Shown one piece after another: positions 1-64,000 of a DNA stretch of 64,000 nucleotides. Positions within the stretch are counted from its first letter, which is position 1. Each line of letters begins with the position of its first letter. Position numbers and translations under genes: made by a program. This DNA is from Malania oleifera (taxonomy: Eukaryota > Streptophyta > Magnoliopsida > Santalales > Ximeniaceae): contig NC_080422.1 in the NCBI RefSeq assembly GCF_029873635.1, positions 18,196,049 through 18,260,048 on the forward strand, read 5' to 3'. The notes under the pieces were generated by a model. The model was not told where the DNA came from. It saw nothing but the letters and a program-made list of their open reading frames with translations, and did not search any database.

Positions 1-139
1 ATTACCCATGTAACCACGGTATTCCTCCATCATAAGTGAGGGCGGGTAATAAAATAAGTAGACCATTTTTTCTTATAAGATGATAGAAGGGAATACAGAT
101 AGTAAATTTCGAGGACGAAATTTTATAAGGAGGGGAGAA
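1..139 (+). mobile_element. 3' internal end of a Ty3/gypsy element
   Basis: This is the last piece of the internal region of a plus-strand gypsy element whose body lies left of the window. It contains the phrase AATTTCGAGGACGAAATT, which also occurs in reverse beside the gypsy LTR at 58222. It ends in a polypurine tract (AAGGAGGGGAGAA, 127-139), the usual second-strand primer, directly before an LTR beginning TGTAGTGACC. No coding sequence can be assigned to it. Confidence 0.8.
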
Positions 140-221
140 TGTAGTGACCTAAAGAATAATATTATTTTAATAATAAAGAGAGAGGAAAATGGAAACAGGA
201 GCAGACGGAGGCCGTAAACTT

Positions 222-475
222 TGTCGACGACATTGCATTTTGGAGATAATATTAATAATAATAATTTCAAGAAATTACCAGAATTCGTCGACAAATACAG
301 GGGTTCATCGACGAGTGCATAAGGAAATTCATCGACAAATACAGGGGTTCGTCGATGAGAAAATACCGAGAAACAGATTTGGGCTACTCTAAATTTCGTC
401 AATGAATATAGGGTTTCGTTGACAAATTTAATGAAGGACTCGTCGATGAGGTGACGTGTCTCGTCAACGAATTTG
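222..475 (+). promoter_or_regulatory. GTCGAC palindrome cluster in gypsy LTR
   Basis: About nine variants of TTCGTCGACGAA occur in 250 bp, for example at 222, 284, 304, 328 and 348. The copy at 348 is followed by AAAATACCGAG. The cluster lies upstream of the TATA-like and CT-rich part of the LTR, so it occupies the position expected for U3 promoter elements. That role is inferred. Confidence 0.7.
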
Positions 476-974
476 GCCCTATAAGTAGAGAAAAATCATA
501 TTTTTATCACATTTCAGCACCTCTCTCTCTCTCCTCTCACTCTCCTACGTCCCCTCCCTCTTCTCTCTTCGATTCTGGCCTCATTAGGCGCTGGATTGAT
601 GATCTGAGGTCACCACGACGCTCCTAGCGAAGTTCTCTACAAGTCTTCCAGAGCGGATCGTTGGTGAAACGTGGTTGGATTTTATCCCAAATTCAGGGTA
701 AGGCGTTTTAGTCTATTTTTGACCTTATAACAGTTATAGGAAATGATGTAAGCGAAGAACTACTGATATTTAGTTCTAGAAAATGTTGTTTTTAGGGTGT
801 TATGTAAGAAGCCCTGCGGGTATTAGGCTAGTATCCCGTAGGGTCTTTCCAATAATCAAGTAAGAGAAATATGCTATGCTAGGTATTTTTAAAATATTAT
901 ACAGTTTATTAAATTATGAAAATTATGTATTAAAGTATGGTGTGGCTTGTGAATATGAATATAGTACGGAGATA

Positions 975-1165
975 TGTTTTACGATATTTCAGTATCCAGA
1001 TTTTACAATATTTCAGTATCTTGATTTTACAATATTTCAATACCATGATTTTATGAATCTCAATACCATAATTATACAAATATCAGTATTATGATTATGC
1101 AGTTTCGGTGTTACGATTATACAGTTCTCAGTATTATGACGTATGAATTACAGTACAGTTTATGT
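975..1165 (+). repeat. Degenerate ~25-bp tandem repeats inside gypsy LTR
   Basis: Units resembling ATTTCAGTATCTTGATTTTA recur about seven times with drift in sequence and length. They lie in the downstream half of the LTR. A comparable AT-rich array of CATTTC-type units occupies the same part of the minus-strand gypsy LTR near 25350-25800. Confidence 0.6.
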
Positions 1166-2135
1166 AGTATCATGGTTATTACGGTTATTTCAGAATCATG
1201 GTAAATCAGATAGTTGTATATAGAGACATATTATATAGTATCAGACCCTGTTGGACTATGCAGTTACAGAGTACGGTACCATTGCTACAGATATTATGTT
1301 ATGTTATAAGTGCAACCACCTATTTAGATAATACGTGGTAGTAGGTCGATCACCTAGGCCCTTGAGGTGGGCAGGCTCCCCATCAGATATGGGTTGAGAT
1401 GGGCAGATCAAACCAATGGAGTATAGTGATTTATTCCTGGTTAGCCAGCCAGGATAAATCCCGCCTACGGGTCGCACAACCCTGTCATGAGGCGTTAAAT
1501 CATGACACACAGTTATCCACATGGAAAGTTTTCAGTTACTATTACGTATGTACAGATTTACAGAAATAGAGAATATACTTATGTATAATAGAAGTATTTT
1601 GAATAGTAACCTACGATACTATTATGTTAAGCAACATGAAAAGGGGGTGAATTTATTACTTATACTATACTTACATATTCAATTTTACATGTTTATATGA
1701 AAATGGATTTTCTTTATATTGTAGCTCATTTTCCACACACTAGTAATAGCATATTTCGTCTTACTGAGTGTTGGCTCATCCCAGTGTTGAATCATTTTTC
1801 AGGTGATCCAAGTAGGCGAGCAGACCAGACTCGCAGATCGAGGGGCTTCTGTAATGCCCTGTCAGTGAAGTGAGTATTTTGAAAGAATTTTTGTATATCC
1901 TAGTATAGTTGAGGGTATTTTGGGAAAATAGATATATGTGTATATTTTGGGGAAACATGGTAGTACTCTGGTATTGGTATTGTATATATATATGTACAAA
2001 TGAAAATGTTTATGTGATTTATGCTTCTCGCTGCTTAGGTTAATGATTGGGTTTATTCCCAGAACGGTATTAGAGCATGTTATATGTAATATTATAAATA
2101 AATAAAAAATATAGTTAATTAAGCACGTCATTACA

Positions 2136-4340
2136 GTCTGACTGTCTGTCTGAGGATGGAAAGTGGTGTTGAATGCTAACCAACTCCCCAATGCCTCCTG
2201 CAAACTCCTCCAGAACCGCGATGTAAAACATGGATCACAGTCTGAGACTATGGATACCGGCACTTCATGGGGTCGAACAATCTCTTGTATGTAAATCTCT
2301 GTCAACCTGTTCATGGGATAGCTAACCTTAATGGGTAGAAAGTGAGCTATCTTTGTCAACCTATCAACAATTACCTTGATGGCATTCTGACCATGCTGTG
2401 CCTGCGGTAGCCCAGTAACAAAATCCATGGACACCTGGTCCCACTTCCACTCAGGAATAAAAAGTGGTTGTAACTGACCTGCCGGCCTCTGGTGCTCAAC
2501 CTTAACCTACTAGCACGTCAAGCACTGCTGTACAAATTCTGCTATTTCCCTCTTCATGCCACTCCACCAGAAATACTCCTGCACATCTCTATACATTTTC
2601 GTACTACCAGGATGAACAGTGTATAGAGATCAATGTGCCTTTTCTAAAATCGTCCTCCTAATGCTGTCATCCGCAGGCACACACAATTTGGTGCGAAATA
2701 TCAAAGCCCCATCGTTAGAAATACTGAATTCCTCCCCCTGACCATCCTGTATTCTGGCTATCACTTCTGCCAATTCTGGATCATCCCTCTAAACAGATTT
2801 AATCCTTTCATAAAGTGTAGGGTGTACAACCAGACTGACCATAAACGCCTGAGGATCATCTATTGCAAATTCCATGCCGAGCCTTTCCAAGTCCATCTGA
2901 CTTGGGTGTTGAACTATTGCTGCTAGCTGTGTTGTATTTTTTGATTTACAGCTCAAAACATCAACCACAACATTTGCTTTATCTGGGTGGTAACTGATGG
3001 TACAGCCATAATCCTCAATGAGTTCTAACTATCTCCTCTGACGCATATTCAACTCTTTCTGTGTAAAGAAGTACTTTAAGCTCTTATGGTCAGAAAATAT
3101 TTCACATCTCTCACCATAAAAATAATGTCTCTAGATCTTTAGTGCATGTACAACCGCAGCCCATTCCAGATCGTGAGTAGGATAGTTCTTTTCATATTCT
3201 TTCAACTTCCTGGAAGCATACGCTACCACCCTACCGTGCTGCATCAATACACAACTCAGCCCTTTCAAAGACGCGTCACTGTAAATCACATACCCATCAC
3301 TTCCTGATGGAATCATTAGTACTGTTGTAGTGATGAGCCGCTACTTTAGTTCCCAGAAATTCTGCTAGCATTCTTCATCCCACACAAATCTGGCATTTTT
3401 CTTGGTCAACCGCATGAGAGGTCCTGACAAAGCTGAAAATCCCTCCACAAATTGACGATAATAACCTACCAGTCCCAAGAAATTTCTAACTTCTTGCACA
3501 TTCTTCGACCTGGCCCAATTCACCACTGCCTCAATCTTACTAAGATCCACTAAAACACCATCCCTTGAGATCACATGGCCTAAAAACGCAACTTGCTCAA
3601 GCCAAAACTCACACTTGTTAAACTTGGCATGGAGTTTCTCTTCCCTAAGTGTCTACAGAACCTGTCTTAAATGCATCTCATGATCCTTAAAATTCTTCAA
3701 GTACACTAGTATATCATCAATAAAAACTACTACAAACTGATTTAAATACTGGTGAAAAACTTTATTCATCAAATCCATGTACACAGATAGGGCATTCGTC
3801 AGATCAAAAGGCATAACAAGAAATTCGTAGTGCCCGTACCTGGTCCTGAAAGCTGTTTTCACGACATTCTCTGCTTTTACTCTCACTTGATGATACTCTG
3901 ATCTGAGGTTGATCTTGGAATACACCCATGTACCCTAGAGCTGATCAAACAAATCGTTGATATGGGGTAGAGGATATTTATTCTTAATAGCAACTTGTTG
4001 ATTGCTCTGTAATCAATACACATCCTCAAAGACTCGTCTTTCTTCTTTACGAACAACACTGAAGCTCCCTATGGCAGTACACTAGGTCGTATAAATCCCC
4101 TATTCAACAAGTCTTGCAACTGATTCTTCAATTCTTCTAATTAAGCTAAAGCCATACGGTAGGGGACCTTAGAGATCGGCGCTGTCCCTGGAGGCAAATC
4201 TATAGGAAAATCCACCTCGCATTCAGGAGGCAACCTAGGTAGCTCCTCAGGAAAAATATTTGAAAATTTTCATACGACTGGGGTACTATCAAGCTTCGAT
4301 TCATTTCCTGACGATTCCTTAATAAAAAGCCACAAACCCC
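2136..4340 (-). pseudogene. gypsy pol remnant (RT, RNase H, integrase)
   Basis: Recognisable pieces are reverse transcriptase (3653-3925, with [13 protein letters not shown] and FIDDILVY), the RT tail (3365-3574, with FLGLVGYYRQFVEGFS), RNase H (3131-3316, with [11 protein letters not shown] and NYPTHDLE) and an integrase core (2136-2434, with MDFVTGLP and FHPQTD). The integrase HHCC-type zinc region lies around 2500-2650. These are fossil parts of one polyprotein; it is broken in many places and not expected to function. Confidence 0.8.
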
Positions 4341-4369
4341 ATACCTCCGTCTAAGAGCAATCTGTTTGC

Positions 4370-4834
4370 CTACACAATGGGTACCAATTGCAACGACACA
4401 CGTACACGTGAACCAGTAAACTTAAATTCTTTCTCACCAGGGGGTCTGAAAACTACTTCTTTCTGATGACAATCAATACTGGCGTGATTAATTGCCAACC
4501 AATCCATACCCAGTATTACATTAAACCCACACATATCAAACACTATCAGGTCAGCCGGTAACACTCTCCCCTGAATTTTTATAGGATAGCCTTTGAGTAT
4601 CCTTTTACATCTCCTCACGAACCCAGACGGTGTAGCTACTGATAGTTCTTTATCTAATAACTGAGTCTCACTTCCAAATAATTTAACATACGATGCAGAA
4701 ACAAAGGAATGAGTAGCACCTGAATCATATAAAACAATAACAGAATGTGATAAAACATTAAAAGTACCTGTCACCACATCCGCGGCAGCCTCGGCATCCC
4801 CCGACGTCAATGCATAAACTCTCGCCAGGGCCAC
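4370..4834 (-). pseudogene. gypsy aspartic protease remnant
   Basis: The translation carries LYDSGATHSFVSASYVKL, the aspartic protease active-site region of plant gypsy elements (the family motif is D-S-G-A-T-H). Downstream FDVILGMDW-like text (here FNVILGMDWLAINHAS) is also typical. It sits between the gag zinc-knuckle region and the RT of the same element. It is part of an old broken copy. Confidence 0.8.
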
Positions 4835-4849
4835 ATTCCTCTGCTATCC

Positions 4850-5831
4850 TCCGTGAGCCGCCTGATATCCTCCCCGATAGGGTCTGGGAGCTAAGACCTG
4901 GTCTAGCAGACCTAGGCATGCACGTGCCATGTGGCCGGGTCTCCCATAACGATAGCATACATCTCTCCCTACTTGGCACTCCCCCAAATGACGTCTCTCG
5001 CATGTCTAACATACTGGGACAATTGGTGTACCTTGATTCCCACGAGGTCCTATCATCTGCCTCTGAACTTCCCTATCAACCTCCTCTCCATGGACCCCTA
5101 ATGAAGCCAGCCTAACCCTAAGGCGTCGGCCTCTTCCTCTGACTCTAGGTCGCTATACCCATCTGTATACCACTCTCAATGATCGCAGCTCTATCTACAA
5201 CCTCCATAAATGTCTGAACCCTGAAACCAATCACCTGCTCAAACAAGTTCTGCCTCAGTCCCTCTTCAAACTTCCTTACCTTTTTCTCTTCATCAGGTGC
5301 TAGATGTGGAGCAAAACACAACAACTCGATAAATCGAGCCATGTACTGAGATACGGTCATCTACCCTTGTACCAAGTGCATAAACTCTGCTGCCTTAGTG
5401 CTCTAAATGATCGAGGGAAAATATCACTCAAAGAACAGCTCCTTGAATCGGTCCCACGTCACTGGTATTGGAACCGGCCTCTGCTCTTCTATCAATTGTG
5501 TTGATCTCCACTAGCGCTTCACCTCCCCTATCAACTTAAATGCTGCAAATAATACCTTATGCTTATCCTAACAAGGAAGCACTACCAACGTATCTTTGAT
5601 GTCCTAGACCCAATTCTCAACTACAATCGAGTCATCTCCTCCAGCAAAGGATGGGGGCTTCATCCACGTAAACTACTCGATTGAATAACCACGCTCCCTA
5701 GTGCTCCTGGCCATCTCAGCCATCACCTGCTGAGTGACACTGCACAGTAGTGCATCAGCATCTCCTCCATTTATGCTGGAAGGTCGTGGCCTATCTCCTC
5801 CAGTATTTGTGCCACTGCTTCCTAGGCCCAT
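4850..5831 (-). pseudogene. gypsy gag remnant
   Basis: The stretch encodes a retrotransposon gag, beginning near 5831 shortly after the primer-binding site. The best preserved piece (5145-5360) contains YMARFIELLCFAPHLAPDEE and KFEEGLRQNL, typical of the plant gypsy gag core. A cysteine-rich zinc-knuckle area follows near 4900-5000. The copy is degenerate. Confidence 0.75.
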
Positions 5832-6119
5832 CTTGTAACCAAGAAACACACTTAAGCACCTTATCTCCTACACAGACCTATCCTATATCAATTCAAAATT
5901 AACTACCTTCCTTGACCTTAACTCAATATCCAGTTCTGTCACCTAGACACACGACCCGACAATAGTTTACTATGGTTTCCTGAAATCGTCACCCCAGGAA
6001 AAACACTTAAACCACCACGGAAAATTCTGTACCCAGACAACCGAACAAACTTCAAATCTTTTCCTATACTCTGGTATTGCATCCGCTACACTCTAAAGTC
6101 TACAAAACCTAGTAACCTA

Positions 6120-6135
6120 GGCTCTGATACCAAAC
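6120..6135 (-). other. Primer-binding site of minus-strand gypsy element
   Basis: On the minus strand this reads TTTGGTATCAGAGCC next to the LTR, matching the 3' end of initiator tRNA-Met (TGGTATCAGAGC core). It fixes the 5' LTR/internal boundary and the element's orientation. Confidence 0.85.
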
Positions 6136-7913
6136 TGTAACAACCTACTATTTATTTTCCAGCTCTGTTTTTTTTTTTTTTTTTACACTATGAAATTTAT
6201 AATGCTCAAATACGTACTAGATTAAACAAAACCATCAACCTAAGTAGTGATAAGTGGAATTCATATAAACACAATCAATAAAATATACAATACCAGAGTG
6301 CTAAAATGTTCCCAAAATATACATATACGATTGTTTCCCAAAATACCCTCAACTGAGTAATTTTCCTAAAATACTCACTCTATTGACAAGCCTGAATTAT
6401 AACCTCCTCTATCTGCGAGCTTGATCTGCTCGCCTAGCTGGATCACCTAAAAAATATTAATTTAATGGGATGAGACGACGCTCAGTAAGATAAAATATGC
6501 TATTGCTAGTGTGTGGCAAATGAGTACAATACTATGAAAATTTGTTTCTATGTAATCATGTATAACTGAATCTGTAAATATAGTACAAATAATATAAACC
6601 ACCACCCTTTTCCATGTTGCTTAACATATCTATATTTTAGGTTTCTATACATAATACTTTTAATATATATACGTAGATTCCTTGTTTCTGTAAAACTATA
6701 TATACATAATAATAACTGAAAACTTCCCTAGATGGATAATTGTATGTTATGATTTAACCTCTCATGACAGGGTTGTGTGACCCGTACGCGGAATCTATCT
6801 TGGTTGGCCAACCAGGATAAACAACTATACTCCGTCAGTCTGATCAGCCCTCCTCAACCTATATCTGATGGGAAGCTTGTCCATTTATAGGTATGCGATC
6901 GACCTACCTACCACGTATTATCTGAATAGGTGGTTCCACTCTATATTGTATATAGTTACGGTACCGTACTCTATAAACTGTATCTGTAATGGTCCATCAG
7001 GGTCTAATACTATATAATACATCTCTATATACAACTATCTATTTTACCATGTTTCTGTAATAACTGTATTAACCATATAGTAAATTGTATCTATATCAAC
7101 TGTATTTCTGAAATCAACTGTAAATTTGTATGTCATGATATAGTAAACTATATAATCATGGTATTCTGTAATTTTTGTAAAATATATTCACTGTCTATAT
7201 ATTCTGTAAAACATAACTCTGAAAAATACTGTAAAGCATGTTTTGGTACTATATTTATATTCTCAAGCCGCACAGTAATTTAAAACATATTATTCATAAT
7301 TGATAAACTGTATAAAGTTCAGCTGTGAATAATAACCTGGTAAAAATATACATTTCATACTGAAAATCATTCTAGAACTGCCTAGCATAGCATATTTCTC
7401 TTACCTGATTTCTGCTAAAATCCCCCTACTGTGACGGGTCCTACACCCGTAGGGTTCTCCACTTAGATCGTCGATAACGGGGCCGAAATCGAAGAGAGAG
7501 AAGGGAAAGACCGTAGAGAGAGAAAATAGAGGGTTTCAGTGAGTTTTCTTCACAAGAAAATGAGTTTAGCACTATTTATACTGCGGCCTTCGTCGACGAG
7601 GTCACGAAGAAGGTTCGTTGACAAACACCAACTTCTCATCGACAAAATTCAGAGCTTAGAAGACAACCTCTCGATATCTTCTCATCAACGAAACTTGTCT
7701 TTGTCGACGAGGTCCACTTGTACCCTTGTCGACAAATCCCTTATGTTCATCGACGAGGACCTGATAAATTTTCTTGGGTCATTACATCCCAAAGTGTAAT
7801 GTCGTCGACAAACATGAAGCATTCGTTGACGAAGTCTGCTGCCTCCTTCTGTTTCTGTTTCCATTTTCCTCTCTCTTTATTATTTAAATACCATTATTCT
7901 TCGGGTCGTTACA
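6136..7913 (-). mobile_element. 5' LTR of minus-strand gypsy element
   Basis: It is bounded by TGTAACAACC on the left and GGGTCGTTACA on the right; on the minus strand it begins TGTAACGACCCGAAGAATAA, the same start as the solo LTR at 16346. Length is about 1.8 kb. It contains the block with ACCCGTACGCGG and GGCCAACCAGGATAAAC near 6780-6830, shared by the gypsy LTRs of this window, and a GTCGAC cluster at 7589-7835. Confidence 0.85.
7589..7835 (-). promoter_or_regulatory. GTCGAC palindrome cluster in gypsy LTR
   Basis: Variants include TTCGTCGACGAGG (7589), TTGTCGACGAGG (7701) and GTCGTCGACAAAC (7801). At 7669-7690 the words CTCTCGATATCTT and CTCATCAACGAA form, on the minus strand, the same pairing of palindrome and GATATCGAG that other LTRs show. 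The position is the U3 side of the minus-strand LTR. Confidence 0.7.
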
Positions 7914-8445
7914 ACTTATATGGTATTTTTAGGATATTTAGTATTACCTATTAGGGTATTTTTAGTATTTTTAATATATAAGGTATTACTTTTTATCGTG
8001 TGTTTAGTATCTTCATATATATGGTATTTTATTACTTATTTTGACATTGGTAATATTTTAGTAGATATGTGTTGCTTATTATTCTATTATCATATATTAA
8101 AACCTCACATACTAATATTTCCTATAAAAAATTCTATACAATTTCAAATTTTGGGAGTGTATTTTCTTAAATATTTTCTTGATTTTTATCTCTATGATTG
8201 CAATAAAAATGGTACAAGCTTTTGAAGCTTCACGTACCTCTGTTCTGAGGGTATATATATTGTATATATTTTTGTTGGTATTTTAAAAATTCACCAAAAG
8301 GGAGTAATTTTAAAGACTTTTTAAATTTACTTAGGGATAATTTCATAATTAATTAGGTACCGTTCGTAAGAACGAGCGCGTAGGGGGTGCTCGTACCTTC
8401 CCCTCACGTAACTGAACCCTCGACCCCAACTTTGATAACGTAGAC
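7914..8445 (+). mobile_element. Left part of a Tat/Ogre-like LTR remnant
   Basis: AT-rich sequence ends in a block (8320-8445) with AATTAGGTACCGTTCGTAAG, GGGGGTGCTCGTACCTTCCC and ACGTAACTGAACCC. The block matches the downstream parts of the LTR copies ending at 46149 and 47005, and the 46149 copy is followed by a Tat/Ogre-type primer-binding site. The remnant is split at 8445 by the copia-like element and resumes at 20084. Its left boundary is not clear. Confidence 0.6.
8441..8445. repeat. Target-site duplication (left), copia-like element
   Basis: TAGAC directly precedes the LTR start TGTTGACC and is repeated at 20084-20088 after the 3' LTR end CTAACA. Confidence 0.85.
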
Positions 8446-8597
8446 TGTTGACCTTATAGGTCACGCTTGGTTTTGATTATGACAAATACTCATTGTATCT
8501 AATGGGTATTTGAGATTATATGCAGGAACCTCAATTGTCAAGATCATAATGCACATAGAACAAATGAAGTTTGAAGACCAATTCATGTTTATAATTG

Positions 8598-8636
<39 letters not shown>

Positions 8637-10664
8637 GCTGTGTAATTGGTTTATAATAGTTAATTAGGGTCTTTGGTTTGTAATAAGCTCACACACATCA
8701 CATGCATGGTATAATATGTAAGCTCAAACCAAGTATAACTAAAATAACCTTAGAAAGACCTTAAGGGTTACCTTTCGGTCGACCGACACCAGATTTTTTT
8801 CATGTCTTCAAAAGGACCCAGGAATGACCCTAGGACACTCACCTTTGCACTCATAAATGTTAGACACTTGATTAAGGTGTTTGTGATTCAAAAGAAGACT
8901 GAAATGCACATTTTGTGCACTTTCGGTCGACTAACCTAGGCAATTCATTCTGCCCCGGTCGACCGAACCTCCTAGGAGTCAAACATTTAACTACCAGATC
9001 GACCGAGCCAAAATTGCACACCAACTACTTGGTCGATCGAGGGTTCTCGGGAGAAATCCCAACAATTTGGTCAACCGAATCGCCCAGCTCAAAATGTCCT
9101 GATCAACCGAACCTCGGTAAAATTGAAAAATCATCTCGGACATGCACTTACGGTCGACCGAGTCCTAAGTTCAAAAATGTCCTAGTCGATCGAGCTATAT
9201 GAACTTCGGTCGACCGAAATGGTTCTGGTCGACCGGGCCTCTCGGGTTGCCCTGAATTTTTTACCATGGTTAATTTTTTAAAACAGGGTTAAAATAATTA
9301 AAAGGTCATTAATCTTTTCTAATAATACCAGACTTGTCCCCAACGGTCATAATTCATGGGGTGTCTATATATACCCCTTCATTTGGAAAAATTAGATGGG
9401 ATTAGAAACTTTGATTAGGAGAGATTCTTTGAAATTTCCAAAACCTATAATACTCATATCTAAGCCCCAACCACTCATACGTACCTTCTCTTATTGCTCA
9501 AACTCTCTGTAAGTTGATTGAGTGCTTGATTAGAAAGGTTTGCTCTCCCATTCTAATTAGATTGATTCAATTTTAACAAGAGCTAAATCAGAGTATTCTT
9601 AAGGGGCTTTGTTCATAAGCATATCCTAAGAAGACTTGCTTAAGATTCTGAGTATTGCATTTGTGTTGCAATATCTTAGGAAGCTTGTATTTCTCTTTAG
9701 GTTGCAAAATCATTTTCAAAACATACTCAAATATCTTGTGTGATTTATATTGATATATCTGTGAGAAGATATTTGTGTTTGTAACATAAATCTTTGTTGC
9801 AATATCTATTTGCATATCATTTGCTGAATACAAAGACTATACATATTTTGCAAACCGAGCATATACGTCATATACTATTTACGTGATTGATATATCCCTC
9901 AGACTGATACATTTGAAACTTGCTTGACATATTTGTGTGAATCTGTTGATTGAATATCTTATGATACAAAGATTGCTTGTTGATACTCTCACGCACTTAT
10001 TACACTGATAGAAAAGGCATTTGAGAGTTGAAATACTAGACCACACTGAGCTTACAAATTAAATCATTTGTGGTGTATGTGACTGAGCGCATTCAAGTAC
10101 ATATCTGCTTTACATGAAAGCACAATCATTGTACCGTTTCATTAATTGAGCAAAATTATTGTATACCAGGCACGGGCCTAAAGAGAGAGACTAGCCCTTT
10201 GAAATAGTCCCGTATTGGCTTAGACCCAGTTAGGAAAGTTAGGTGCATCATCCTGTTAAGGCGTGTAGGTTAAGGTCAGCCCCGCTAATTGACTTGGTTG
10301 TAAAGGTTGAGGTCAGCCCTGTGCTAATTGACCTGATTGTAATTAGAGCCTCTCCACTCTTAAGTGAGCCTTTAGTAGAATCATTGGGCTTGCGAGTTAG
10401 AGGAGAGGACATAGGCACAGTTGACTAAACCCCGATAACATATCGTGTATTTATTTATATTTTTGCACTTTATATTTACCGCACGTATATGTTTTGGTGT
10501 GAATGATGCGCATAATCTAAATTTTTGTATATTATATTTATTGGCGCATTAGAGATTGGTTAGAAAGACCCTTGGTTGTCATATTCTGACTTAACCTAGG
10601 AGAAAAGTTTAAAATCCAATTCACCCTCCCCCCCCCCCCTCTTGGGAATACACCAATTCTAACA
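8446..10664 (+). mobile_element. 5' LTR of copia-like element
   Basis: It begins TGTTGACCTTATAGGTCACG and ends ACACCAATTCTAACA just before the primer-binding site. It is 2219 bp long. It contains a (TA)n run near 8601-8632, the GGTCGACCGA array (8777-9240), a TATA-box-like TCTATATATACCCC (about 9365) and a C-run near 10626-10639. The TATA position implies the palindrome array lies in U3. Confidence 0.85.
8777..9240 (+). promoter_or_regulatory. GGTCGACCGA interspersed palindrome array
   Basis: About eleven copies of GGTCGACCGA and close variants are spaced 25-60 bp apart, for example at 8777, 8957, 9150, 9206 and 9224. Each is followed by non-repeated spacer. The array ends about 120 bp upstream of a TATA-like sequence. 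The second LTR has the same array (15890-16310 and 18564-18660) with some extra units. A role in binding a factor or in DNA methylation is inferred only. Confidence 0.7.
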
Positions 10665-10679
10665 ATTGGTATCAGAGCC
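10665..10679 (+). other. Primer-binding site of copia-like element
   Basis: ATTGGTATCAGAGCC follows the LTR end directly and matches the 3' end of initiator tRNA-Met, the commonest primer of plant copia elements. Confidence 0.9.
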
Positions 10680-10719
10680 TCGTTGCACTTGACTTAAATG
10701 TTTTTACAAAAGGATCGCA

Positions 10720-11906
10720 ATGGCTCAAATTGGTGTATCCCCATTTGGTGAGGGTCAGTCACCTTTCAGTCCTCCTATGTTTTGTGGTGTCAATTACACC
10801 ACTTGGAAAATTAGAATGAGTGTTTTTATAAAATCAATGAACTGGAGGGCCTGGCAGGTGATTGTAAATGGAATTTGTATGCCTGTAAAAAATTATATTA
10901 ATTTGATGCATGCAAATTCATATGTCATGGACATGTTATATTGTGCTTTAGACTCTCATATTTTTCATAAGTTTATGGCATGTAGAAATGCGAGGGAGAT
11001 CTGGGTTGAGATGGAAAAGAGATATGGAGAGACCCAAGAAAAGGAAACCATCACTCCAGAGATATTATGTTCAGAATGGTAAGTAATAGGGATAGTGCAT
11101 CAACAGAACATGAGGTATATGATTCTCACTCTAGCTCGTTTGAGGATTCGTGTGTTGAATGCTGTGTTGCTACATGTGCTGAATCATCTGTTGAATACCA
11201 TGTTAATCTTGTTAATGATGCGTGTGATGATTCTTATGCTGAATGCTATGTTGTTTCATATGATGAATCATCTAATATTCCCTACGATAATACTGTTGAG
11301 ATTGCATGCTATAATTCATGTAATAATTATAATATATTTTATGATGAATCATGCATTGAATTCACTATTGAGTCATGCCTTCAAACAAAGAACTAGAATG
11401 CACTTTATCCAAAATGCATAAGATTCTAGTTCAGACGTCTAAGCATAAAATACTTTTGAAGAATGAGAACAAAAGAATAGCAAAACAATTAAAGGAGTTA
11501 AAAAATTATCATGCTATTCTTGAAAAGAAAAAAGATTGAGAAAATATTGAAAATTATATGCTTGGAGAAAGAAACGGATGATTATTCTAGATTTACACTC
11601 AAAGTTATAAGTGAGAAGAATAATCATAATAGATCCTTAGAGATTAAAAAGAAAAATCTTTTCATAAAGGATTTAGGACTATCACATAATTCCCACTATC
11701 ACGCCTCAACAAGCAATCATAAGAATTGTAAGCATATCTCTTCACGCATTTACAAAACTTGCTTACATAATAAAAGAAAAGGGCACAACCGATTTATTTT
11801 CTCATCCATGAGTGCCAGATGGTTAGAAAAAGAAATGATGTGGGTAATCATGAAAGCAAACCCCTTAGGATCTGAAGAAGACCAGAGTCAAATAGATATA
11901 ACTTAA
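10720..11906 (+). pseudogene. copia-type gag remnant
   Basis: The first 120 codons encode a copia gag N-terminus: PPMFCGVNYTTWKIRMSVFI, a W-x-V-x-x-G stretch, ALYCALD-like MLYCALDSHIF and AREIWVEMEKRYG. These are features of the DUF4219/UBN2 type of plant gag. A low-complexity stretch rich in Cys, Ser and Glu follows (11067-11396, repeated DESC/ESS words), then a lysine-rich helix (11400-11540) and a faint zinc-knuckle area near 11760. The reading frame is broken in several places. Confidence 0.7.
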
Positions 11907-14900
11907 CTATTTTCTATTTTCTTAGATCTTAAGATTAGGTTTTGGGGGTTGTGATAATTGTAGATTTGAGAAGTGATTGTTGTTTAAAATGAAAATCTTA
12001 GTATACACACTCACTAAACTATCTTATTATACTAAGACCTCTTATCCACTTCCAAATGGACATGGCATCTATGCCTTGTATTTAATTATAAATGCTTAAC
12101 CCATACTAACATGAAAATCACAAAGTTAAGCAACTATTGTACTTTGCACAAAATTGAGTGTTAGGGTTCTATCTTATATCATATATCACTATACCCTAAA
12201 CTCACTTTTGAATATGAAAAGCCTAAATCAAAATCAAGCCATCACTCTAGGGTTAAAGCACTATTGATCATAAATGACTAATATATATTGAGTGTTTCTC
12301 ATAGCTATAATCAAATTAGAGGTATCCACTAAGGGTTTAAATCTTAAAACCATTAATTTTGGATTAATTGCTCCATAGGAAATCTTTACCAAACCACGAT
12401 CATATCAGGTATAGATTCATCCTTTCCTTGGTTTGTATCCTTGTTCTAAATTGTGATAATATTTATAGGATACTTTCCATTCTCCAAAGAGCATTGTTCA
12501 AGAAAATTCAAATACTCATAAATGTTCTTTGCCTAAGCGATTGGACATATCCACTTCCATGAAAATATCTTGAGTCCTATCCACTTATATTGAATACTCT
12601 TCGAACTTAATAGAAATTATAATCCTTAAGAGTATTTAATCTACTTCACACGCATAGCTCTCAAAACATTAAGTCATATCCTTTAGAGCTTCATATCCTT
12701 AGAGACGAGTTGAATGACTATGTTGGTTGCAGCGGGTCTCAATCTAGATAAGTTCACAAAATTCAAGTAGACCTATGCACATGCAGTTTAAATTGAAAGT
12801 CATGCTAACTTGTGCCTCTCACGCACATTGAAATTCATAGGAAAAAAAGCAAACATTGGCTTATCATCTCAACAAATATTCATTAAGATTTTTTGGTCCG
12901 ATAAGCCTAAAGCATTCACCGCCAAGATATAATCATGAAAAATCTAAAACACTTGACTAAGTAATTAGAAATTAAGAAAAGGCATAAAATGAATAAATAC
13001 ATAACTCAAGGGGAGCATTTCTCTTTTATGACTATTTATATTAAATGCTCTTATGATCACAGCTTATATGCCTTAATGAATTACAGCACTAAACTCATAA
13101 CTATCCACTATTATTTATTGTTCATATTATATCTTGATGGATAGTGATTTATGATTATCTAGTATTGCGAGCTGTTATTGAATATATTGTTTGATAATAC
13201 TTGATTGCATGGAACGCCATCTGCAAGGCTATTGCAGAAACTTATTTACTTGCATGCTTGTATGGAACACCAACTGCAGGGCTGATGCAGTATGTTATAT
13301 ATTACATGCTGGTAGTAAATATAGGTTCTCGTGTGCTTTGAACTTAATTATAAATTGCTTAGTTGAACCTATCAGGTGTAGGTTTTATGGAAAAATGTCT
13401 GATTTACAGACGACATGCTGCCAAAATTTTGACAGGAATTTTTCCCAAAATAAAATCTTGTGTTAAAGATGATTATGATAAAATTAATGTTAAAACATCT
13501 TTGAAAGGATGAGTGAAAACTCAAGTAGATAATTAATCTTTATCCTAGCATAATCATCAACTGTTTAGAAAAGCTCATATCCATCCCTATAGGAAGCGCA
13601 TAAATGATCCATATGCATCACTTTCATTTATTAAATATCGAGGCTCTTGAGAATACCCAAAACATTATATCTAGTGCTTAAAGGCTTATGTTTTGATTTG
13701 AAATGTTCTTGGGTCATGAACATTATTGCATGCCTTAATATATATCTTCTGATGCATCCATGGTTTATAGGGACAACTATACTAATCAAATGATAACATG
13801 TAATTGACAAATACTCAGTATAGTTGATTTTAAAATTTGGATTGATGGCTTATACTACTAAGCATAGTGAAATTAATCTTTGTTTAGTATAAGTAGTTAA
13901 AGAATCTAAGCACATGCTTAAATTGAAAAGGGGAACATCTAAACATGAAATCCTATTTTGTTTTGCTTATCCATATGTTTAGCTTAGATCTTGAATGAAT
14001 TCATTGTGGCATGTACTTAAATGAAAAGATTTTATTGAAAATCATAATCTGAAGCATGTTTATATTGCTACAATTGTTTGTATTTGCCATATAATCTTGC
14101 ATGTGATTGTTGAACTTTTAGGATCATTATGGTTTTGGTTTTCTGGTTATTTTTAGTATGTGCTTTATTGACAAACCAGAAATTTTGTTGCTCGCTTGCA
14201 TGAGTTTTTAAATTAAAGTTTCTATTTCTGCAAGCACCCCCACCACCATTTGCAAACATTAAAAAAGGGATTTATATTATAATTATATACGTATATATAT
14301 TTATCTACATTAACTTTTGGCAAGATCAAATTTCAAAACAAACTCTTTTTCCTCTTGCCTCATTATTATTATATACATACATGTATTTCAAAATTACATA
14401 ACTTTGAGCATAGTCTTAATTGACTATCATACTTTTAAAATGAAATGCAATATGTCATACATATGCACTGAATGATTAATATTTGTTGCATGCTGAATTT
14501 ATTTGATAGGATGAATATATAAGAAATGCACATAAGAGAACATCATCCTTGAGCTTAATTCAAGTAACTGTGCATGCAAATAGATATGGGAATTTAAGTC
14601 CCAATCTTAGAATAAATCAGTAAGAACTTAATGCCTAAAATCTCTTGCATGCTAAGTAATACTAAGAAGAATGAACATATGATGGATGTGCTTAAATGAA
14701 ATTCATTCTTGAGTATAAACGCACTTATGTATGCCTAAGACTATATTGAAGAGTTTAAGCCCCATCCTTGAGAAGAGAATTATAACTCACCAAGCTCATT
14801 GGACTCATGCTATTAACTGGTTTTACTTTGTGAGTCTCATTTGTTCCATTACTTATACTGTGTTAAAAACCTAATGAACTCTTATAATTAATATCAGTAT

Positions 14901-15542
14901 AAGTAGCTAATAGGTTTAATGCATAATAGAGATGCTTCTTAGATGTTTCATAATTTGCATAAATTTAGGGGGAGCTCTCAAATAAAATTTAACAAGTCTT
15001 AGCAACTAATTTCATTGTTGTCATGTCTTCTTGCCTTAGACTTAGTGAGTGTTGATTATTGCTTGTGTGCACATTTTTTATATCTATAGCATTATCATAT
15101 TGGACTTAATGAGTATTGATTATGACTTGTAATGGCCACTTCCTTTGTCCACTTTATGATGATATTGAAATTTATACTTGATTGATGGACCATACTAAAC
15201 TGTTTGAGTAGTTGTGGATAAACTGCTAGGATATATTTTAACTCAAACAGGTTACACTTATACAGGATTTATTTTGGACAGTCTGATTTACAAACAGCAC
15301 TCTACTGAAATTTTTCTAAATCTTTTCAAAATTCTTCATGTATAACTGTAGTACTTACCCATTGCCTAGACTCCTAACTCAAATGGTTCTTTTTACTGTT
15401 GCCAAAAGAGGGAGATGGAAATGGGCAAAAATAATGGGTAAATAGGTAAAATGACTTTACTTAAAAATAAGTTGGATGCATATTGAGAGGGGGAGCCTTC
15501 TTAGGCTTAACCCTATATTTTTTCTTGTCGTATTTGTCATCA
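11907..15542 (+). mobile_element. Non-coding internal region of copia-like element
   Basis: These 3.6 kb, where pol would be expected, hold no open frame that I recognise. The sequence is AT-rich. It includes isolated purine-rich words such as AAGGGGAGCATTT (near 13009) and AGGGGGAGCTC (near 14968), which resemble extra polypurine tracts. I see no host gene here. Confidence 0.6.
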
Positions 15543-15558
15543 TCAAAAAGGGGGAGAA
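15543..15558 (+). other. Polypurine tract of copia-like element
   Basis: TCAAAAAGGGGGAGAA immediately precedes the 3' LTR start TGTTGACC. This defines the 3' LTR boundary and confirms plus-strand orientation. Confidence 0.85.
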
Positions 15559-15710
15559 TGTTGACCTTATAGGTCATGCCCGGTTTTGATTATGACAAAT
15601 ACTTATTGTATCTAATGGGTATTTGAGATTATGTGCAGGAACCTCAATTGTTAAGATCATAATGCACATGGAACAAATGAAGTTTGAAGACCAATTCATG
15701 TTTATAATTG

Positions 15711-15755
<45 letters not shown>

Positions 15756-16419
15756 GCTGTGTAATTGGTCTGTAATAGTTAATTAGGGTCTTTCGTTTGT
15801 AATAAGCTCACACACATCACATGCATGGTATAATACGTAAGCTCAAACTAGGTATAACTAAAATGACCTTAGAAAGACCTTATGGGTTACCCTTCAGTCA
15901 ATCGACACCGGATTTTTTCAGTGTCTTCAAAAGGACCTAGGAATGACCCTAAGACACTCACCTTTGCACTCATAAATGTTAGGAACTTGATTAAGGTGTT
16001 TGTGATTCAAAATAGGACTGAAATGCACACTTTGTGTACTTTCGGTTGACTGACCTAGGCAGTTCATTCTGCCCCGGTCAGCAGAACCGATCTGGGTCAA
16101 CTAGTTGACCACAGCCCGATCGACCGAATCAGATTAGTTCAAAAACACCCGGTCGACCGAACCTCCTAGGAGTCAAACATTTGATTACTTGGTCGACCAA
16201 ACCAAAATTGTACACCAACTACCTAGTCGACCGAGGGTCCTTGGGAGAAATCTCATCAGTTTGGTCAACCGAATCGCCCAGTTCAAAATGTCCTGATCGA
16301 CCGAACCTCGGTAAAATTGAAAAATCACCTCGAACATGCATTTACTGTAACGACCCGAAGAATAATGGCATTTAAATAATAAAAGAAAGGGAAATGGAAA
16401 CCGGAAACAGAAGGAGGCA

Positions 16420-16670
16420 GTCGACTTCGTCGACGAAAGCTAATTTTGGAAAGGATAAATCCTAGGAATCTTTCAGCTTCTCGTCAACGAATATAGGGGT
16501 TCGTCAACGAAAATATAATTGGGCTTGTCGATGAAAATATAATTGGGCTTGTCGACGAGGAAATACCAAGGGGATGATTTTGGGGTTTCTAAATTTCATC
16601 GACGAAGGGGAGAGTTCGTCGACGAATTGTGTATTGACCTCGTCGACGAGGTGACATCGCTTGTCGACAA
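16420..16670 (+). promoter_or_regulatory. GTCGAC palindrome cluster in gypsy solo LTR
   Basis: Copies include TTCGTCGACGAAAG (about 16425), TTCGTCGACGAATT (about 16615) and CTCGTCGACGAGG (about 16638). GTCGACGAGGAAATACCAAG at 16551-16570 shows the linked GATACC-like word. A TTTAAATAGG TATA-like box follows at about 16681. Confidence 0.75.
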
Positions 16671-17304
16671 AGGCCACAGTTTAAATAGGCTTAAAGTTCA
16701 TTTTTGGACGAAATTTTCTAAGAAGAGTTTCTCTCTCTCTTACCCTTCGGTTTCTCCACCTTCTCTCTTTGATTTAGGACTGGATTTCTGTCAGTTCAAC
16801 GATCTGAAGCCGCCACGACGCTCCTGTGAAAGTTATCTACAAGTCTGCCGGAGCAGATCGTCAGTAGAGCTGAGTTGGAAACCATCCCAAATCCAGGGTA
16901 AGGTTTTCTACTCAGTATTTGGTTATTTAATAGTTGTAGAAAGTGATATACGCATAGAAATACTAAGGTTTAGTACTGGGAGTTTTCATTTCCAGGGTAT
17001 TGAACGGGGAACCTTGCAAGTGCGGGATAGATTTTTCGTAGGGGCTTTTTAAGAATCAGGTAAGGGGATAAACTAAGCTTGAGAAATGTATGTATATATA
17101 GCATTTGATTTCAGGAAAGTACATAAGTTCATATATATATGATTTATATTTGATAAACACTGTTGAAAATTATGGTATGTTAAATATGTGAAAAACCTGT
17201 TAGTGTGGCATGAGTAAAAATTGTTATGAAATACTGTTTTCTAGGAATGTGTGATTATGATATGGATTTTTATAATGGAAAAACGGTTTATGGGCCGAGA
17301 TTTT

Positions 17305-17565
17305 TATATATTTTACCGGTGTATGATCCGTGCTATGTGTATGATTTGCCAGCGTACGGGCTGAGCTATGGATATTTTGCCGGCATACGGGCCATGCTAT
17401 GAATGTGATTTGCCAGTGTACGGGTTGTGCTACGATATGATTTTCCGGCGTACATGCCGAGCTATGGATGTGATTTGCCAGCGTACAGGTTGTGTTATGA
17501 TTTTCCGGCGTATGGTCCGAGCTATGATAAAATGTGAAATACCAGCGTACGGGCCGATGATTTTT
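17305..17565 (+). repeat. Minisatellite of ~27-37 bp units in solo LTR
   Basis: About eight units resemble TTTGCCAGCGTACGGGCCGA followed by GCTATGA and a variable spacer. The unit is more GC-rich than the surrounding LTR. This array is not seen in the other gypsy LTRs of the window. Confidence 0.7.
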
Positions 17566-20083
17566 CATGACATACATATATATATGCAAAATGATATGAT
17601 TGATTTGATAATTAATGATATGAGATATCTATGTATCACAATTTCAGTATATGTTATATGATATCAGAACCTAATTGGATTAGTCTAGGCTAACACTTGC
17701 ACGGTACCGTTGCTATATGTCCATGGTCTTCGTGATCATGATATTTGTGTTGACATCGTTGTACGGAGTGGTGTGAGATTGGATGGTCGATGTGGTTTTT
17801 AAGAAGTGTGTGTGATCGCCCCTAGTGTACGGACCAGGTCAGGCAGACCTGGCCATCAGACTTACAAACTATACTTTTGACTTGGCAGTGGTCAGCTAAC
17901 CATTGTCAGGTCCCACCTTCGGGCCACACAACCCAGTCATGTGGGTGTAATACACGACAACAGGCAACTAACCTACTAGGAATGTTTTGTAGTATTATAA
18001 TATGAGATGAAATATGTTTATGAAAATGCAATATGTTCTACCATGTTTATATATATATATATATATATATGTTCTCCCATATTTGATATAACAGTTACTG
18101 ATTATGTTCTATATGGTATATGTATAACACAGAATACTCATGATGCCACACACTGATATTAGTTTATTTCCCTTACTGGGAGGTGTCTCACTCCAAAATT
18201 TTATAAACTTTTCAGGAGCCCCAAATAGGAGAGCGAGAAAAGCCCCGTTGATCTAGAGCTGTAGATCTGCCCTTCTAGAAGGGTAAGTATTTTGATAGGG
18301 TCGGATGTATTTTGTGAAAATGGCCTTAAGACATCTTTTGGGGTTGAGTGTTGCATATATATATATACGATTATTGTAGTAACTCTGGTATTGTGATGTA
18401 TAGTATAATGAGATGTATAAGATTGTATATTTCCTACTGCTTAGGCTTCTGCTATACGTTTTGATGTATCCCTAGTACCCACGGGTCCAGGTGGATTATG
18501 ATCTGCTGAGATTTATGTTGTTAATTTTATTTAAAAAATGTGGAAATTAAGTAGGTCGTCACATTTACAGTCGACCGAGTCCCAAGTTCAAAAATGTCCT
18601 AGTCGACCGAGCCATATGAACTTCGGTCGATCGAATTGCTTCTGGTTGACCGGGCCTCTCGAGTTGCCCTAAATTTTTTACCATGGTTAATTTTTTAAAA
18701 TAGGTTTAAAATAATTAAAAGGTCATTAATCTTTTCTAATAATACTAGACTTGTCCCCAACGGTCATAATTCATGGGGTGTCTATATATACCCCTTCATT
18801 TGGAAAAATTAGATGGGATTAGCCACTTTGATTAGGAGAGATTTTCTGAAATTCCCAAAACCTATAATACTCATATCTAAGCCCCAACTACTCATACTTA
18901 CCTTCTTTTATTGCTCAAACTCTCTGTAAGTTGATTGAGTGCTTGATTAGAAAGGTTTGATCTCCCATTCTAATTAGATTGATTCGATTTTAACGGGAGC
19001 TAAACCGGAGTATTCTTAGGGGGCTTTGTTCATAAGCCTATCCTAAGAAGACTTGCTTAAGCTTCTGAGTATTGCATTTGTGTTGCAATATCTTAGGAAG
19101 CTTGTATTTCTCTTTGGGTTGCAAAATTATTTTCAAAACATACTCAAATATCTTGTGTGATTTATATTGATATATTTGTGAAAAGATATTTGTCTTTGTA
19201 ACATGGATCTTTGTTGCAATATCTATTCGCATATCATTTGGTGAATACAAAGACTATACATCTTTTGCAAATCGAGCATATACGTAATATACTATTTACG
19301 TGATTGATATATCCCTCAGACTGATCCATTTGAAACTTGCTTGACATCTTTGTGTGAATCTGTTGATTGAATATCTTGTGATACAAAGATTGTTTTTTGA
19401 TACTCTCACGCACTTATTACACTGATAGAAAATGCATTTGAGAGTTGAAATACTAGATCACACTGAGCTTACATATTAAATAATCTGTGGTGTATGTGAC
19501 TGAGCGCATTTAGGTACATATCTGCTTTACATGAAAGCACAATCACTGTACCGTTTCATTGATTGAGTAAAACTGTTGTATACCAGGCACAGGGCACAGG
19601 CCTGAAAAGGGAGACTAGCCCTTTGAAATAGTCTCAAATTGGCTTAGATCCAGTTAGGAAAGCTAGGTGCGCCATCCTGTTAAGGCGTGTAGGTTGAGGT
19701 CAGCTCCGCTAATTGACCTGGTTGTAAAGGTTGAGGTCAGCCCTGTGCTAATTGACTTGGTTGTAATCGGTGCTGCTCCACCCTTGAGTGAGCCTTTAGT
19801 GGAATCCTCGGGCTTGCAAGCTAGAGGTAGGGACATAGGCATAATTGGCCGAACCCCGATAACATATCGTGTATTTATTTATATTTTCGCACTTTATATT
19901 TTCTGCACGTATATGTTTTGGTGTGAATGATGTGCATAATCTAAATTTCTGTATATTATATTTATCGGTGCATTAGAGATTGCTTAGAAAGACCCTAAGT
20001 TGTAATATTCTGACTTAACCTAGGAGAAAAGTTTAAAATTCCAATTCACCCCCTCCCCTCTTGGGAATACACCAATTCTAACA

Positions 20084-20234
20084 TAGACTCATTCTACCCT
20101 TAACTGAGTAGTAATTAAATGTTCTAACCACACTAAAAGGTCAGTGGCAACTCCATTCCTGTTTTTTCTAAAAAAATCTAAAATAATTTTTATTTCACCA
20201 CCCTTGGGCACCCGCGCTCCGGGACATCGCAACA
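20084..20234 (+). mobile_element. Right part of the Tat/Ogre-like LTR remnant
   Basis: After the duplicated TAGAC, the LTR continues with TAATTAAATGTTCTAACCAC, GGCAACTCCATTCC and ends near CGGGACATCGCAACA. This parallels the end of the LTR at 46149. The next base starts a gypsy gag fragment on the minus strand. Confidence 0.6.
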
Positions 20235-20316
20235 GGCTTTGGTTAGAACTAGTATGAAAATCTAAGGGAACAGACCTCTTCTTCTAGCTCGATGTTCCTA
20301 CATCTCCCTGATTGCT

Positions 20317-22181
20317 TGATTATGCGCCGAAACTGTGTAATTGAACGTTTAACCTGAGTTTTATGATTTATATTTTTAATTAAATGTCTAAAATTATTCA
20401 ATATTTTAATAAAGTGCCAAAATTATCATTCTTGAAATTTATTGCACTATTTATGAGAATTTGGTAATTTTTTGTCGCAGGAAAATTCCTGAGAATCAAC
20501 ACCGACACATGTTCGTATTTCATGTATAACTTTTTTCGTCCGAGCTCCGATTGAGACGATTCAAATTTTTGGAGAAAGAGGAAAGGATCATCTACAACTT
20601 TTGTGTTTGGAGTTTTGTGAGATACGGGCTCCAGAAGAGCAGAATTTGCGACGAACCGAGAAAAAATAAAATAAAAAATATATATATTTGAATGGGTTAT
20701 TGATGTGACCCGGCCATGCATGGCCGGGTCGGGGGTTTCTTCGCTGGGTCCTAGGGCACCGCCCTTTTCCTTTAAATCCTTTTCTTCCCTATGGGGAGGC
20801 ACGGCCATCCTCTCTTCTCCTTCTTCTTTCTCTGTTTTTTTTCCTTAAGCTTTTCTATTCCATCTTCTTTTCTCCTATCCTTTCTTCTTCATCTTCTTCT
20901 TCTTCTCTTTGTCTACCTTGCTTATTCTCGTTCTCTCTCTGTATTCCCTTGGTTGCTCTCTCCCCCTTTCATTCTCTCATACTCACTCAGCCCTATTCCT
21001 CTCGCTTACTCACCCGCAAGCACCAACACCCTCCTCTGTTCACGCCTGCAAGCACAGAAATTTCAGAATCTTGAAGACCCGAGAGCCTCACTTCTGCCTT
21101 CAGGTTGCTCCAGAACCAGCACACCAGCAACGTCCCTGTTCCAGCCACTCTAGCAACACAGCAGCGCTTCTCCTCTCGGCCACTCCTCGACAGCCCAGAC
21201 CCGAAGCCACAGCAGATCTTCTAGCAGAAAACAGCAACACAGCAGTTCTCTGCTGTCCAAAAACAGCAACACAGCAATTCTCTGCTGTCCAAAAACAGCA
21301 ACACAGGAGTTCTCTGCTGTCCTTCTCCAATCTTCCAGCAGAATACCACCACAGAACACAGCTGCACAGCTCCAACACAGCAGCCCCGTGAGCCTCCACA
21401 ATCGACCAACGGACGTGCTCTGTTTTTCTCTCTTTCTCTCCTTCTCTATTCTTTTCTTTTACTTTATTTTATTTAGGTATTATGTTTTTGTTTTTTTTTG
21501 AAGGTTAAGTGATCTATATTTAAATGCGTATTTAGTATCATTCAAGTGACTATTGTTATTTTTTTTATTGAAGTTTTTGGAATGATGTAATTTTAAATTG
21601 CTGCAACTTGTTTATTTATTTAGTGATAGATTTAATTAATGCTTTAGTTTATTTAATTAATCTAGTGAAGTTTGGTTCAGTTCCAGTATAAAATAAAAAA
21701 ATAAAAAAAATAACATACAAAGTTCGTGTTTTTATTGTGTCCCGTTATTGTTTAGGTTGATTGATAATTTAATTTTAGTTCGCGTTCTTGATTCGTGTTA
21801 AAAGTTCAGTTTTTAGTCTGTGTTTAAATCTGATTGAGTTTCCATTCCTGCGTATTTTAATTCCTTATTTGTAGTTGCCATCTTTAATAACGCGTGTTTA
21901 GGTATTTCCTTGAGTAGCTTAGGGTTTCCTTTATTGTTATTTAATTCCGTGCGTGCTAGTTTTAGGACTTTAATTTGTGTTTTCATTTAAGTATCCACAA
22001 TCTTGAAAATCCCCGAATCTGAACTGAGTTCAGTACCTTTTTAATTTCGATTGGAAGAACGTAAAATCTGAGATTAAAACGCATTCCCTGAGGAGACGAT
22101 CTAGCACTTGGGCTTAATATTACACGACGTAACTCCTATACTTGGGATAGCTTTCGAGCTGCTCATTTTTCGAGTGAGTCA
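20317..22181 (+). mobile_element. Solo LTR of Athila-type element
   Basis: It begins TGATTATGCGCCGAAACTG and ends TCGAGTGAGTCA, flanked by TTGCT at 20312-20316 and 22182-22186. The empty site is visible in the neighbouring gag copy at 23441-23460. Ends and interior match the LTRs of the Athila-type element at 49881-55856, including TCCGAGCTCCGATTGAGACG (near 20540) and CCCTGAGGAGACGATCTAGC (near 22088). Length is 1865 bp. The CT-rich frames at 20790-21390 are part of the LTR, not host genes. Confidence 0.9.
21229..21325. repeat. Three ~32-bp tandem units in Athila-type LTR
   Basis: Three nearly identical units of the form AAAACAGCAACACAGCAG followed by TTCTCTGCTGTCC stand head to tail. CAGCAG and CTGCTG within one unit can pair, so each unit has hairpin potential. 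Confidence 0.7.
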
Positions 22182-23198
22182 TTGCTCTCCTCTGCTATGG
22201 TGGCCCTATCTACTAATTCAAAGAAATCTTGTACCTTAAGAACTACCACCTGTTTATAAATGTCCTGCCTCAAACCCCTCTCGAACATCCTAACCTTCTT
22301 AGCTTCATTTGGGACGATATAAGGACAAAATTGCGATAACTCGATGAATTTTGCCTCATACCTCTAAACTGTCATCTATCCCTGAGACAAATTCAGAAAC
22401 TCCTGTACATTACCCTCTCGAACAGTGGTGGGAAAATATCTATCAAATAATATCTCTCTGAATCGGCTCCAGGTCATAGCCATTGGTGTGGGTCTCTGCT
22501 CCTCCAATAACCTCATAGTTGTTCACCACCTCTCGGCCTCGCCAGTCAATTTATAAGTAGCATACAGGACCCACTTCTCATCTGTGCACTGGAGCACCAT
22601 CAGTATTTTATCGATCTCCTATATCTAGTTCTCAGCAACTGTAGGATCAGCTCCTCCTGAAAATGCTAGAGGATTCATCTTTGTAAACTTTTCTATGGTA
22701 CAGCCTGGGCTTGCAGTCGGGCCTCCCTATACTTTGGAGCTCCGTGCAATCTCAGCCATGACCTTCTGAGCTATACTGTGTAATACTGCATCTGAATCAG
22801 CTCCGTCCACATTCGAGGGCCCTACACCCTCACTACCGCTCGCATGAGCACTGCCACCCCTAGAGTTCATCCTGTAAAAAAAAATAATAATAAACATGAC
22901 TAAAGGACCCTATCCTTAAAATTTACGTATCTAACCCAAAATCTCATATTATCCCTCTATCCTGACATCTTTATCTTAATTCGAGATTCAATCCTACACT
23001 TTAGAAACACAACCCAACAATAGTTTACCATGACTTTCCTGAAATCATCACCTCAAGAAAGACACAAAAATCACAACAGAAATCCTGCCTCTAGACTGCA
23101 GAACAAAACCTCAAATCCTTTTTCCTATACTCTGGTATTGTTTCTGCTGCACTCTAGAGTCTACAAAACCTAGAAACCTAAGCTCTGATACCAAATTG

Positions 23199-23982
23199 TA
23201 ATGTCGCAACCTAGGTCTACCACAATGATAGCAGACGTCTTTCCCTACTCGGCACTCTCCTAGATGTTTCTTTCCGCACGTCTAACACACAGGGTAGGTC
23301 TACACACCCTAATTCTCGCAATGTCCTATCATCTGCCTATAACCTCCACTATATTGGTCTCCTCTCCATGGGCTCTGGGTAGAATCGGTCTGAAAACTTG
23401 AGGGAACATACCTCTTTTTCTAGCTCGATGTTCCTGCATCTCCCTAATTGCTCTCCTCTGCTATGGTAGCCCTATCTACTAACTCAGAGAAATCTTATAC
23501 CTTAAGAACTGCCACCTGTTTATAAATGTCCCGCCTCAAACCCTCTCGAACATCCTAACCTTCTTAGCTTCACAGGGACGATATAAGGGCAAAAGCACAA
23601 CAACTCGATGAATTTTGCCGCATACCTCTGAACTGTCATCTTTACCTAGGACAAATTTAGAAACTTATGTACTTTAACCTCTCTGACAGTGACAAGAAAA
23701 TATCTATCAAAGAATATCTCTCTGAACCGGCCCCAGGTCATAGCCACCAGTATGGGCCTCTATTCCTTTAATAACCTCGTAGTTATCCACCACCTCTCGG
23801 CCTCGCCGGTCAATTATAGATAGCAAGCAGGACCCGCTACTCATCTGTGCATTGGAGCAGTGTCAATATTTTCTCGATCTCTTGCATCCAGTTCTCAGAA
23901 ACTGTAGCATCAACTACTCCTGAAAATATTGGAGGATTCAACTTTGTAAACTTTTCTATGGTACAACCCGAGCTTGCAGTCA
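23199..23982 (-). mobile_element. gypsy gag remnant, second tandem copy
   Basis: This repeats the gag sequence of 20235-22740 in the same orientation, from the zinc-knuckle area (23211-23300) to the N-terminal part (23837-23980, with NPPIFSGVVDATVSENWMQE). It stops where Cassandra LTR sequence begins. The copy is degenerate. How the duplication arose is not evident. Confidence 0.7.
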
Positions 23983-24057
23983 AGCCCCCTATTGTCTGGT
24001 CCAGGTGAAGGAGGAGAGATGCAGTGCTCCCTAGCAGACCCAAGTTGGGGAGTTAAA
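23983..24057 (+). mobile_element. Tail of an additional Cassandra LTR
   Basis: Seventy-five bases match the last part of the two Cassandra LTRs (CCCCTATTGTCTGGTCC through AGTGCTCCCTAGCAGACCC and a GTTA-like end). They abut the first full LTR directly. Either an earlier Cassandra copy was hit by a later one, or unequal recombination left an extra LTR end. Confidence 0.75.
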
Positions 24058-24139
24058 TGTGATACCCCATGGAAGAAAGGCTTAAAAAGGATTTGATGTT
24101 ACTACCCATATAAACAAGGTGCACCTTTCTTTTCGGGAG

Positions 24140-24235
24140 CCTTCCTATAAGAAATCCATGGTTAAGCGTGCTTGGTTTGGAATAATCTTGGGATGGGTGA
24201 CCTTTTGAGAAATTTTCTTAGGAAATGTGTAAGTG
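24140..24235 (+). promoter_or_regulatory. 5S rRNA-like segment, Cassandra LTR 1
   Basis: GTTAAGCGTGCTTGG (24161-24175) and GGGATGGGTGACC (24190-24202) match the internal control region of plant 5S rRNA genes (box A/intermediate element and box C). In Cassandra this segment is known to resemble a Pol III promoter. The rest has drifted from true 5S rRNA. Confidence 0.85.
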
Positions 24236-24566
24236 AGTACAAAACACACTAAAAAGGACATGTGTTGGTCTGTGGGGCCAGTCATTAATCCAATAAGGCC
24301 CGCCCCCTATTGTCTAGTCCAAGTGGAGAAGAAGAGATGCAGTGCTCCCTAACAGGCCTAGGTCGGGGCATTATAAAATGGTATCAGAGCAATTACCTAA
24401 CCGGAAGTGTGATGAGATTCACATCGCTTGGGTTTGGAAATGTGAGTTCGCAACGAGGACGTTGCGTTTTATAAGTGGGGAGAATCTGATATCCCGTGAA
24501 AGAAAGGCCTAAAAAGGATTTGATGTTACTACCTATATCAACAAGGTACGCCATTCTTTTCGGGAG

Positions 24567-24662
24567 CCTTCCCATAAGAACTCCATGATTTAGCATGCTT
24601 GACTTGGAGTAATCTTGGGATGGGTGACCTTTTGAGAAGTTTTCTCAGGAAGTGTGTGAGTA
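24567..24662 (+). promoter_or_regulatory. 5S rRNA-like segment, Cassandra LTR 2
   Basis: The same segment recurs with CATAAGAACTCCATGATT, TTTAGCATGCTTGAC and GGGATGGGTGACC (24617-24629). Spacing between the boxes is as in the first LTR. Confidence 0.85.
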
Positions 24663-25837
24663 AGGGCAAAACATACTAAAAAAAACACGTGTTAGTCTGT
24701 GGGGCCAGTCATTAATCTAATAAGGCCCACCTCCTGTTGTCTGGTCTAGGTGGAGGAGAAGAGATGCAGTGCTCCCTGGTAAACCCAAGTCAGAGCGTTA
24801 CAAAACATATCTTCAAAAGCTTATATTTCCCGAATTCGTATTTCAATAGCTTACATAAGCTTTCATATCCCATATTCATATTTCAATAGCTATCATATCC
24901 ACATTTTATAGCCCATAGGTATCCACTAGTATATGGCACAACGTGTTTGTAACTCATGGCTGTTCATTTCTCATTTTCATAATCTAGCTTATGAGTTTTT
25001 GCCAATATATAATCCACTACGTGTCTGTAACTCACGGTTGTTCATTGTCATGTCTGTAATGAGTAACCATCCTGATGATAAATTCTAATCTGATCGTCAT
25101 GTTTCCCCCCATGACTAGGTTGCGCGGCCCGAAGATTGAACCTAACCATAGTTGGCCTACCCGGTTAGATTAAGAAGGAACGTGTCTGTAGTACAAATGA
25201 CCTACCCAATCCTGGTCCGGACCCCAGGAGAGCATCATAACCATTCACAAGCCCATTCGACTATCTCGCCACACTTTGCACCAAACGTGTGGTTGCACTA
25301 TCACCTTACTAGCAACAGTACCATGCTCTCTGTACAACTATAATCCATTAGGGTTCTTATTTTCACATTTCAGTATTCACTTTTCATTTCATCTGTATAT
25401 CTTATCATATCAATATCATTCTTATCATTTCTGTATACATTTCATTTCATGTCTATATATATCTCAATTTAGTATTTCAGTGTAACACATATCTGTGCAT
25501 TTCACATTTCATCATTTCTATAGTCAACATAATTGTACATCTCAATTTATCATTTCTATATAAAACATTTCTGTGCATATCACATATACCATCATTTCAG
25601 TAAAAACATTTCTATATCTCACATTTTACCATTTGTCAAAAAACATATCATTACACCACATTTCATTATTTCTCAGTAAAATACACGTCTATATATATAT
25701 CACATTTCTTCGTTTCTCTATAAAACAATTCTATATTTCACTTTTCATCATTTCCATATAAAAATCTCATATCATCACAATTATATATATAAAACATAAT
25801 TAGATTTCCCCTAACTTCATTTCTATATAAAACATTT

Positions 25838-25877
<40 letters not shown>

Positions 25878-26480
25878 TAGTCTCTTTTCCTCAGTGCAAA
25901 TCACATATCCCAATTTTAATTACATTCCTAGTATAAATCTGTTATATCATATTTCCCATGCCACACAATTTTTATCTAATATTCATAACATAATAACCAC
26001 AGGAAAAATATCATATTTCATTTTCACATACTTTAAATCAACAGTTCATTTCTCAAAATAGTTGTTATAATTTATTCCCCTTACCTACTTACTCTGAGTT
26101 CTGCTAAAAATCTCTATACCCTCACCCACGGCATTCAGAACTCAAAATCCTAAAATTCACATTTTCCCCAATTCAATCAACTTCAACCCCACATTTATAA
26201 TTATTTAAGTATCTCTAAACCCATATTCTACATTTAATCATCAATCAAATACCACATTTATAATTATTTAAGTATCTTTAAACCCATATTCTACATTTAA
26301 TCAATCAACTATCAACATTTAACACCCTTACCTCAACTTTGGAGTGGTGCCTATGAACCCCAAATCAACAATCTGCTCTGATCAACTTGTAGAGAATCAT
26401 CCCTAGATCCTCGTAGTATCTTTTGATCGTCAATTCGAGCTATAACGGAGCCAAAATCGAAGAGAGAAGGGGGTTAGGGT

Positions 26481-27846
26481 TGTTGGCTTGGTAGTATGTC
26501 TAGAGGGGGGGTGAATAGACTTTCTTCCGTGATGTGCTCACTTTCTACAAACACAAAAATCTTACCAAGAGCAAGTGTATAAAATTGCCATGTAAAAAGA
26601 AATGTAGAAAATCATGATAATAATATAAATGAGATATGAGAGAAGAAAAGCTTAACACAAAGATATTTACATGGTTCGGCACCCAGCCTATGCCCACGCC
26701 TTGAGACCAACTCAAGGATTCCCAAAATCCACTATAATCCTCCTTAGGACAGAGAAGCCAATACACACCAGCTCACAAAGAGCTTCAACAAGGTGCTCAC
26801 TTAGAGACACCCAAAAACAGCTCACCAAGAGCCTTTGTTTACAAAAGGTAGATGAAAATTAAATGTAAGCTTGAATACTCCCTTTGAGGTAATTAAACCA
26901 ATAAAATCCTTACTCAATATCCTCTTGTCACTGGAGTAAATGTAAGACTAAGAGCAGCAAGAAGAGGGCAAGTGAGTTTGTAAGCGAATCCTAGAAATAA
27001 CAACACCAATGAATGATCTTCTTATAATATAATTTTTCTAGGTGATGAAGTAAATGCTATTTACTCCTATTTATACACTAAATAGGCGAGTGCAACACTG
27101 GAGAGCCGTTGGGCATTTATGAATGTAAGACAAGATTCAAAATAGTCGTTCTGCAGCATTTAATGTTCGCTGCTGCCCAACGTTCGTCGACGAAGCCCTG
27201 TGTTCGTCAACGAGCTCTTCAGTAACTTCGTCGACGAAGCCCTGTGTTCGTCAATGAGTTGCTAGTTCTGAATTCAGGGACCTCTCGGTATCTTTTAGTC
27301 GACAAGACCATGTGTTCGTCGACGAGTTCTTCATTCCATTCGTCGATGAGTTATGGCTCTGAATTCAGTTACCCCTCGGTATCTTTTCGTCGAGGAGAAC
27401 CTTGTGTTCGTCGACGAAGTTTGTTCTACACTCGTCGACGAAGCCCTGTGTTCGTCGACGAGATCCTTCTTCTTAAAATTTTGTCCTTTAAGTTTCAAGA
27501 AGGTTCTTGTCCGTTTGGGGGTTTCTTTACACACTTTCAAATGACTTTACTAGTATTTTATTGTGTGTGTGTGTGATACGCCTCTTTCTTGCTCTTAGTA
27601 TTGAGTTTCACTCTATGTACAAGATGTTTACAAGATGATATCTCTCTTATTTACACACTCATTTTTCAGATGACTTTGTACATTTGTGTATCGCCCATAA
27701 ATGCTTTGAGAGACTTGTGCTTCTGGTCATGGCATGAGTTGCTTTGACTGTTTGCTGGTTCAGATGTCATTCTGTATACTTGGAACATGTCTTAGAGAAA
27801 CGTTAGTGACCTTAAGAGCAGCTAATGGGTTGTTAGCATCAAAACA
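26481..27846 (-). mobile_element. Copia-like LTR inserted in gypsy LTR
   Basis: The left side (TGTTGGCTTGGTAG, then AGAGGGGGGGTGAATAG) is the reverse complement of a copia-type LTR end, and the right side GTTAGCATCAAAACA the reverse of a TGTTTTGATG start. The segment with ACATGGTTCGGCACCC (26669) and CACGCCTTGAGACC parallels 37130-37180. No internal region is attached. I did not find a convincing target duplication, so its exact ends carry a few bases of doubt. Confidence 0.65.
27180..27465 (-). promoter_or_regulatory. GTCGAC palindrome cluster in copia-like LTR
   Basis: Nine or more copies occur, for example ACTTCGTCGACGAAGCCC (about 27227), TGTTCGTCGACGAG (27312) and CTCGTCGACGAAGCC (27431). 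Two places (27281-27303 and 27374-27396) show CTCGGTATCTTTT next to the palindrome, the reverse complement of the GATACCGAG word in gypsy LTRs. Confidence 0.75.
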
Positions 27847-27899
27847 TAGTAGGAATGAAAGACCTCTAACTATTTGGTCTAATAAAGGCTATAGGGTTT

Positions 27900-27901
<2 letters not shown>

Positions 27902-27962
<61 letters not shown>
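27902..27962. repeat. (GA)n microsatellite
   Basis: About thirty uninterrupted GA units. It lies in the gypsy LTR just beyond the copia-like LTR insertion. Confidence 0.95.
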
Positions 27963-27966
<4 letters not shown>

Positions 27967-28017
27967 GTTTGTTTAATAAAATGAAGCTCGCAGGTCTCCC
28001 TTAAAATCAACATTGCA

Positions 28018-28140
28018 GACGAAACCGTCGATGATTTTCTGCACCCCCGCAAAACCGTCGACGATTTGGATTTTTAACCCGCTCTTTTTACCGTTTTACC
28101 TGTAACTGGCCTGTAGTAATTACAAAACCGTCAACAGTTT
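28018..28140 (-). promoter_or_regulatory. AACCGTCGACGATTT variant cluster in gypsy LTR
   Basis: Three spaced copies (GAAACCGTCGATGATTTTC, AAAACCGTCGACGATTTGG, AAAACCGTCAACAGTTTTT) have an A/T-flanked version of the palindrome. The first and third are followed by GCACCCC/GCGCCCC-like words. The position is U3 of the minus-strand LTR. Confidence 0.6.
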
Positions 28141-28215
28141 TTTGCGCCCCTCACCAAACCAAATTTCCTCATTTTCTTTATTTTTCTTATTACTTAAATT
28201 TTTCGGGTCTCTACA

Positions 28216-30035
28216 AAAACTATATAAAAGTAAGTGTCCAAATACCACTTATTTTAGATACAACCAAACACTACTTATAACTTTCAATATTTTTTCACCA
28301 CTTATAATTAGAACTTATTTTAATACTATTTTAACATAAATTACTGTGATAATCATATGTTATAAATATTCATTAATAACAAGATTATTATTAATTACTA
28401 AATAATATTATATTATTTTAGTTATTAGAAAATATTTAAATTTTAATTAGAAAAAATATAATTATCGTTTAAACTTTTAATTGTAAAATATTAATATTTT
28501 TACTTGAAATAAATTTAAAAATACATATTAGTTATTAATAACAAATTTAAAATTAATTAATAGTATTATTTTTATCAAAATTTAATATGATAGTAATATG
28601 TTATTAATATACACTAACAACAAGATTATTATTAATTAAAAATAATAATCTTATATTTTTAACAATGATATTTCAATTTTAATTATAAATAATTAAAATA
28701 ATTCTTAATAAAATTTGTAATTGAAAAAATATTATTATTTTTCATTTAAAAGATTTTAAAAATTAATCTTATAGTAAACCTATATAAAAGTAAGTGTCCA
28801 AATACCACTTATTTTAAACACAACCAAACATTACTTATAACTTTCAACATTTTTTCACCACTTATAATTAGCACTTATTCTGAAGAGTGCTTTTACATAA
28901 GTTGCTCTAAACAATCCTATAAGTGACACTATTCATAGGCAGGGTCAATTTTATAAATATAAGAAAATTTAGTAGCTATTTTATAATTTAAAAAATACAT
29001 TAAAAGGTAATCATATACTATTTTATTGTATAATTTAATATATTAATTATTAATAAAACATAATTAAATTTTGGAATAAAGAAGAAAAATCATCTATTAG
29101 TTTAAATTAATATAAAAATTTAAAAATATTAACTCAATTAATAATTAATATGATAATCATATGTTATAAATATATATTAAGAACAAGATTATTATTAACT
29201 AAAACACAATATTTTATTGTTTTACTTAATAAAAATATTCAAATATTAATCAAAATTAATTATTAAAATAATTACTAAATAAATTGTTAATTAAAAATCA
29301 ATCATATATTATTTTATTATGCATTATAACTATTAATTATTAATAAAATATAATTAAATTATGGGATGAATAAAAAGAACCATCTAAAAATTTAAATTAA
29401 CATTAAATAATTTAAAATTTTTAATTTAGTTATTAGTACTATTTTAACATAAATTAATGTGATAATCGTATGTGATAAATATCCATTAATAACAAGATTA
29501 TTATCAATTAATTAATAATATTATATTATTTTAGTTAATAGAAAATATTTAAATTTTAATTAGAAAAATAATATAATTATCATTTAAGCTTTTAATTATT
29601 AAAATAGTAATGTAACATTTAAAAATATATATTAGTTATTATAATTTAATATTAATTATTTATTAATTTAAATTAATATTAAAAAAATTAGAATTTTAAA
29701 GTTAATTATTAATATTATTTTTATCAAATTTTAATATGATAGTAATATGTTATAAATGTAGATTAATAACAAGATTTTTATTGATTAAAAACAATAATCT
29801 TATAATACTTTCTAGTAGAAATAATTTAAATTTAAATTATAAATAATTAAACTGTTTATGAATTAAATTGTTAATTGAAAAATATTAATATTTGTAAGTG
29901 CCTAAATACCATTTATTTTAAGCATAATCAAACACCATACTTTTTTTAATCCAGCATTTATTATCAAGATTAATGAAATTCAGTACCTTTTATAAAAAGT
30001 ACTTCTAAATAAGTGGTTCCACACGATCCCTTAGA
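28216..30035. repeat. AT-rich block of degenerate direct repeats
   Basis: A ~150-bp segment (AAGTAAGTGTCCAAATACCAC and following) recurs in direct orientation at about 28230, 28790 and 29895; the spacings are close to 560 and 2 x 555 bp. A second word, AACAAGATTATTATTAA, recurs near 28378, 28619, 29184, 29491 and 29769. There is no open frame and I found no clear terminal inverted repeats. It may be a decayed tandem array or a non-autonomous DNA element; the class is unknown. Confidence 0.55.
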
Positions 30036-30686
30036 TCGAAAAAATAATATTGGATTAATCTAATCATCCACATAGCAGTTAATTTGATCGATCAAATATA
30101 ACAAACAAGGGAAAAGTGTAGAAAAAATTGAGTGCTCTGGCAACCAAAGATTATTATTCAAAATGAATCCATGTTGGATGAAATAAGTCCGACTCATTCA
30201 AACACAAACACACATACATATATGCTATGCATCTGAAAGTCCAAGTAGACTCATTTCGAGTACAAAGTAAAACATGGCATCAAAGGATTTTCCTTACAAA
30301 GCACCAGCAGTAACATGATTAATATATTTCTTGGCTGTATGCTGATAAAAAACCAATTGAAAGTCGATTTTCGATGGTCATAGGGGAATATAGCTCAACT
30401 AGCATCAATACTTGGTTTGAAATGTTTTTCATGTTGAATCAAATCATTGAACTTTTAGGCCCAGCTGGTTTTGGTTTTGTCGGCCATCAGTTTCAAGCAT
30501 TTTTTAATGACCAAATCGCCCAAAAATAAAGAACTGGCGTAAGAAGACAACATTTCATTGTTACTCTTTTTAACAACCAGAAACTCATATTTAACAATAA
30601 ATCATCAAAATAACAACAACATCGTGTTTTTCATGCATACAACTATCCTTCAGTCAGCTTTGAAAAAAGGATTCTGGTATTCTGAA
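30036..30686. other. Intergenic, 3' flank of DUF2921 gene
   Basis: AT-rich sequence downstream of the minus-strand gene. It should hold that gene's 3' UTR and poly(A) region; AATAAA-like words on the minus strand are too common here to choose one. I see no other feature. Confidence 0.5.
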
Positions 30687-33600
30687 TCATTCTTCATCAT
30701 CATGCTCTTTCTTGTGAATGGTATTTTCATTGACACCGGAAACAAGTTCAGCCTCAAATGACTTGGAAGGCAATCTCTGATACACTTTGGATCCCAACGG
30801 AAGGAGCGTACGCTGTCCAAAGGTAAGACGCTGGCTAAGCTTCTCATAATTCCACCTCTGTTGGATGTAGACAGCGGCCGAAAGGAAAATTGCTGTCACC
30901 GGTATGGCGACATCCCCAAACTTGGAGTAAAAATCAAAGCGTGGATTCACGAACTCATACTCTTGGGAGAAGTAGGGGTTAGAAACAGGAGCTCTAATAT
31001 AATCATATACATGAGGAAGAAATCTGACCACTGTGATCCCAATAAAATACATATTCCTCAATGGTTGACAATCAATCTGCCATAGGAAGTTGCCAATGAT
31101 TTGAGGGAGAAGGAAGAAGTCCTGAACAAGACCCACGTACTCATCTAGCTCAGTTTCCCATTGCCGGAGTGTGTGAAAATTTCCCATAGAGTCTACAAAT
31201 TTTTCGGTTCGAAGTGGTCTCAGGCTTGTCTTAATAGAGTGATGTATTAGAACAATGATATACCCAACCACATGTATGGTCAAGGTAGTAAAAAGTACCC
31301 GCTTGTCACTAGGGACACGATGTGGCTCAAGAGGGGCCCGCATGAGCAATCTGATACGGGCTTTCCACACCTTTTGGCAAAGCCTCAGTGTCAGAAGAAA
31401 ACAAACCAGAACAAGAAGCTTCACCATGTAATCAATTACATGGATCCATTGATTATTTTCAAGATCATAAGATGGCCTTTCATAAGACTCAGATTTCATC
31501 TTCTTGAAAAGAGCTTCTGCACCCGTGACTAAAGGAAGGCTATACCCTAGAGCTTGGACACCTAGCATGACAAGAGAAATGAAGGGAACCGAATCCACAT
31601 TATCTCTTATGTACAATAGTTGGCTCAAAATGCATGCAATTGCCAGAGAAAGGGTCAAAGTTCGGAGTATGCCCTCAATTCCTCTACGGGAGAGGATGTC
31701 TTCCCGCTGCTTCCTATACAAAATTGGAAAAGTTTGAAGCTTGATTGGAGCAAAATGAAGGGGATCATCGTCATTCCTTTGGCTAGAAATGGAAATCCTT
31801 GCAGTTGGATTGACTAACCAACGTGATGTAGTGGGTGGGTATGATACAACCACTTCAATCAAACAGTCCAACCCCGCTTCAAGATCCATGCTTTCAAAAA
31901 GTATCTTCCAAGATGCCCGAACATCCCTGCAACCGATTAGATACATCTTTCCAACATGTGGATCATAAAGGCCCTCTAGAAAAATCACAGAAAAATTATT
32001 GTAGGTTTTTCCAGTGAGTGTGAGCCGAGCTGATACATTAAGAAGAAGCTGTTTTTCAGTATATTCAGCCTTGGTGTGATAAGGAGTATCGTCCTTTATG
32101 ATTGAACCATTATATGAAGACCAATGGCGTCCAAACAACGGTCCAAGTGAAAGTATCACCATCTGGATATCCGTTCTTAGGGGCTGAGCACTAGAATATG
32201 GATCAGGAACTCCAGTAACATGAAGTGTGAGATCTTCAGAGAGTAGAGAAAGACTAACTAGAAATGACTCTGCACTTTCTAGTTTAGGGAAGTCCAGCAA
32301 CGATTTCTTGATTACAGCCCCAAAGCTGAAGGGCTCATTTTTTTCTAGGACAATACCAGCTAAATCAATCTTCGAGTACGTGTAATACGGATGTGTGCTA
32401 ATGAGCTGGTCCCAGAGCTCTGAAGGCTGCACAAGCATTTCAAATGATAAAGGAAAGTATGATCGAGCACTGTTGTCAATGCTTGAAAAACTCCCAACTA
32501 TTATGCTTTGCTGCTTTATGGAAAATGATAGAGGAATATACAAACAGATCCGAGAATCACAGACATTCCCTACTGCATCAACAAGGCCAAGACAACCAAC
32601 CATGCATAGCTGCCCACTGGATGATCTCCAGATTCCCTCAGCAGAAACAGTATTGTTGCCGAGCCCAGACCTCTGTCCGGCAGTATATTGATTCTCCAGT
32701 GGACGAACAGCTCTGAACACTGCAGCAACCTTTGCAGACCTAACATATTTGTCATATTTGTCCTGCACGGTAGTTTGCTCACATCTAATATTCTGCATGA
32801 GAAGTTTAACATCTCTAAAGCCCCCATCTGTGGCTTTAATCTCCTTATCTGAGATAAATGGACCCAATTTACTGCAGAAATTGTCTGTGCCATTGCACCT
32901 CCAGTTTGGCACCACAGTCAAAGCTTCTTCACTGCCGGTTAATCGCTTAAGAAGTGGACAAAAATCTAAACCTTTGTAGATATCAATGCCACCATTCATC
33001 AAACTATCCTCATATGGATATGGATTGCAGGCTTTGGCTACAATATTTTCAGACCCAAACTCATAATTTGCTGACGGGCCCAACTGGGAAGAAATATGGA
33101 CTTTATCAAAGTACTTAAGGTTTGATTTCCGATTCAAACTTTTCATTTCTCCTCTGATTGCTTTTTTTGTCAAGCTGGATGCCATTGGATAACAGAGAAT
33201 AAGAAGAATTTGATCATCTTGCAAAAGAGGTGGCTGATTACTATAACTAGAATCCTTTACCCATTCCCATGGATCAGAAGAATCAGACTGCCGAGAAGGC
33301 AACATTGTATCACCCAACAAGCACATCACTCTTTCTCCACCATTTTCTTCTGATTCAGTGTAAATTCCTTGGAAAGATATTGAAAGTTGGGAGTGACCGG
33401 GCCATATGTCAAACCGAGGAGTTCCTCTATACAATTTCTTCTCATATAAACTGTCAGGTGTTATTCCCAACTGCAAAACTCCACTGACACTGACAAAGTT
33501 TTTAAATCGATGAGCACGATCAATGTCCTTTACAGAGAAAGAAACTAAGTTCAACGGAGATCGATAATCTGATGAGTTTCCTAGAACTTCTCTATCATCA

Positions 33601-33896
33601 AATGGCATCAATGGAGCACCATGTTCCTCCTGCTCCCAATCCCCATTGCTGAAAGATAGCTCCTTTTCAATATTGTATACTCTACTATCATCAGGTTTCA
33701 AAGCAGAAGCAGAAGATAGAACAAAGGCACATTCTTTCTTAACTTCATCAATTCGATCATAATTGTAGGTAATAGTAGGGTCATTTCTTGTTTCAAAGCC
33801 TTCATCGACTAAGTATGAATCTGTGATACGAATGAAGACGGCCACCAACATCCCAACCATAACCCAGACACGAAAACCCAAAGATATTGACTTCAT
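30687..33896 (-). CDS. DUF2921 family multi-pass membrane protein
   Basis: A single open frame of 1069 residues, recognised as a full-length DUF2921 protein of the size of Arabidopsis AT1G52780-type members (about 1060 residues). Residues 1-27 look like a signal peptide (basic start, then VWVMVGMLVAVFI). Residues 28-730 form a long, mostly non-membrane part with several N-x-S/T sites and paired cysteines (for example WRCNGTDNFCSKLGPFI, 332-348), which fits a lumenal or extracellular side. About seven membrane segments follow, near 742-763, 770-797, 817-842, 867-889, 920-941, 946-967 and 994-1012. The tail is short and acidic (HKKEHDDEE) with no RING finger. Molecular function is unknown; a place in the secretory pathway is inferred from the signal peptide. 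The first ATG is chosen because the signal peptide begins there. Confidence 0.93.
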   Translation of the reverse strand: MKSISLGFRVWVMVGMLVAVFIRITDSYLVDEGFETRNDPTITYNYDRIDEVKKECAFVLSSASALKPDDSRVYNIEKELSFSNGDWEQEEHGAPLMPFDDREVLGNSSDYRSPLNLVSFSVKDIDRAHRFKNFVSVSGVLQLGITPDSLYEKKLYRGTPRFDIWPGHSQLSISFQGIYTESEENGGERVMCLLGDTMLPSRQSDSSDPWEWVKDSSYSNQPPLLQDDQILLILCYPMASSLTKKAIRGEMKSLNRKSNLKYFDKVHISSQLGPSANYEFGSENIVAKACNPYPYEDSLMNGGIDIYKGLDFCPLLKRLTGSEEALTVVPNWRCNGTDNFCSKLGPFISDKEIKATDGGFRDVKLLMQNIRCEQTTVQDKYDKYVRSAKVAAVFRAVRPLENQYTAGQRSGLGNNTVSAEGIWRSSSGQLCMVGCLGLVDAVGNVCDSRICLYIPLSFSIKQQSIIVGSFSSIDNSARSYFPLSFEMLVQPSELWDQLISTHPYYTYSKIDLAGIVLEKNEPFSFGAVIKKSLLDFPKLESAESFLVSLSLLSEDLTLHVTGVPDPYSSAQPLRTDIQMVILSLGPLFGRHWSSYNGSIIKDDTPYHTKAEYTEKQLLLNVSARLTLTGKTYNNFSVIFLEGLYDPHVGKMYLIGCRDVRASWKILFESMDLEAGLDCLIEVVVSYPPTTSRWLVNPTARISISSQRNDDDPLHFAPIKLQTFPILYRKQREDILSRRGIEGILRTLTLSLAIACILSQLLYIRDNVDSVPFISLVMLGVQALGYSLPLVTGAEALFKKMKSESYERPSYDLENNQWIHVIDYMVKLLVLVCFLLTLRLCQKVWKARIRLLMRAPLEPHRVPSDKRVLFTTLTIHVVGYIIVLIHHSIKTSLRPLRTEKFVDSMGNFHTLRQWETELDEYVGLVQDFFLLPQIIGNFLWQIDCQPLRNMYFIGITVVRFLPHVYDYIRAPVSNPYFSQEYEFVNPRFDFYSKFGDVAIPVTAIFLSAAVYIQQRWNYEKLSQRLTFGQRTLLPLGSKVYQRLPSKSFEAELVSGVNENTIHKKEHDDEE

Positions 33897-34235
33897 GATT
33901 GAAATTTATATACCCTATTCACTTTTTCCCCAGATTTCTCAGCTACCCAGTTCCTAGAAATCGCACCACTCAAACACCGAACTGTTCTCAGCACAAATGA
34001 GCACAGAAAATTGCAGTATTGCAAGTCAATTCACAAGTTTGGCAACAGAGGAGCATGATAATATTGGTAAAGAACAAAAATTAAGTCTCACAGGGTCACA
34101 TTCAAGTTCATAGCTTCGTGGGAATGATGTGAGTTCTTTGAATCATTTCAGTGAAATAAACTAACCTGAAATTTGAGTAGGCCTTTGTGTCTTCTCGTGT
34201 AGATCTCCCCGAAGCTGAATCTCACTTCCAGAAAT

Positions 34236-34284
<49 letters not shown>

Positions 34285-34400
34285 TCGGGGGGGTGGGGGT
34301 AAGATTGATGTTGAAGCTTCAAGCAACCAATGGGGAGGAAAGTTGTTCCAATGTCAATAGTCAAACCATTTTTATTACAATTTTATTTTAAGTAGGAGTG
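33897..34400 (-). promoter_or_regulatory. 5' leader and promoter area of DUF2921 gene
   Basis: On the minus strand a donor-like CAGGTTAGT (around 34164) and an acceptor-like TTTCTAGGA (around 33953) bracket about 210 bp before the start codon, so a 5' UTR intron is possible. Further upstream is a CT-rich run. This is inference from splice-like words only. Confidence 0.35.
34238..34281. repeat. (GA)n / (CT)n microsatellite upstream of DUF2921 gene
   Basis: About 21 GA units on the plus strand, read as (CT)n on the gene's strand, roughly 345-385 bp before the start codon. CT runs are common near plant transcription starts; whether it marks one here is unknown. Confidence 0.9.
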
Positions 34401-36482
34401 GATTTAAATGTACGCTTGTTTATCCCACGGCATGCAAGCGCGTGATCTTAGAGTTATAATACTCCTCGGTCCTCAGCATTTAGTGTAGAACACAAAGAAT
34501 GGAGCGCGTGAATTCAGCGTTTAGCTGATATATATATATATATATATATTAGATTAGTAGACAAAAAATTAAGTTTACACAATTTTACTTAATTTTCAAT
34601 TTTATTAAAATCAATTTTCATTTATCAAAAAGACCTTTAAGTCTTAAACATGATTTTAAAAATAAATAAATCTGACAATATCTCAAAAAAATTATTTAAA
34701 TTAGGTTATCTAGTTACGTTATATTATTTTATATAGTCGGTCATAGTTTTGTATCTAAATTATTTTAAATTAAAAATTATTAATTAAATTCACAATTTCT
34801 TAAAAATAGTTAAAATTATTCAAAATTTGAGAATATAATTAGTTTATAAAATATGAGATAGGCATTGTAGCCTATTAACTTCTTGTGTTTTGGGTGGTCA
34901 AACCAATTTTATACAAGGATTAATTTGATGACCTACCAAATAAGTTAACATGATAATATACATAATTATATATATATATATAATTATTCCTATATAATTA
35001 GTCATTGCTAAAGTAAAAGCAATTAGAGATTTTTATATTAATCATCAGAATATGAATTTGTAAAATTAATCAATAAATATATTGTACATATATATTTTAT
35101 TTTAATACTTACACTTAGTTTTTTCATAACTATCTTTTTTTTTTTAATAATCACAAAGGGGTAGAAATGCAACCATCCTTTTCTTTTAAATGTCACATGA
35201 AATTATAAATAGGCACAAACATAAAATGAAATTAATGACAAAGTCTTATTTTATTAATAACAAAATATTTTCGTTTCAAGAAAATGGGTCTCCCATAACT
35301 TCTGCTGGTTAGTTCTAATATTAAAAGTTGAAACTACGAGAATAATAAGAAATCAAGATAGAGATATAAAAGACACTCAAAAAAAAATAAATATTCAAAG
35401 ACTATTAAGATATTGCAATACAATTTTCAAAGACTCTTAAATCATAACATGTGAGGAAGGAAGAGTAGATCTTTTTTTCTTTATCTTTCCTAAAAAAAAA
35501 CTCGATCCATTAAATAGACATGAAGTAAAGATGGGGTAAACTTCTTCAAGTAGAGTAGATAAAGTTTTTTGATAGTGTCTATTGAGTGGATCTTTTCTTC
35601 TCTGTCTTTCCTAAAAAAACTTGATCCTTTAAATAAACATGAAGTAAGGATGGGTAAGCCGATAAGATTTTTTTTTACATGTCCACTTGTCCAAAATATT
35701 TTGTCACATGCATGGGTTTTATCCAAAATATTGGGCCGGAAAAAGAAGATTCTTTATAAAGTGGATTTTTTTTTTTTTTTTTTGTCTTGTAGCTTTTCTT
35801 ATTGGTCCATTGTGCTTTTGATGATGCCATGTGTTGTCTAGATTATTCCTTGTTGGGGAATCTAGACTTTCCCAATAGTTGTTGCTGGCTTCTTTATATG
35901 ATCAATTACTTCATCAATAAACTCGTTATAATCATCTATTGGCAAGCAATGGGACATCAATTATAGTCAATTTACTTTTATTAGGTAAACTTATGCTTCT
36001 TCCTTTCAATTTTCATGAAAGTTGTAGATTAATTTGATGGAAACCTTGTAATTAATCTTCTTCCATCACTTAGCATTCCTTCAAAATTTTCCTTTTTTCT
36101 AAGGGCAATCTATCTTTAAGATTAACTCAAGACCAAAGAAACATTTCTTCTTCAATTTTTACTACTTTTGAATTTTTGTCGTGTCATTTGGGATAAAGGA
36201 TTTCCCTATGCAAATACCCCAAATTGTCCGAAGTCTTATAAAATCAAAAATAAAATTTTTATTTATAAAATATAAAATACAAAAAAAAAATAGAGATACA
36301 AAAAAAGAAAAAAAAAACATTTTGTACATTGGAAAAAAAAAAAAAAAAAAGGAGGTGGGCCAGTAGTCTTCATTCTGCAACAAATTTGCAACCTGGGAGG
36401 AAAAAAAAGGTTAAACATGTGCTGAATTTCAGAAATAAGTGGGATAATTTAAATTGAATTATTGATTGAAAAATTGATCATT
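34401..36482. other. AT-rich intergenic region
   Basis: No gene is recognised in these 2 kb. It holds a (TA)n run (34529-34549), poly-T and poly-A runs (35767-35783, 36331-36350) and a short tandem duplication described separately. The remainder is anonymous AT-rich DNA, possibly old transposon debris. Confidence 0.5.
35467..35665. repeat. Tandem duplication of ~120-bp period
   Basis: A segment with TCTTTCCTAAAAAAA, CGATCC, TTAAATAGACATGAAGTAA and GATGGG (35467-35545) recurs with small changes at 35588-35662. The two copies lie head to tail. Confidence 0.7.
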
Positions 36483-36893
36483 TGTTGAGGGAATTAAACA
36501 ATCAAAGTTAATCAAATCAATCACAATTTAATTAAATCATCTCTCAAAAGTCTATAAATCAAGAGATTTATCCAGGGAAATGGAGAGGAGAGTCATTCAT
36601 ATAGTGAAAAATTCCCACAGAGAGGGATAGATAAAGAGTAACAATAATAGTAGTATTGAGCAGTTCATAGAGGTAGATCAACTCATAGAGGCAGAACAAT
36701 TCACAGAGGCAAAGAATTTCACAATGAAGAAGGCTCATAATCAGAGAGAATTCGATATTCAAAGGCATAAAACTAAAAGGGGCATCTGCATTTTGTTTAA
36801 TGATTGAAGAAGTGGAAGACAACAAGTAGGTGTTTTGAATTATTCTTAATTATTCTTTGTTATTTATTCAATATTCATTCAATAATAGCAACA
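36483..36893. mobile_element. Possible solo LTR or LTR-like remnant
   Basis: A 411-bp segment starts TGTTGAGGGAATTAAAC and ends AATAATAGCAACA, so it has TGTTG...CAACA termini and an internal TATAAATC-like box (36552). That is the layout of a short copia LTR. No target duplication or second copy is visible, so the call is tentative. Confidence 0.35.
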
Positions 36894-37948
36894 AAAGTGA
36901 GAGTTATGGTGTAATCCCAAGAGGAAGGGTGAATTAGATTACTTAAAAAATCTAGGTCACTTTTTCCCTGTTTTAAAAATGCTTACAATATATCAATTTT
37001 AGTATTACTCAACCAATCATAAGACAATATTTTAAAGCATATAAAATAATTACAATGAATAAATATAAACATACAAATGCGAAAAAAATAAAGTGTAGGG
37101 AGAGAGAGAGCAAACACAAAATTTTTATGAGGTTCAGCTATCCCTGCCTACGTCCTCGCTTCAAGACAATCCACTTGAGGATTCCACTATCTGCTCCTTC
37201 AAACAAGGTGGAGTTACCTTTTACACACTCCTTCACTTGGGTAGAGCCCCTCGTTACAACATTCCTTCAAATAAGGTGGAGTCCCCCTTCCAAGCGATAC
37301 CCCACACTCGACATGGTTCTATACCCGAACCGCAAAATACAAATGAGATGAAATATTTTTGCATACAATAGAAGTGTTTCTTCAATAAGCTAGTTTGTAC
37401 AATTGAAATTATAAACACTCTCACAAGATATGATTTAAAGCTCAAAAGAGTTTGTGTGTTTCTCAAAAATATTTTGCAATATGAGAGGGTAGATGATCTT
37501 TGAGTAAAAATATGTATATTGAACGCTTCAAATATTCAAACCCTAATAAAAGATTTCTCCAAAAAATGTTTTCCGAAAATAAATGTAGGAACAGTTAGGG
37601 TTTTGCTCTCAATAAATTTTTTAAATTAATGAGCAGGAGAGTAGATGATCTTTGATGAAAAAATAAATGGCCTAATTAATGCTTCTTCAACAAACCTCAA
37701 GAGCGATAAATGATTTGCAAATGAAGAGAGTGAATGCCCTTTGATTTTGAGACAATAAGAGTATGGAGTGCCCAAAGATGTAATAATATGAAAATATATG
37801 GGCAAAAGTTATTTAATGACTTTTAGACTTGGTATTTATAGGCATTTTCAAAATATAGTTGTTTTATGGCCGTTGGAGTAATATAAAAATAATATCTTTT
37901 AATTTTATGGCCATTATGGAGCTGTTGCGTCAATTCTGCCTGTTGGAG

Positions 37949-38122
37949 TCGTCGACAAGTGGCTATCATTCGTCGACGAGTGGCTTGCATTCATTGACGA
38001 GTCACCTGGGCTGAAATATACATTTAGCTACTGACTTTGCTTCGTTGATGACTCAATATCACTCGTCGATGAGTCAGCCCCTTTTGTTGATGAGTCACCC
38101 TCATTCGTCGACAACTGGTATG
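37949..38122 (-). promoter_or_regulatory. GTCGAC palindrome cluster in copia-like LTR
   Basis: Copies include GAGTCGTCGACAAGTGG, ATTCGTCGACGAGTGG, CTCGTCGATGAGTC and ATTCGTCGACAACTGG. Each is followed by TGGC or TCA-type spacers. Two further variants continue beyond the inserted element at 43673-43712. Confidence 0.65.
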
Positions 38123-38155
38123 AGCAAGAACTCAATAAGGCTTACTAGTTTGATT

Positions 38156-38497
38156 TGTTAGGACCCTATGAGCAACCAGAAAATTATGAACACCAGAAAT
38201 TTTGGTCAAGATCGACCTACATCCACGGAGCACACAACAAATTCACTAAAATTGCCGGAAAAATACAACTCTCTTCTTCCTCTCACTCTCGCTCTCTGTA
38301 CCCTCTCTTGTGCATCTCACAACTCTATAACTCCTCTATTTATAGGGCTTGGCATTAATTACAATTAAATATAATGAATCAAAAAAATAGAAGTTTCATC
38401 CACTTAAATTAAATGGTGGATAACAGCTCCAGCTTGCAACGTGTCTCCAGCTCCTCACGCGTCTCTAGCTCAGTGTCTCCTGACTCCAGCTACAACA
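38156..38497 (-). repeat. 3' LTR of copia element
   Basis: A 342-bp LTR with TGTTAGGACCCTATGAG at one end and CCAGCTACAACA at the other. It contains a TTTATAGGGCTTGGCATTAA stretch shared with the partner LTR. Confidence 0.85.
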
Positions 38498-38630
38498 ATC
38501 TCCCACTTGGAGACAGAGACGCCTTCTCAACCAGTATCATGAATAAATGATGTACTCAAAATATGTCTTCAGGCATGAAGACCAACTGAAGTTGAACACA
38601 ACTTCAGCTTCTCTGTAGTCACCACCTTAG

Positions 38631-41600
38631 TTAACATATCTGCTGGATTTCTGCTACCTTGGATTTTTTCTCAAGTGTCAACACGCCGTCTTCTATCAGA
38701 GATCTGACAAAGTGATAGCGCAATCCAATATGTTTAGTTCTGGAATGAAATGCGGAGTTCTTTGCCAGATGTATCGCACTCTGACTATCACTGTACAAAA
38801 CATTCCTCTCCTGCTTTAATCCAAGCTTCGTTAACAAACCTAGAAATCAAATCATCTCTTTACTGGCTTCTGTCACTGCTACATACTCAGCTTCTGTAGT
38901 GGATTGTACAACAATCTTCTGTATCTATGACATCCAACTAAAAGCTATTGTGCCAACAGTGAATATATACTCGATGGTGCTTCTACGATGATTAATTTCA
39001 CCTACAAAATCAGCATCTACAAATCCTTGGATTTTCAAATCTCTTTTTCCGAAACATAGGCACTTATCAATAGTGCCACGTAAATATCTCAAAATCCACT
39101 TCACTACTTCCCAGTGTGTCTTCCCTGGATTTGACATATACCCTGCTGACAGCTCCCATTACTTGGCCAATATCCAATCTGGTACCAACCATAGCATACA
39201 TTAGACTTCCAACAGTTGAGGCGTATGGTACCTTAGCCATGAAGTCTTTCTCTTCATCTGTCTAGGGAGAATGATCCTTTGAGAGATGGAAGTGACCTTC
39301 CAATGGTGTATTTACTGCCTTGACGCTGCTCATGTTGAACCTCTGTAAAACACGGCTGATGTATTCTGACTAAGATAACTGCAATGTGTCTTATTGCTTA
39401 TCTCTAGAGATCAGCATCCCAAGAATCAGCTTTGCAGGACCCAAGTATTTCATATCAAATTCCTCTAACAATTACTGTTTCAATTTTCTGATCTCTTGTA
39501 TATCAAATCCTGCGACTAGCATATCATCAACATATAACAGTAGAATAATATAGCTAGTACGATGCCTTTTGAAGTAGCAACAGTGGTCGACATTGCACTT
39601 CTGAAAATTGTTTCTCTACATACAGTTGTCGAATTTCTTGTACCACTGTCTAGGAGCTTGTTTGAGACCATACAAACTATTTTTCAATTTGCATACAAGA
39701 TTCTCTTTACCTTTTACTGAGAAACCTTCTGACTGTTACATATAAATTTCCTCATCAAGATCACTGTGAAGAAATGTCGTCTTCACGTCCAACTGCTCAA
39801 GATGCAAACCCTCTGAGGCAACAATACTTAACACAGATATGATGGTTGTCAGTTTGACAACTGGTGCAAAAATATCAGTATAGTCAATTCCTTCCTTCTG
39901 TTCAAAACCTTTGACTACTAACCAAGATTTATACCTTTTGGGTCCATCATGCTCTTCTTTGATCTTGTATACCCATTTGTTGTGAGGAGTCTTCTTACCA
40001 TTGGGCAACTTAGCTAGTTCCCATGTTTTTTTGGAGTTAAGAGACTTCATCTCGTCTTTCATTGCAAGCTCCCACTTGCTCGAATCTCCTGCCTGACATG
40101 CTTCAACTTAGCTTTTAGGTTCTCCTCCATCTGTAAGAAGTAAATGGTTCACATACCTCATGTTTGGTATATGTTGTCAAGAAGATCTCCTAAGCTCTAG
40201 TGCTGGAGTAGAAGGTGGTGGTGCAACAATCTGCTCCACATGTTCCTCTGCCTGAGGAATCTCGGTATTCAACTGAGAATTCTCAGTGTTTTGCTGACGT
40301 GTCCTTACACCTTCTAAAACATCATCCACATCTACAAAGGTTATTTTAGACTCTGTAGATTTTGTTGTGTGTCTATCTTTGTACATCACATTTTCATCAC
40401 AAATCACATCTCTGCTTCTAATCATATTTTTGTTTTCAACATCCCAAATGTGATATCCATATTCATCTCCACCATAATTGACGAAAGTGCATTTTCGGGA
40501 TTTCAAATCCATCTTATTCCTGACATGATCATTGATATGTACATATGCAATACAACCAAAAACTTTCAAATATGAAAGTTTTACCTCTTTGTTACTCCAA
40601 ACATCTTCTGGTAGACTATAGTCCAATGGTACTGATGGACTCCTGTTAATTAAATAAGTTGTTGTGTTGATTGCTTCTACCCAAAACATCTTTGGCAAGC
40701 CTGACTGCATACGCATGCTTCTAACTTTTTCCATCAACGTTCTGTTTATCTGCTTATCTATGCCGTTGTGTTGAGGCGTACCTGGTACAGTTCTTTCCAT
40801 TCTGATACTATGCTCATAGCAGAATTTCTTAAACTTGGTGTCAACATACTCACCACCGTTATCTGTTCTCAGCTTCTTGATTTTCAAACCAGTTTCGTTT
40901 TCTACCATTACTTTCCAAATTTTAAAAACATCAAAAACATCATATTTATATTTCAGGAAGTAAACTCATACCTTCCGTGAATGATCATCGATAAATGTGA
41001 CGAAGTAATGCTTTCCACCTGTGGACGAAATGGTTGTTGGTCCCCATACATCTGAATGGACTAGCTCAAGTCTCTCATTCTTTGGGGTACTGTTGTTTGT
41101 CTAGAAACTAACTCTCTTCTATTTTCCAAATATGCAATTCTTACATGTGTCAATCTTCACCGACTGTAAATCACTCAACTTACCCTTTGAGTGCATCACC
41201 CTGAGTCCCTTCTCACTCAGGTGTCCGAGTCGTTGATGCCAAAAGTTGCTATCATCATTTCCTATAGCAACTATAATAGACATGCATACATCAGGAGTTA
41301 CATAAAGAGTACCACTTTTCTTACCTCAAGCAATTGTTAATGCACCCTTCAAAATCTTCCATTCATCACCAATGAAGGTTGTGTTATATCCTTCATCTAC
41401 TAGTTGACCGATTGAGATCAAATTCTTCCTCAGGTCTAGAATATACCTGACATCTCTCAGTTTCCATACTAACCCATTCATTTTGATCTTCACTGTCCCC
41501 TTACCAGCAATGTCGCAAGGTTGATCATTGCCCATATATACTTTACTGAAATTACCTAATGTATACTCTAGGCAATCTCTGCTGCAAGTGGCATGGAATG

Positions 41601-41658
41601 AAGCTCTAGAGTCTAACATCCAAGACTCCTTTTTGCTCTCCAAAGAGCAGATCAACAA
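38631..41658 (-). pseudogene. copia pol remnant (protease, integrase, RT, RNase H)
   Basis: Recognisable pieces from 5' to 3' of the element are a protease-type region (41326-41658, with SWMLDSRASFHAT and KNLISIGQLVDEGY), integrase (40177-41200, with LRTDNGGEYVD, GTPQHNGI and KVFGCIAYVH), reverse transcriptase (39400-40062, with KTWELAKLPNGKK and LDVKTTFLHSDLDEEIYM) and RNase H (38631-39137, with SDSQSAIHLAKN and RTKHIGLRYHFVR). The polyprotein order is integrase before RT, diagnostic of Ty1/copia. It is an old copy, broken in many places. Confidence 0.85.
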
Positions 41659-41729
41659 ATCATCATTTTCCGAAGTAACATTTGCTTCTGTCTTTGCCCT
41701 CGTCTCGTATTCTTTCTTCTGACTTCTGC

Positions 41730-42489
41730 ACTGGTTCTTGTAATGACCAGTTTTTAAACAACACTCGATAATTTTTTTGCTCTGGGAACATGTGTCTTAA
41801 GAACCTCTGGGATTTCTAGATTTAGATCACCTGGGCCTAGATCTGCCGCGATTGTTTGATCGTCCATGCCTGTTTCCTCTGCCTTGACTTTCCATACTCA
41901 AGGCTAAGCTCGAAGTGGAACCATGGTTTGACTGCATTTTAATTTCCTCTGTCAAAATCATGCTGACGACCTCATCGTATACAAGTTTTGATTTCTCTAC
42001 GGAGCTACTGATCACGGTAACAACGTCATTCCAACTTTCAGGAAACTGATTGAGAATCGGTAGGGCACAAATCTAATTATCAAATGTTATCTCGACTGAG
42101 GCGAGTTAATCCGACAACTCGTTGAAATTATTCAAATATCTGCTAAAACTTTCACCTACAAACATGCTCATAGTAAATAGTCTTTTCATGAGATGTACCT
42201 TGTTAGCAATTGACGGCTGCTCATACATATTAGAAAGTGCATCCATCAGAGATGTGGTGGATGATATATGCTTGATATTGAATGTCACAGACTTTGACAA
42301 CGTCATTTTGATGGCTTCGAGAGCTTTTCAATCAAGCAACTCCCACTCTTCCTCGTTCATAGATGTTGGCTTACCCTTCAATGGTAAGCGTAACTCCTTC
42401 CCAAACAAATAATCTTCCATCTGCATCTTCAAGAAACCAAAATTGTTGTTGTTGAACATTTCGATTTTTGAGCTCTTTTCATTCGACAT
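41730..42489 (-). pseudogene. copia gag remnant
   Basis: Starting near 42489 the minus strand encodes a plant copia gag: an N-terminus with FNNNNFGFLKMQMEDYLF, then MDALSNMYEQPSIANKVHLM and MSMFVGESFSRYLNNFNELS, an RGRG-type basic stretch (41830-41880) and a zinc-knuckle area near 41735-41770. It stands between the leader and the protease region. It is broken. Confidence 0.8.
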
Positions 42490-42664
42490 CTTGATTTGCT
42501 GATCTAGATATGGAATTAGCTCAAATGGATAGCATGGTTGGATCCGTAATGGTCAAAAACCTTAGAAATGGTTCAAATCATTCAAAAAATGGACCCAAAA
42601 CAACTCCGAAAAACTCGGTCAAAGTTTAGGTCAAACTTAGTCAAACTGGTCAATGCTATCGTGG

Positions 42665-42905
42665 TTGTGCTGACGTGGCCTGCTAACATGGCAGGATGCT
42701 AACGTGGCCTGCTGACATGTCAGGACGCTAACATGGCTTGCTGCCATGGCACTATGGGCCCACTACTGACGTGGCATTGTGGGGCCCACTACTGACGTGG
42801 CATTGTGGGGCCCACTACTGACGTGGCATTTTGGGACCCACTTGCTGGCGTGGCAGCTAGCATGGCACTATGGGGGCGCAGATGACGTGGTAGATGACGT
42901 GGCTG
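42665..42905 (-). repeat. TGACGTGGC / GGGCCCAC repeat array in copia leader
   Basis: Between the LTR and gag lies an array of TGACGTGG words (about 42671, 42767, 42793, 42820, 42883 and 42895) mixed with GGGGCCCACTAC. Three units of 26-27 bp stand in perfect tandem at 42757-42835, and looser CTAACATGGC variants surround them. ACGT-core words resemble plant bZIP sites and GGGCCCAC resembles TCP sites. That these are bound is only an inference. Confidence 0.75.
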
Positions 42906-43302
42906 GGTGCAAAGCAATCCGGATACTGATTCGGGTCAGGTGTGGACCGGGTCTTGGGTTGGTCCGGTCTGAGTGAGTATTCGGGTCAGGTCGACGGGTT
43001 GGAGTCGGGTTGCCGAGTCGGGCTAAGGCGGTTTGGGCGAGGAAGACGCATGGGCATGCGTGTGGCGCGTGAGCGACAGGTCACCGGCGCGTGACAAGGC
43101 GTCCTGCTCCGTCTAGGCGCATGGTGGCACGTGTAGCTTCATCTGAGATCCTTTCGAGCTCCGGCTTGCACGGTTAGCTTCGTCTCGGCGAGGTGAAGGT
43201 GATGGTGGCCTCAAAAATCAATTTCAAACCACTAGACAGAGCTCTGATTTCGATGAACACTCCGATCTGGCCTTTTTGCTCCAACCGGTCTCTAATACCA
43301 CT

Positions 43303-43667
43303 TGTTAGGACCTTGTGAGCAACCAGAAAATTATGAACACCAGAAATTTACGTGGTTCGATCAAGATCAACGTACGTCCCCGGAGCATACCACAAATTCA
43401 CTAAAACCGCCGAAAAAATACAATTCTCTTCTTCCTCTCACTCTCTTCCTCCTCTCTTTATTCTCTTTGCTTTCTGTACCCTCTCTTGTGCATCTCACAA
43501 CTTCACAACTCCTCTATTTATAGGGCTTGGAATTAATTACAATTAAATATAACAAATCAAAAAAAGAGAAGTTTCATCCATTTAAATTAAATGTGGATAA
43601 ATGGCAGATAATAGCTCCATCTTGCAACGCATCTCCAACTCAGCATCTCCTAACTCTAGCTACAACA
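43303..43667 (-). repeat. 5' LTR of copia element
   Basis: A 365-bp LTR matching 38156-38497, with TACGTGGTTCGATCAAG near its left end (plus-strand view) and GCTACAACA at the right. It lies next to the primer-binding site. Confidence 0.85.
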
Positions 43668-44065
43668 TGATTAGTTGACGAATGCTTAGCATTAGTCGAT
43701 GATTCCCCTGTTTTTCACATAACTAAGCCTTCTAATTAGTAAACCCATGTTAGGACAAGTGTTTACGAAAAATATTGAGTCCCTAGGGTCAATCTATGGT
43801 CGTTTTTGAGCTTTCCATCATATCAAGCAAGCCATGCATATACAATTTACACTAAATGCATTACAACTCAAATAAATTATGTGTTTTCATTCATTTGCTC
43901 TTCAATCTTCCATGGAATGGACGAAGTCATATGTGCTTTAAGTTCCTCATGGCTTCCATATTGTATTGAGTATTTGTGCCTTCTGAAATATACATATGTT
44001 CATACACTAAATGCACACACTAAATGCACAAATGAGATTTTGATGATTTTGTCACTATCAAAATA

Positions 44066-46149
44066 GGGATCAGACTCAAAAAGTCATAAAAAAGTACTCT
44101 AAAATCAATCGAATTCGACCCATTAACCTGATCCATTGACTCGACTTATGGGTTGACTTGACCCGTTGACCTGTCCCAGGAACAAAGTCCACCTGGACCT
44201 AGGTCCATTGATCCAGCCTACTGCTTATCTTCATAGATAAAGGGCCCCGACTCAATTTTCAAACCTAGGGCTCATTTTTCAAAACCCATGTTCTTTTTAA
44301 GAATACTAGGTCGCATGCCCATTTTTAAAAACAAAAGCCCATTTTTCTTAAAACAACCAACCCATACCCAACCAAATCTAAAATCCAAACACAAATTAAT
44401 CAAAATTTGAAAAAAATTTGCAAAATAAAGAAAATAAAGGAGATTAGGGGAAGGGGTTACTTATTTGTGAGGATTCAAGAATCTTTGATCCTTTAACAAT
44501 TTAAACCAAAAACAACAACACAAATAGATTAGAGAAACCATAAAACACAAAGAAAAAAAAAAAGAAAATCAGAGAGAGAGAAAATACATAGGAGAGTGAG
44601 AAAGAAGAAAAGAGGATATTAGAGGAGAGAGAGAGAGAGGAGGAAACACAGGGAAGAAAGAACAAAAAAGAAAGAGAGAGCGGGAGAATAAAGAGACAGA
44701 GAGAATGTAGAATATAGAAAGAGGAAGAAGAAGAAGAAAAAAAGAGAGAAAAGGAAGAAGAAGAAGAAGAAGAAGAAGAGAGAAAGAGAGAACACATAGA
44801 GCACAAAAAAAAAGGAGAGAGATAGGAGAGAGATGAAATTCGAGAGAAATGAGAGGGAAGAGAAAAAAAGTTTGCTTTTATATTGGGAGTTAGTGGGCCA
44901 CACATGTCATCACTGTAGGGTGACACGTGGCACGATCTGGTCCAAGATTTTTATGGGTGACATGACCACATTTGGACCATCCGTTATATGTTTCTTTAGA
45001 CAGTTGAATGATTGTCACCTTAGCAATCCATGTCACTTCCTTAGGGCCACTCACATGATAACACGTGGTAGGGAGTGATGTCATGCTACTGTTGCCCATT
45101 GCAATAATTTTTTTTTTTTAAAAAAAGGATAAATTGGGTGTTGTCATGTGGCAGGAGTGACGTCATGCTGACATCATCTTGTTATAGTAAATTGAAAAAA
45201 AAATAAAACAAATTAAAATAAAAAAGTGCCACGTGTCGCCATAGCGGATGGACATGAGGCCCCCACCAAAACGAACTGATTGACTCGGTTCAAACCATCA
45301 AAAACCATTTTTTTATTTTTATATATTTATTAATTATTTATTTAAAATTTTAATTGGTTTTTAATTTTAGAAATTGGAGAAAAAAAATGAAAACTCATAA
45401 AAAGTAGGAAAAATAGGGAAAATTTTGAAGAAATATTTTTGAAGTTAGGAAAAAATATTTTGAGTTATTTTGGCTGTAATTTTTTTAAAAAAAATGAAAA
45501 ATTAAATACCAAAAAATAAGAAAAAAATCTTTAAAAATTATAGAAAATTTTATAAAAATGTTGACAAATTTTTAAAAAAATCTACAAAGATTTATAAAAA
45601 TCTGGGAATGTTTGTAAGGATACTTTTTCTTAAAATTTTACGATTTTACTTAATTTTTATGTTTGCATTTCTATGATTTTAAAAAAGGTAAAAAAGTATT
45701 TTAGACATCACATGTATTAACTCAGGGGGGGGGGGGGAGGGGTGTTTATCTAACAAGATCCCCAGGTTTGGAGGTGTCTTATTAGACATTTTTAATCGCA
45801 CTTTGATTTTTATTTTTATTTTAAAATTTTATTTATTTACTTTATTTTTTTATTTAATTAATTAATTTAAAATCATTAGCTTCAATTTAGGAATAATTAA
45901 TGATTAATTAGGGTATGTAGAGGGTGCTGATACATTCTCCTCGCATAACTGAACTCTTGATCCCAACTCTAGTAAAGTAAACTGAGATTACAGGTTCATT
46001 GACTTAGAATTAGTCTAGAAACTAAGCAATGAATAGTAATTAGGTCTTCTAACCACACCTAAGTAAAATATTAGATTAATGGCGACTCCATCGAATTTCA
46101 ATATTATTATTCATCACCATTTCGAACCCTTCTCCGATATGTTGTGACA
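44066..46149 (+). mobile_element. Tat/Ogre-like LTR (5' boundary uncertain)
   Basis: The downstream part (45300-46149) ends with GAGGGTGCTGATAC, CGCATAACTGAAC, a GGCGACTCCAT word and TTGTGACA, followed by a tRNA-Arg-type primer-binding site. The upstream part has repeated GACCCGTTGACC-like words (44115-44190), a polypurine region (44560-44840) and CACGTGTCGCCAT. The first half is assigned to the LTR by position only. A second copy of the downstream half follows at 46210-47005. Confidence 0.55.
44560..44840. repeat. Long polypurine (GA-rich) tract
   Basis: Almost pure A/G on the plus strand for about 280 bp, with runs such as AGAAGAAGAAGAAGAAGA and GAGAGAGAGAGA. The open frames read from it are low-complexity Ser/Phe strings and are not genes. 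Confidence 0.85.
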
Positions 46150-46150
46150 G

Positions 46151-46172
46151 TTTAGCAACTCTACTGGGGACC
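46151..46172 (+). other. Tat/Ogre-type primer-binding site
   Basis: TTTAGCAACTCTACTGGGGA is close to TTTGGCGACTCTGCTGGGGA, the tRNA-Arg primer-binding site known for Ogre/Tat elements. It directly follows the LTR end TTGTGACA. Confidence 0.7.
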
Positions 46173-46209
46173 AAAAGAGTCGAACCATCAATTAGTTTTA
46201 AATTATCCT

Positions 46210-47005
46210 GAATATGAATTTAATAAGCTACCGATTTTATTTATTTTAATATTTAATTAATTTAACTTTTTGAAAATTGAAAAAAAATAATAAAAATTAG
46301 GAAAATTTAGGGAAAATATTTTTAAAATCTGGAAAATTAAATAAAATATTATTTTAGTTATTTTGACTTAAATAATAAAAAAATAAAAATACCAAAAAAT
46401 GAGGAAAAGTCTTTAAAATTTTCAAAAAATTTTAGAAAAATGCTAAAAAATTTCAAAAAATTTTGAAAAAAAAATATGGGAATGTTTTAAAATCCTTTTT
46501 GCTCAAATTTGGATGATTTTTGTGTGTGTGCATCCTAATGATTTAACGAAGGATAAAGAGGTATTTCAAATCTCACTTATATTAGTTCTGAGGGGATTTA
46601 TCTAATAAGATCCCCTCATTTGGAAGTCTTATTAGACATTCATTAGTAGTTTTCATTTTTCTTTTGAATTTTTATTTATTTGTTTATTTTGAAGAATTTT
46701 ATTGAAGGTCATTACATTATATTTAGGGATAATTCAGGGTTAATCAGATATTGTTCGTAGAACAGATATGCAGGGAGTGCTGATACCTTCCACTCACATA
46801 ACTGAACTCCCAATTCCAACTTTAGGAAAATTAAATTAAGACTACTGGCTCATTGACCTAAATTTAGTCTAAAAGACCAATCAACAAGTAGTAATTATGT
46901 GATCTAACCGCACCTAAGTAAATAACATGTTAGTAGCAACTCCATTAAATTTTCAATATTATTATTATTCTCCATTCCAAACCCTTTCTTTGAGACATTA
47001 CGACA
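46210..47005 (+). mobile_element. Second Tat/Ogre-like LTR copy
   Basis: This region repeats 45300-46149: the AT-rich part with AATACCAAAAAATGAGG, the GGGGATTTATCTAATAAGATC block, the GTTCGTAGAACAG and GGGAGTGCTGATACC block, and the end CATTACGACA. Only about 50 bp separate the two copies. No pol or gag lies between them. Confidence 0.65.
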
Positions 47006-47608
47006 ATTTTATTAAGTGTAATGTACACTCGATGTAGCGCAAGAATTTAAATTGTAAGTCATCAAATTTTGAAATTGTGAGGTTCTTAACGAATATATCA
47101 ATCCAGAATACCGATATATTTAAAGGCCGATTAGATTTAAATTAACAAATAAGGCATGGCACTACTTGTAATGCACATGCTTGTAATAATTATAATGAAA
47201 AAAGTATATAAGTTCAACAGTATAATAATAAAAATTAATTATATATTTTTAAACTATAATGTTTTAAAATAACTTTTGATAATCCAAAGAAGATATTTTA
47301 CATGACAATTGAAAAATGATTTTTTGAATGGCTTTTACTATTATTTTCAAATTTTAAAAATTGTGTGGATACTTTTATTTCAAAGATACTTTAAACTTGC
47401 ATGTTTACCTTATTTACTAGTAAAAATATATCCATGCAATGTAATAATAAATTGTCACAATAGCTAAAAAAACCCTAAAATCTAAATTTCAGTTTTACAA
47501 AAAGAAAATTAATAACAGAAAAAAATATATATTGTTGTGAATTATTTATTAGAAATAAAAACAGAAATAATAGCCAGCAGAAGAAATAATAATATCTTCC
47601 TGTACAAA
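47006..47608. other. Intergenic, 3' flank of MOT1 gene
   Basis: AT-rich sequence with no recognisable gene or repeat. It should contain the 3' UTR and poly(A) site of the minus-strand transporter gene. Confidence 0.5.
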
Positions 47609-49105
47609 CTAAGGATTGGGACTGAATTCATCACCAGCAGAGGATTTAGACCGAAAGTTGAAGAATCTAAAGGCAGAGCAGTCCATCTGCCTCAGCTTCA
47701 TCAGCAAGACCAGCACCATTCCACATCCAAACCCCAGAGCAGCCCCATACCCACCCAGCGTCAGCGACACAGCTGCAGAAACCAACATCACAAATGACTC
47801 TTCCTTACTGCTCATATCTCTGCAAGCCATGGCCAATTCGATCCCCGCAAACAGCAATAGCACCCCGAGAATCCCAATTGGGAATTGGTTCAAGATCCTC
47901 ACGAAAGAATTCCCAAAAACCAGCCCAAGCACCACCTTCCCCACCCCCAAAAACGCCACCGACGCGCCGCTCCGGCCGCCGAACCGGAACTGCCCCGCCA
48001 GCCCACCGGCGCCGTGGCACACTGGCATTGCCCCGAACCAACACCCAATCCAATTCATGGCTCCGACGCTAACGGAAACAGCCCTGGCCGACACTTCCCG
48101 CTCGGGGAACAAATCCGCCGATAATTTACACACCGCAATCACCGAATTTAAAATGGTTAATGGAATTTGCGGTATCGCAGCTTTGACGAACCCGACTTTC
48201 CAATCCTCCCATGTGATTTTCATCAAGCCGATTTTAGAAGGACCAAGATCAACATTCTTGAAAATTGAAGGATCTCGGAGAAAGCATATGAACAATCCGA
48301 GTAAGAACACTAAAAGAGCAGCTGGAATTTTCGCTAGAATCCGCAATCTCCGACGAAGTCGGGATCGGGAGCGATTTGAGGAAGTGGGTTCGTCGAGATT
48401 TGAGGAGTATTCGTCGCTGAGAGAAGAATCGCCGGCTCCGGTGACTAGAACAAGGAAAGTAACCGCAGAGAGCGCGAGTACTAGGCCGTCGAGACCGAGC
48501 CAGGGCCGAGAAGAACCTGACTTACCAGCGGCGAAGTCCTGATCGAAGCGGATGTACTTGATGGCGGTAAAGGCAAAGGCAAGGCCTTGGGAGAGCTGGA
48601 TGCCGCGGACGACGGGAAGAGGGATAATGCGGTACAGAACGGACATGAGGCCGGTGGCGCCGAGAAGAAGGGCGAAGGCGGCGGTGGAGAGGCCGGCGGC
48701 GATGATCTGGGGGAGGGAGATGTGCTGGGAGATGGCGACGGCGGCGATGGACTTCATGGGCTGGACGGGCATAGGGATGCCGAAGAGGAGGCCGGTGGCG
48801 ATGTTGTGCAGGCCGGTGAAGATGAGGGTGGTGCCCAGGTCGAGGTGAGTGACCAGCGTTAGGGCGAGAACTATGGGGATGTAGGTGCCAAGGTCGCCCA
48901 CGGAGCCGCCGAGTTCGGACCAAATGGTGGTCTTGAGCCGGATGGAGGCGGGGATCAGGAGACGGCGGAGGATAGGGGTGGTGGCTGTTGGGGTTGGTGA
49001 TTGGGTTTCTTCCATGGTCGTCGTCGGAGATGCTTCCACTGTGCTCTGCTCTGGGAGCCCTGTACGGGAGCAATAACTTGCCAAACACTTTCCCATATTC
49101 CTCAA
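47609..49105 (-). CDS. MOT1: MOT1-type molybdate transporter
   Basis: A single open frame of 498 residues for a high-affinity molybdate transporter of the MOT1 group (formerly SULTR5), related to Arabidopsis MOT1;1 and MOT1;2 (about 456-464 residues). The hallmark motifs are present: PMPVQPMKSIAAVA (111-124) and GAMPVCHGAGGLAGQ (358-372). GDLGTYIPIVLALTL (70-84) begins the membrane part; roughly ten hydrophobic segments follow and there is no STAS domain, as in the family. It moves molybdate for molybdenum-cofactor enzymes; plasma-membrane, tonoplast or mitochondrial location cannot be decided here. Residues 225-255 form a Ser/Arg-rich loop. The N-terminus is longer than usual: Met31 (codon at 49013-49015, METQSP-like MEETQSP) may be the true start. 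The 5' half is GC-rich against AT-rich surroundings. Confidence 0.93.
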   Translation of the reverse strand: MRNMGKCLASYCSRTGLPEQSTVEASPTTTMEETQSPTPTATTPILRRLLIPASIRLKTTIWSELGGSVGDLGTYIPIVLALTLVTHLDLGTTLIFTGLHNIATGLLFGIPMPVQPMKSIAAVAISQHISLPQIIAAGLSTAAFALLLGATGLMSVLYRIIPLPVVRGIQLSQGLAFAFTAIKYIRFDQDFAAGKSGSSRPWLGLDGLVLALSAVTFLVLVTGAGDSSLSDEYSSNLDEPTSSNRSRSRLRRRLRILAKIPAALLVFLLGLFICFLRDPSIFKNVDLGPSKIGLMKITWEDWKVGFVKAAIPQIPLTILNSVIAVCKLSADLFPEREVSARAVSVSVGAMNWIGCWFGAMPVCHGAGGLAGQFRFGGRSGASVAFLGVGKVVLGLVFGNSFVRILNQFPIGILGVLLLFAGIELAMACRDMSSKEESFVMLVSAAVSLTLGGYGAALGFGCGMVLVLLMKLRQMDCSAFRFFNFRSKSSAGDEFSPNP

Positions 49106-49391
49106 ATTTACATTCTTTTTAATGCAATTATTAAAAATAGGTTAATTAATATTACAATGAATTTTGAAGATTAAATTTAAATTTGCGTAAATTAAATATA
49201 TTTTAAAATTTTATTTTGTTTGAGAATATAAATTTTAAGGCTTAAAGTCTCGTATCTTTGAATTTAAATCTCAAAATTTATCACTTTAAAAATAAAATTA
49301 TATATTTATTTTTAATATATAAGATGTCAATTGTTATTTATGGTGTAACTCTTATAGGAGTTTATAAATAAAGGAAAAAACATATGGATGT
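49106..49391 (-). promoter_or_regulatory. Upstream region of MOT1 gene
   Basis: About 290 bp of AT-rich DNA between the transporter gene and the next LTR remnant. The promoter should lie here or within the LTR. I see no specific motif that I can support. The nearness of a retrotransposon LTR could affect expression. Confidence 0.4.
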
Positions 49392-49880
49392 GGTATTGGT
49401 ATAGGGTAGCAGCTCACACTCGTTGACGAGGAGATACCAAGAGTAAGGAAATCTCAAAGTTCAAAGACTCATCGACGAATGGATAAAATCGTTGATGAGT
49501 GACCTTCTTTGACTCGTCGACGAGTGTCCTGTTCTCGTCAACGAGTGGTCGCTGGGTTGCGAAAAAGAATTTAAATTTTGAATTTGAACGTTGGAGTTGT
49601 TAGGTATTCGAAAGGAAATCTTCGAGGCGTTGTTATATATGTCATTATGTGCATATTTCAACATATAAGAGAGTAAAAGAGAGGGTGAGAGAAGGAGAGA
49701 AGATCATTGTATTGTGAGACTTTGATTTTTATAGTGAATCTCTTGCCGATTGCTCTCGTGGATGTAGGATTTTTCAAACCACGTAATTCTTGGTGTCATT
49801 ACACTTATCTTTATTCTCTTTATCTTGCTATGGTTGTGGAATGTTTTTTGTTTATCACCATTTTATTTGTTGCAAGTATG
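49392..49880 (+). mobile_element. Copia-like LTR remnant
   Basis: The segment has a GTCGAC cluster (49419-49550), a CTCTCGTGGATGTAGG block and CAAACCACGTAATTCTTGG (49748-49790), the usual R/U5 layout of plant copia LTRs, then TTATCTTTATTCTC. It is cut at 49880 by the Athila-type LTR, so its end lies beyond that insertion. GTATG (49876-49880) would be the left target duplication. The left boundary is approximate. Confidence 0.6.
49419..49550 (+). promoter_or_regulatory. GTCGAC palindrome cluster in copia-like LTR
   Basis: Copies include CTCGTTGACGAGGAGATACC (49419-49438), CTCATCGACGAATGG, CTCGTCGACGAGTGTCC and CTCGTCAACGAGTGG. The first is joined to GATACCAAGAG, the same pair as in gypsy LTRs. 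Confidence 0.75.
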
Positions 49881-50211
49881 TGATTACGCGCTTAAATTAC
49901 ACAATTAGGTGTTTTAATTCATACATTATGAATTATATTTTTAATTAAATATCTAATTACTCTCAATAATTTAACATTGTATCCTATTTATATCGTTTAA
50001 TCTATCAAAAGAAATCTTAAGCATCCTGAAAGACTCGAATCTGAATTGTGTTTAGTGCCATTTTGTTTCTCACTTTCCGACTGGAATTATGTAAAATTTG
50101 AGATTAAACTGTATTCCCTGAGGAGATGATCTGGCCTTTAGGTTAAATATTACATAATAGAACTCCTATACTTGGGATAGCTTCCAAATTGCTCATTTTT
50201 AGAGTGAGTCA
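49881..50211 (+). mobile_element. 5' LTR copy (short form) of Athila-type element
   Basis: It begins TGATTACGCGCTTAAATTAC and ends TTTAGAGTGAGTCA, the same termini as the 1865-bp solo LTR. It is a short form of the LTR and precedes the primer-binding site directly. Confidence 0.8.
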
Positions 50212-50375
50212 AGTTTTTGGCGTCATTGCCGGGGAATGTTAGTTTTAAATTCAAACTAGTGTTTTTCTTGTTATTTTAATTTGTCTTATGAAAAAAAAAA
50301 TGAAAAAAAAAAAGAAAAAAAAATTAAAAAAATTAAAAAATTAAAAAAAGAAAAAAAAAGAGTTTTGAAAAAAAT

Positions 50376-52110
50376 ATGACCGCACTTGCACCACGCACGC
50401 TTATGGATTTTTTGCAGCCCACACAAACCACGGAACCATCTTGCATCATATTGCATGAAAATGCACATAACTTTAACATAAAGCTTGGAATGATATTTGT
50501 GATACCTCAATTTTATGAGATGGAGTGTGAAAATCCGTATAAGCATTTAACTGATTTTGAGCTTGCAGGTATTACATTCATAGATGAGACTGCTACTAAT
50601 CAGGCAATTAGATTGCGTCTATTTCCTTTTTTATTGAAAGACAAGGCTAATACGTGTTTTAATTCTCTGATGCCTAATTTTATCTCTAGTTGGGCTGATA
50701 TGCAAAAAGAATATCTACATAAATTTTTTCCCTTACTGAGAACTTAATTTTTACAGGAACAGAACAGTCGATTCATGCAAAGAGTTGATGAGACATTTCA
50801 TGAAAGCTATGAGAGATTTAGATATCTGGTTAACATGTGTCCCCACCATGGATTTGAATCATGACGCCTAGTCAACTATTTCTATACTGCGTTGACTCCT
50901 AAATCGAAATAGTTTGTTCATACTATGTGTTTAGGATATTTCTTCAACAAGGAGCTTGATGAGGCGTGAGATTTTTTGGATCATTGAGCTGACTATGCTC
51001 AGTAGTGGAACACTGGAATTGACAGAAGACCAATTATAGCTCAACCATTGAGAGCAATACATGGTGGAGAGTGGTATGAACTGAAAGATGATTTTTATGT
51101 TGAGGCACGTGTGGCTGAACTCACCAGAAGAGTGGAGGCTATGGAGATGGAAAAGGAGAATAGTACAGAGCAACTTTGGAATCAACCTTCCCAGTCTTAT
51201 GCACCCTCTTATCAGTCGTCATATCATCAGGCTTCCTTTCAGCATCAGTATCAGCCACAAAAGATCTCTTAGAGCTATGCACCTTCAGGATTTCAATCTA
51301 ATGCAGCACCTGCTCCATCGGAGAAGTCTCTTGAGGATGCCTTTCAGCATTTCATACAAATTCAAGTCACAACTAACAATCAGTACACTCAGGCCATAAA
51401 TGAATTGTGAGATACCATTAATGAGATGAGCACGCAATTGAATATCTTAGAAAAAGGAGAATTTCTGGTAGAACCTCAACCTAATCTTCAAGAATACCAG
51501 CACCAACAGCAACAAATACATAATGTTTCTCTTGAGACAGCGGAGGCCCTTATTACTTCGAGAAGTGGAAAAGAAGTTCCCTAACCTGAGATACTCATTG
51601 ATAGACCAACAGTTGTCTCGACACCTGAAGTTACAACTGAGATAGATGAGGTCAAAGAAAAATCAGAGGAAGCAAGCCCAAAATTGAAGAAGTCAGTTAA
51701 CATAAAGAGTGAGACCAGTAAGGAGTACCAACCTGTGGTACCTTACCCTTAGAGATTGATAGTTAATGTGGAGAGCGAGGCTAGTAAGGAGTACCAACTT
51801 GTGGTACCTTATCCTCATAGATTGAAGTTGTGGAACCATCATTCCCTATTGGACTAAATGTTAAGGAGCACAATGTTGAAACAAATCCCCGCAGTGGTAA
51901 GGTGATGGGTACACCTGATAAAGAGGGTGACTAGACTAGTGAGAGCTTAATTTTCAAAGAACTGGGTAAAATTTTTAATGTTGATGCTTCTGAAGAACCA
52001 AAGGTAACTACTTTGACAACTTTTCCTCAAAGACCAGTTCTTAAAAAAGTGACTTTCCTGGAAAATATACTAAATAAAGATCCTTTCTTGTTAAAATAAG
52101 GAAGTCAATC
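50376..52110 (+). pseudogene. Athila-type gag remnant
   Basis: The first part (50376-50747) encodes a typical Athila gag: RTLMDFLQPTQTTEPSCIIL, FYEMECENPYKHLTDFE, AIRLRLFPFLLKDKANTCF and SWADMQKEYLHKFFP. Further on come Q/Y-rich text and ITSRSGKEV (near 51560), close to the family's TLRSGKEV. The frame is broken several times. No protease or RT follows. Confidence 0.85.
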
Positions 52111-53969
52111 TGCACATGTATTGTTTGGTATTTTGAAGAGTATTAATTCATTTGAGGTTGACTTTTGTGCAAGTATTAAGACTGATTCATTGTGGTGGCT
52201 TAAGTTTGGAGACCCGCTAGTTCAATTTATAGACCTGCACCCACCAGATGAAATTCCTCCAAAGCCTTCGTTAGAAAACTGTGATGTTTTTGTTTCCTTT
52301 CTTTTCATTTTGTTTTACCTTATTTTATTCTTAGTTAACTTTTAGGTACATTTTTTTTGTAGTTTTAGTTTTTATTTTCCATTACTTCTCCACCCAAGTA
52401 CACTCTATTTCACTCGTGCACATCTTCTCTATCTCTCCTATGCTTTCACATTGAGGACAATGTTCTACTTTAGTTTAGGGGGTGATAATTTGCATTTGAC
52501 ACTGTGCACGTCTACTTGTTGGGTTTTATATTATTTATAAAAAGAAATAAAGAAAGAAAGAAAGAAAGAGTATTGAGAAATTACACGATTATGTCATGAT
52601 TAAACACTGACATATACCCTTCACATACTTGCATATAACATAAGAATTACACACTTGAGTCATTTATGTGTAGTTTCTCTTTATATGATTTTATAATTCC
52701 ATAAGAATTGATTGGTAGTACACTCGTGTTAATTTGGTTATATAAACTCTTGTATTTACATGATATCTCACAAGGTTGAAAATACACGTTCACGTGACTT
52801 GTAGCACTTAGGGTTCCTTATGAGCACTGAGAGAGCACCTGTGGTGATTATGACACCTTGTCAGGTATTGTTAAGCCATTTATCGTTCTTTTGAGTTTTT
52901 GATGTTAGCTCAGAGTTCATGAAACTCAATTTTCCTTTTTTTTTTTTTTTTGATACTCTTTGTACATTAGTCTCAGTTTTTGACTTGCTAGCCTAGAGGT
53001 GGCATCTAGTGGGGAGATAGAAACCTAAGTTTTGTAGCCTACTCAAGATGTGAAGGTTGAGCCACCCTTAGAAATAGATTTAGTTCATAAACTACTGTTC
53101 AAGCTTAATTCACATGAGTGGTATGAAGACAACAAAAGAAGTGTAATGATTGTCCTAATTAACCAAAAAAAGACAAAAATTAAGAAATTAGCATAAGAAA
53201 GAAAAAGGAAAAATAGAAATGTACATGAAATGAAAGATTAATAACTGCTCCATAGAAATGCATAAAAGTCATGGACACAACACATGTTCTCCACATATGA
53301 AGATTCTTCAACCGCTCAATGCCTTAGATGTATTCACGCTTAGTTTGTGAATAAGTTGATTTAGGGTGGTTTTGATTGGATATGGCGAGTAGGTGAGAAG
53401 ATGTTAGGGTGAAGGACCCGACACCTCATAAATAGGCTAGATCCTTTTCAGACTAGTCCACTCCATACATTTAACATTTGTTCCTTGTAATATGTGGGAT
53501 GTTTGATCGCGACACTCCTCCTCACATATGATGAGTAAACCTATTCTTTTTAAGTGTTTTTGAGGGTATACCAATTAGGCTGAGTCAAAATGACCGTTCT
53601 GTAGGTATCCACTAGTATCCTAGGTGTAACGAGTCACACACATCACACATTCCTCGATATTTCACCTGTTTATACTCAAATTTATATGACCGCATTAACT
53701 CTGAATTGTAGTGCCGGTTAACTTCTTGTGAGTATACTATTCTTAATTGCTATATAACGATGAAACTTGCATGAATGACTTACTTCGGAGTTGTATGCAT
53801 TGTATATGATAAGCTTGTGTGAAATTCGGTTATATTCCTATATGTGAAATGGTATGGTTGTATCTCATGTGCATTCATTTCATGTTTGTTGGAGTTAGTA
53901 TTTGTGAATACCTCCCTGGAATTCATTCATGTTATTTTCTAGAGACTAGTAAAACATTAGTTGAGGGTG
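52111..53969 (+). mobile_element. Non-coding 3' internal region of Athila-type element
   Basis: The stretch holds GACAATGTTCTACTTTAG and TTTAGGGGGTGATAATTTG (52457-52490), which in Athila elements marks the purine tract after the coding region, then about 1.45 kb with no recognised frame before the 3' LTR. A (GAAA)n run is at 52545-52570 and a poly-T run near 52935. Confidence 0.6.
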
Positions 53970-54995
53970 TGATTACATGCTTAAACTACATAATTAGGTG
54001 CTTTAATTCATGCATTATGAATTATATTTTTAATTAAATGCCTAATTACTCTCAATATTTTAACATTGTATGCTATTTATAATATTTGGGGTTTATTAAG
54101 TAATTTATGAATTTTTGGTATTTTTTATTGCAAGACAATTATTGGGAGTTAAAACCGGCATCATTTCATAATTCGCACATAATTTTTTTATCCGAGCTCT
54201 GATCGAGACGATTCAAAATTTTAGAGAAAGATGAGAATATTATCTACAAATTTCGTGTTTTAAACTTTAAGCGATACAGACTCTAAGATGGTCAAAGTCA
54301 GGCTCATTCGCCAAAAAACAAAAAGAAGAAAAAGAAGAAACAAGAAAAAAAAAATATTTCTTTGATTTGACCCGGCCATGTAGCCGGGCCCTTGAAGGAT
54401 TGTGCCGGGTAGGGCTAGCCTCCCTCCTCTCCCTATATAATTTTTTCTTTTCTCCTTTTAGAACCGACAACCCTTCCTTCTTCCCTTTTCCTTACTCTCC
54501 CTCTCCTTCCCTTCTCTTCTCCCTCACCCACTTCCCTTCTCTGCCCTCATCCTCTTCCGAGCCCCCTCTCTAACTCTCCCTTGCTTCCTTTCTCTCCTCT
54601 ATCTCCCTGTACTTTCTCCCCCTATTCCTTCCCTTGCTGTTGAACTCGAGTCCTCTGTCTCCCTAAGTCTCTTCTCTACTCTCCCACTCTCACTCTCCCC
54701 CTTCTCTCCCTAACTCCCTACCACTCCTCCCTATTGATCCTAGCTGCTGCCCCTTCTTCTGCTTCTTAGCTGCCAAGGACCCGTGCACACCCAGCCCTAC
54801 TGAAGCCATTGCTGCTGCTGGCTGCTGTCGTCCTACACTGCTGAACCCAAGTTGTTGGTGTAGCTATTGCGGCTTTAGTTCACGGCCAGCCACCTTGAAA
54901 ACTCCCTGCTTCCTAGCCAAAGACCCGAGCTTCCTCCCCTACTCCTTGCTACGGTTTCAGCTCATGGCCAGGCCACCACGATTGCACCTCCAGCT

Positions 54996-55031
<36 letters not shown>

Positions 55032-55856
55032 CTTCTTTCTCTTTTTATTTCCTTTCCTTTTCTTTAGTTTTTTTTATTCTTGCTTTAAATATTTAAATGA
55101 ATATTGTTATTTTTCAATTGAGTTTTAGTTAAATTTTTAAACTTGTGAATCTTTGTTTGAGTATTATTATTATTAAAGCTTATTTATTTTCTTTCTCTTT
55201 CTTATTTAATATAAGCATTAGATATAATTTTATGCCTAGGTTAATTTTTATTTAATTAAAGTTCGGTTTGATCTTTAGAAAGAAAAAAAAGAGAGAATAA
55301 AGTAGAAAAAATAAAAAAAAAATTATAGAAAAAATTAAAAAAATTATTTTTAGAAGTTAAATTAGTTGTTTTCTTTAAATCAAAATTTTATTTGTTGAAG
55401 TTTGATTTAGTTTAAGCTTAACCTTATTAAAATCCGAGTTCTTTTTATCTTATTTCTGTATACTGTTTAGTTGCAAAAGTTTTGAATTTTGTTTAAGTTC
55501 TTAATCACATTAAAATTGGTTTTTGTTTAAATTTGTGATTGATTGAGTTCTTTTTAGGATTGCATGTTTTCATTACGTATTAAAATTATCGTCTTCAATT
55601 CTTTTTTCTGAAGTTCAACACGTGTTTCAATTCTTGTTCGGTTGTTAAATTCAGTGCATGTTAAGAATTAGAATTTAAATTACATGTTTGTTTAATTTAT
55701 CAAAACAAATCTCAAACATCCTGAAAAACATGAATCTGAACTGTGTTTAATGCTATTTTGTTTCTCACTTGCGGATTGGAACTATGTAAAATTTGAGATT
55801 AAACTGCATTCCCTGAGGAGACGATCTAGCTTTTGAGCTAAATATTATACGACATA
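53970..55856 (+). mobile_element. 3' LTR of Athila-type element
   Basis: It begins TGATTACATGCTTAAACTAC and follows the solo LTR 20317-22181 through TCCGAGCTCTGATCGAGACG, a CT-rich region (54420-55030, with a (CT)n run at 54999-55030) and CCCTGAGGAGACGATCTAGC. It stops at 55856, where a gypsy LTR begins, so its last part is displaced beyond the window. Confidence 0.85.
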
Positions 55857-56220
55857 TGTAATAGCTCACAGAATTAAATAAGGCCTTGTCGACGAACACA
55901 GGGGATTCGTCGATGAGACTACATAAGGACCTCATCAACAAGGATATGTCTCGTCGATGAGAAGATACCAAGAGGGGGGCTTTAGCAGTCTGAAATTCGT
56001 CGACGAAGGTTCAGGTTCATCGATGAACTTTCTATAGGGGCTCGTTGACGAGATGACGTGTCTCATCGATGAATTCGGGGTTATAAATAGCTAAAACCCA
56101 GATTTTCTGCAGAATTAAGTGCTAGAAACACACACCCTCTCTTGAAAATGTCCCTCCTCCCTTCTCTCTTCGATCCCAGCTCCGTTTCTCGTCAGCTCGA
56201 CGATCTGAGACCACCACGAA
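55857..56220 (+). mobile_element. 5' part of a gypsy-type LTR
   Basis: It starts TGTAATAGCTCACAGAATTA and has a GTCGAC cluster, TATAAATAGC (56082) and CTTCGATCCCAGCTCCG, CTCGACGATCTGAGACC, CCACGA, as in the other Tekay-like LTRs. It is cut at 56220 by the next gypsy element; the rest must lie right of the window. Confidence 0.75.
55886..56080 (+). promoter_or_regulatory. GTCGAC palindrome cluster in gypsy LTR
   Basis: Copies include CTTGTCGACGAACAC, ATTCGTCGATGAGAC, ATTCGTCGACGAAGG and CTCATCGATGAATTC. TCGTCGATGAGAAGATACCA (55951-55970) is the clearest example of the palindrome joined to GATACCAAGAGG. The TATA-like box follows just after the cluster. Confidence 0.75.
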
Positions 56221-58222
56221 TGTAATGACCTGGCCCTTTATACGAACCAGCACCGTTAACCCAAATACAAAATACCTGTACCTGTTCAAGATACATAGAC
56301 AACCGGCCCTAAACAGGGACCTACGGGTATAAACCATACATAATTACAATGTAAATTTTACGGAAAAACATAAACATTCATCGGAATTTCTACTAGACTT
56401 ATATTAGAGCTTACTAATACATCCACAAGTACATAAATCCAAACATAGAATAGATCCTGTTATTACAATCCTCTAGAAAGGACCTTCATCCATGTTTAAT
56501 ACATCATTCGAATGCTTACGTAAGCTAAACCAAAATACAACCTCCACAGTCCCTTTAGCTACTAGGACCGATGTACTGATGGATCTGAAAAAAAAGATTG
56601 TATAATAGGGTGAGACACCTCTCAGTAAGGAAGAAAGTGTTAAAACGGTGTGTGACTGCATATATGCACATTTTTATACAAACTCATATGTTTGAAACAT
56701 TTGTTTATAATACTGTAACATATAACATTTATCTGCACATCAAGTATTTAAATCATGCATATGATTATTAGAACACCTCCATCTTGATATGACATTTTGC
56801 ATGTTTATCCCGTGGCATGGGTTGTGTACTGATTGCCTCTGACAGTGTCCTATTTGTGCAGACAAAGCCGAGCATCTTTTATAGTCTGACCGCCCCCTGG
56901 TTTATTTTTACCAGCAGCTTACTAACTCCTCGTAGGTCGACCATCTAACGTACCCATACTGATTTCTCATGTATGGTTGCACTGTACTGCCAGCATCGGT
57001 ACCTAGCCCTAGGAGCTTATTTCAACCCCCGAACTGTAGTATCTTTCAACCCCTTTTACTGAAGTTTCTTTCAACTTATTTTGGTCACAAGCTGTGGTTC
57101 CAGTATCATATATACAATTTATAGAAAAATATAGTAACCTGTGTAATTCCAGTATTTTTGCATATTCAAATAATCACATCAGGTTCAAACTGGTGCCTAT
57201 CCACTTAGTTTACCCCTTTTGTTTACTAATACAGCTCAGTGTATCATCAACCTCTGTTTTCCATATTCTCAGTATAATAAATTGGAACTTTGTTTCCATA
57301 TCTCATATATATGAAGTATAGAATGTTCATGCATTTCCATTTTAATATATATCATACAAGTTCAATCCAAAACCCACTAAATGATAAAAAGTTCAGTAAC
57401 CACCATTTAAATGGAGAAGTGAAAGATTTAAGTGACTCCTACTTCAGTTTAAATGCAAATAAGTGATTTTCATAAAATTTGGAGATCATACGCCAAAATC
57501 CTTGTTTTTACCAAGAATCGTAAAATTGTAAAACCGCCATTTCTACTCGGTAGAATTTAGAAAATAAGTAGTTAAATCATACATATAAATATAAACTAGC
57601 TTTTTAGCGGTTTAATTTTCAAAAAATGCTGTTATAATCAATTTCCCCTTACCTTAAACTCAAAACAAAATTTCGTACGAACACGATCCAAACCGACAAC
57701 CCGGGACCCTCAAAACCTAAAAACCACAGAACATAACCTTACTATAATTTTGCCTACTATCCAAATATCCAATCAAAATTGAGATCAGATCCTTACCTTG
57801 ATTTTTGGGAAAACCCAAAAATCCTCAAAACAACGATACGATCCGCTAAAAGTTGTAGAATTTCCTCCTCTGATCCCCGCAGGAACTTTCGTTTCTTAAA
57901 GAGAGAGAATTTCGTTGGTAGAGAGAAAGAGAGATTGGGAAGAAACTTAGCTTCTAAGCAACAAAAATGGATATTTATAGGGCCTTTGACCAAGTCCAAC
58001 TCGTCGACGAGGCAGCGTCTTCGTCTACAAATCCGCCACACAGCTCATCGACGAAGCCATCCCTACGTCGCTAAGCCCAAGTTTTGGATATTTCTCTGAC
58101 TCGCTCGGTATTTGATCGTCGACGAGGATCTAAATTTCGTCGACGAGGCTCTGAAGGACTTCGTCGACGAACTTGACTCCTTCGTCGACGAACCCAGCTT
58201 ATTTCGGGTTTGGGTCTCTACA
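56221..58222 (-). mobile_element. 3' LTR of Tekay-like element
   Basis: Bounded by TGTAATGACCTGGCC and GGGTTTGGGTCTCTACA, about 2.0 kb. The GTCGAC cluster is at 57998-58190. On the minus strand a donor-like AAGGTAAGGATC (near 57792) and an acceptor-like TTTTTTTCAGATCC (near 56590) recall the other gypsy LTRs. Confidence 0.85.
57998..58190 (-). promoter_or_regulatory. GTCGAC palindrome cluster in gypsy LTR
   Basis: Copies include CTCGTCGACGAGGC (58001), GATCGTCGACGAGG (58115), TTTCGTCGACGAGGC, CTTCGTCGACGAACTTG and CTTCGTCGACGAACCC. CTCGGTATTTGATCGTCGAC (58104-58123) is the palindrome joined to the GATACCGAG-like word, on the minus strand. Confidence 0.8.
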
Positions 58223-58238
58223 ATCTCCCCTCTTTATA
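58223..58238 (-). other. Polypurine tract of Tekay-like element
   Basis: On the minus strand TATAAAGAGGGGAGAT precedes the 3' LTR. The neighbouring AATTTCGAGGACGAAATT is the same phrase found before the LTR at 140. Confidence 0.85.
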
Positions 58239-58489
58239 AGAATTTCGTCCTCGAAATTTACTAACCATTGCTCAACATAAACTTTTCTTACTATTCCGCT
58301 TTACAAAGAGTCGACCGTCACCTACAAAGTGACTTTGGCCTAATTTCTTTACATACCCTCACATATGGCGGAGGAGTACCATGGTTACAAAAAGATATTT
58401 CAGAAGATTACATCTATAAACAAGACTCTCCCAAAGATCATGCCATTTAATCTATACCATCTACACTACTATACATACTTATGTACTAT

Positions 58490-61400
58490 TGAATAACTGC
58501 GGGTACTTCTAGCATATTTCAGATTCTAATTCCCATGAAGCTTCTTCCACTGCATGGTTACGCTATAGTATCTTTACGAGAGGTGTTTCCTTAGTTCGTA
58601 ACTGCTGCATCTTCCGATCCAATATCTGCACTGGTACTTGCTCATACGATAAGGTATCACTGATCTCTAGAGGTTTGTAACTCAGTACGTGTGGTGGATC
58701 TGGTACATACTTCCTCAATACAGACACGTGAAATACATCATGGACTCTGGATAATACTAGAGGTAGAGCCACTCGATAAGCAACCGAACCTATCCTTTCA
58801 AGGATCTCAAAAGGCCCGATATACCGAGGACTTAGCTTCCCCTTCTTCCCGAACCTCATCACCCCTTTCATCGGAGTGATCCTCAGGAATACCATATCTC
58901 CTACTTCAAATTACAACTCTCGTCGACGAGTATCAACATAACTCTTCTGTCAACTTTGAGCTGCTTTGATCTTTTCCCTGATTAATCTGACCTTTACGAA
59001 GGTCTGTTGAACTAATTCTGAACCCAGTATCCGCTGCTCACCTACCTGATCACAATACAACGGAGATCGACACCGATAACCATACAAAGCCTCATAAGGT
59101 GCCATCTCTATGCTTGCCTGGTAACTGTTGTTATATACAAATTCAACAAGCGGTATATATCGTATTCAACTATCACCGAAATCTAGTACACAAGCCCGTA
59201 ACATATCCTCTAACGTCTGAATAGTCCTCTCCGACTGTCCATCCGTCTGCGGGTGAAAAGACATACTGAACGTCAGTCGCGATCTTAGGCATCTTGTAAA
59301 CTCTTCTAGAAACGAGATATAAAACGTGGATCCCAATATGAAACGATAGAAATAGGGACACCATGGAGTCGTACCACCTCCTGCACATAAAGTTTTTCAG
59401 CCTATTCAAAGAGTAGCTAACTCTGATTGGAATGAAATGTGTAGTCTTCGTCAGCCGATCCACTATAAACCATATGACATTCAGCCCATGCACTGCCGCA
59501 GGTAAACCCGTCACAAAATCCATCCAGACATGTTCCCACTTCCACTTAGGGACGTCGAGTGGCTGAAGTGGTCCTGCTGGCTTCTGATGTTCTACTTTGA
59601 TCCGTTGACATGTTAGGCACTACTTTACAAAACGAGTAATCTCTCTTTTGATGTTGGACCACCAGAAAGATTCCCTCAAATTCTTGTACATTTTCATACT
59701 ACTAGGATGTACAGTGTAAAGTGAATGATGTGCCTCCTTTAGAATGACCCGTTTAATCACCGCATCATTTAGTACACAAACCCTGCTGTGAAATCTTAAT
59801 ATCCCATCACCGGAGACACTGAAATCCGGCTTCAACCACTTCTGAATTCCTTCCGTAACTTCAACCAGCTCGGGATCCTCCTTTTGCACCACACGGATCC
59901 TCTCCTGCAAGGTTCGTTGTACCACCAAGCTAGCAAGAATAGCCTGATGGTTTCCTTCTACTACCTCCAAACTCAACCTCTCAAGGTCTATACAAATCTG
60001 ATGTTGAACCTCCACTGTCGAAATAGACGCATCCACAGACTTCTGACTTAGAGCATCGACTACCACATTAGCCTTTCCTAGATGATAGCTAATAATATAG
60101 TCGTAGTCCTTAATCAACTCAAGCCATCTGCGTTGTTTCATGTTAAGCTCCTTTTGGGTGAAAAAGTATTTTAGACTTTTATGGTCGGCAAAAATCTCAC
60201 ACCTTTCACCGTACAAGTAGTGCCTCCAAATTTTTAGTGCAAACACTACCACTGCTAATTCTAAATCATGTGTCGGGTAGTTCTTCTCGTATTCTTTGAG
60301 TTGACGAGAAGCGTAAGCAACTACCTTGCCCTGCTGCATTAGAACACAACCAAGGCCCTTTTTCGAAGCATCACTATATATAACAAAACCACCATCACTG
60401 GATGGAAGAGTCAGAATTGGAGCCGTGACCAGTCGCCGTTTCAGCTCTTGGAAACTCAGCTCGCACTCATCCATCCAATCATACCTCACGTTCTCCCATG
60501 TGAGTTTTTTCAAAGGACCTGCTAAACTAGAGAACCCTTCCACAAACCGATGGCAGTAACCTGCAAGACCCAGAAAACTTCTGACCTCCTGAACATTTTT
60601 CGGTCTCGCCCAGTCCACTACTACTTCAATCTTACTCAGGTCCACTGACACCCCTTCTTTAGACATCACGTGCCCTAGGAATGCAATTTGTTCAAGCCAG
60701 AAATCGCACTTCTTTAGTTTAGCATACGATCTCTTATTCCTAAGCATTTGCAATACTAGCCTCAAATAAACTTCATGCTCTGCAACACTTCTAAAATACA
60801 CTAGGATATCATTAATAAATACCATGATGAACTGGTCTAGATACTCATGGAAGACCCTGTTCATCAAATCCATAAAGGCTGTAGGTGTATTAATCAAACC
60901 AAAAGGCATAACCATAAATTCAAAATGGCCATACCGGGTTCGAAATGTAGTTTTCGAGATGTCCGCTGCTTTCACCTTTAGTTGGTGATACCTAGACCGT
61001 AGGTCAATCTTGGAGAATACCTGCGTGCCCTGAAGTTGGTCAAACAAATCATCGATCCTGGGTAGCGGATATCTATTCTTTATTGTCGCCTTATTTAGTT
61101 CTCGGTAGTCAATGCACATCCTCATCGATCCATCCTTCTTCTTCACAAATAACACCGGTGTTCTCCAAGGAGAAACACTAGGTCGAATGTACCCCTTGTC
61201 AAGTACCTCCTGAAGCTATTCTTTCAACTCTCTTAGCTCAGCGGGAGCCATACAATACGAAACTTTCGATATAGGCATCGTACCTAGAGTTAACTCAACA
61301 GAAAATTCCACTTCACGGTCTGGAGGTAAACCTGGCAAGTCCTCTAGAAATACGTCAGGGAACTCGTGCACTGCAGTAATCATCTCCAATTCCCATTCTT

Positions 61401-61900
61401 CTGTTGGCGTGTCTTTCACAAACTCTGGATACCCTTGGCACCCTTTAAGGAGTAGCCTCCTAGTTTGCATAGCAGAAAGGATTCATGGTGTAGAACGCAC
61501 ACACGATCAAAGGAATTGGAATTCCTGCTTTCCTGGCGGTCTAAACAACACCTCCTTCCAATGGTAAACAATACTAGCATAACTGGCAAACAACCAATCC
61601 ATCCCTAAGATGATATCAAAGCCAAACATATTATACACTACATGATCGACTGGTAGTATGCTCGCCTGAATTTCTACTGGGAAGTTACAGATTACACCGC
61701 TACACCTGACCGTAGACCCAAACGTTGTAGCTACTATTAGTTCATAATCTAACCGTTGCACCTCAAATCCACACAGTTTCACAAATCTACGGGAAATAAA
61801 AGAATGCGTTGCCCCAGGAATCAAATAATACAACAACTTTATTAGAAAGCATGTAAATGATACCTGTGACAACATCGCCCACGTTCTCAGCATCGGCTGG
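58490..61900 (-). pseudogene. Tekay-like pol remnant
   Basis: Pieces in order are protease (61507-61893, with GATHSFISRRFVKL and FDIILGMDWLF), RT (about 60550-61200, with [20 protein letters not shown] and [20 protein letters not shown]), RNase H (about 60050-60470, with [18 protein letters not shown] and [10 protein letters not shown]), the integrase zinc region (59620-59760, with [19 protein letters not shown]), the integrase core start (59173-59523, with [15 protein letters not shown]) and the GPY/F-type end (58563-58895, with LSPRYIGPFEILERIG). A chromodomain-like stretch (EEASWELESEI) follows near 58500-58560. One frame of 511 residues survives; overall the gene is broken. Confidence 0.85.
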
Positions 61901-62032
61901 AGTTAAAGAATACACCCTAGCTTGGGCTGTACCCCCTAGTTGACCACTTTGCTGTGCCTGAGTATTACCCCTGTATGGCTACTGCGAGGTTCCACTATTC
62001 CTCTGCATCTGACAGTCTCTCATCTGATGTCC

Positions 62033-62940
62033 TTACCTACCACACTGCATACAGGCCCCCGTAGACATCCAACACTGCCCATGGTGTGTCTTACCACATA
62101 AAGAGCAACATTGAACACGTGTGGTATTTTGGGACGTACCACCACTGTTCTTCTTCCACTTTCCTTGTCCTACCCCAAACGAAGAATTAGGAGGTATTGG
62201 CCTCTTCTTTGTAACCTGAACCTCTGCATCCTCTAGCAAACACTCCTTTGCTACCGTGGCTTTATCAACCAACTTAGCAAAGTCCTGTAATTGCAAGATT
62301 GCTGTCTGCTTATGGATTTCGCTTCTCAGACCCCTCTGAAACTTTCAGGCCTTCTTTGCTTCATTCGGTATCATGAATGTAGCAAATCGAGACAGCTCTT
62401 GGAATTTGGCAGCGTACTATTGCATTGTCAGCGATTGCTGTGTAAGATTCATGAATTCCTCCATCTTCGCATTTCTAACTGTGGTCGAAAAATAACGTTC
62501 AAAGAAGAGTTCTTTGAATCGGACCCACGTCAACGCTATTGGTATAAGTCGGTGCTCTTCCATTTGCTTTACAGATACCCACCATCTCTCAGCCTCCCCT
62601 GCCAACTTGAATGTGGCGAAGGTGACTTTCTGCCTCTCATTGCAGTTCAACACGTCTAGGATCTTCTCGATCTCCTGGATCCAATTCTCAGCACAACTAG
62701 ATCTGCACTGCCCACAAAATTCGAGGGCTTCAACTTGGTGAACTACTCGATGGAGCAACCCAACTCAGTTGTAGGACGATCCTGCCCCCTATTCGTCTGC
62801 ACTACCTCGGCCATAAGCTGCTGTGTGAAGTCACGCAACACACTAGTGGAATCATTACCAGCCTCAATGCTGGCACCCTCACTACTACTGCCTCCCACGT
62901 TGGCAGTGATATCTCTGGATTCCATCCTAAAAACAATCAC
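62033..62940 (-). pseudogene. Tekay-like gag remnant
   Basis: Starting at 62940 or at an in-frame Met (62925), the minus strand encodes a plant gypsy gag: an Asp/Ser-rich N-terminus, then ENWIQEIEKILDVLNCNERQ, FATFKLAGEAERWWVS and FKELFFERYFSTTVRNAKM (62417-62700). A cysteine-rich zinc-knuckle area (CCSLCGKTHHGQCW, about 62065-62110) closes it. It lies between the primer-binding site and the protease and is broken. Confidence 0.85.
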
Positions 62941-63314
62941 GAGAATCCATTGGAAAGGTAATAGCCTAAGAATCGACTGATACTATCATGTTATAGACTC
63001 AATCCCTTAAATTCATATCCCCAATATTGCCATACTCAATTAATTTGACATTATCATTCGAACTTGAATTCCACCCTTCTACTAGGAAACAAAACCATCA
63101 ATAGATTGCTGTAATTTTTTGAACCTTTCGACTGATCCAGAAAAACACAGAAGTCTATCAAGGAATTTTCGTCTCCAGATATACAAAGCAAAATCCTAGG
63201 TCTTATCCTTGTCCTATACTCTTGTATATTCTAGACTATCAAAACTATCAAATCCTAAGTTTTGCACATATTCCTTACCAAGCAACATGAATCAAATCAT
63301 ACTTCTGACTGGCT

Positions 63315-63331
63315 ATGGCTCTGAAACCAAC
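63315..63331 (-). other. Primer-binding site of Tekay-like element
   Basis: On the minus strand GTTGGTTTCAGAGCCAT stands next to the 5' LTR. It corresponds to the initiator tRNA-Met site TTGGTATCAGAGCC with a small difference. Confidence 0.8.
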
Positions 63332-64000
63332 TGTAACGACCCGACCCTTTATACGGACCAACACCGTTAACCCAAATAAAAAAATACCTGTACCTGATCA
63401 AGATACATAGACCTCCCGCCCTAAATAGGGACCTACGGGTGTAAACCATACATAATTACAATGTAAATGGAAAAACATAAACATTCATCGGAATTTCTAT
63501 TAGACTTATACCAGAGCTTACTAATATATCCAAAAGTACATAAATCCAAACATAGAATAGATCATGCTATTATAATCCTCCAGAAAGGACCTTCATCCAA
63601 GTTTAATACATGATTCGAATGCTTACATAAGATAAACTAAAATACAACCTCCCCAGTCCCTTTAGCTACTAGGACCGACGTACTGATGGATCTAAAAACA
63701 AAGATTGTATAATAGGATGAGACACCTCTTAGTAAGGAAGAAAGTGTTACAACAGTGTGTGACTGCATATATGCACATTTTCATACAAACTCATACGTTT
63801 GAAACATTTGTTTATAATACTGTAACATATAACATTTATCTGCACATCAAGTATTTAAATCATGCATATGATTATTAGAACACCTCCAGCTTGATATGAC
63901 AATTTGCCTTTTTACCCCGTGGCATGGGTTGTGCATTGATTGCCTCTGACAGTGTCCTGTTTGTGCAAATAAAGTCGAGCATCTTTTATAGTCCGACCGC
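63332..64000 (-). mobile_element. 5' LTR of Tekay-like element (cut by window end)
   Basis: It begins TGTAACGACCCGACCC and follows the LTR at 56221 closely, for example CACCGTTAACCCAAAT and TGTGTGACTGCATATATGCA. The rest, including its GTCGAC cluster if present, lies outside the window. Confidence 0.9.

Follow-up and report, generated by a model that had tools for sequence, protein, structure and literature searches.

The upper half of a Sirevirus LTR holds many copies of a palindromic CpG box ahead of the TATA box (Bousios et al. 2010, PMC2829016). The passages of that paper that describe these boxes give one palindrome per element, nearly all (all but one) of the form CGG-CCG, and report them as absent from "classic" retrotransposons. 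Stress-related cis-elements are another kind of motif in plant LTRs: in the relevant passages of one study, DREB1D sites are associated with LTRs (PMC11656987). RYCGAC appears as a database motif, a barley CRT/CBF site (PMC4482647).

An earlier, sequence-only reading of a stretch of Malania oleifera DNA noted clusters of a GTCGAC-centred palindrome in the LTRs of gypsy and copia elements and had not seen them described. Since palindromic boxes ahead of the TATA box are already published for Sireviruses (PMC2829016, in the passages cited above), only the occurrences in gypsy LTRs and in a second copia family, and the block that they share, look new. We found no open-access paper reporting this block in gypsy LTRs and, in open-licence PMC, no paper with TCGTCGACGA and "retrotransposon" together; among the open-licence PMC matches listed (titles and abstract starts), none had a palindrome block common to gypsy and copia LTRs. 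The palindrome's six letters occur once each in PMC4635225 and PMC12071766, within primers.

Ordered palindrome arrays in the window and the genome

In the window, which is the whole 64-kb stretch analysed, the palindromic decamer TCGTCGACGA is matched exactly 19 times, with one mismatch 48 times and with two mismatches 80 times; 18, 47 and 68 of these, respectively, lie inside nine ranges that had been noted as palindrome clusters. Eight of the nine are arrays by a simple rule. The ninth, 28018-28140, has two or three GTTGACGG/CGTCGACGG/CATCGACGG-type sites at wider spacing and is ruled out as a member of the module. The features are as follows.

221..470, + strand: array A1, in the U3 of a gypsy 3' LTR that begins at 140, directly after a purine-rich tract; its palindrome steps are 64-20-24-20-47-20-24-21, with the composite word occupying 359-370 and a TATA-like box at 480
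7590..7832, - strand: array A2, with ATATCGAG as its composite word and a TATA-like box 9 bp past the last palindrome; the gypsy-like LTR around it starts at 7913 (-)
8776..9235, + strand: a palindrome of a second flavour, CGGTCGACCG; the Sirevirus-type LTR that holds it has a poly-C junction followed by primer site TGGTATCAGAG at 10667
16427..16670, + strand: array A3; its host is a solo gypsy-like LTR spanning 16346-18563 (TGTAACGACC...GGTCGTCACA, target duplication TTTAC)
27184..27461, - strand: array A4, with eleven palindromes and the composite word twice; its host, a Sirevirus-type copia solo LTR about 1.41 kb long (26481-27891), has TAGGGT or AGGGT as target duplication and is inserted in gypsy-like LTR-C
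28025..28130, - strand: LTR-C, whose start (about 28215, -) is gypsy-like and which holds a sparse set of GTTGACGG/CGTCGACGG/CATCGACGG sites; outside the module
37949..38114, - strand: array A5, stepped by 21 bp and lacking the composite word; a copia insertion splits its Sirevirus-like LTR; two extra weak sites at 43672 and 43693
49420..49544, + strand: array A6, which corresponds to the module's right half, the composite word being followed by steps 49-20-25-21; second copia LTR family
55886..56072, + strand: array A7, with the register complete (21-25-19-46-20-25-21); its gypsy-like LTR starts at about 55857 and ends at 56220, at the junction with the LTR of the A8 element
58001..58188, - strand: array A8, in the 3' LTR (56221 to about 58222) of a gypsy element
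59620..61215, - strand: gypsy pol of the A8 element, with RVT_1, RNaseH and an integrase zinc-binding domain
63332 onward: other LTR of the A8 element, 92% identity over 674 aligned positions

The palindrome clusters in LTR U3 regions are confirmed to be ordered arrays, and the original observation is both real and stronger than first put. The repeat unit is about 112 bp long, with palindrome steps of about 20/24/20/47 bp; a palindrome is followed after 20 bp by a second, after 24 bp by a third and after 20 bp by a fourth that is joined to a GATACCRAG word, and the unit repeats 47 bp further on. The spacers of 20-60 bp had been called unrelated, which does not hold: in 17 arrays, 98 of 105 palindrome steps measure 19-22, 24-25 or 44-51 bp, and some spacers are conserved. 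The second word that had been reported for seven arrays is found in A1, A2 (as ATATCGAG), A3, A4 (twice), A6, A7 and A8, and not in A5. Among 14 gypsy-like arrays, ten have a GATACCRAG-like word after the fourth palindrome; at one mismatch or fewer, the composite word is absent from four (R12, R13, R14a and R25), as it is from A5 and R10. Gypsy-like LTRs have about 1.6 units and the Sirevirus-type copia LTR about 2.6, and members of the second copia family carry the module's right half. The grammar is alike in four A4-type LTRs and is common, with small variations, to six A6-type LTRs (the window's own copy being one of each set); A5 uses a different, 21-bp grammar. The flanks of the decamer are also constrained, with a pyrimidine before it in 92 of 93 palindromes and a purine after it in 89 of 93 (13 gypsy-like arrays); the corresponding figures for A4-A6 are 19/22 and 21/22.

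Exact matches to TCGTCGACGA occur at 132,361 places across the 1.49-Gb Malania oleifera source genome; the reversed string has 1,383, and TCGACGTCGA, a control palindrome with the same letters and three CpGs, has 433. Twenty 10-kb stretches were hand-picked at round coordinates on contigs C1-C9; in them, TCGTCGACGA is the top palindromic decamer with letters beyond A/T (12 exact), and 44 of its 46 matches with at most one mismatch sit within arrays. These counts and the decamer ranking rule out chance or base composition as the source of the palindromes. The first 100 exact matches on contig C1 have 53 neighbours no more than 140 bp away, where a uniform spread predicts 1.3, and 42 of the 44 neighbour distances of 80 bp or less fall in the register classes, which were fixed after the 17-array step data were known, versus 31% expected. 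When viral contigs were scanned for two exact palindromes 19-25 bp apart, 22 stretches gave one place each and no array; a search of the 64-kb window for tRNA found none.

Gypsy and copia hosts of the shared block

The claim that the hosts belong to two superfamilies is borne out by their coding domains. Upstream of A1, RVT_1, RNaseH and SH3_Tf2-1 lie in order (L037), with an Integrase_H2C2 match that falls below the curated cut-off, and the A8 element has RVT_1 with RNaseH and places integrase after RT, which is the Ty3/gypsy order. The gypsy-like hosts may be Tekay-like, a label that follows the earlier reading and the look of RT and LTR ends. On the copia side, RVT_2 lies between paired A4-type LTRs in all four elements examined (L033-L036, four of five apparent pairs), accompanied in two (L034 and L036) by gag_pre-integrs and rve. 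Four A4-type LTRs carry 10-12 palindromes each, with a TATA-like box 105-108 bp on. The LTR/internal junction of one A4-type copy (L030) reads poly-C, CAACA and then TGGTATCAGAGC, as in Sireviruses; L031 and L032 have the poly-C and no primer site in the stretch read. A4 further resembles Sireviruses in having at least eight upper-half palindromes and a CpG island before the TATA box (CpG observed/expected 1.66), while the Sirevirus CGG-CCG core is not found in A4-type LTRs, where the core is TCGTCGACGA. Since Pfam gave no domain in two fragments of the second copia family (A6-type), its copia status rests on an exact primer site in L041 (one of six copies) and a tblastn copia match in L043; the other internal stretch, L044, had no match. 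No primer site was visible by eye in the 1.5 kb next to an A5-type match (L068), and this sequence matched neither copia nor gypsy.

The heavy nesting at this locus, with A4 inside a gypsy-like LTR, A7 cut at the A8 element and A5 split by a copia insertion, would suit an explanation without any exchange, in which the "copia" LTRs are gypsy relatives or nested mixtures. That explanation is extremely improbable overall, less firmly so for A5 and R10, and is refuted for the A4 family. A4-type LTRs are discrete repeats of about 1.4 kb with copia RT between the pairs, and BLAST of four of them against seven gypsy-like LTRs placed every match inside the array or at most 22 bp from it. The outcome that had been named as a refutation, that all the copia-like LTRs would prove to be gypsy relatives, is thus not borne out, and a single lineage for all hosts is ruled out.

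Within the array, all comparisons being made in one plant genome, first-spacer identity between six gypsy and two copia arrays is 0.72 versus 0.28 for shuffled sequence, and the composite word has a mean of 10.96 of 15 positions identical (10 gypsy by 5 copia strings). Of the nine spacer comparisons made in register, two do no better than shuffled sequence: p is 0.068 for the second spacer set against the second, and 0.66 for the seventh. Toward its end, the composite spacer shows no clear likeness between the two groups (0.336 versus 0.306, p 0.053). A comparison out of register reached 0.62 as well, since ACACAGGG is a recurrent word in the array. Sharing of the block across the gypsy and copia superfamilies is supported.

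How the sharing arose had been left between exchange and convergence as equal alternatives; the sharing stands, and the equality does not. In the convergent case, families would have built their arrays independently for one abundant host factor that binds GTCGAC-centred sites. The window does hold other GTCGAC flavours: a Sirevirus-type LTR has CGGTCGACCG, LTR-C has CGTCGACGG, and A5 follows its own 21-bp grammar. Published Sirevirus boxes, in the passages that describe them, vary by element while keeping a symmetric core (PMC2829016). However, convergence on a binding site is not expected to yield a common register, a composite word after the fourth palindrome and a common first spacer in gypsy and copia, and we consider it unlikely. 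The common register, composite word and spacer words favour descent from a single block, and suggest that common descent fits better than convergence. It is possible, though doubtful, that the block of about 112 bp is itself a parasite of parasites, moving horizontally between gypsy and copia, multiplying in whole higher-order units and plugging each new host lineage into one host transcription factor; if so, tens of thousands of LTRs would form one coordinated regulon.

Promoter position, CpG decay and a possible mechanism

A TATA-like box lies 9-23 bp past the array in all 14 gypsy-like arrays. It is 89-108 bp away in copia-like arrays, with a looser match at 47 bp for A5, so promoter geometry is not alike in the two kinds of LTR. 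The tight placement in gypsy-like LTRs suggests a promoter role. It also tells against a role in RNA or single-stranded DNA, in which the palindromes would fold into hairpins for packaging or attract small RNAs. Measured against dinucleotide shuffles, three array segments do form more stable folds (z -2.67, -2.64 and -2.40), and an excess of small RNAs on the palindrome clusters of maize Sireviruses is described in passages of PMC10760457, but stable folding is a trivial result of repeated palindromes, and such a role seems quite improbable.

CpG observed/expected is 1.24-2.06 in 16 arrays versus 0.55 in the 200-kb sample. This richness and the density of short motifs recall the VANC target motifs of VANDAL transposons, which build up by tandem repeat formation and of which the VANC6 type is also found in an unrelated repeat (PMC5735166, in the passages concerned). 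By analogy, the repeats could recruit a factor that removes methylation. Against this, 111 of 126 palindrome substitutions are CpG transitions, and CpG decay is no slower in the palindromes than at other CpGs of the LTR (0.209 versus 0.188 in four A4-type copies; 0.30 versus 0.212 in six A6-type copies). Judged by decay rates only, there is no sign that the array is protected from methylation; the anti-silencing explanation is weakened by this comparison and is now very improbable.

Taking as established the register, the shared composite and spacer words, the two superfamilies, the block-limited similarity, the position upstream of the TATA-like box and the CpG-type decay, we put at roughly two in three the probability that the block is a promoter-proximal activator module of LTRs, derived from one ancestor, passed between gypsy and copia and serving a host factor. 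One ancestral block would have been transferred by sequence exchange, either through template switching between co-packaged RNAs or through recombination of nested LTRs, with the many identical palindromes providing crossover points, and would then have grown or shrunk by whole units. A host DNA-binding factor may recognise each palindrome as a two-fold site, with paired sites about two helical turns apart acting on the downstream TATA box, and a lineage that lost its array would presumably stop replicating.

LTR promoters are generally viewed as evolving inside lineages. A register-locked block in gypsy, Sirevirus and other copia elements would offer a clear example of regulatory sequence that has crossed between retrotransposon superfamilies, and could help to explain the expansion of several lineages within one genome. 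With more than 130,000 exact palindromes, one host factor could control a large share of the retrotransposons and nearby genes, and because the site is shared, such single-factor control is directly testable with one binding assay.

Comparison with described systems

The comparisons that follow draw on the relevant passages of each source. For stress-related cis-elements the likeness is a sequence match only: GTCGAC fits RYCGAC on both strands, and the passages do not describe the present array (PMC11656987). VANC arrays of Arabidopsis VANDALs are likewise noncoding tandem amplifications of a short motif, which is recognised where it is dense, but their motifs share one orientation, are non-palindromic and are read by a transposon-encoded protein that causes methylation loss (PMC5735166), whereas decay here gives no hint of protection. 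A maize Sirevirus palindrome that also occurs in Helitrons (PMC10760457) is similar in being one palindrome, the top motif of a structured region, in two superfamilies; it differs in that no shared register or higher-order block is described there and in that the second group consists of DNA transposons. The Sirevirus motifs themselves (PMC2829016) also consist of many short upper-half palindromes that form CpG islands before the TATA box; A4 lies in such an LTR, and the Vitis Sirevirus palindrome CGGTCGACCG, which also occurs in this window, shares the GTCGAC core. Unlike those motifs, the present arrays have one palindrome, one register and one composite word, which gypsy LTRs and the second copia family share.

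Palindrome arrays and their hosts

The window is DNA of plant type, with one DUF2921 gene and one for a molybdate transporter amid many LTR retrotransposons. The decamer TCGTCGACGA matches it exactly at 19 sites, with one mismatch at 48 and with two at 80, and 18, 47 and 68 of these, respectively, fall within nine ranges that a sequence-only reading had described as palindrome clusters. With an array defined as at least three matches whose neighbours lie at most 100 bp apart, eight of the nine ranges (A1-A8) are arrays, while 28018-28140 (in LTR-C) contains a sparser variant; an AT-rich block of mutually similar repeats adjoins LTR-C at 28216-29896. A genome-wide count revealed a strong decamer excess: TCGTCGACGA occurs at 132,361 places in the source genome (1,494,336,490 bases, 510 contigs), versus 1,383 for its reversed form and 433 for TCGACGTCGA, a palindrome with the same letters and CpG number.

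The suggestion that both gypsy and copia elements act as hosts is borne out by their protein domains. The element that has A8 in its 3' LTR encodes RVT_1, RNaseH and an integrase zinc-binding domain, and its two LTRs are 92% identical over the portion of the other LTR inside the window. A1 begins 81 bp inside an LTR that has a purine-rich tract in front of it; RVT_1, RNaseH and a Tf2-1-like SH3 domain were found, in matching orientation, in the 3.2 kb that precede this LTR. A2, A3 and A7 are tied to these hosts by flank similarity, direct or stepwise. Twenty 10-kb stretches, placed at round positions within the first ~50 Mb of contigs C1-C9, form a small, non-random sample, and 8 of the 20 have at least one array; flank similarity to gypsy hosts, again direct or stepwise, was found for nine of their ten arrays and not for the tenth, R10. 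The gypsy hosts are putatively of the Tekay type.

The insert bearing A4 is a discrete repeat, with 43 matches among 40 scored of 3,626 candidates. The matches include five apparent LTR pairs, 5-7 kb apart; the inner stretches of four were searched for domains, and all four contain copia RVT_2, two with gag_pre-integrs and rve as well. At one A4-type LTR junction, poly-C is followed by TGGTATCAGAGC, both known from published work on Sireviruses. The A6 family (46 matches, 40 scored of 3,248 candidates) is assigned to copia on an exact primer site in L041, one of six copies, together with a single protein match in L043. The A5 LTR end scores 35 against a Sirevirus-type junction, where 500 shuffles reached at most 21; its host showed no internal domain, and the Sirevirus-type assignment is only probable.

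A copia element at ~38156-43667 sits inside the A5 array and splits it; its LTRs share 79% identity, it has an integrase domain, and a TGATT target duplication was identified by eye. Near its 5' LTR, TGACGTGGC-rich 29-bp and 26-bp tandem repeats at 42668-42902 are possibly another regulatory array. Several A5-type LTR matches lie 3-4 kb apart on one strand at G000:C5:67052890-67063292, a possible tandem cluster.

Spacing register and the shared block

In 17 arrays (eight from the window, nine from the sampled stretches), palindrome-to-palindrome steps measure 19-22, 24-25 or 44-51 bp in 98 of 105 cases, and 42 of 44 distances of at most 80 bp among the first 100 exact matches on contig C1 fall in these register classes. 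The full gypsy-like order is pair, 24-25, pair, 46-47, pair, 24-25, pair, a pair being two palindromes set at a step of 19-21 bp; in several arrays sites are missing or a step is longer (A1, 64; A3, 54, also 24 for 20; A8, 71). Three further A4-type LTRs, with 12, 12 and 10 palindromes, follow 20-24-21-47-20-24-20-48-20-24-20, or this order with sites lost: a 112-bp unit repeated two and a half times, versus one and a half times in gypsy arrays. A minus-strand array at L010:188-375, outside the gypsy-like group, has A4-like steps and a TATA-like box 100 bp on.

Directly after the fourth palindrome of the gypsy-like register comes a GATACCRAG-like word, and the resulting composite, followed by steps of 49-20-25-21 with small variations, makes up the array in all six A6-type copies, including the window's own; this is the right half of the module. 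ATACCRAG with at most one mismatch occurs in 10 of 14 gypsy-like arrays, A4 and A6, and was not found in R12, R13, R14a, R25, A5 or R10. In 13 gypsy-like arrays a pyrimidine precedes 92 of 93 palindromes and a purine follows 89. Many gypsy-like arrays (A1, 440-460; A7, 56042-56062; several sampled arrays) have a GRTGACRTGKC-like word in their last spacer, which was not seen in the copia arrays written out, the A4 and A6 families among them.

The U3 comparison called for earlier was run by BLAST on four A4-type and seven gypsy-like LTRs, counting all matches, and similarity was confined to the array, extending at most 22 bp beyond. The A6 type gave two short matches to gypsy-like LTRs, from L040 only, inside the array. 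The spacers, previously considered unrelated, proved similar in part: first-spacer identity is 0.72 versus 0.28 for shuffled sequence (six gypsy by two copia arrays). In-register comparisons reach p <=0.014 in seven of nine cases and not in the other two; of two out-of-register controls, one has p 0.03 and the other scores 0.62, nearly as high, because one spacer word recurs within the array. Composite-word identity averages 10.96 of 15 positions (ten gypsy by five copia strings, leaving out R9b, R12, R14a, R25 and other copia copies). Convergence on a common host factor could explain the palindromes, but would not be expected to yield similar spacers and a composite word at the matching place. 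The best explanation is probably a promoter-proximal activator module descended from one ancestral block and exchanged between gypsy and copia LTRs. The composite word's absence from four gypsy-like arrays slightly lowered the probability of this reading, from 0.68 to 0.66, and convergence gained 0.01 in weight.

Proposed function and CpG decay

TATA-like boxes start 9-23 bp past the last palindrome in 14 of 14 gypsy-like arrays (loose pattern) and 89-108 bp past A4, A5, A6 and R10, A5 also having a looser match at 47 bp. CpG observed/expected is 1.24-2.06 in 16 arrays versus 0.55 in the sampled stretches. Position, CpG density and pairing two helical turns apart suggest that the array probably serves as a set of activator sites for a host factor. 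TGACGTGTC, presumably an ABRE-like word, stands at the end of gypsy arrays A1 and A7. GTCGAC fits, on both strands, RYCGAC, a barley CRT/CBF motif listed in PMC4482647; this fit and the TGACGTGTC endings provide a lead to a cold- or drought-linked factor, itself an unlikely candidate. RNA folding of array segments beats shuffled sequence (z about -2.5), as would be expected of any such repeat.

In 122 palindromes, CpG transitions make up 111 of 126 substitutions, and positions T1, T4, A7 and A10 are nearly invariant. The simplest reading is that ancestral palindromes were perfect, with three CpGs each, and have decayed like methylated CpGs. Palindromic CpGs decay no slower than others of the same LTRs in two copia families (0.209 versus 0.188, four copies; 0.30 versus 0.212, six copies), and thus the genomic copies show no protection; conservation would, by inference, act on replicating copies. 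An anti-silencing role lost 0.01 in weight.

Relation to Sirevirus palindromes

Among the matches listed from the open-licence literature, we found none that ties TCGTCGACGA to retrotransposons and none that describes a palindrome block common to gypsy and copia LTRs. A Sirevirus-type LTR present twice in the window also carries CGGTCGACCG-type palindrome arrays:

8776-9235, CGGTCGACCG-type palindrome array
16117-16300, CGGTCGACCG-type palindrome array
18568-18650, CGGTCGACCG-type palindrome array

This LTR shows a poly-C junction, with the primer site at 10667. A solo gypsy-like LTR (16346-18563; target duplication TTTAC) is inserted in its second copy. For Sireviruses, PMC2829016 describes palindromic boxes that precede the TATA box, and the Vitis box published there is CGGTCGACCG itself, the palindrome of the arrays listed above.
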